DNA of 20,759 nt from a virus, in the IMG/VR virus record IMGVR_UViG_3300026382_000060, positions 1-20,759 of that record, one strand, 5' to 3'. Below, one piece after another: positions 1 to 20,759 of this stretch (the first letter of the stretch is position 1; each line of letters begins with the position of its first letter). The position numbers and the translations under genes were made by a program. The notes under the pieces are model-generated. The model had not been told where the DNA came from and made no database searches. It saw only the letters and a program-made list of their open reading frames with translations.

Positions 1-568
1 TATAAGACTTATCATCAAATCTTACCTTAATACATCTCCAACCTTGACACACATCAATAACTGTTCCTGCTCCATATTTGAAACTAAAAACTCTGTCATT
101 AAGTTCTAGATTACCTAAATAAAAATCATAGTCTAATTCTGATGGATTTACTGGTTGAAAAAATCTTTTTATTTCTGTCTTATACTCATACCCATTGTAA
201 TCAAAATATACAGACTTATCATAAAAATCAACTACAAAATTTACTTCATATTCAGCAGACACTTTACCTAGTCCATATTCCACCACATATACAGGTCTAT
301 TTTTTCTCATTATACCTTTAAGTAGTCCTACTTCCTGTTTTTCTTCTACCTCTTGTTCCTCATTGTCTTTCCAGCATAGGTAAAAAGAACCTATTTTACA
401 CTCTTTTGGATTAGTAGCACAAGTTAACAATTTTAAAGCTAAATCATCGGGTATAACTATTTCAAGTAGAGCAGGTTTCTTACCGCTCTTTGCTTTAATA
501 GATTTAATACTTCCTCCTACTACTAAAAATCTATTAAATTTTTCCTCACATATTGTTTTATTCTCCAT
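1..568 (-). CDS. Hypothetical protein with two Tudor/SH3-like repeats (3' end off the left edge)
   Basis: Reading from the ATG at 568 the frame is open for 189 codons and leaves the window, so the C-terminus is missing. A GGAAGAGGA-like ribosome site lies just upstream, and the start overlaps the preceding gene by 11 bases. The N-terminal ~80 residues match nothing I recognise. Residues ~92-131 and ~158-189 look like two copies of one small beta-barrel module, each with an aromatic-G-x-G-x-V core (YGLGKV, YGAGTV) followed by a V-x-F-D/DFYD strand. This resembles the Tudor-like/SH3 fold in UvrD C-termini and CarD-like proteins. Such modules bind nucleic acid or protein partners, so a DNA/RNA- or polymerase-related role is possible but inferred. 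The gene at 6224-6496 carries one related module. Confidence 0.75.
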   Translation of the reverse strand, partial: MENKTICEEKFNRFLVVGGSIKSIKAKSGKKPALLEIVIPDDLALKLLTCATNPKECKIGSFYLCWKDNEEQEVEEKQEVGLLKGIMRKNRPVYVVEYGLGKVSAEYEVNFVVDFYDKSVYFDYNGYEYKTEIKRFFQPVNPSELDYDFYLGNLELNDRVFSFKYGAGTVIDVCQGWRCIKVRFDDKSY

Positions 569-752
569 TTCCTCTTCCTTGTTTTCTACATTCATCATAT
601 TCTTCTTCGTACTCTTCTTTCAGAGAAAAATTTCTACATTCAATGGCTTCCTCCCCGCTGTAAATTTCTCTTCCATCGTAGCCACACTCCTCTCCCATCA
701 GCTGCTCACACCATTCACAATTAGCACATATATCTTTTTTGTGTTCTCTCAT
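558..752 (-). CDS. Small cysteine-rich protein, possible zinc binder
   Basis: A 64-residue acidic protein. The ATG at 752 follows AAAGGA with a 6-base gap, and its last codons overlap the next gene. Cysteines at C9, C12, C15, C23, C39 and C55 (C-x2-C-x2-C near the N-terminus) suggest metal binding, as in many small phage zinc-ribbon-like proteins. The C-terminal third is glutamate- and tyrosine-rich and probably helical. I do not recognise a named family. It lies in a leftward run of small genes typical of early or host-takeover regions. The 2577-2891 gene is also Cys-rich with similar spacing, though sequence similarity between them is weak. Confidence 0.7.
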   Translation of the reverse strand: MREHKKDICANCEWCEQLMGEECGYDGREIYSGEEAIECRNFSLKEEYEEEYDECRKQGRGNGE

Positions 753-762
753 TTATTATCCT

Positions 763-990
763 TTATTTTAAAATTTCTTTTTCTATAATCTCTACACAAT
801 CTTTGTGTAAATCATCTAAAACACTAACTGCTATTTTCTTGTATTCCTCGCTGCCAACATCACTATCAGAATTATTTAAAGCAGATTTCGCTATATTATC
901 TGCCAACTCTATATTTAATGCTACCCATTCTTTAATAATAACATCAAAGTCCCCCTCTACTCTTATATCCTCTTTGTCAATTCTTATCAT
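763..990 (-). CDS. Hypothetical small acidic protein
   Basis: A 75-residue protein starting at the ATG at 990, which is preceded by AAAGGA at a good distance (6 bases). It is acidic and, apart from the first ~15 residues, looks all-helical, with no Cys cluster, membrane segment or motif I know. It is the first gene after the 152-base gap at 991-1142 and lies 10 bases upstream of the Cys-rich gene, so the two are probably co-transcribed. Function unknown. Ribosome site and operon position support it as a real gene. Confidence 0.7.
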   Translation of the reverse strand: MIRIDKEDIRVEGDFDVIIKEWVALNIELADNIAKSALNNSDSDVGSEEYKKIAVSVLDDLHKDCVEIIEKEILK

Positions 991-1142
991 CTCTTGTCCT
1001 TTATTGTTTTCAAATGTTCTTTCTATACCTCTAACTTATCTAATACTTTGGCACAACCCCCCTATTTATATAAGACCCCCACTAAAAAGTAAAAGTCCAA
1101 AAGGGGAAATCAAAATTTTAAAATTTTGTATTTAGTACCTTA
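991..1142 (-). other. 152-base gap with palindrome and G tracts
   Basis: No gene. An 18-base perfect palindrome (CAAAATTTTAAAATTTTG) sits at 1111-1128, just past the stop of the 1143-1487 gene. On the minus strand it is followed by CCCC (1103-1106) and then G5 and G6 runs around 1076-1080 and 1067-1072, which are rare in DNA this AT-rich. CCCC can pair with G5 around an ACT/AGT inner stem. A promoter-like TTTACT-N17-TATAAA can be read on the minus strand inside this gap. It could be a terminator plus promoter or a structured leader for the 763-990 gene. Confidence 0.35.
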
Positions 1143-1487
1143 TCACATTGTAAAATCTTCTGCCTTACACATCTTACAAGTATCTATTACTTTGAGTATA
1201 TCATAGGCTTTGCTTCTCATTGTAGGGAGATGGTCTATATTAGCTAATAACTCTCTTGTTAATCTCTCTATTTTATCCAACTGGCAAGTTTCTTTTAAAA
1301 TACTGTTAAATTTGGTCTCCACTGTATCTTTTAGATGTGTTTTTAAGTCAAATCTAGCTGAATTTAGTTCTTCTTCTGCTACTACAAATTCTAAAACAGT
1401 TTCAAACTTTAATTCAGCTTTATATTGTTTAACAAAACGTAATTTGTCGTGGTTTGTTTCTTTTATTTCTATTCTGAACTTTTCCAT
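1143..1487 (-). CDS. Hypothetical helical protein
   Basis: A 114-residue protein. The ATG at 1487 is chosen over one six bases upstream (1493) because a full AAGGAGG ribosome site sits 7 bases before 1487 and would be only 1 base from 1493. It is charged and mostly helical, with a C-terminal TCKMCK (C-x2-C) pair that may be a half metal site. No family recognised. It has its own promoter-like site at 1514-1556. AAGGAGG is the strongest ribosome site among the leftward genes, suggesting high expression. Confidence 0.75.
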   Translation of the reverse strand: MEKFRIEIKETNHDKLRFVKQYKAELKFETVLEFVVAEEELNSARFDLKTHLKDTVETKFNSILKETCQLDKIERLTRELLANIDHLPTMRSKAYDILKVIDTCKMCKAEDFTM

Positions 1488-1513
1488 TATCATTCCTCCT
1501 TAAATAACCTTGT

Positions 1514-1556
1514 CACATTGAAATTATACCAATATAACCTTAAAATTACCTTAAAT
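1514..1556 (-). promoter_or_regulatory. TTTAAG-repeat promoter for the 1143-1487 gene
   Basis: On the minus strand TATAAT (1523-1528) is preceded by two TTTAAG hexamers 11 bases apart (one helical turn), the nearer ending 10 bases from TATAAT, and followed by TTCAATGTG. The 43-base stretch matches 2917-2959 at 33 positions by eye. There is no -35 consensus. It overlaps the stop codon of the upstream DUF488-like gene. Confidence 0.6.
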
Positions 1557-1949
1557 CAGTCTACCTTTGTGTCTAATTGTTTTATTTACACCAAACTCGC
1601 TAACTTCTATACCCAAGTTCTTCTCAAACCAATCAGCAACTAAGTGTCTATGACAAAAAGCTGATTTACCACAGTGACACATTAAGACAGGTTCTCTTCC
1701 ATCTGCTGCCTCTAAAATCCTTTTATAGATAGCAGAAGCATTTAATCTATCTAGTTTCTTGTTAAAAACTTTAATATACTTGTCTTCTGACACTACTTTT
1801 GACTTAAAAGCCTCTAATAATATATCATCAGGAGCTAATTCTAGTAAATTCATTCCTACTTGTACATATTTTGGGGTATACAGTGCTATGCTAACACTAA
1901 ATTCCCTGTCTGTTAAATTTCGTAGTTGATAAAAGTTACTTGTTTTCAT
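1551..1949 (-). CDS. DUF488-like protein
   Basis: A 132-residue protein starting at ATG 1949 inside the end of the preceding gene (14-base overlap), with GGAGATGGAAG upstream. Residues 91-108 (CHCG..., CHRHLVADWF) are the hallmark of DUF488: a Cys-x-Cys loop followed by CHR and a hydrophobic helix. The N-terminal YTPKY segment and the central helical region also fit. The family occurs in bacteria and phages, and its biochemical role is not settled. The three cysteines and histidines could bind a metal or act as nucleophiles. It is probably translated with the membrane protein upstream. Confidence 0.75.
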   Translation of the reverse strand: MKTSNFYQLRNLTDREFSVSIALYTPKYVQVGMNLLELAPDDILLEAFKSKVVSEDKYIKVFNKKLDRLNASAIYKRILEAADGREPVLMCHCGKSAFCHRHLVADWFEKNLGIEVSEFGVNKTIRHKGRLI

Positions 1950-2580
1950 CTTCCATCTCCTTAATTTTATAATCTTCTTCTCTTAAATTTTCTATCAACT
2001 TATAGTTAATTATAAATAAATATGTTATACAAACATCTACAACCACTTCTGCCCACATAACATAAATGATATTATTACTCAGCTTTGTAACTAGTAAAGC
2101 TAATACTCCTCCTATTATGGCTCCGTCAGCAAAAACGTGTACTCTATTAGTCTGATATTTGCTAATCAATAGTGGATTTTTTACTGTAACATAATTGGTA
2201 AAGAATATACTACCAACTACTGCCAGAGTTGTATCTATAATCGCTAAAAAAGATGTTATCAATGCTGTATAAAATCCATCCCAGAGATATAAAAACGGTG
2301 TTAGAGTAAATAGGGCTGTTACTATCAAACTCATTTTATGAACCTGCTGAATAGTTAATTTTTTAACTAAAAATTCAGTGTTTTTACTAACTAGTGTCCC
2401 TAAAAAAGCAAAGAATGGTATTAACCATATAATATCTTTGAATTCTACCCCTTTTAAATAAGTAACAATAGGAGTTACAAAAGAAATAGCAATCGCAAAA
2501 ATAAAATTCATAGAGAGTTTAAATCTCATATATGGGTCAGAAAAGGATAAAATCCTTTGTTTTGTGTCAAATAATTTCAT
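1936..2580 (-). CDS. Multi-pass inner-membrane protein, unknown function
   Basis: A 214-residue protein. The ATG at 2580 is chosen over an upstream in-frame one at 2604 because it makes an ATGA overlap with the preceding stop and lies 6 bases after GGGGGA. About six hydrophobic segments are visible (approximately residues 20-40, 47-62, 80-100, 105-132, 150-168, 175-196). The charged C-terminal tail is rich in E, K and D. The spacing recalls half of a transporter, but no signature motif stands out, so no function is assigned. It is sandwiched between a Cys-rich anchored protein and the DUF488-like gene, with overlaps on both sides. Confidence 0.75.
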   Translation of the reverse strand: MKLFDTKQRILSFSDPYMRFKLSMNFIFAIAISFVTPIVTYLKGVEFKDIIWLIPFFAFLGTLVSKNTEFLVKKLTIQQVHKMSLIVTALFTLTPFLYLWDGFYTALITSFLAIIDTTLAVVGSIFFTNYVTVKNPLLISKYQTNRVHVFADGAIIGGVLALLVTKLSNNIIYVMWAEVVVDVCITYLFIINYKLIENLREEDYKIKEMEDENK

Positions 2581-2891
2581 ATCCATTCCCCCATTAAGAA
2601 ACATAGCATAAATGAAACCAGCATTGTGGCACCAATTAAAAGAACTAGCTTTACATTGCTACTTAAATTAGGTTTTGTTCCTGTCTTTATTTGAGAATTA
2701 GCTACTCTTTCTTTATAGTAAACACATCTGTTGTCAGAATTCAACTTACTTGGATGAATTCGCTCACATTTACGTCTGTAAGACTTCCTACACGCAGAGG
2801 GATGATGACATATACCAACCCCAAAATTATTACTATAATACGCACAGTCCTCACAGAATACTTCTCTTTTGTATTCAGGTTTCTTCTTCAT
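2577..2891 (-). CDS. Cys-rich, C-terminally membrane-anchored small protein
   Basis: A 104-residue protein. The ATG at 2891 is preferred to the in-frame TTG at 2897 because AAAGGA lies 6 bases before the ATG and directly abuts the TTG. Residues 13-56 contain C13-x2-C16, C28, C34, C42 and C56 with nearby histidines, arranged like a small zinc-binding domain. A Lys/Arg-rich middle and a linker follow. Residues ~81-100 form one hydrophobic helix ending in GEWI, so it is probably tail-anchored with the zinc-like domain in the cytoplasm. It is the first gene after the promoter cluster at 2917-2996. Role unknown. Confidence 0.75.
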   Translation of the reverse strand: MKKKPEYKREVFCEDCAYYSNNFGVGICHHPSACRKSYRRKCERIHPSKLNSDNRCVYYKERVANSQIKTGTKPNLSSNVKLVLLIGATMLVSFMLCFLMGEWI

Positions 2892-2916
2892 TCTCAATCC
2901 TTTGTCTTACGATATT

Positions 2917-2959
2917 CACAATGAAATTATAACTAACTAAACTTAAAATAGGCTTAAAG
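2917..2959 (-). promoter_or_regulatory. TTTAAG-repeat promoter for the 2577-2891 gene
   Basis: Minus strand: TTTAAG-N5-TTTAAG-N10-TATAAT (2926-2931), then TTCATTGTG. It has the same layout and much of the same sequence as 1514-1556. A predicted start near 2919 would give a short leader before the ATG at 2891. Confidence 0.6.
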
Positions 2960-2967
2960 TGGATTTA

Positions 2968-2996
2968 ATTAAAGTAGGGTTCTGATTTTTTGTCAA
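2968..2996 (-). promoter_or_regulatory. Sigma-70-like promoter (TTGACA-N17-TTTAAT)
   Basis: On the minus strand TTGACA (2991-2996) lies exactly 17 bases before TTTAAT (2968-2973), one mismatch from the -10 consensus. It lies just upstream of the TTTAAG-type promoter, suggesting two start points for the 2891 block. Confidence 0.45.
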
Positions 2997-3003
2997 AAGG
3001 AGA

Positions 3004-3023
3004 CCACCTCTTCATTGAGGTGG
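3004..3023. other. Inverted repeat CCACCTC-N6-GAGGTGG
   Basis: A perfect 7-bp GC-rich stem with a 6-base loop in otherwise AT-rich intergenic DNA. Neither side carries a clear T run, so it is a poor intrinsic terminator. Its position just before the TTGACA at 2991 suggests an operator or insulating hairpin. The neighbouring stretch (about 3037-3064) is almost purely A+T. Confidence 0.45.
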
Positions 3024-3116
3024 AAATGCCCAAAGATAAAATAATTTAAAAATTAAAAAATTAAGGAATTACTGCTGAAATTCAATGAAAATAGAATGAA
3101 AACATCCACGAAACTC

Positions 3117-3147
3117 AAAAAAATGAAACAACCCAAAAAGGCTGTTT
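3117..3147 (-). terminator. Intrinsic terminator of the candidate sRNA
   Basis: In the minus-strand RNA AAACAGCC (3147-3140) pairs with GGUUGUUU (3133-3126), 8 bp with one G-U pair and a short U-rich loop. It is followed by CA and seven U (3123-3117). This is the best-formed terminator in the window. Confidence 0.65.
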
Positions 3148-3212
3148 TAAACTTCAAGAATAAACTCATTGACACCCAAGAATGCGATTTGTAAAGCTAC
3201 CTTTTACAAGGC
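3117..3212 (-). ncRNA. Candidate phage small RNA (~96 nt)
   Basis: A consensus promoter (TTGACA-N17-TATAAT, 3219-3247) starts transcription near 3212. An intrinsic terminator ends it near 3117. No credible leftward reading frame lies between. The predicted RNA has a 5' hairpin (UUGUAAA / UUUACAA, loop AGGUAGC), a single-stranded middle with AUUCUUG repeated about 24 bases apart, and the terminator stem. A 32-codon frame on the opposite strand (3096-3194) lacks a ribosome site and is less convincing. It could act as an antisense regulator, protein decoy or processed leader; I cannot match it to a known RNA family. Confidence 0.5.
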
Positions 3213-3218
3213 ACTGAA

Positions 3219-3247
3219 ATTATAACTAAAAAGTCATCGCTTGTCAA
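3219..3247 (-). promoter_or_regulatory. Consensus sigma-70 promoter (TTGACA-N17-TATAAT)
   Basis: Minus strand: TTGACA at 3242-3247 and TATAAT at 3219-3224, 17 bases apart, with no mismatch to consensus. It overlaps the last codons of the 3234-3437 gene. Downstream is the candidate small RNA, not a gene. The initial transcribed TTCAGTG resembles that of the promoters at 1514 and 2917. Confidence 0.7.
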
Positions 3248-3437
3248 TAAAAAATTCAAATACTTTTAAAATTAAAGAACCTGTGAACATCATTGATGTT
3301 ACATACATAAATCCCATAATAAATAACCTAATACTTACACCCGCTGTTTTATTAGTGAGGGTATATAATAAAATAAGATACAAAATTATAGTAATTACGG
3401 CAGTTGTTCCTGTGATTATAAAATCCATTTTACTCAT
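3234..3437 (-). CDS. Small two-TM membrane protein
   Basis: A 67-residue protein from ATG 3437 (AGGAGA upstream), overlapping the HNH gene by 8 bases. Two hydrophobic helices (residues ~5-27 and ~36-60) are separated by a short NKTAGVSIR turn, ending in a basic FFIDKR tail. Size and topology would suit a class II holin-like or antiholin-like protein, and the 3-TM holin is two genes upstream, but no family motif confirms this. It is the last gene of the long leftward operon before the sRNA promoter. Confidence 0.65.
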   Translation of the reverse strand: MSKMDFIITGTTAVITIILYLILLYTLTNKTAGVSIRLFIMGFMYVTSMMFTGSLILKVFEFFIDKR

Positions 3438-3786
3438 TTTCTAGTCTCCTGTGCCAAATCTTTACATTCTCTTCCTTAAAAACTCCCTCAAATAATAGTA
3501 ATGACTGTAATTTAAGTAAAAGTTCTAAAAAATTAGCAAAATCTTTACGTGTACATTTTTTCCTAAAACTACTTTTATAAGAAGTATGATACATTATATG
3601 ACAACTTTTACACAATGTAATCCCATTGTCTACTAAATACCTCTGGTCTTTGTAATAAGTGGCGTGATTAAGGTGGTGGGCATTCCTATTCTTCCTACTT
3701 CCACATATCTGACAAACTTTATCTCTTCTTATAACCTCTACCCGCCATTTACGATATTCTCTACTTGCTCTCCAAGATTTGCTCAT
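3430..3786 (-). CDS. HNH endonuclease
   Basis: A 118-residue protein from ATG 3786. C25-x2-C28 (CQIC) and C59-x2-C62 (CKSC) form the zinc-binding knuckles. The HNH core is H37/H38 (NAHHLNH), N54 and H63/H67 (CHIMYH). Ser/Arg/Lys-rich ends flank the core. HNH proteins in phages either assist HK97-type packaging next to the terminase genes or act as homing nucleases. Here the gene lies in the leftward operon right after the holin, about 3 kb from terS and on the opposite strand, so its role is open. Catalytic residues look complete. Confidence 0.88.
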   Translation of the reverse strand: MSKSWRASREYRKWRVEVIRRDKVCQICGSRKNRNAHHLNHATYYKDQRYLVDNGITLCKSCHIMYHTSYKSSFRKKCTRKDFANFLELLLKLQSLLLFEGVFKEENVKIWHRRLENE

Positions 3787-3805
3787 TTTATTTACCTTTT
3801 ACAGA

Positions 3806-3829
3806 TGTATCTAGTGATTATTAGATACA
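3806..3829. other. Inverted repeat TGTATCTA-N8-TAGATACA over the holin stop codon
   Basis: A perfect 8-bp stem with an 8-base loop covering the last holin codons and its TAG stop. No T run follows on the minus strand, so it may block read-through ribosomes, protect the holin mRNA end or modulate translation of the HNH gene, whose AAAAGG ribosome site comes shortly after. Confidence 0.45.
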
Positions 3830-4218
3830 CCTTTTAATTTTTCGTATGTTCTCATACCACCCAAACCTAATATAGCCATAACCAAATTAAACAACATAGT
3901 CATATCAGTAGTTGGAGGGGTAATAGAAAGTCCTGCTAACTCACACCCCCAAGCTAGAAGAGGGGATATAATAAAGTTGTAGGCTAATCCCACTCCTCCT
4001 ACCCATAAAATGAAAGGTCTTGCCCCTGCCACAAACCAATTAGTTGATTTGGCTTCTTCTTTGTTTACTTCTATCTGACCTTTCATTAAACTATTTTCCA
4101 ACATTTTTAATTTTAAATCTACCTCAGCTAACTTAACAGGGTCTTTAATCTTTTCTCCTGTTATAGCCTCTCTAATATCCTTAATAGTACTACCTACATC
4201 AAATGGGAATATATTCAT
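3811..4218 (-). CDS. Holin of the 3-TM (GTA_holin_3TM-like) family
   Basis: A 135-residue protein from ATG 4218, in an ATGA overlap with the preceding stop and 6 bases after AAAGGG. The N-terminal ~55 residues are charged and helical. They are followed by the family signature of a Q-x-E-V-N-x-x-EA stretch (residues 48-56), a short linker and an aromatic-x-x-x-x-RP motif (R67, P68) opening the first hydrophobic helix (~68-90). A second hydrophobic stretch spans ~106-122. Such proteins form the inner-membrane pores that time lysis or release of phage-like particles. No endolysin was recognised beside it; the next upstream gene (4215-4640) is unassigned. Confidence 0.8.
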   Translation of the reverse strand: MNIFPFDVGSTIKDIREAITGEKIKDPVKLAEVDLKLKMLENSLMKGQIEVNKEEAKSTNWFVAGARPFILWVGGVGLAYNFIISPLLAWGCELAGLSITPPTTDMTMLFNLVMAILGLGGMRTYEKLKGVSNNH

Positions 4219-4640
4219 TGTGTACCCTTTGATATTTGAAGTAAAAAAGTCTTTCTTTTGTGTATAGAATTAGGGCGTGTAGAGTGTAAAACTAAACCAA
4301 TCTCATAAATGATGGCTCTATTTTTTACACTTATCCCTACTAATCTTATCCTCTCTACTTCATATAAATACCCAGACCCTAATGAAATATCTTTTGCTAA
4401 TTCGTGAGCAATGAAATGAGAGGATACTCTCCATATTAACATATCAAGCAATCCTAATTTTTTCAAATTTAAGTTAGTACACATTTTGAAAAAATTAGGA
4501 AAGGTATTCTTATTTATTGGAATTGGGTCTGTACTACCTTTTACAAATAACTTAAAATTTAGAGTACCTTTATCTTTGGCTAAAAAATATAAAAATCTCT
4601 CTTTTATATATAAAGCTACATATTTAAAGTAATCAATCAT
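4215..4640 (-). CDS. Hypothetical protein beside the holin
   Basis: A 141-residue basic protein, ATG at 4640 in an ATGA overlap with the upstream gene and TGA overlapping the holin start, so the three are tightly coupled. The centre contains SSHFIAHELAKDI, which superficially recalls the S-x-H...A-x-D motif of M15 peptidoglycan peptidases. The spacing is two residues too long and no E-x-W-H follows, so I do not call it an endolysin. No signal peptide, though the N-terminus has a hydrophobic/aromatic patch. Function unknown. Its place in front of the holin makes a lysis role worth testing. Confidence 0.65.
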   Translation of the reverse strand: MIDYFKYVALYIKERFLYFLAKDKGTLNFKLFVKGSTDPIPINKNTFPNFFKMCTNLNLKKLGLLDMLIWRVSSHFIAHELAKDISLGSGYLYEVERIRLVGISVKNRAIIYEIGLVLHSTRPNSIHKRKTFLLQISKGTQ

Positions 4641-4873
4641 ATTGCTTTACCTCTTTTTGTATTATTATCAGCTTGTTCAAAAACCTTACTCATATAGTCC
4701 TCTGTTTTTAGAGGAAAACAGTCCTTATAAGTCTCTTGATACACAATTCGTCTAGCCGTTGTATAAGAAATATCAAAATTATTCTTAATATCATTCAAGG
4801 ACATAAGTCCTTGAATATAATTTTCTCTTATAAGTCTAACTTCCTCACAATTTAAAACCCTTGCCCTCATCAT
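4637..4873 (-). CDS. Small helix-turn-helix protein
   Basis: A 78-residue protein from ATG 4873 (ATGA overlap; the adjacent ATG at 4870 is also possible). Residues ~8-48 form a homeodomain-like or resolvase-type helix-turn-helix: helix with EEVRLIRENYIQG, turn, SLNDIKNNFDIS, then the recognition helix YTTARRIVYQ. The remainder is charged and probably disordered. It is likely a DNA-binding regulator of phage transcription or a DNA-packaging/recombination accessory. It sits between a nucleotide-pool enzyme and the lysis genes, so a transcription switch role is plausible but unproven. Confidence 0.7.
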   Translation of the reverse strand: MMRARVLNCEEVRLIRENYIQGLMSLNDIKNNFDISYTTARRIVYQETYKDCFPLKTEDYMSKVFEQADNNTKRGKAI

Positions 4874-5448
4874 AAACCTCTTGGAGACATATTAGTAGGC
4901 AACTCTGCTTCTTCTTTTAATTCATCTAACATTTTTTTAAGTCTTTCTTCTGGTGGTTTAAAACCTTTTGGTTTTTGAACTTTACCATCAGAATTTTTAT
5001 CTGCTAACTTTTGCTCATTTGCTTCTAAAACTATTTCCATACCCTTGTGAATTGCTTTGATAGCCTTTTGCCCTGAATATCCTGCGTTTACCATTCTAGA
5101 CATAAAATCAACAGTATTTACGTGTAAGTATGCTAAAAACTCTCCCTCAACAGGACTTAAATTTTTAGAACTTTTTGCTATTGTTCCTATACCAACAAAT
5201 AATGTATCACAAATACTATCTAATTTTGATACTAGGTCATCTTTTTCCCAATACTCACTTAATTCTTCTCCTAGTAGTTTCTCTTCTAGTTCACTACTAA
5301 ATTCAAGATTGTTTCTTGTCTTATTCCAGTCTACAATTCTACTAAATAGTTCAAGAGGTACAAAAGTATTTAAGTGTCCTAATAAACCTGATGTCCCTGC
5401 TCCTGCGTTACTACTGATAATTCCTAATCCTACATATTCTTCATTCAT
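4870..5448 (-). CDS. MazG-like / phosphoribosyl-ATP-pyrophosphohydrolase-like NTP-PPase
   Basis: A 192-residue protein from ATG 5448 (AAAGGA 7 bases upstream). Residues ~35-90 carry the all-alpha NTP pyrophosphohydrolase pattern: VDWNKTRN, then KLLGEELSEYW with acidic E62 and E65 (E-x2-E), then LDSICDTLFVGIG with D77 and D81 as the second metal-binding pair. The C-terminal stretch (EANEQKL, DGKVQKP, FKPPEERL; ~142-170) matches the tail common in phage proteins of this type. These enzymes hydrolyse nucleoside triphosphates to monophosphates and are thought to tune nucleotide pools or (p)ppGpp during infection. A role alongside phage NrdB in nucleotide supply is inferred. Confidence 0.78.
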   Translation of the reverse strand: MNEEYVGLGIISSNAGAGTSGLLGHLNTFVPLELFSRIVDWNKTRNNLEFSSELEEKLLGEELSEYWEKDDLVSKLDSICDTLFVGIGTIAKSSKNLSPVEGEFLAYLHVNTVDFMSRMVNAGYSGQKAIKAIHKGMEIVLEANEQKLADKNSDGKVQKPKGFKPPEERLKKMLDELKEEAELPTNMSPRGL

Positions 5449-5461
5449 AATAAATTCCTTT

Positions 5462-5989
5462 TTAAATAGTTGGTTTAAATATAGGTATAACTTCCTCTAC
5501 TTCCCATCCATAGCATATATCTGTTCGTTTATCATATACTTTTAAAGGGGAAAATAAGGCTCTTCCTATTGGTCGTTTCCAATACTTTATACCTTTTTCT
5601 AATACTTTAATTGCCTTTTTCTGTCTATCAAAAACCGTATCCAGTACAGTTAAGTCATATCTCTCTTTAAATAAAGAGAATATAATCTGTAAATCCTTTT
5701 CTATCATTCCTTTTGACATTACTGCGAAAGAATGTGTTTTATCTTTAATAAAAAACCCAGCTCTTACAGATTGGATTGTAATTCTACCTCCTGCTTTTCC
5801 ATATACTTTATGAATAAAATCCTTAAAATCGTTCAAAGATTTGGTATCTAACACCACTGGTGTTAAATAAGACACTGTCTCAGGATTTTCCCTTACATAA
5901 GCAGGTAATGTATCTAAATACAATCCCAGCTTCTTATTTTTATCAAAGTGAACACTACTCAATTTTATATCAAAAGGATTATTAAGCAC
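5462..5989 (-). CDS. Hypothetical protein, GTG start
   Basis: A 175-residue protein. The only start covering the frame is GTG at 5989, inside the end of the previous gene (8-base overlap), with AGAGAG 5 bases upstream. The other leftward genes use ATG, so this one may be translated at lower level or by coupling. It is a mixed alpha/beta sequence, basic near 128-152 (KKAIKVLEKGIKYWKRPIGRALF), with no membrane segment or motif I recognise. Lying between the small unknown and the MazG-like gene, it probably belongs to the same early operon. Function unknown. Confidence 0.68.
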   Translation of the reverse strand: MLNNPFDIKLSSVHFDKNKKLGLYLDTLPAYVRENPETVSYLTPVVLDTKSLNDFKDFIHKVYGKAGGRITIQSVRAGFFIKDKTHSFAVMSKGMIEKDLQIIFSLFKERYDLTVLDTVFDRQKKAIKVLEKGIKYWKRPIGRALFSPLKVYDKRTDICYGWEVEEVIPIFKPTI

Positions 5990-6227
5990 TTGTACTCTCT
6001 TCGTTAGGTGTAATTTTTACCTCTATAATAGAAGCCATTATATCTGTTTGATGATTTTCTACATAATTTTGAGCAGTTTCTTTGTCAGGAAAAACAGGAT
6101 ACATACCCACACTACCAAAACCTGTAATGTCTACATTAACTTCAACTGATTTATCATTTTCGTCCACTAAATTAGCAGCCACACCTGTAACTAATCCCGT
6201 TACTATATACAATGTTTGCTCTTTCAT
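5982..6227 (-). CDS. Hypothetical small protein
   Basis: An 81-residue protein, ATG 6227 in an ATGA overlap with the preceding stop and with GAGGAAG upstream. It alternates beta strands (LYIVTGLVTGVAA, VEVNVDITGFG, ASIIEVKITP) with one helix (KETAQNYVENHQTD), giving a small alpha/beta look. No known motif. It sits second in the leftward operon, so it is likely expressed early. Function unknown. Confidence 0.7.
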   Translation of the reverse strand: MKEQTLYIVTGLVTGVAANLVDENDKSVEVNVDITGFGSVGMYPVFPDKETAQNYVENHQTDIMASIIEVKITPNEESTSA

Positions 6228-6496
6228 TTTACTTCCTCTACTTTAACAGATGTTTTAGGCACTCTTCTTAAAGAACCCCCAAAATTAACCTCATAAGTAT
6301 GGTCTTCAATGCCTTTAATAACACCATAACCAAAATCTTTATGCCAAATTTCATCTCCCGCAACAAAAGAAGCTGCTACTAATTTTTTCATCTCTGGTCT
6401 AGCACCCCTAACAGTCACTTCTTTTTGTTTTTCAGCTCTATGTTTTACAGCTTTGTCAGAAATAGCCGCTACATTTCCAGATTTTCTTCTACTCAT
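6224..6496 (-). CDS. Tudor/SH3-like (UvrD C-terminal-like) small protein
   Basis: A 90-residue protein and the first gene of the leftward operon, ATG 6496 with AAAGGA 6 bases before it. The first ~40 residues are strongly basic (SRRKSG, KHRAEKQKEVTVR, MKKL) and likely disordered, suiting nucleic acid contact. Residues ~47-84 read G-D-E-I-W-H-x-D-F-G-Y-G-V-I, a V-N-F-G-G strand and a basic turn. This is the G-D-x-V-x-H-x-x-F-G-x-G-x-V pattern of UvrD/PcrA C-terminal Tudor-like domains, which in the host contact RNA polymerase. A role as an early regulator touching RNA polymerase or nucleic acid is inference. Confidence 0.75.
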   Translation of the reverse strand: MSRRKSGNVAAISDKAVKHRAEKQKEVTVRGARPEMKKLVAASFVAGDEIWHKDFGYGVIKGIEDHTYEVNFGGSLRRVPKTSVKVEEVK

Positions 6497-6535
6497 TCTT
6501 GTTCCTTTTTGTTATAAGTTATAACCTCAAAGATT

Positions 6536-6594
6536 AAAAAAGATGTTACAGCCTCAAAAACGTTAAATAATATAACGTAGCAGACTATAACATC
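6536..6594 (-). terminator. Attenuator-like terminator in the leader of the leftward operon
   Basis: Minus strand, between the promoter at 6621-6649 and the first gene. GATGTTATAG (6594-6585) pairs with CTGTAACATC (6551-6542), 10 bp with one G-U pair. It encloses a second stem, ACGTTA / TAACGT, and is followed directly by six U (6541-6536). A transcript ending here would be about 75-80 nt. It is either an attenuator controlling the operon or the end of a small leader RNA. Confidence 0.55.
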
Positions 6595-6611
6595 TCTCTC
6601 AAAGGGGTTAT

Positions 6612-6631
6612 TGTAGTGACATTATACTACA
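6612..6631. promoter_or_regulatory. Possible operator TGTAGT-N8-ACTACA over the -10 box
   Basis: A 6-bp inverted repeat whose centre is the TATAAT of the leftward promoter (6621-6626). That position would let a bound repressor block RNA polymerase. The candidate protein is unknown. Confidence 0.4.
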
Positions 6632-6649
6632 TAATTTTACACAAGTCAA
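6621..6649 (-). promoter_or_regulatory. Strong sigma-70 promoter of the leftward operon (TTGACT-N17-TATAAT)
   Basis: Minus strand: TTGACT at 6644-6649 and TATAAT at 6621-6626, spaced exactly 17 bases, one mismatch in total. Transcription would start near 6614 and run leftward through the leader structure into the 6224-6496 gene. Confidence 0.7.
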
Positions 6650-6707
6650 GAGATACAACAAGAAAGTTAGGAAAAAAGATATATTTTATATAAATACAAG
6701 GAATAAT

Positions 6708-6818
6708 ATGAAAATAAATAAGTATTTAAAGACTTTTGTAGCCAACAAATATAAAAGAAAAGTGCTAATACTTACTATGATAGCTAAAATTTTAAAGGAT
6801 AATAAAAATGAGCAATGA
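6708..6818 (+). CDS. Small basic protein upstream of terS
   Basis: A 36-residue frame with AAGGA 5 bases before ATG 6708. The stop overlaps the terS start by 11 bases, so translation of the two may be coupled. Lysine-rich with a hydrophobic patch (VLILTMIAKIL). No family recognised. It is accepted mainly for its ribosome site and overlap, and could instead be a leader peptide. AT-rich sequence with -10-like TATAAA elements lies just upstream, but no clear -35. Confidence 0.5.
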   Translation: MKINKYLKTFVANKYKRKVLILTMIAKILKDNKNEQ

Positions 6819-7212
6819 ATTAGTACCTATTAACAATATAGAGAGGTCTATATGTGAGTTATACGCAGAGGGAAACTCTTTGGACTTTATATCAGTGGAA
6901 TTAGGATTAGATAAGAAAGTTATAAAGTCTACAATAAAGAAACCACAATGTAATAAACTCATCAAAGAACTGATAGAAGAATTAAATGCTGCTAGTAAAG
7001 AGGGTAGAGTAAGAATTCTGAATAGAATTATAGAAGATAGAATAGTTCAGATAGAAACCGAGTTTGGAGGCAACTTTGCTTTCTCAACAAATAAAGATTT
7101 ACCTGACCTGCTTGTGGCTATGGATAATATGCTTAAAGAAAGAGAGAAAAAAGAGTTAGGAACACAGGAAAATACAACAATACAAATACTAAATCAAATA
7201 TACCAAGATTAA
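6808..7212 (+). CDS. Terminase small subunit (likely)
   Basis: A 134-residue protein from ATG 6808 (AAAGGA upstream). The N-terminal ~45 residues contain a helix-turn-helix of the terminase small-subunit kind (CELYAEGNSLDFISVELGLDKKVIKSTIKKP). The rest is long helices suited to oligomerisation. Small terminases recognise viral DNA and hand it to the large subunit for packaging. Position directly before terL and at the start of the structural operon supports the call. Sequence evidence alone is moderate, because small terminases diverge fast. Confidence 0.7.
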   Translation: MSNELVPINNIERSICELYAEGNSLDFISVELGLDKKVIKSTIKKPQCNKLIKELIEELNAASKEGRVRILNRIIEDRIVQIETEFGGNFAFSTNKDLPDLLVAMDNMLKEREKKELGTQENTTIQILNQIYQD

Positions 7213-7234
7213 GGGAATACGGTTACTTTTGTAG

Positions 7235-7300
7235 AAGTGTCAAAAACCATAATCATTGTTTTGTAATTTTTTAGAGTAGAATTTAGTTAAAAAGGATTAG
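7235..7300 (+). repeat. Intergenic repeat, copy 1 (terS-terL gap)
   Basis: Begins AAGTGTCAAAAACCATAATC and continues through CATTGTTTTGTAA, a T run and TAGAATTTAGTTAA to AGGATTAG, which serves as the terL ribosome site. It is nearly identical over ~66 bases to copy 2 (8702-8770). Its first 36 bases from 7236 are identical to copy 3 (15825-15860). Confidence 0.9.
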
Positions 7301-7304
7301 GAAA

Positions 7305-8660
7305 ATGAGTATAGAAAAACAGTTACTACCAGATGATGTTATACAATATCAAAAGTTTAAAAAACGATTAAGGTATAAAAACATAATACCTATGGTAGGA
7401 TTTAAACCGCATAATAAACAAAAAGAAATAATTGAGACTATCCAGACAGGACACTTTGAAGTAATGTCTTTAACTTGTGGTAGACGATTTGGAAAAACAT
7501 TTGTTATTTCATTTATTGGAGGAGCAGAATTGGCAGTACCTTATGCTTCTATGTTACTTATGACCCCAACATTTTCCAACGCAAGTGTTATGTATCAGGA
7601 AATAGAAAAATATGTAAATAAGATAGGAATAAAAATAGTAAGAAAAGACACCAAAACCTTAACTTTTGAAACAGAGTTGGGTTCCACCATATTTGTTGTT
7701 ACACCTAAATCCGTTTCAAACGCATTAGGAAGAAAATTCAGTCTTGTTGTATTTGATGAAAGTCAAGATATACCGGATGTAGTAAATTTATGGGAAAATT
7801 ATATACAACCAGCCCAAGCTGACTACGGAAATGACGAGGAAACAGGAATGTCAGTATCTAAGACCATTTTTATAGGAACAGCAAGAGATGAAGAAAATGA
7901 TATGTACACAATAATTAAAAGAAGTAGACAGAAAAAGTATAGAGAGAAGTATATCAATTTTACTTACCCTACCTCGTCTAATCCTTATATACCTAAAAGT
8001 TATTTAAACAATAAAAAAGCAACTCTTGACCCAGTAACATTTGGAAGAGAATATGAGGGTAAATGGTCTAAATCAAGTAAAGAAATTATTTATTATTCTT
8101 TTGATAGGGATAAACACGTTAAATCAAAAGAATGGATTTTAAATAAAATAAACCCGGATGGGACTTTTATTTGCGGAATAGATGTAGGATATAGAGATAA
8201 TACAGCCTATTTAATTGCGTATGTAGAACCTTTTACAGGTATCATATATGTATTGGATGAGTACAAGGAAAGTAATAAAAGTTCAGGAGAGCATATAAAA
8301 AATTTTAGGGAAAAAGAAGCAAAATATGTAAATAATACACCTTTAAGATATTGTGACCCGTCCGCCGCTCAACTTATAGCAGATTGGATAACTGACTATG
8401 ATTATTTAGTTCAGGCAGGGTATAATGCTGTTAATGAGGGAGTAAAATTCGTTAATGGTAAATTTTCTCACGATAAATTATTTATAAGCGAAGAATGTGA
8501 AGAGCTTATAGAGCAGATTGAAGAGATGAGATGGAAAGATAATACAAACGATGTAGTAAGAACTAAAAAAAGAAGTCATTATGACTTAGGGTTTGCTGCC
8601 TTTCGGTACTTAATAGCAAGTTGGGAATTATCTAACACTTTTGAAATTACCAAAGTGTAG
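7305..8660 (+). CDS. terL: Terminase large subunit (packaging ATPase/nuclease)
   Basis: A 451-residue protein, the usual TerL size. The N-terminal ATPase has Walker A at residues 58-65 (CGRRFGKT) and Walker B at ~147-152 (LVVFDE), followed by a motif III-like FIGTARDE near 189-196. The C-terminal RNase H-like nuclease shows acidic positions at D293 (GIDVGYRD), D318 (VLDEY) and the late D in SHYDLGFAAF. It pumps DNA into the prohead through the portal and cuts it at the end. The RBS lies within repeat copy 1. No truncation or frameshift seen. Confidence 0.96.
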   Translation: MSIEKQLLPDDVIQYQKFKKRLRYKNIIPMVGFKPHNKQKEIIETIQTGHFEVMSLTCGRRFGKTFVISFIGGAELAVPYASMLLMTPTFSNASVMYQEIEKYVNKIGIKIVRKDTKTLTFETELGSTIFVVTPKSVSNALGRKFSLVVFDESQDIPDVVNLWENYIQPAQADYGNDEETGMSVSKTIFIGTARDEENDMYTIIKRSRQKKYREKYINFTYPTSSNPYIPKSYLNNKKATLDPVTFGREYEGKWSKSSKEIIYYSFDRDKHVKSKEWILNKINPDGTFICGIDVGYRDNTAYLIAYVEPFTGIIYVLDEYKESNKSSGEHIKNFREKEAKYVNNTPLRYCDPSAAQLIADWITDYDYLVQAGYNAVNEGVKFVNGKFSHDKLFISEECEELIEQIEEMRWKDNTNDVVRTKKRSHYDLGFAAFRYLIASWELSNTFEITKV

Positions 8661-8706
8661 GAGATAAAGCCCAGATTGTGGGGGTATAAGCACTTTTTTG
8701 AAAGTG
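8636..8706 (+). other. Alternating CACTTT / AAAGTG hairpins at the end of terL
   Basis: CACTTT (8636), AAAGTG (8652), CACTTT (8691) and AAAGTG (8701) alternate, so the mRNA can fold two local hairpins or one long-range one. Between them lies CCCA-GATTG-TGGG (about 8671-8683). The last arm enters repeat copy 2. No good T run follows, so this may be an mRNA stabiliser or processing structure, not a classic terminator. Confidence 0.4.
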
Positions 8707-8770
8707 TCAAAAACCATAATCATTGTTTTGTAGTTTTTTAGAGTTAGAATTTAGTTAAAAAAAGGATTAG
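8702..8770 (+). repeat. Intergenic repeat, copy 2 (terL-portal gap)
   Basis: Matches copy 1 along its whole length with only a few changes, including the terminal AGGATTAG ribosome-like site. Here that site is followed by no gene: the portal starts 126 bases later with its own AAAGGA. Copy 2 therefore looks like a duplicated leader whose gene was lost or never present. Confidence 0.88.
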
Positions 8771-8797
8771 AAATACTCTTTTATATTTACTATAATT

Positions 8798-8827
8798 TTG
8801 ACTATATCTCTAACCCTGCTTTATATA
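8798..8827 (+). promoter_or_regulatory. Promoter-like TTGACT-N18-TATATA before portal
   Basis: TTGACT (8798-8803) and TATATA/TATAAA (8822-8829) lie in the 126-base stretch between repeat copy 2 and the portal gene. It would give capsid genes their own start. Confidence 0.45.
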
Positions 8828-8842
8828 AAATAGTAAATAACA

Positions 8843-8864
8843 GATAGTATAATTCAGTACTATC
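8843..8864. other. Inverted repeat GATAGTA-N8-TACTATC
   Basis: A perfect 7-bp inverted repeat with an 8-base gap that includes a TATAAT hexamer. It lies in the portal leader between the promoter-like site and the ribosome site. Possible operator or leader hairpin. Confidence 0.4.
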
Positions 8865-8896
8865 AAGTTTAAAAATAAATCTACAAAAGGAAAAAT

Positions 8897-10255
8897 ATGT
8901 TTGATTTTATAAAGAATATGTTCGGTTCTAATGACAAAGGAGATGGTATACCTCCTATGGAGTTTGAAACAGTAAAACAAATAATAGTTACCGACCAGCA
9001 GACTAAAAATACAAAAGCAGGTAATAAAATAGCAGAGGATTATAAAAGTGGTAACAACGCATTAGCCAAGTCGGCAGAAGAAAATTATCTACATACAGCT
9101 GATTTGGTTTACTCTTGTGTTGATTATATAGCAAAAGCAGCCTCACAGGCAATTCCTAAAATCTATATACTTGATAGAGATACAAATAAGAAAACAAGAG
9201 TTAAAGATAAGGCTTTACAAGCTTGGGAATTATCTCCAAATCCATTCTTTACTTGGGGAGAGTTAATAGAGTTGACAATACAAGGTTTAACACTATCAGG
9301 TACTTCATTTTTAACTTTTGAGAAAGTAAAAGGTAGATATGAGACTTGGTTTTTATCTACTCCTAGTAAAACTAAAATAGTTCCATCTGTTAAAGATTAC
9401 ATTGAGGGAGTAGTATTCGCAGACAATATCGCATATAAACCAGATGAGGTAATTATTTTAAGAAATCCGACCCTTAATAATGCTTATTATGGTGTACCTA
9501 CTGTAAGACCTTTATTTGACAATTTATTATTAGAAGCGGACGCACTAACTGCTTTAAAAGATTTCTATAAAGGGTCAAATCTTTTATCAGGTGTGATGGA
9601 AAGTGAGTTTGCTATGACAAATGAGCAAATAAACAGCCTTAGAACTCAATTTAAAGAACTTTTCGGTAGAAATGGGGCAGATAGAGGAGGAACAGCTGTT
9701 TTGCCTAATAAACTTAAATATAAGCCGATACAAGCTACTCCTGCGGACAGTAAACTTTTAGAAAGTATGGGTGTAACAGATGATAGAGTATATAAAGTAT
9801 TTAAACTAAATCAAACAGTAGTAGGAGGACACAGTAGTAATTTACCTACAAGAGATTTAATGAGAGTTACTTTCAATACAGCTGTAAGACCTTATTTATA
9901 TAAAATACAAGACCAAATTACACTGTTTTTACAACAGAACACTAAAAATAGCGATATAATTTTTGAATTTGACTTGGATAGAGTAGTAGAATTAGAAACA
10001 AGTCTTGATATAAAAGCTCAATCAGCTAAAACACTTATGGCAACAGGTGTAGCAAGTATGAATGAAGCGAGAGACTTGGTTGGATTACCACGTTTAGACA
10101 TAGAAAATGCTGATAAAAATCTATTAGCAGCTAGTATGTATGGTAGTGGAGCAAGATTTATTCAAGATGATACTCCTATAATACAAGGAGATGGAACACA
10201 AGACCCCGCTGGAAGTACAGACCCACAGGGCGGTAATCCAGACTTAAAAAACTAA
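8897..10255 (+). CDS. Portal protein (HK97 family)
   Basis: A 452-residue protein from ATG 8897 (AAAAGGA upstream). It fits the HK97-type portal: N-terminal VYSCVDYIAKAAS helix region, GTSFLTFEK segment, LRNPTLNNAYYGVPTVRPL and the FKLNQTVVGGHSSNLPTRDLMRVTFNTAVRPYLYKIQDQI region near the C-terminal third. The Gly/Gln/Asp-rich tail after ~430 is probably disordered. Twelve copies form the ring at one capsid vertex through which TerL loads DNA and to which the neck attaches. Order terL-portal-protease-capsid is canonical. Confidence 0.95.
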   Translation: MFDFIKNMFGSNDKGDGIPPMEFETVKQIIVTDQQTKNTKAGNKIAEDYKSGNNALAKSAEENYLHTADLVYSCVDYIAKAASQAIPKIYILDRDTNKKTRVKDKALQAWELSPNPFFTWGELIELTIQGLTLSGTSFLTFEKVKGRYETWFLSTPSKTKIVPSVKDYIEGVVFADNIAYKPDEVIILRNPTLNNAYYGVPTVRPLFDNLLLEADALTALKDFYKGSNLLSGVMESEFAMTNEQINSLRTQFKELFGRNGADRGGTAVLPNKLKYKPIQATPADSKLLESMGVTDDRVYKVFKLNQTVVGGHSSNLPTRDLMRVTFNTAVRPYLYKIQDQITLFLQQNTKNSDIIFEFDLDRVVELETSLDIKAQSAKTLMATGVASMNEARDLVGLPRLDIENADKNLLAASMYGSGARFIQDDTPIIQGDGTQDPAGSTDPQGGNPDLKN

Positions 10256-10267
10256 AAAGGAAGAAAA

Positions 10268-11215
10268 ATGAGTAAACAACAAAAGTTTAATATGACTTTG
10301 AAAGAAGTTACAACAACAGAAGAAGAGCAAGGTATAGTTATTATATCAGGGTATGCCAACAGATATAAAAATGAAGAGGGAGAAGTTGTAATTGATAGAA
10401 GTTGGGAGAGTGTTGCCCCGTTCTCTTATAATTTACTAGATTATTTAAAAAATCCAGTTGTATTATTTGACCACGATGTAACTAAACCTGTTGGTAAAGC
10501 ATTAGCCGTAGAGATGAAACCAGAGGGATTATATGTAAAAATAGCTGTTTATAGAGATGTAAATCCTGAAATATATGCTGCGGTTAAAAATGGTGTTTTA
10601 AGAACTCTAAGCATTGGATTTAGAGCAAAAGATTATAAAATAGTAGATGATGATATATGGGTTTGGACTGAGGTAGATTTATATGAGATTAGTATTGTTG
10701 CTATTCCAGATAATCAAGATAGTATTTTTACAGTTAGTGAAATTAAAAGTTGCGCTAATGGGGAGTGTGCCTTAGTCTCAAAAAGCATAGATACAAGTTT
10801 AATGTCTCCTGAGTTAAGAGAAGAAATATCAAAACAATTATGTACTATGAAGACAGAGATTAACGAGAGTAATTCTCAATCAAGTTCTGACGGGTCGGAA
10901 AATAATGATAATGGGTCGGAAAATAATGATAATGGGTCGGAAAATAATGATAATGAGTCAGGAAACGATGATAGTGGGTCAGGTGGTATACTTAATCTTT
11001 TAGCTACCGACACAGACAGTGTTACAACAAAAAATAATGAACCAGAACCAACTAATGAACCAGAACCGATATATAATTCAAATGAGATAACTTTGGAACA
11101 AGCTGTGGAAGTTTTGAGAGCGGAGGCTCCTAAATCCGAGAATTTTGATACTATTTTAAGTATTCAAGCAGAACTTACACAGACATTAAACCAAGTTATT
11201 TCAGAAAATATATAA
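10268..11215 (+). CDS. Prohead maturation protease (HK97 family) with long acidic repeat tail
   Basis: A 315-residue protein, longer than typical HK97 proteases. Residues 1-160 are the peptidase: H69 in VVLFDHD, S115 in LRTLSIGF and an acidic partner around 137-140 (EVDLYEISIVAIP) make the expected Ser-His-acid site. It cleaves the capsid delta domain and itself during head maturation. Residues ~200-240 form an Asn/Asp/Ser/Gly linker with GSENNDN repeated three times plus a diverged fourth copy. NEPEP occurs twice near 257-267. The final ~45 residues are helical and may act as a scaffold or targeting segment. The tail function is inferred. Confidence 0.93.
   Translation: MSKQQKFNMTLKEVTTTEEEQGIVIISGYANRYKNEEGEVVIDRSWESVAPFSYNLLDYLKNPVVLFDHDVTKPVGKALAVEMKPEGLYVKIAVYRDVNPEIYAAVKNGVLRTLSIGFRAKDYKIVDDDIWVWTEVDLYEISIVAIPDNQDSIFTVSEIKSCANGECALVSKSIDTSLMSPELREEISKQLCTMKTEINESNSQSSSDGSENNDNGSENNDNGSENNDNESGNDDSGSGGILNLLATDTDSVTTKNNEPEPTNEPEPIYNSNEITLEQAVEVLRAEAPKSENFDTILSIQAELTQTLNQVISENI
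10892..10975 (+). repeat. 21-bp tandem repeat within the protease gene
   Basis: Three near-identical 21-base units (GGGTCGGAAAATAATGATAA plus T) at 10892, 10913 and 10934, followed by a diverged fourth (10955-10975). Each encodes the 7-residue GSENNDN. The length is divisible by 3, so copy changes keep the frame. A 15-base direct repeat (TAATGAACCAGAACC, twice) lies about 60 bases on. Confidence 0.9.
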
Positions 11216-11227
11216 AAAGGAAACAAA

Positions 11228-12466
11228 ATGAGTTTAGAGTTAATCAAAGAACTTAAAGATAGAGTGGAAAAGGCAGAGGAAAAAGCAAAGACAGCAGAAG
11301 ATGTTATTAAACAAGCAAAAAAAGAATATGAAGATAACATAGCAGACATTAAAAAACAATTTGAAGAAAGAAAAGCTGCTTACGCAACAGGTGCTGTTGT
11401 TACTGACCCTGACGCTGTATCAAGAGCTAAAAAAGATGGAGCAAATCTTTATTTAAAATCAGTTATATTAGGTAAACCTGTAACAGAATTTAAAGAATTT
11501 AAACAAATAGCGGCTGTTGTAGAAAAAGCTATTAAACCAGACGATGTTGAAAGTTGGTTAGGAGAAGAATTTAGTAGCCAAATTTTAGATAAATTAAATC
11601 CTGAATTAAAAGTTGAGGGACTTTTCCAAGCATTAAAATTCCCTAACAATGTATCACAATTCAGCTTCCCAGCTTTAATTGATGATAGTCAAGCATATTT
11701 AATCGCACCAGATGAAGACGCAATTAAATCAGCTATCGGTGCTTCAAAAATTACTTATGAAACACAAAGACTAAAAACTTTAATTGGTGTAACAGACCAA
11801 GCAAATCAAGAAACTGTAACAGCTCTTGTTGACGTAGTAAAACAAAGATTAGTTACTTCATTAGCAAAAGGTTCAGAAAAAGCAATCGTACTAGGTAAAG
11901 ATAAAGACGCTGGATATAACAGTAATGATGTAAGAGAAGCGTTTAAAGGTTTAATGAAACTAGTAAGAGACGCAGGTCAAACACACGATAACGGAGGACA
12001 TCCTATTACAGCAAAAGCTGTGAATGAAGCAAGAAAGTTAATGGGTATGTACGGTATGGAAGTTACTGATTTAGCAATTATCTGTGATTTCAAAACTGCT
12101 TATGATATGCTGGAATTAGATGAAGTTGTAACTATTGAAAAATTCGGTAGTGCTGCTACAATCGTTAAAGGAGAAATCGGTAAACTTTGGGGTATGCCTA
12201 TTATTGTTTCTGGTTATATGTCAAACGGAAATGACGGTAGATTTACAACAGATGGAGAAGATAAAGAAAGTTCTGACGCAACACATAGAGCATTACTTGT
12301 TGTTAATAGAGCATACTTTGGAGTAGCAGATAGAGGACAAATTGGTATAGAAGTTCAAAGAAATGCTGTAAGTTCTACTAACCTTTATGTAGGATTTAGA
12401 GATGTGGATTTCAAAAATATGGCAGTTGACGCTACACCAGCCGCAGCAGTTGTAAATATAGACTAA
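11228..12466 (+). CDS. Major capsid protein (HK97 fold)
   Basis: A 412-residue protein from ATG 11228 (AAAAGGA upstream). Residues 1-50 are a charged coiled coil typical of the delta/scaffold domain removed by the protease. A mature-protein start soon after is likely, perhaps around AAYATGAVV (~49-58). The rest has HK97 capsid character: E-loop and P-domain segments (SFPALIDDSQAYLIAPDEDAI, QRLKTLIGVTDQANQETVTALVDVVKQRLVTSLAKGSEKAIV) and the A-domain end (IGIEVQRNAVSSTNLYVGFRDVDFKNMAVDAT). It follows the protease as expected. Codon choice is smoother than in neighbours, fitting high expression, and a hairpin covers its stop. Confidence 0.93.
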   Translation: MSLELIKELKDRVEKAEEKAKTAEDVIKQAKKEYEDNIADIKKQFEERKAAYATGAVVTDPDAVSRAKKDGANLYLKSVILGKPVTEFKEFKQIAAVVEKAIKPDDVESWLGEEFSSQILDKLNPELKVEGLFQALKFPNNVSQFSFPALIDDSQAYLIAPDEDAIKSAIGASKITYETQRLKTLIGVTDQANQETVTALVDVVKQRLVTSLAKGSEKAIVLGKDKDAGYNSNDVREAFKGLMKLVRDAGQTHDNGGHPITAKAVNEARKLMGMYGMEVTDLAIICDFKTAYDMLELDEVVTIEKFGSAATIVKGEIGKLWGMPIIVSGYMSNGNDGRFTTDGEDKESSDATHRALLVVNRAYFGVADRGQIGIEVQRNAVSSTNLYVGFRDVDFKNMAVDATPAAAVVNID

Positions 12467-12500
12467 TATCGGTCTATATTTCCCTCTTCTTTTTATTTCA
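12454..12500 (+). terminator. Hairpin over the capsid stop codon plus pyrimidine tract
   Basis: AAATATAGAC (12454-12463) pairs perfectly with GTCTATATTT (12472-12481), a 10-bp stem with an 8-base loop that contains the TAA stop. A C/T-rich tract of about 18 bases follows, including T5. It is weaker than a standard terminator and may act as partial terminator or mRNA 3' stabiliser for the capsid message. Confidence 0.55.
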
Positions 12501-12559
12501 AACTTCTTTTTTCTACAATCCGATATATAAGTAATATACTAATATAAAAAGGACGCACA

Positions 12560-12799
12560 ATGTACAAAATCAAATGTATTAACAGAGGTATAAATTCAAG
12601 AGGTAAAACTTTTAGACCAGATAATTTCTACAATGTAACAGATGAAGACGCTGAGTATTTAACAAAAACTTTCCCTAATATATTTATTAAGATTGAAAAG
12701 ATTAAAGTAACTAGTAAAAAAACTAGTAGAAAGTCCAAACCAGTAGAAGTAAAACAATCTATTCCTGCTCCTGAAATTGATAGTTCGGCAGCAGAGTAA
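12560..12799 (+). CDS. Small head-associated protein (hypothetical)
   Basis: A 79-residue protein from ATG 12560 (AAAGGA 6 bases upstream). The first ~45 residues read K-x-x-N-R-G-I-x-S-R-G-K-x-F-x-P, then a V-T-D-E-D-A-x-Y-L segment and F-P-N-x-F. I associate this pattern with small phage proteins coded between the capsid and the first head-tail adaptor. The C-terminal 30 residues are Lys/Ser/Pro-rich and probably flexible. Role unknown; it may be a minor head component. AT-rich sequence with TATACT just upstream could provide an extra start. Confidence 0.65.
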   Translation: MYKIKCINRGINSRGKTFRPDNFYNVTDEDAEYLTKTFPNIFIKIEKIKVTSKKTSRKSKPVEVKQSIPAPEIDSSAAE

Positions 12800-12811
12800 A
12801 GGCTATAAATT

Positions 12812-13636
12812 ATGGCATACTTAGTTGAATTACTGAAACAGAGATTGGAGATAGAAGAGAATGATACTAGTAAAGATTACTTGCTAAGTGAGGCGATAGC
12901 TTTTAGCAAGGGTGTTTTACTTAATTATTGTAGTATTCACTCTTTTAATCAGATTACAAAAGAAAAAGAGTTCGCTCCTGTGAATAACAAATTTTATTTT
13001 CAATTATTTCCTGTTCTTTCACTAGATAAGATTGAGATAGGTGGAGTTGATTTAGTGAAAGATAATAAAATGGAATGGTTAGAACAGAGAGTAGCTACTA
13101 ACTACCCAACAGGAGAGTTTACAAATGTTACACTTAAAGATAAGATAACTGCGGAAGTCTTTAAGTTTAAATGTAAAGGAGAAAACTCAGACGGTAATAA
13201 CGAATGGGAAGTATTAGGAAATAAGAGAGGTAATATGAGTAAAGCCGTATCTAATAGTGAATATGATACTGATTTTTTTACTTTAACTATTAAGGATGAT
13301 AGCGATAATAAGTTTCAAGAGGGAGATTTGTTATTCTTTATGGCAAGAAAAGAGGGTAATTATTTTAATGATTTTTATATAAACCCAAGATTAAGCTCAT
13401 CATATACATACAAAGTAACTTATACTTATGGATACGCTTTTGATGAGATGTTACCATCAGATTTAAAGGCTTTACTACTTAATTTGGCAAATTATTACTT
13501 TACAAAAGCTAACTCTCAGACAGACGGTATAACAAGTCTTGGAAATCAAATAGGAGATGATTTGAAACAAGTTCCTACTAGTTTTCCTGTATCTATTCAA
13601 ACAGCATTAGATTTACACAAAAAGATGGTGCTGTAA
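12812..13636 (+). CDS. Head-tail adaptor / connector (gp6-like)
   Basis: A 274-residue protein. Ends resemble the gp6/gp15-type adaptor: an N-terminal helix pair (LLKQRLEIEENDTSKDYLLSEAIAFSKGVLLNYC) and a C-terminal helix (PSDLKALLLNLANYYFTKANS) with the loop SLGNQIGDDLKQVPTSFPVSIQTALDLHKK. The middle (~80-200) is a beta-rich insertion that makes this longer than the usual 100-200 residues. The adaptor ring binds beneath the portal. Position after capsid and before the neck gene supports it. The insertion may decorate the neck. Confidence 0.7.
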   Translation: MAYLVELLKQRLEIEENDTSKDYLLSEAIAFSKGVLLNYCSIHSFNQITKEKEFAPVNNKFYFQLFPVLSLDKIEIGGVDLVKDNKMEWLEQRVATNYPTGEFTNVTLKDKITAEVFKFKCKGENSDGNNEWEVLGNKRGNMSKAVSNSEYDTDFFTLTIKDDSDNKFQEGDLLFFMARKEGNYFNDFYINPRLSSSYTYKVTYTYGYAFDEMLPSDLKALLLNLANYYFTKANSQTDGITSLGNQIGDDLKQVPTSFPVSIQTALDLHKKMVL

Positions 13637-13637
13637 T

Positions 13638-14141
13638 ATGTTCAGAAAAACATTTTCTGATACAGATAAAAATATAACAGGTATTTTTCAACAAATACAA
13701 GCAACAATTCAGACTTATGAAGAGAGTATTGTTGAACGTATTTTAGATGAGATAGTAGCTAATAGTGAATTGTGGGAAGAAAAGTTACAAGAGGCACTAT
13801 CTGACCCACTTCCTAAGAGATATTGGCACAAAAGACGACCTAGACATACAATTAGATTATTTCCTTATATGAATACAGGAGGGTTGAGAAACAGTTTAAC
13901 TCTTAAAAACGATTATATCCACATTGATGATAATTTTTCTGTTTACTTAGATATGGAAATTAGTGGTAAGGGGGCGTATTTCACTAATCAAGGATTGAGA
14001 AGAAGAAAAAGAAAAGGTAAAACGGGGCGATTACCTATTGTTGCTAAATGGAAAGGCTGGGTAGACGATGTAACAGATGGTAAAGGCAGAGGAAATATAC
14101 CGTCTTTAAGTAGTGTTATTAAAAATATAATAAAAGGGTAA
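13638..14141 (+). CDS. Neck / tail-completion protein (HK97 gp10-like, tentative)
   Basis: A 167-residue basic protein starting one base after the previous stop. It has an N-terminal long helix (TGIFQQIQATIQTYEESIVERILDEIV), then a basic, proline-containing stretch (PLPKRYWHKRRPRHTIRLFPYMNTGGLRNSL), acidic beta strands and a second basic loop (LRRRKRKGKTGRLP). The GGLRNSL element and position recall gp10/HK97-type head-tail joining proteins. Assignment rests mainly on gene order and is moderate. Confidence 0.55.
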   Translation: MFRKTFSDTDKNITGIFQQIQATIQTYEESIVERILDEIVANSELWEEKLQEALSDPLPKRYWHKRRPRHTIRLFPYMNTGGLRNSLTLKNDYIHIDDNFSVYLDMEISGKGAYFTNQGLRRRKRKGKTGRLPIVAKWKGWVDDVTDGKGRGNIPSLSSVIKNIIKG

Positions 14142-14143
14142 CT

Positions 14144-14554
14144 ATGCGTAGGGAGATAGTAGATAATATAGTTAAGGTATTGATAGACAGTGGTAAATTT
14201 AAAAAAGTGTATAAAAATATACTACCCAACATAGAAAAAATAGCTGTTTTCCCCACAGCCGCTGTTGTGTACGAGAGGGAAAAGGTTATGCGGGAGTTTA
14301 TAAGTGGTAAGACTATGCGATATGAAGCAGATATAATCATACCTATTGTAAATAAACACAAAAACTCCAATTTAGATGATGTATTAACTGATTTAATTGA
14401 TACAATACAAGATGGTATTTTATCTGATAAATGGATTATATGTAATACAGTAGATTGCTGGGTAGAAGAGACAGAAAGAGACGGAGGGACTTTATATCCC
14501 CTGGCAATAGCACAGGTGGTTGTTAAAGTCCGATATATTTATAAAATCAAATAA
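14144..14554 (+). CDS. Tail terminator-like protein
   Basis: A 136-residue protein from ATG 14144 with AAAAGGG 5 bases upstream, two bases after the previous stop. N-terminal IVDNIVKVLIDSGKFKKVYKN and the beta-strand pattern (AVFPTAAVVYEREKV, YEADIIIPIVNKH, LAIAQVVVKVRYIYKIK) match the mixed alpha/beta fold of lambda gpU-like terminators, which cap the tail tube and join it to the neck. Gene order (before the major tail protein) agrees. Confidence 0.65.
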   Translation: MRREIVDNIVKVLIDSGKFKKVYKNILPNIEKIAVFPTAAVVYEREKVMREFISGKTMRYEADIIIPIVNKHKNSNLDDVLTDLIDTIQDGILSDKWIICNTVDCWVEETERDGGTLYPLAIAQVVVKVRYIYKIK

Positions 14555-14566
14555 AGGAAGTTAAAA

Positions 14567-15790
14567 ATGGCAACATATAGAACATCAAGCACGGTTTTTT
14601 TAGTAATAAAAGAAGCTGAGTTTAATAAAGGTGGAACTTTTACTGAAACTGATACAGTGTCATCAACAGCAGATAGTTCATTAAAAGCAGAAGTGAAATC
14701 AATAGAGAGAAAAATTAGAACAAATTCATTTATTGGGTGTCCAACGGTAGCAGGAACTGAAACTGCGTCTGGTAGTTTAGGACTGGAAATCATCCCAGCA
14801 ACAGGAAACGAGTTAGTAGGAGATGTAGTTTATGAAGTAGCACTAGGTCAGAAAGTAGTTAATGGAGCTAAAATTGATTACTGGAAAGAAACAGGAAGTG
14901 ATTTCGCATTTGCTGCGGACGGAAACAAAATCACAACAACAAATACAAGTTTAGAGTATATTAAATCTGGGGATACTATTGTGATTAGTGGGTCTGAAAA
15001 AAATGACGGAACATATACTGTAACAGATTATGTAAACGAACACGAGATACACACAGAGGAAGCTCTTACAGATGAAGACGCTGGAAATACTGTAACTTGT
15101 GAAGATACAACTTGTGATAGAATTTATCCTATGGATAGTGGAGACGCTAACTACTTTAAATTATCAAAACCTTGTGGAGATGAGTACTCTTTATCGGTTA
15201 AAAAGATAGTAGGTTGTGATAACACAGATAGTCAAACACTATATGTAACAGGAATAGTGCCGTCAAGTATTAAACTTAATTTCCCAACAGGAGATGTATG
15301 TAGTGCTACATTTGATTTAGGTGGAGCAGGATTTACTACAAATACAGGAGATGATGTACCAGCTGTTAAATGTTTAGATACTACTCCGTATGTAGGTAAA
15401 TTAGCTAAATTTTCAGTAGATAAAAAAACTTATGAAAGTAAAAATTTAGAGTTAACTATCTCAAATACTATTACTGATTTAGAAACGATTACATCAACTG
15501 GTATATCAGCTAAAATTACAACTAAAAAAGAAATCAAAGGGTCTATTTCTGTACTTTTTGAAGATTACTCAGAGTTAGACAGAATGAAGAAAAATGAAGA
15601 CGCAATGGTGTATTTAAGATTAGAAGCAGACGGAGCAAAATTTGCTATTTATTTACCAAGAGTTAGATATAGCTCAGTAGATATTTCTGACGACGGTGGT
15701 ATCTTAATGAATAAAATAGAATTCATTGGGTATGTAAATGATAAAATAACAGGAGAAGCATTTTTATTAGCTCACAAAGGGCTTAATTAA
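14567..15790 (+). CDS. Major tail (tube) protein with an inserted beta domain
   Basis: A 407-residue protein from ATG 14567 (AAAGGA upstream). The N-terminal SIERKIRTNSFIGCPTVAGTETASGSLGLEIIP segment is typical of tail-tube proteins of long-tailed phages. The C-terminal half has repeated beta strands (KNLELTISNTITDLETITSTGISAKITTKKEIKG, LRLEADGAKFAIYLPRVRYSS). Residues ~112-177 (SGDTIVISGSEKNDGTYTVTD...) look like a separate small beta domain of the kind phages insert in tail proteins for surface display. A single tube protein with no sheath gene nearby favours a siphovirus. The stop lies in a weak hairpin followed by a pyrimidine tract. Confidence 0.85.
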   Translation: MATYRTSSTVFLVIKEAEFNKGGTFTETDTVSSTADSSLKAEVKSIERKIRTNSFIGCPTVAGTETASGSLGLEIIPATGNELVGDVVYEVALGQKVVNGAKIDYWKETGSDFAFAADGNKITTTNTSLEYIKSGDTIVISGSEKNDGTYTVTDYVNEHEIHTEEALTDEDAGNTVTCEDTTCDRIYPMDSGDANYFKLSKPCGDEYSLSVKKIVGCDNTDSQTLYVTGIVPSSIKLNFPTGDVCSATFDLGGAGFTTNTGDDVPAVKCLDTTPYVGKLAKFSVDKKTYESKNLELTISNTITDLETITSTGISAKITTKKEIKGSISVLFEDYSELDRMKKNEDAMVYLRLEADGAKFAIYLPRVRYSSVDISDDGGILMNKIEFIGYVNDKITGEAFLLAHKGLN

Positions 15791-15820
15791 GGCTTTCTTC
15801 CTCTCTTTTCTTCTTATTTC
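15776..15820 (+). terminator. Weak hairpin plus pyrimidine tract after the major tail gene
   Basis: AAAG (15776) and CTTT (15793) flank the palindrome CTTAATTAAG over the stop codon. Then come about 28 bases that are almost all C/T (15793-15820). This parallels the arrangement after the capsid gene. Stem stability is low. Confidence 0.4.
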
Positions 15821-15824
15821 TATT

Positions 15825-15860
15825 AGTGTCAAAAACCATAATCATTGTTTTGTAATTTTT
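15825..15860 (+). repeat. Intergenic repeat, copy 3 (major tail gene - nrdB cassette gap)
   Basis: 36 bases identical to copy 1 (from AGTGTCAAAAACC through TTGTAATTTTT). The sequence then diverges. Copies 1 and 2 go on to TAGAATTTAG, whereas copy 3 is followed at once by the TTTAAG-type promoter at 15870-15903. Confidence 0.9.
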
Positions 15861-15869
15861 ATTTTTAGA

Positions 15870-15903
15870 TTTAAGTGTTCTTTAAGCTACTTTATTATAT
15901 AAT
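15870..15903 (+). promoter_or_regulatory. TTTAAG-repeat promoter for the nrdB cassette
   Basis: TTTAAG (15870), 5 bases, TTTAAG (15881), 11 bases, TATAAT (15898-15903), then TC. It has the same architecture as the two minus-strand sites at 1514-1556 and 2917-2959, including the 11-base period. It gives the cassette a start separate from the virion genes. Confidence 0.55.
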
Positions 15904-15934
15904 TCTATTATTACAAGATAATAAGGAATTAAAA

Positions 15935-16099
15935 ATGAAGAGGCAGACAAATGTCAAGTTCTTTATAGGAACTAGCGAGTGGAATAAATTTAAAAATATA
16001 GCCAAGCAGAGGAAAATCCCGTCGTGGTTATTGGTTAGGAATTTAGTGATTGAGTTTATAAATAAGGAGAAAAACAAAAATGAAAAAGAAACTATTTAA
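15935..16099 (+). CDS. Small ribbon-helix-helix-like protein
   Basis: A 54-residue protein. ATG 15935 is chosen (AAGGAA upstream) over an in-frame ATG 60 bases earlier that overlaps the promoter and lacks a ribosome site. The layout fits an Arc/MetJ-like ribbon-helix-helix fold: short beta strand (NVKFFIG), helix (SEWNKFKNIAKQRK), turn (IPSW), helix (LLVRNLVIEFINKEK) and a charged tail. It is likely a DNA-binding repressor, possibly of its own cassette. It overlaps nrdB by 20 bases and contains the nrdB AAGGAG ribosome site. Confidence 0.65.
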   Translation: MKRQTNVKFFIGTSEWNKFKNIAKQRKIPSWLLVRNLVIEFINKEKNKNEKETI

Positions 16100-17123
16100 T
16101 TATGATTGCCCAAGTACAAAAACCACTTCAACAACAGGTATAATTAACGGATGTAGTGATGGTATTATCAATCTGAACAATCTTACATACAAGTGGGCGT
16201 ACAATTTATGGGAGCAAATGTTAGCTAATACTTGGTTTCCAAGAGAAGTTAATTTAACTGAGGACGCAAAACAATACAGAGAGTTGTTACCAGCAGAGCA
16301 GAGATTATTTGACAAGGTTCTTTCTCAACTAATTTTTATGGATAGTATACAGACAAATAATTCTGTGGATAATGTTAATCCTTTTATTACAGCACCAGAA
16401 GTTAATATGTGTATTATCAGACAGAGCTATGAAGAGGCATTACACTCACAAAGTTATGCCGTAATGGTGGATAGTATTTCTTTAAGTACAGCAGCTATTT
16501 ATGATATGTGGAAAAAGGATACACAACTAAAAAATAAGAACGAGTATATAGGTAATATGTATGAAAAATATGCTAATAAAGCAATAGCAGGGGATTTTGC
16601 TTCACAATTAAAAATGATTGTAGCTAATCAATGTTTAGAGGGGATTTACTTTTATAGTGGGTTCGCAGGAATATATGTTTTAGCCAGAGCAGGTAAGATG
16701 TTAGGGTCAGCTCAGATGATTAGATTTATTCAAAGAGATGAAATTACACATTTACAACTTTATGCTAATATATTTCAAGAGATGGTAAAAGAAAATCCTG
16801 AAAAACTTACTCCTCAGTTAAAAGAAGAGATAAGAGATATGTTTAGACAGGCTTATGAGTTAGAAAGAGATTGGGGGTATTATATTACTAACGAAGAAAT
16901 ACTTGGGTTTAGTAATAAATTGATAGATAATTTTATTAAATACTTAACAAACCAAAGATTGAACGCTATTGGATTAGAGGTATTGTTCCCAGAGGTGCCT
17001 ATCAATAAAAATCCTATCTCTTGGTTTAATGATTTTAGTAGTTTTAACAATCAGAGAACTAACTTTTTTGAGGGTAATGTAGCTAATTACACAAAAGGGG
17101 GAGTTAGTTTTGACGATTTCTAA
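16080..17123 (+). CDS. nrdB: Ribonucleotide reductase class I small subunit
   Basis: A 347-residue protein of the NrdB/R2 family, which houses the diiron-tyrosyl radical that starts ribonucleotide reduction in partnership with NrdA. Metal ligands are all present: D88 (MDSIQ), E119 and H122 (EEALHSQSY), E187 (CLEGIYFY), E221 and H224 (QRDEITH). The radical tyrosine is Y126 at the E. coli Y122 position, so it is Tyr-type and not the Phe-type class Ic. W52 (TWFP) and the C-terminal Y337 and FDDF tail needed for NrdA docking are intact. No nrdA is in the window, so it may pair with a host or distant phage NrdA. The location between tail genes is unusual. Confidence 0.96.
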   Translation: MKKKLFNYDCPSTKTTSTTGIINGCSDGIINLNNLTYKWAYNLWEQMLANTWFPREVNLTEDAKQYRELLPAEQRLFDKVLSQLIFMDSIQTNNSVDNVNPFITAPEVNMCIIRQSYEEALHSQSYAVMVDSISLSTAAIYDMWKKDTQLKNKNEYIGNMYEKYANKAIAGDFASQLKMIVANQCLEGIYFYSGFAGIYVLARAGKMLGSAQMIRFIQRDEITHLQLYANIFQEMVKENPEKLTPQLKEEIRDMFRQAYELERDWGYYITNEEILGFSNKLIDNFIKYLTNQRLNAIGLEVLFPEVPINKNPISWFNDFSSFNNQRTNFFEGNVANYTKGGVSFDDF

Positions 17124-17286
17124 CATAATTATAGGACTTTTAGTTATTTACTTAATAGGATTTATACTATATATTGTAAGTTCTTTTGGAAAAATAAAGG
17201 AAGACAAACCATCTCCTTTTATTTTTATACTGTTTCATTTGTATTTAGTAGGTTCAATCAATATCGCTGTTTTACTGCTAAAATAG
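17110..17286 (+). CDS. Small two-TM protein with TTG start
   Basis: A 58-codon frame starting at TTG 17110 within the last codons of nrdB (14-base overlap). AAGGGGGAG lies about 6 bases upstream and no ATG is available near it. Two hydrophobic helices (residues ~5-25 and ~36-57) are separated by a charged KIKEDKPSP loop. It is the third member of the nrdB cassette. Small membrane proteins of this kind in phages may affect lysis timing or exclusion, but nothing here identifies one. Length, ribosome site and absence of other signal support it as real. Confidence 0.6.
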   Translation: MTISNIIIGLLVIYLIGFILYIVSSFGKIKEDKPSPFIFILFHLYLVGSINIAVLLLK

Positions 17287-17290
17287 GGAT

Positions 17291-17304
17291 ATTTTTGATA
17301 TAAT
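17291..17304 (+). promoter_or_regulatory. Promoter-like site before the tail-chaperone gene
   Basis: TTTTTG-A-TATAAT with TATAAT at 17299-17304 and no -35 hexamer 17 bases upstream. A T-rich stretch before TATAAT fits Campylobacter-type sigma-70 promoters. It would restart tail gene transcription after the nrdB cassette. Confidence 0.45.
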
Positions 17305-17329
17305 TATATAAAATTTTAAAGGATAAAAT

Positions 17330-17743
17330 ATGGCAATTAGAGTTAATACAAAACAAAAGTTATACACATACATTCCGTTATCGGAGAGAGCAGAAGAGAA
17401 ACCTTTCACAGTTGAATTAGCACCACTGAATGCGAGAGAATACGCACTAACAGAGGATATTCTTACAAGAATGGGACAAGACCAAACAATGTTATTTACA
17501 ACAGGTAGCTACAATTATTTAATCGCACAAAAAGGTGTTAAAAATTGGAGTAATCTACTGGATGAAAAAGGGAATGAGCTTAAACCTACAAAAGTAGGGG
17601 CATATCTATCAGAAGATAGTTTAAACTTATTACCTCCTGAGTTAGTTACTGAATTAGCAAATGTGATTTTAGGGATTACAAAAGACCCAGATAACGCTAA
17701 TCTTTACCTTGGTAAAGAGGAGGAAGAGAATAATGGAGAGTAG
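17330..17743 (+). CDS. Tail assembly chaperone (first, gpG-like)
   Basis: A 137-residue acidic protein from ATG 17330 (AAAGGA upstream). It starts MAIRVNTKQKLYTYIPLSERAEEKPFTVELAPLNAREYALTEDIL, a typical opening for tail-assembly chaperones, which coat and shield the tape measure protein until the tube forms. Gene order (before the second chaperone and tape measure) agrees. In many phages its partner is made by ribosomal frameshifting. Here no classical slippery heptamer is visible near the end, and the -1 frame closes quickly. Confidence 0.75.
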   Translation: MAIRVNTKQKLYTYIPLSERAEEKPFTVELAPLNAREYALTEDILTRMGQDQTMLFTTGSYNYLIAQKGVKNWSNLLDEKGNELKPTKVGAYLSEDSLNLLPPELVTELANVILGITKDPDNANLYLGKEEEENNGE

Positions 17744-17828
17744 CTACGGTATAGGGGCTATTCTACTAGTCTCTTTATTTTCTCTGTTTAGTAAAGGCAA
17801 AGAAAATGAAAAATTTAGAGAAAAATAA
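17733..17828 (+). CDS. 31-codon ORF bridging the two tail chaperones
   Basis: ATG 17733 follows a GAGGAGGAAGAG purine ribosome-like stretch and the frame overlaps both neighbours (11 bases with the upstream gene, 23 with the downstream one). The product has a hydrophobic middle (YGIGAILLVSLFSLFSKG) and a charged tail. It may be a tiny membrane peptide, a translational coupler or part of a recoded chaperone fusion. The frame is open upstream as far as 17673, which would allow a +1 or -2 shift from the first chaperone. Evidence is suggestive only. Confidence 0.4.
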   Translation: MESSYGIGAILLVSLFSLFSKGKENEKFREK

Positions 17829-18507
17829 TGTTTCAAAATGGGAATATATAGAACATTATAATCTGCCTACTTCTGATAAAGTATCCAAAAATACCACTTT
17901 TTATATAGCCAAATATAGAGCATTATCACATAAAGAACTCCAATCTTCTGTTGAATACTTAAACACGTTTGATTATAACAATCTTTTTTACATCAATGTA
18001 GTAGAGGAGGCTTTAATCTCTTTATATGATAGTACAGGGAGTAAAGTCCATCTAGATAATTTACCTATTCCTATTATTTTACAGATTGGGGAGAGCATTC
18101 TCCATAAATCCATCTTTACACGAGAAGAAAGAGAAAAGTTAGATGTGAGTTTAAATGTTGTTATGTCCGAGGATATGAAAGCAAACACCTGGACTTGTGA
18201 AGTGTGTAAGAAAAGACGGTTAGACAGGGCAAGGAACTGTGGATTTAGAAATGAATTAGATAAGAATGAAGATTTTAGAGTAATAGTTAATGGTGTAAGT
18301 TATACTTCCTGTCCGATATACTTTGTAGATAAGAATTTAGTTTCTAGTGCTTTTTTATCTTATAATCTTTATCAAGAACATTTATACCCTGATGAGGGTG
18401 GTTTTTATGACCAGACTAACTTTTTTGTAGAGGCTTCTCTAAAAGTTAGTATGCTAGTCAGTGAAAAAGAGAAAAAGGATTTAGAGAAACTTAAAAACCA
18501 AAAATAA
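17806..18507 (+). CDS. Second tail assembly chaperone-like protein with Cys motif
   Basis: A 233-residue protein from ATG 17806 (AAAGG 8 bases upstream), directly before the tape measure. The N-terminal half is helical. Residues ~126-142 read TWTCEVCKKRRLDRARNCGF (C-x2-C ... C) and a further Cys is at VSYTSCPIYF, suggesting a zinc or structural cysteine cluster. I recall this C-x2-C ... C pattern from second chaperone genes of other phages with Gram-negative hosts. It probably cooperates with the first chaperone in tape measure handling. Assignment is from position plus motif. Confidence 0.65.
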   Translation: MKNLEKNNVSKWEYIEHYNLPTSDKVSKNTTFYIAKYRALSHKELQSSVEYLNTFDYNNLFYINVVEEALISLYDSTGSKVHLDNLPIPIILQIGESILHKSIFTREEREKLDVSLNVVMSEDMKANTWTCEVCKKRRLDRARNCGFRNELDKNEDFRVIVNGVSYTSCPIYFVDKNLVSSAFLSYNLYQEHLYPDEGGFYDQTNFFVEASLKVSMLVSEKEKKDLEKLKNQK

Positions 18508-18516
18508 GGACTAATT

Positions 18517-20759
18517 ATGGCTAAAAAAGAGACTTTTAGTGTCAATATAAATTTTTTACAGGATAGTATCAATCAATTTAAAGAAAAATTAAAATCAACA
18601 GAAGCGGAACTTAAACAGGTTAATTCTGCTGCCTCAGCTGTGGAATATGGTCAAAAGTTTAAAAATCAAATTACAGCTACTATTGAAAAATTAAAAGAGC
18701 AAAAAGCAGCAGTTGATGACATAAGTAAGGCTGTTAAAATTGTTGGAAGCGAACAAGATTACAAAAAAGTGGAAAGAGATTTACTAAAACTACACTCTAC
18801 TTTGGGTAAGTCAAGTAAAGATTTAGAGAGATATAGACAGGCTTTATTACAAGTTCCTAATGGGGCAAGTTCTATGGCAAAGCAAATAATTGCGGAGTTT
18901 AAGGTTCTAGGTGTAGAAGCGAGTAAGATAAAGGAATATAAAGGATATTTATCTAAATTAGTAAAAGAGGATGACATCGGAAGACTTGTGGCTTTTAATT
19001 CTGATTTAAGCAAAACTCTATCTCTACTTAGACAATTAGATAAAGCCGAAAAGAGACTTAGTTTAGTTTCTCCTAAATTAGAAGTGGATAAGAGTATAAT
19101 AGAGGGAAATAAAGCAAATATAGGTAAAACTCGTTCGTTTATTACACAGGATGTAGAAACTCCTAATTTGGTTCATAATAAGACTATTACAGATAGAAAT
19201 TTAATGAATATAAGTGATGAACTAGCAACTCTTAAAAAGAGACAGGCTTATCTTACTAAAATAGAAAAACTAGAACAAGATATTACACAGATAGTGGATG
19301 GTAGAAGAGCAAGAGGACATTCTAATGCTATACAGAAAGTGAAAAATGATTTACTCTCAAAAGAGAGAGTAGACGTACTTAAAATAGATAAAACTTTAAG
19401 TGAACAAGAAAACACAATAAAAAATATAATTACTTTTGAGAGAGAAAAAGCAAAGATTTTAAAAGATATTACTAAACTAGAAAAGTTAGAGAATGAATTG
19501 GTTTCAGATACATTAAAAACCAAATTCAAAGCGGATATTGAAAAAGCAAAAAGTCAAATTAAAAGCAGTAAAGCTATTCAGGATTTAGAAAAAGAAAAAA
19601 TAGCACTTGCCGAGATTTCTGCTAAATACAAAATTACTAATAAGTATAGTGAGTTGTCACATAAGTATTTGAATAAGATAGCTACATTGGAAGCAGAGAT
19701 AAATAAAATAAAAGATGACAGTTTAAAGAACGAGAAATTAAGTGAACTAAGTTCTTTAAAGGTTGCCGCTGCTAAACTAAAAGACAAACAGGCGTCTATC
19801 CAGATAAACGAAACATACCAAAATATAAATAAAAGTGTAAAAGATAGATTAAAGCTAGAAAGGGAAGTGGAAACTGAACTAGCCAAAATGGAAAAAAGAC
19901 AAACTACCTATTTGGAAAAAGCGGAGATGTTAAGTAAAATAGGAAGAGCTAAAATAGATAATTTTGCTTCTGTTTATGGAACTAAAAACACAGAGGATGT
20001 AAATAAGAGATTTAATACAAAAGTAGCAGACTTTTATGACGCTAAAACAATAAAGGAACAAGAAGAAGCACTAAAAGAGTTGATGTTATACTCTAAACAG
20101 TTACAGCAAGAGTTTAGTAAAATAAAATTAAGTACGGATATAGATAAAGAGTTCTCAAAACTTGAAAAGGAAATTGAGAACACAAATATGTTACTTGATA
20201 CAATGGCAGCTAAATTAAATAAACCAGAATTACAACAAATGAAATTAACAGTGCCAAATAAAGAAAATATATCAACTTCATCTATAAAAGATACTAGACA
20301 GGGATTAAAAGAAGTTGAGAAAAAAGTAGAGCTATATAGACAAGTGGAAGCGGAGATTGCTAAAATAGATAACGAAACAGCAAAATACGCAGCTCATCTA
20401 GGGTTAAGTACGGATAAGATAGAGGAGCAAAAACAAGCACTAAAACAAGTTCAAAGTGAAATTTTACAAGCTGGTAATAACTACCAAAAAATAGTAGCAA
20501 GTGTTAGACAAGCTAAAACCGAAGCACAGCAATTTATGAATAAACTAAAACCATCAAAAGATTTAGCAGCGGATTATGATAGATTTTTGAATGGTATTAA
20601 CCAAAAAATGGCTACTTTACAAGCAAGAATACAATCAAGAATGGCAACAGGAGACACAACTGCTATTAAAGAAGCCGAAAAGTTATTACAAGAATATCAA
20701 AAACTTAAAGTAGAGGCAGAAAATGCTAAAAAAAGTTTATATAGTGCTATCAATACATC
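18517..20759 (+). CDS. Tape measure protein (N-terminal part; right end off window)
   Basis: ATG 18517 follows AAGGA with a 6-base gap. The frame runs without a stop for 747 codons to the window edge, so the C-terminus, including any lytic domain, is missing. It is an almost unbroken series of charged coiled coils (repeating KLEKLENEL, AKSQIKSSKAI, LKEVEKKVELYRQVEAEI), poor in Cys, with no hydrophobic segment yet. It sets tail length and is ejected with the DNA. Position after the chaperones is standard. Reverse-strand reading frames in this stretch are shadows. Confidence 0.9.
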   Translation, partial: MAKKETFSVNINFLQDSINQFKEKLKSTEAELKQVNSAASAVEYGQKFKNQITATIEKLKEQKAAVDDISKAVKIVGSEQDYKKVERDLLKLHSTLGKSSKDLERYRQALLQVPNGASSMAKQIIAEFKVLGVEASKIKEYKGYLSKLVKEDDIGRLVAFNSDLSKTLSLLRQLDKAEKRLSLVSPKLEVDKSIIEGNKANIGKTRSFITQDVETPNLVHNKTITDRNLMNISDELATLKKRQAYLTKIEKLEQDITQIVDGRRARGHSNAIQKVKNDLLSKERVDVLKIDKTLSEQENTIKNIITFEREKAKILKDITKLEKLENELVSDTLKTKFKADIEKAKSQIKSSKAIQDLEKEKIALAEISAKYKITNKYSELSHKYLNKIATLEAEINKIKDDSLKNEKLSELSSLKVAAAKLKDKQASIQINETYQNINKSVKDRLKLEREVETELAKMEKRQTTYLEKAEMLSKIGRAKIDNFASVYGTKNTEDVNKRFNTKVADFYDAKTIKEQEEALKELMLYSKQLQQEFSKIKLSTDIDKEFSKLEKEIENTNMLLDTMAAKLNKPELQQMKLTVPNKENISTSSIKDTRQGLKEVEKKVELYRQVEAEIAKIDNETAKYAAHLGLSTDKIEEQKQALKQVQSEILQAGNNYQKIVASVRQAKTEAQQFMNKLKPSKDLAADYDRFLNGINQKMATLQARIQSRMATGDTTAIKEAEKLLQEYQKLKVEAENAKKSLYSAINT

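What the first reader, a model, noticed from the sequence alone, without database searches (positions are those of the whole stretch)
1..20759. GATC, CATG and TCGA appear to be completely absent
Reading every line I found no GATC, no CATG and no TCGA in 20.8 kb. With this base composition each would be expected roughly 50 times if bases were independent (TCGA fewer because CG is uncommon here). Other four-base palindromes such as AGCT, CTAG, GTAC, ACGT and CCGG do occur, and GAATTC is present at 2737, 7013 and 15720. Such specific loss is the classical mark of long exposure to restriction enzymes that cut those sequences. Helicobacter and relatives are known for CATG- and GATC-type systems, which fits the guessed host.
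Basis: seen in the sequence. Interest (0 to 1): 0.8.

Follow-up and report, generated by a model that had tools for sequence, protein, structure and literature searches.

The report
Phage DNA purged of restriction sites
This piece of a bacterial virus's genome has lost every copy of at least eleven short DNA words (and all but one copy of a twelfth) of the kind that bacterial restriction enzymes cut, and a close relative still carries several of them, so the loss looks like recent evolution to survive in a host armed with many such enzymes.

Summary
Confirmed and extended. GATC, CATG and TCGA occur 0 times in 20,759 nt. Except for GGCC/GGNCC (weaker), none is absent in 1,000 synonymous-codon shuffles of the 31 ORFs; a second-order Markov null gives no eliminated words.

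The window is a fragment of a tailed phage (terminase, portal, protease, capsid, tail genes, NrdB) with no modification or anti-restriction gene recognised in it. A relative (L001, ~76% nt identity) shares the GATC, CATG, GGCC, ATTAAT, AATATT and GCATC absences but keeps TGCA (21), CTNNAG (43), CCTTC (16), GANTC (11) and GGTGA (10): 0 of 100 such aligned sites survive in the window, against 40 of 152 control sites. A more distant relative (L003, 47.7 kb) lacks a different, equally long list.

Best explanation: selection by many Type II restriction systems of the host, with a repertoire that turns over fast. The kind is known; its breadth and tempo are unusual. Host and enzymes remain unidentified.

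The parts
1..20759 (.). Whole window: 0 copies of GATC, CATG, TCGA, TGCA, CTNNAG, ATTAAT, AATATT, GGNCC, GGCC, CCTTC, GGTGA, GCATC (both strands)
   Evidence: Direct counts and nulls:
10955..10959 (.). The only GANTC (GAGTC) in the window, in the 3' part of the protease gene, in a low-complexity GATAAT/GAGTCA stretch
   Evidence: expected about 58
7305..8660 (+). Terminase large subunit (locates the window in a tailed phage)
   Evidence: PHROG 2, E 1.8e-28
8897..10255 (+). Portal protein
   Evidence: PHROG 12, E 9.5e-44
10268..11215 (+). Head maturation protease
   Evidence: PHROG 80, E 2.1e-30
11228..12466 (+). Major capsid protein
   Evidence: PHROG 10, E 3.9e-7; tblastn to T5-like capsid proteins
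12812..13636 (+). Probable head-tail adaptor (weak)
   Evidence: PHROG 442, E 5e-5
14144..14554 (+). Tail terminator
   Evidence: PHROG 3907, E 4e-6
14567..15790 (+). Tail protein (PHROG: minor tail; by its position probably major tail)
   Evidence: PHROG 290, E 8.7e-18; position is inference
16080..17123 (+). NrdB, class I ribonucleotide reductase small subunit
   Evidence: NF007184, 450 bits against cut-off 310; PF00268
18517..20757 (+). Long coiled-coil-like ORF running off the end, probable tape measure protein
   Evidence: position and composition only; no PHROG hit; inference
3811..4218 (-). Holin
   Evidence: PHROG 3427, E 5e-24
3430..3786 (-). HNH endonuclease
   Evidence: PHROG 119, PF01844

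Best explanation
The window is part of a tailed phage, probably a lytic one, that has been selected, base change by base change, to contain no recognition sites for about a dozen Type II restriction enzymes carried by the bacterial population it infects. Unmodified incoming phage DNA would be cut at any of these words, so variants that lost a site survived; about half of the losses seen against a relative are synonymous. The host repertoire changes over time: some words were already gone in the common ancestor with the relative L001, and others (TGCA, CTNNAG, CCTTC, GGTGA, GANTC, TCGA) were eliminated in the window's lineage after the two split. Shown: the absences, their statistical strength, their lineage specificity and the escape signature in codon choice. 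Inferred: that the agents are restriction enzymes, that they belong to the host, that they are Type II, and that the phage is lytic.
For: (1) Twelve non-overlapping words have 0 or 1 copy with 13-91 expected under a second-order Markov model; ten Markov-simulated sequences gave none. (2) In 1,000 synonymous shuffles none of GATC, CATG, TCGA, TGCA, CTNNAG, ATTAAT, AATATT, CCTTC, GGTGA or GCATC was absent, and GANTC never fell to 1; GGCC and GGNCC are weaker (2 and 24 of 1,000). (3) Codon context: Ala is GCA 0 of 78 times after a T-ending codon but 152 of 295 times otherwise; Asp is GAT 0 of 21 times before C but 284 of 363 otherwise; His is CAT 0 of 10 before G but 33 of 58 otherwise; no internal Met ATG is preceded by C (0 of 120). 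(4) One-step neighbours of TGCA are in excess: TGCT 199 (142 expected), TGCC 67 (42), TGCG 43 (30); CANNAG 216 (140). (5) All ten hexamer classes of CTNNAG are absent while CTNAG (29) and CTNNNAG (71) are present; CTNNAG is the specificity of M.Eco57I (PMC3874165) and a fully methylated m6A motif in Mycoplasma dispar (PMC6385981). (6) L001 carries 100 aligned sites of TGCA, CTNNAG, CCTTC, GGTGA, GANTC and TCGA, none kept in the window, against 40 of 152 control sites kept (Fisher p 1.7e-10). (7) Relatives show other lists: L003 lacks GATC, GGCC, GGNNCC, GAWTC, ACAGG, CCTGA, CAGGC, RCATGY and GTYRAC over 47.7 kb. (8) Elimination chiefly of orthodox Type II sites, more in non-temperate phages, is the published pattern (PMC6286503). 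(9) No DNA methyltransferase or anti-restriction gene was recognised in the window.
Against: No host genome and no restriction gene has been tied to this phage. The specificities are read off the phage itself, so they partly define themselves. CTNNAG is documented as a methyltransferase specificity; I found no single endonuclease described that cuts all CTNNAG. Only 20.8 kb of a probably larger genome is seen, so methyltransferase or anti-restriction genes elsewhere are possible. Word selection used thresholds; GGCC/GGNCC and the words of 5-8 expected copies (GCNNGC, CAATTG, CATATG) are weaker. The control words were chosen by me, and sites in L001 are not fully independent of each other.
Confidence: 0.88

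Rival explanations
1. General avoidance of palindromes or a mutational or codon bias in an A+T-rich phage genome, without restriction.
For: Several present palindromes are mildly low (CTAG 42 against 56, ACGT 11 against 19 in synonymous shuffles); low GC reduces GC-rich words.
Against: Codon-preserving shuffles keep composition and protein yet never give zero for ten of the words. AGCT, GTAC, AATT and TTAA are near normal, while asymmetric words CCTTC, GGTGA and GCATC are gone. L001 has the same GC (31%) but TGCA and CTNNAG near expectation.
Confidence: 0.03
2. The words were lost to other sequence-specific agents: solitary methyltransferases with methyl-directed restriction or mismatch-repair nicking (GATC), CRISPR motifs, or other nucleases.
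For: GATC is absent or rare in almost every relative examined, whatever else they avoid, so GATC may have a separate, older cause.
Against: These agents do not explain a dozen unrelated words, including gapped and asymmetric ones, or the different list in L003.
Confidence: 0.07
3. An artefact: library preparation by restriction digestion or assembly breakage that selects contigs without sites.
For: Contigs between cut sites would by construction lack the cut words.
Against: No usual protocol cuts with twelve enzymes. L001, from another IMG/VR data set, shares half of the list. A chance fragment of 20.8 kb free of about 50 expected sites for each of several words, with synonymous codons rearranged around them, cannot be made by choosing fragments.
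Confidence: 0.01

Closest known systems
Restriction-site avoidance in phages (Rusinov et al. 2018, PMC6286503)
   Same: Elimination of Type II sites in a dsDNA phage; [quoted passage not shown]
   Different: About a dozen words are gone at once from one 20.8-kb stretch; the paper reports 3.9% of its genome-site pairs as eliminated. Half of the losses here can be placed against a relative at ~76% nucleotide identity.
GATC-free Staphylococcus phage K and low-site phages T7, SPO1, Fnu1 (compared here)
   Same: Complete or near-complete loss of GATC, GGCC or a few other words.
   Different: By the same criterion these 20.8-kb stretches yield 1 to 7 words (Campylobacter phage NCTC12673 and phiPSA1: 0), against 12 in the window and 14 in L003 (overlapping fragments inflate some lists).
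Helicobacter pylori restriction-modification repertoire (PMC3936762)
   Same: GATC, CATG, TCGA, GANTC, ATTAAT and CCTTC are all methylated in strain 26695; M.Hpy66VIII targets TGCA (PMC10423294).
   Different: Other 26695 motifs (GAAGA, GCAG, CCTC) are not avoided in the window, and H. pylori phage KHP30 keeps GATC and CATG. It shows that one bacterium can hold such a repertoire, not that it is the host.

Membership tests
Type II restriction-site avoidance by a phage | Word absent or strongly depleted against composition and codon-preserving expectation | tested here: met
Type II restriction-site avoidance by a phage | Depletion specific to particular words, with similar words at normal frequency | tested here: met
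   AGCT, GTAC, TCNGA, GTNNAC, GAAGA, CCTC, GCAG normal or nearly so; CTNNNAG 71 and CTNAG 29 against CTNNAG 0
Type II restriction-site avoidance by a phage | Words correspond to known Type II recognition sequences | tested here: met
   GATC, CATG, TCGA, GANTC, ATTAAT, CCTTC in PMC3936762, TGCA in PMC10423294, CTNNAG as M.Eco57I in PMC3874165. AATATT, GGNCC/GGCC, GGTGA, GCATC from own knowledge (SspI, Sau96I/HaeIII, HphI, SfaNI); not looked up here
Type II restriction-site avoidance by a phage | Host carries restriction enzymes of these specificities | not testable with these tools
   Host unknown; only a 57%-identical terminase in a Desulfurellales MAG contig
Type II restriction-site avoidance by a phage | No other protection such as modified DNA or own methyltransferases | tested here: inconclusive
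   None recognised in the window's ORFs and no PF01555 in nine related records, but the genome is incomplete and other families were not searched in the relatives
Helicobacter phage | Gene relationship to Helicobacter phages | tested here: not met
   No nucleotide match in 50,697 phage records; protein matches are to T5-like and other phages at under 30% identity for terminase, capsid and portal
T5-like phages (Demerecviridae) | Head and packaging proteins of the T5 type | tested here: inconclusive
   Terminase and capsid best match phages of the T5-like group at 24-28% identity, but the portal matches other phages at about 22%; no tree was built

The most novel reading that the evidence does not exclude
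An uncultured phage lineage lives in hosts whose Type II repertoires are so large and change so quickly that each phage lineage is repeatedly purged of a dozen or more words, so that a phage genome alone records its hosts' restriction repertoire through time. One eliminated word, CTNNAG, would point to an endonuclease cutting a fully degenerate CTNNAG, an activity for which I found only methyltransferases described.
Probability: 0.35. Interest if true: 0.65.

Novelty: new member of a known kind. Interest (0 to 1): 0.5.

Why it matters
Site avoidance is known, but usually for one or a few words. Here a dozen words are gone in one short contig, and a relative at about 76% nucleotide identity preserves the before-state for half of them, so the order and rate of loss, and its cost in codon choice and amino acid changes, can be measured. 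It also offers a way to infer the restriction repertoire, and perhaps the identity, of an uncultured host from phage sequence alone.

Tried and rejected
Host identification: megablast against phages found nothing. The single genome-contig scan gave one close relative (5.2-kb contig in a Desulfurellales MAG, 57% identity in terminase) and three at 20-26%. In the 25 genomes of that MAG's phylum the portal matched only that MAG, and the window's NrdB matched none (no positive control in that set), so the MAG contig may be a binned free phage and I do not assign the host. Methyltransferase families PF01555 and PF02086 are common in those genomes but neither was found in G001 itself, so this says little. 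Helicobacter: not supported, as shown. NrdB as host marker: closest solved chains and the NF007184 family give no resolution. An early list from a looser scan contained overlapping fragments (AGANTC, GAWTC, GANTCC, GAKMTC), which I merged into GANTC and GATC. My accession for a vent phage (NC_024365) turned out to be Pseudomonas phage phiPSA1 and was kept as a plain control; T5 itself was not in the collection under the accession tried.
Full report
Observation. GATC, CATG and TCGA have zero copies in the 20,759-nt window. The absence is not explained by composition (Markov expectations 13 to 53) or by protein and codon content: in 1,000 shuffles that permute synonymous codons within each of 31 ORFs the lowest counts were 22, 10 and 9.

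Extent. I scanned 5,512 patterns (palindromes with and without gaps, asymmetric words on both strands) and merged overlapping ones. Twelve remain: CTNNAG 0 of 91, GANTC 1 of 58, GATC 0 of 53, TGCA 0 of 48, CATG 0 of 38, AATATT 0 of 27, CCTTC 0 of 24, ATTAAT 0 of 20, GGNCC 0 of 17, GGTGA 0 of 16, GCATC (listed as GATGC) 0 of 13, TCGA 0 of 13 (second-order Markov expectation). Ten Markov-simulated sequences had none. With synonymous shuffles ten of these never reached zero and GANTC never fell to one; GGNCC did so in 24 and GGCC in 2 of 1,000, so that member is weaker. At most one of eleven words was absent in any one shuffle. Weaker candidates are GCNNGC, CAATTG and CATATG. By the same criterion other 20.8-kb phage stretches gave 0 to 7 words (KHP30 4, T7 5, phage K 3, Campylobacter NCTC12673 0, Lactococcus c2 4, phiPSA1 0, Fnu1 7, SPO1 1), some of them overlapping fragments; only the relative L003, with 14 partly overlapping words, matches the window.

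How the words were lost. Codon choice is rearranged around the words: GCA is used for alanine in 152 of 295 cases but 0 of 78 after a T; GAT for aspartate in 284 of 363 but 0 of 21 before a C; CAT for histidine in 33 of 58 but 0 of 10 before a G; and none of 120 internal ATG codons follows a C. Words one step from TGCA are in excess (TGCT 199 against 142). CTNNAG is lost as a degenerate whole: all ten hexamer classes are absent, while CTNNNAG (71) and CTNAG (29, itself reduced) remain.

Relatives. The window is part of a tailed phage: terminase, portal, protease, capsid, tail terminator, tail protein, holin, HNH endonuclease and NrdB are recognised. No relative is in the phage collection at nucleotide level. 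IMG/VR holds one close relative, L001 (8.8 kb, 76% nt and 76% aa identity over ten genes), and several at about 50-56% identity in terminase or portal. L001 shares zero counts of GATC, CATG, GGCC, GGNCC, ATTAAT, AATATT and GCATC (the last with only 6 expected) but has TGCA 21 of 27, CTNNAG 43 of 37, CCTTC 16 of 9, GGTGA 10 of 8, GANTC 11 of 23 and TCGA 4 of 5. In codon alignments none of 100 such L001 sites is kept in the window, against 40 of 152 sites of six control words (Fisher p 1.7e-10); about half of the changes are synonymous. The outgroups have TGCA and CTNNAG near expectation, so these were lost in the window's line. L003's 47.7-kb record lacks a different list throughout: GATC, GGCC, GGNNCC, GAWTC, ACAGG, CCTGA, CAGGC, RCATGY, GTYRAC. 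GATC is absent or rare in nearly all members of the group examined; the Desulfurellales contig L014 lacks GATC and CATG (about 10 expected each).

Interpretation. Elimination of whole recognition sequences, mostly of Type II, is the known signature of restriction pressure, described for a minority of phage genomes and mainly for orthodox Type II sites (PMC6286503). Six of the words are methylated in H. pylori 26695 (PMC3936762), TGCA is targeted by M.Hpy66VIII in other H. pylori (PMC10423294), and CTNNAG is the specificity of M.Eco57I (PMC3874165) and an m6A motif of Mycoplasma dispar (PMC6385981). The asymmetric words CCTTC, GGTGA and GCATC match HpyAV, HphI and SfaNI (HpyAV from PMC3936762; the other two from my own knowledge). 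The most likely mechanism is therefore stepwise escape from a large and changing set of host Type II systems, by a phage that, in this fragment, shows no protection of its own.

Host. Unknown. The Helicobacter guess is not supported: KHP30 keeps GATC and CATG, H. pylori words such as GAAGA, GCAG and CCTC are not avoided here, and the phage shows no gene kinship with Helicobacter phages. The only cellular lead is a Desulfurellales MAG contig whose sample code occurs in a deep-sea vent survey (PMC9793634); the contig may be a binned free phage, and the class I NrdB of the window was not matched in that phylum.

Verdict. A real, very strong case of a known phenomenon, unusual in the number of words and in having a relative that shows half of them before loss.

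Noticed in passing
window 7203-7277, 8670-8744, 15792-15866: An intergenic repeat with an almost identical core (GTGTCAAAAACCATAATCATTGTTTTGTAATTTTT) lies before terminase, before portal and before the small ORF and NrdB gene; possibly a repeated promoter or terminator of late genes.
   Followed up: no
window 16080-17123: A class I ribonucleotide reductase small subunit sits inside the tail module; its closest viral relative by scan is a 185-kb IMG/VR contig (L013, 69% identity), and its family is NF007184.
   Followed up: partly
L027-L029 (record G028, relative L003): GAAC is nearly absent (16 of 238 expected) and CAGG occurs only after G or C, never after A or T: avoidance of asymmetric words with flanking-base dependence.
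   Followed up: partly
window 1551-1949 (-): A DUF488 protein, weakly similar to the PADLOC candidate PDC-M45C.
   Followed up: no
window 1936-2604 (-): A protein of about 222 aa with several hydrophobic stretches and no family match, overlapping the DUF488 gene.
   Followed up: no
L025 (Fusobacterium phage Fnu1, 20,759 nt): Lacks GATC (0 of 34), TCGA (0 of 5) and GGTGA (0 of 14) and nearly lacks CATG (3 of 36), a list overlapping that of the window.
   Followed up: no
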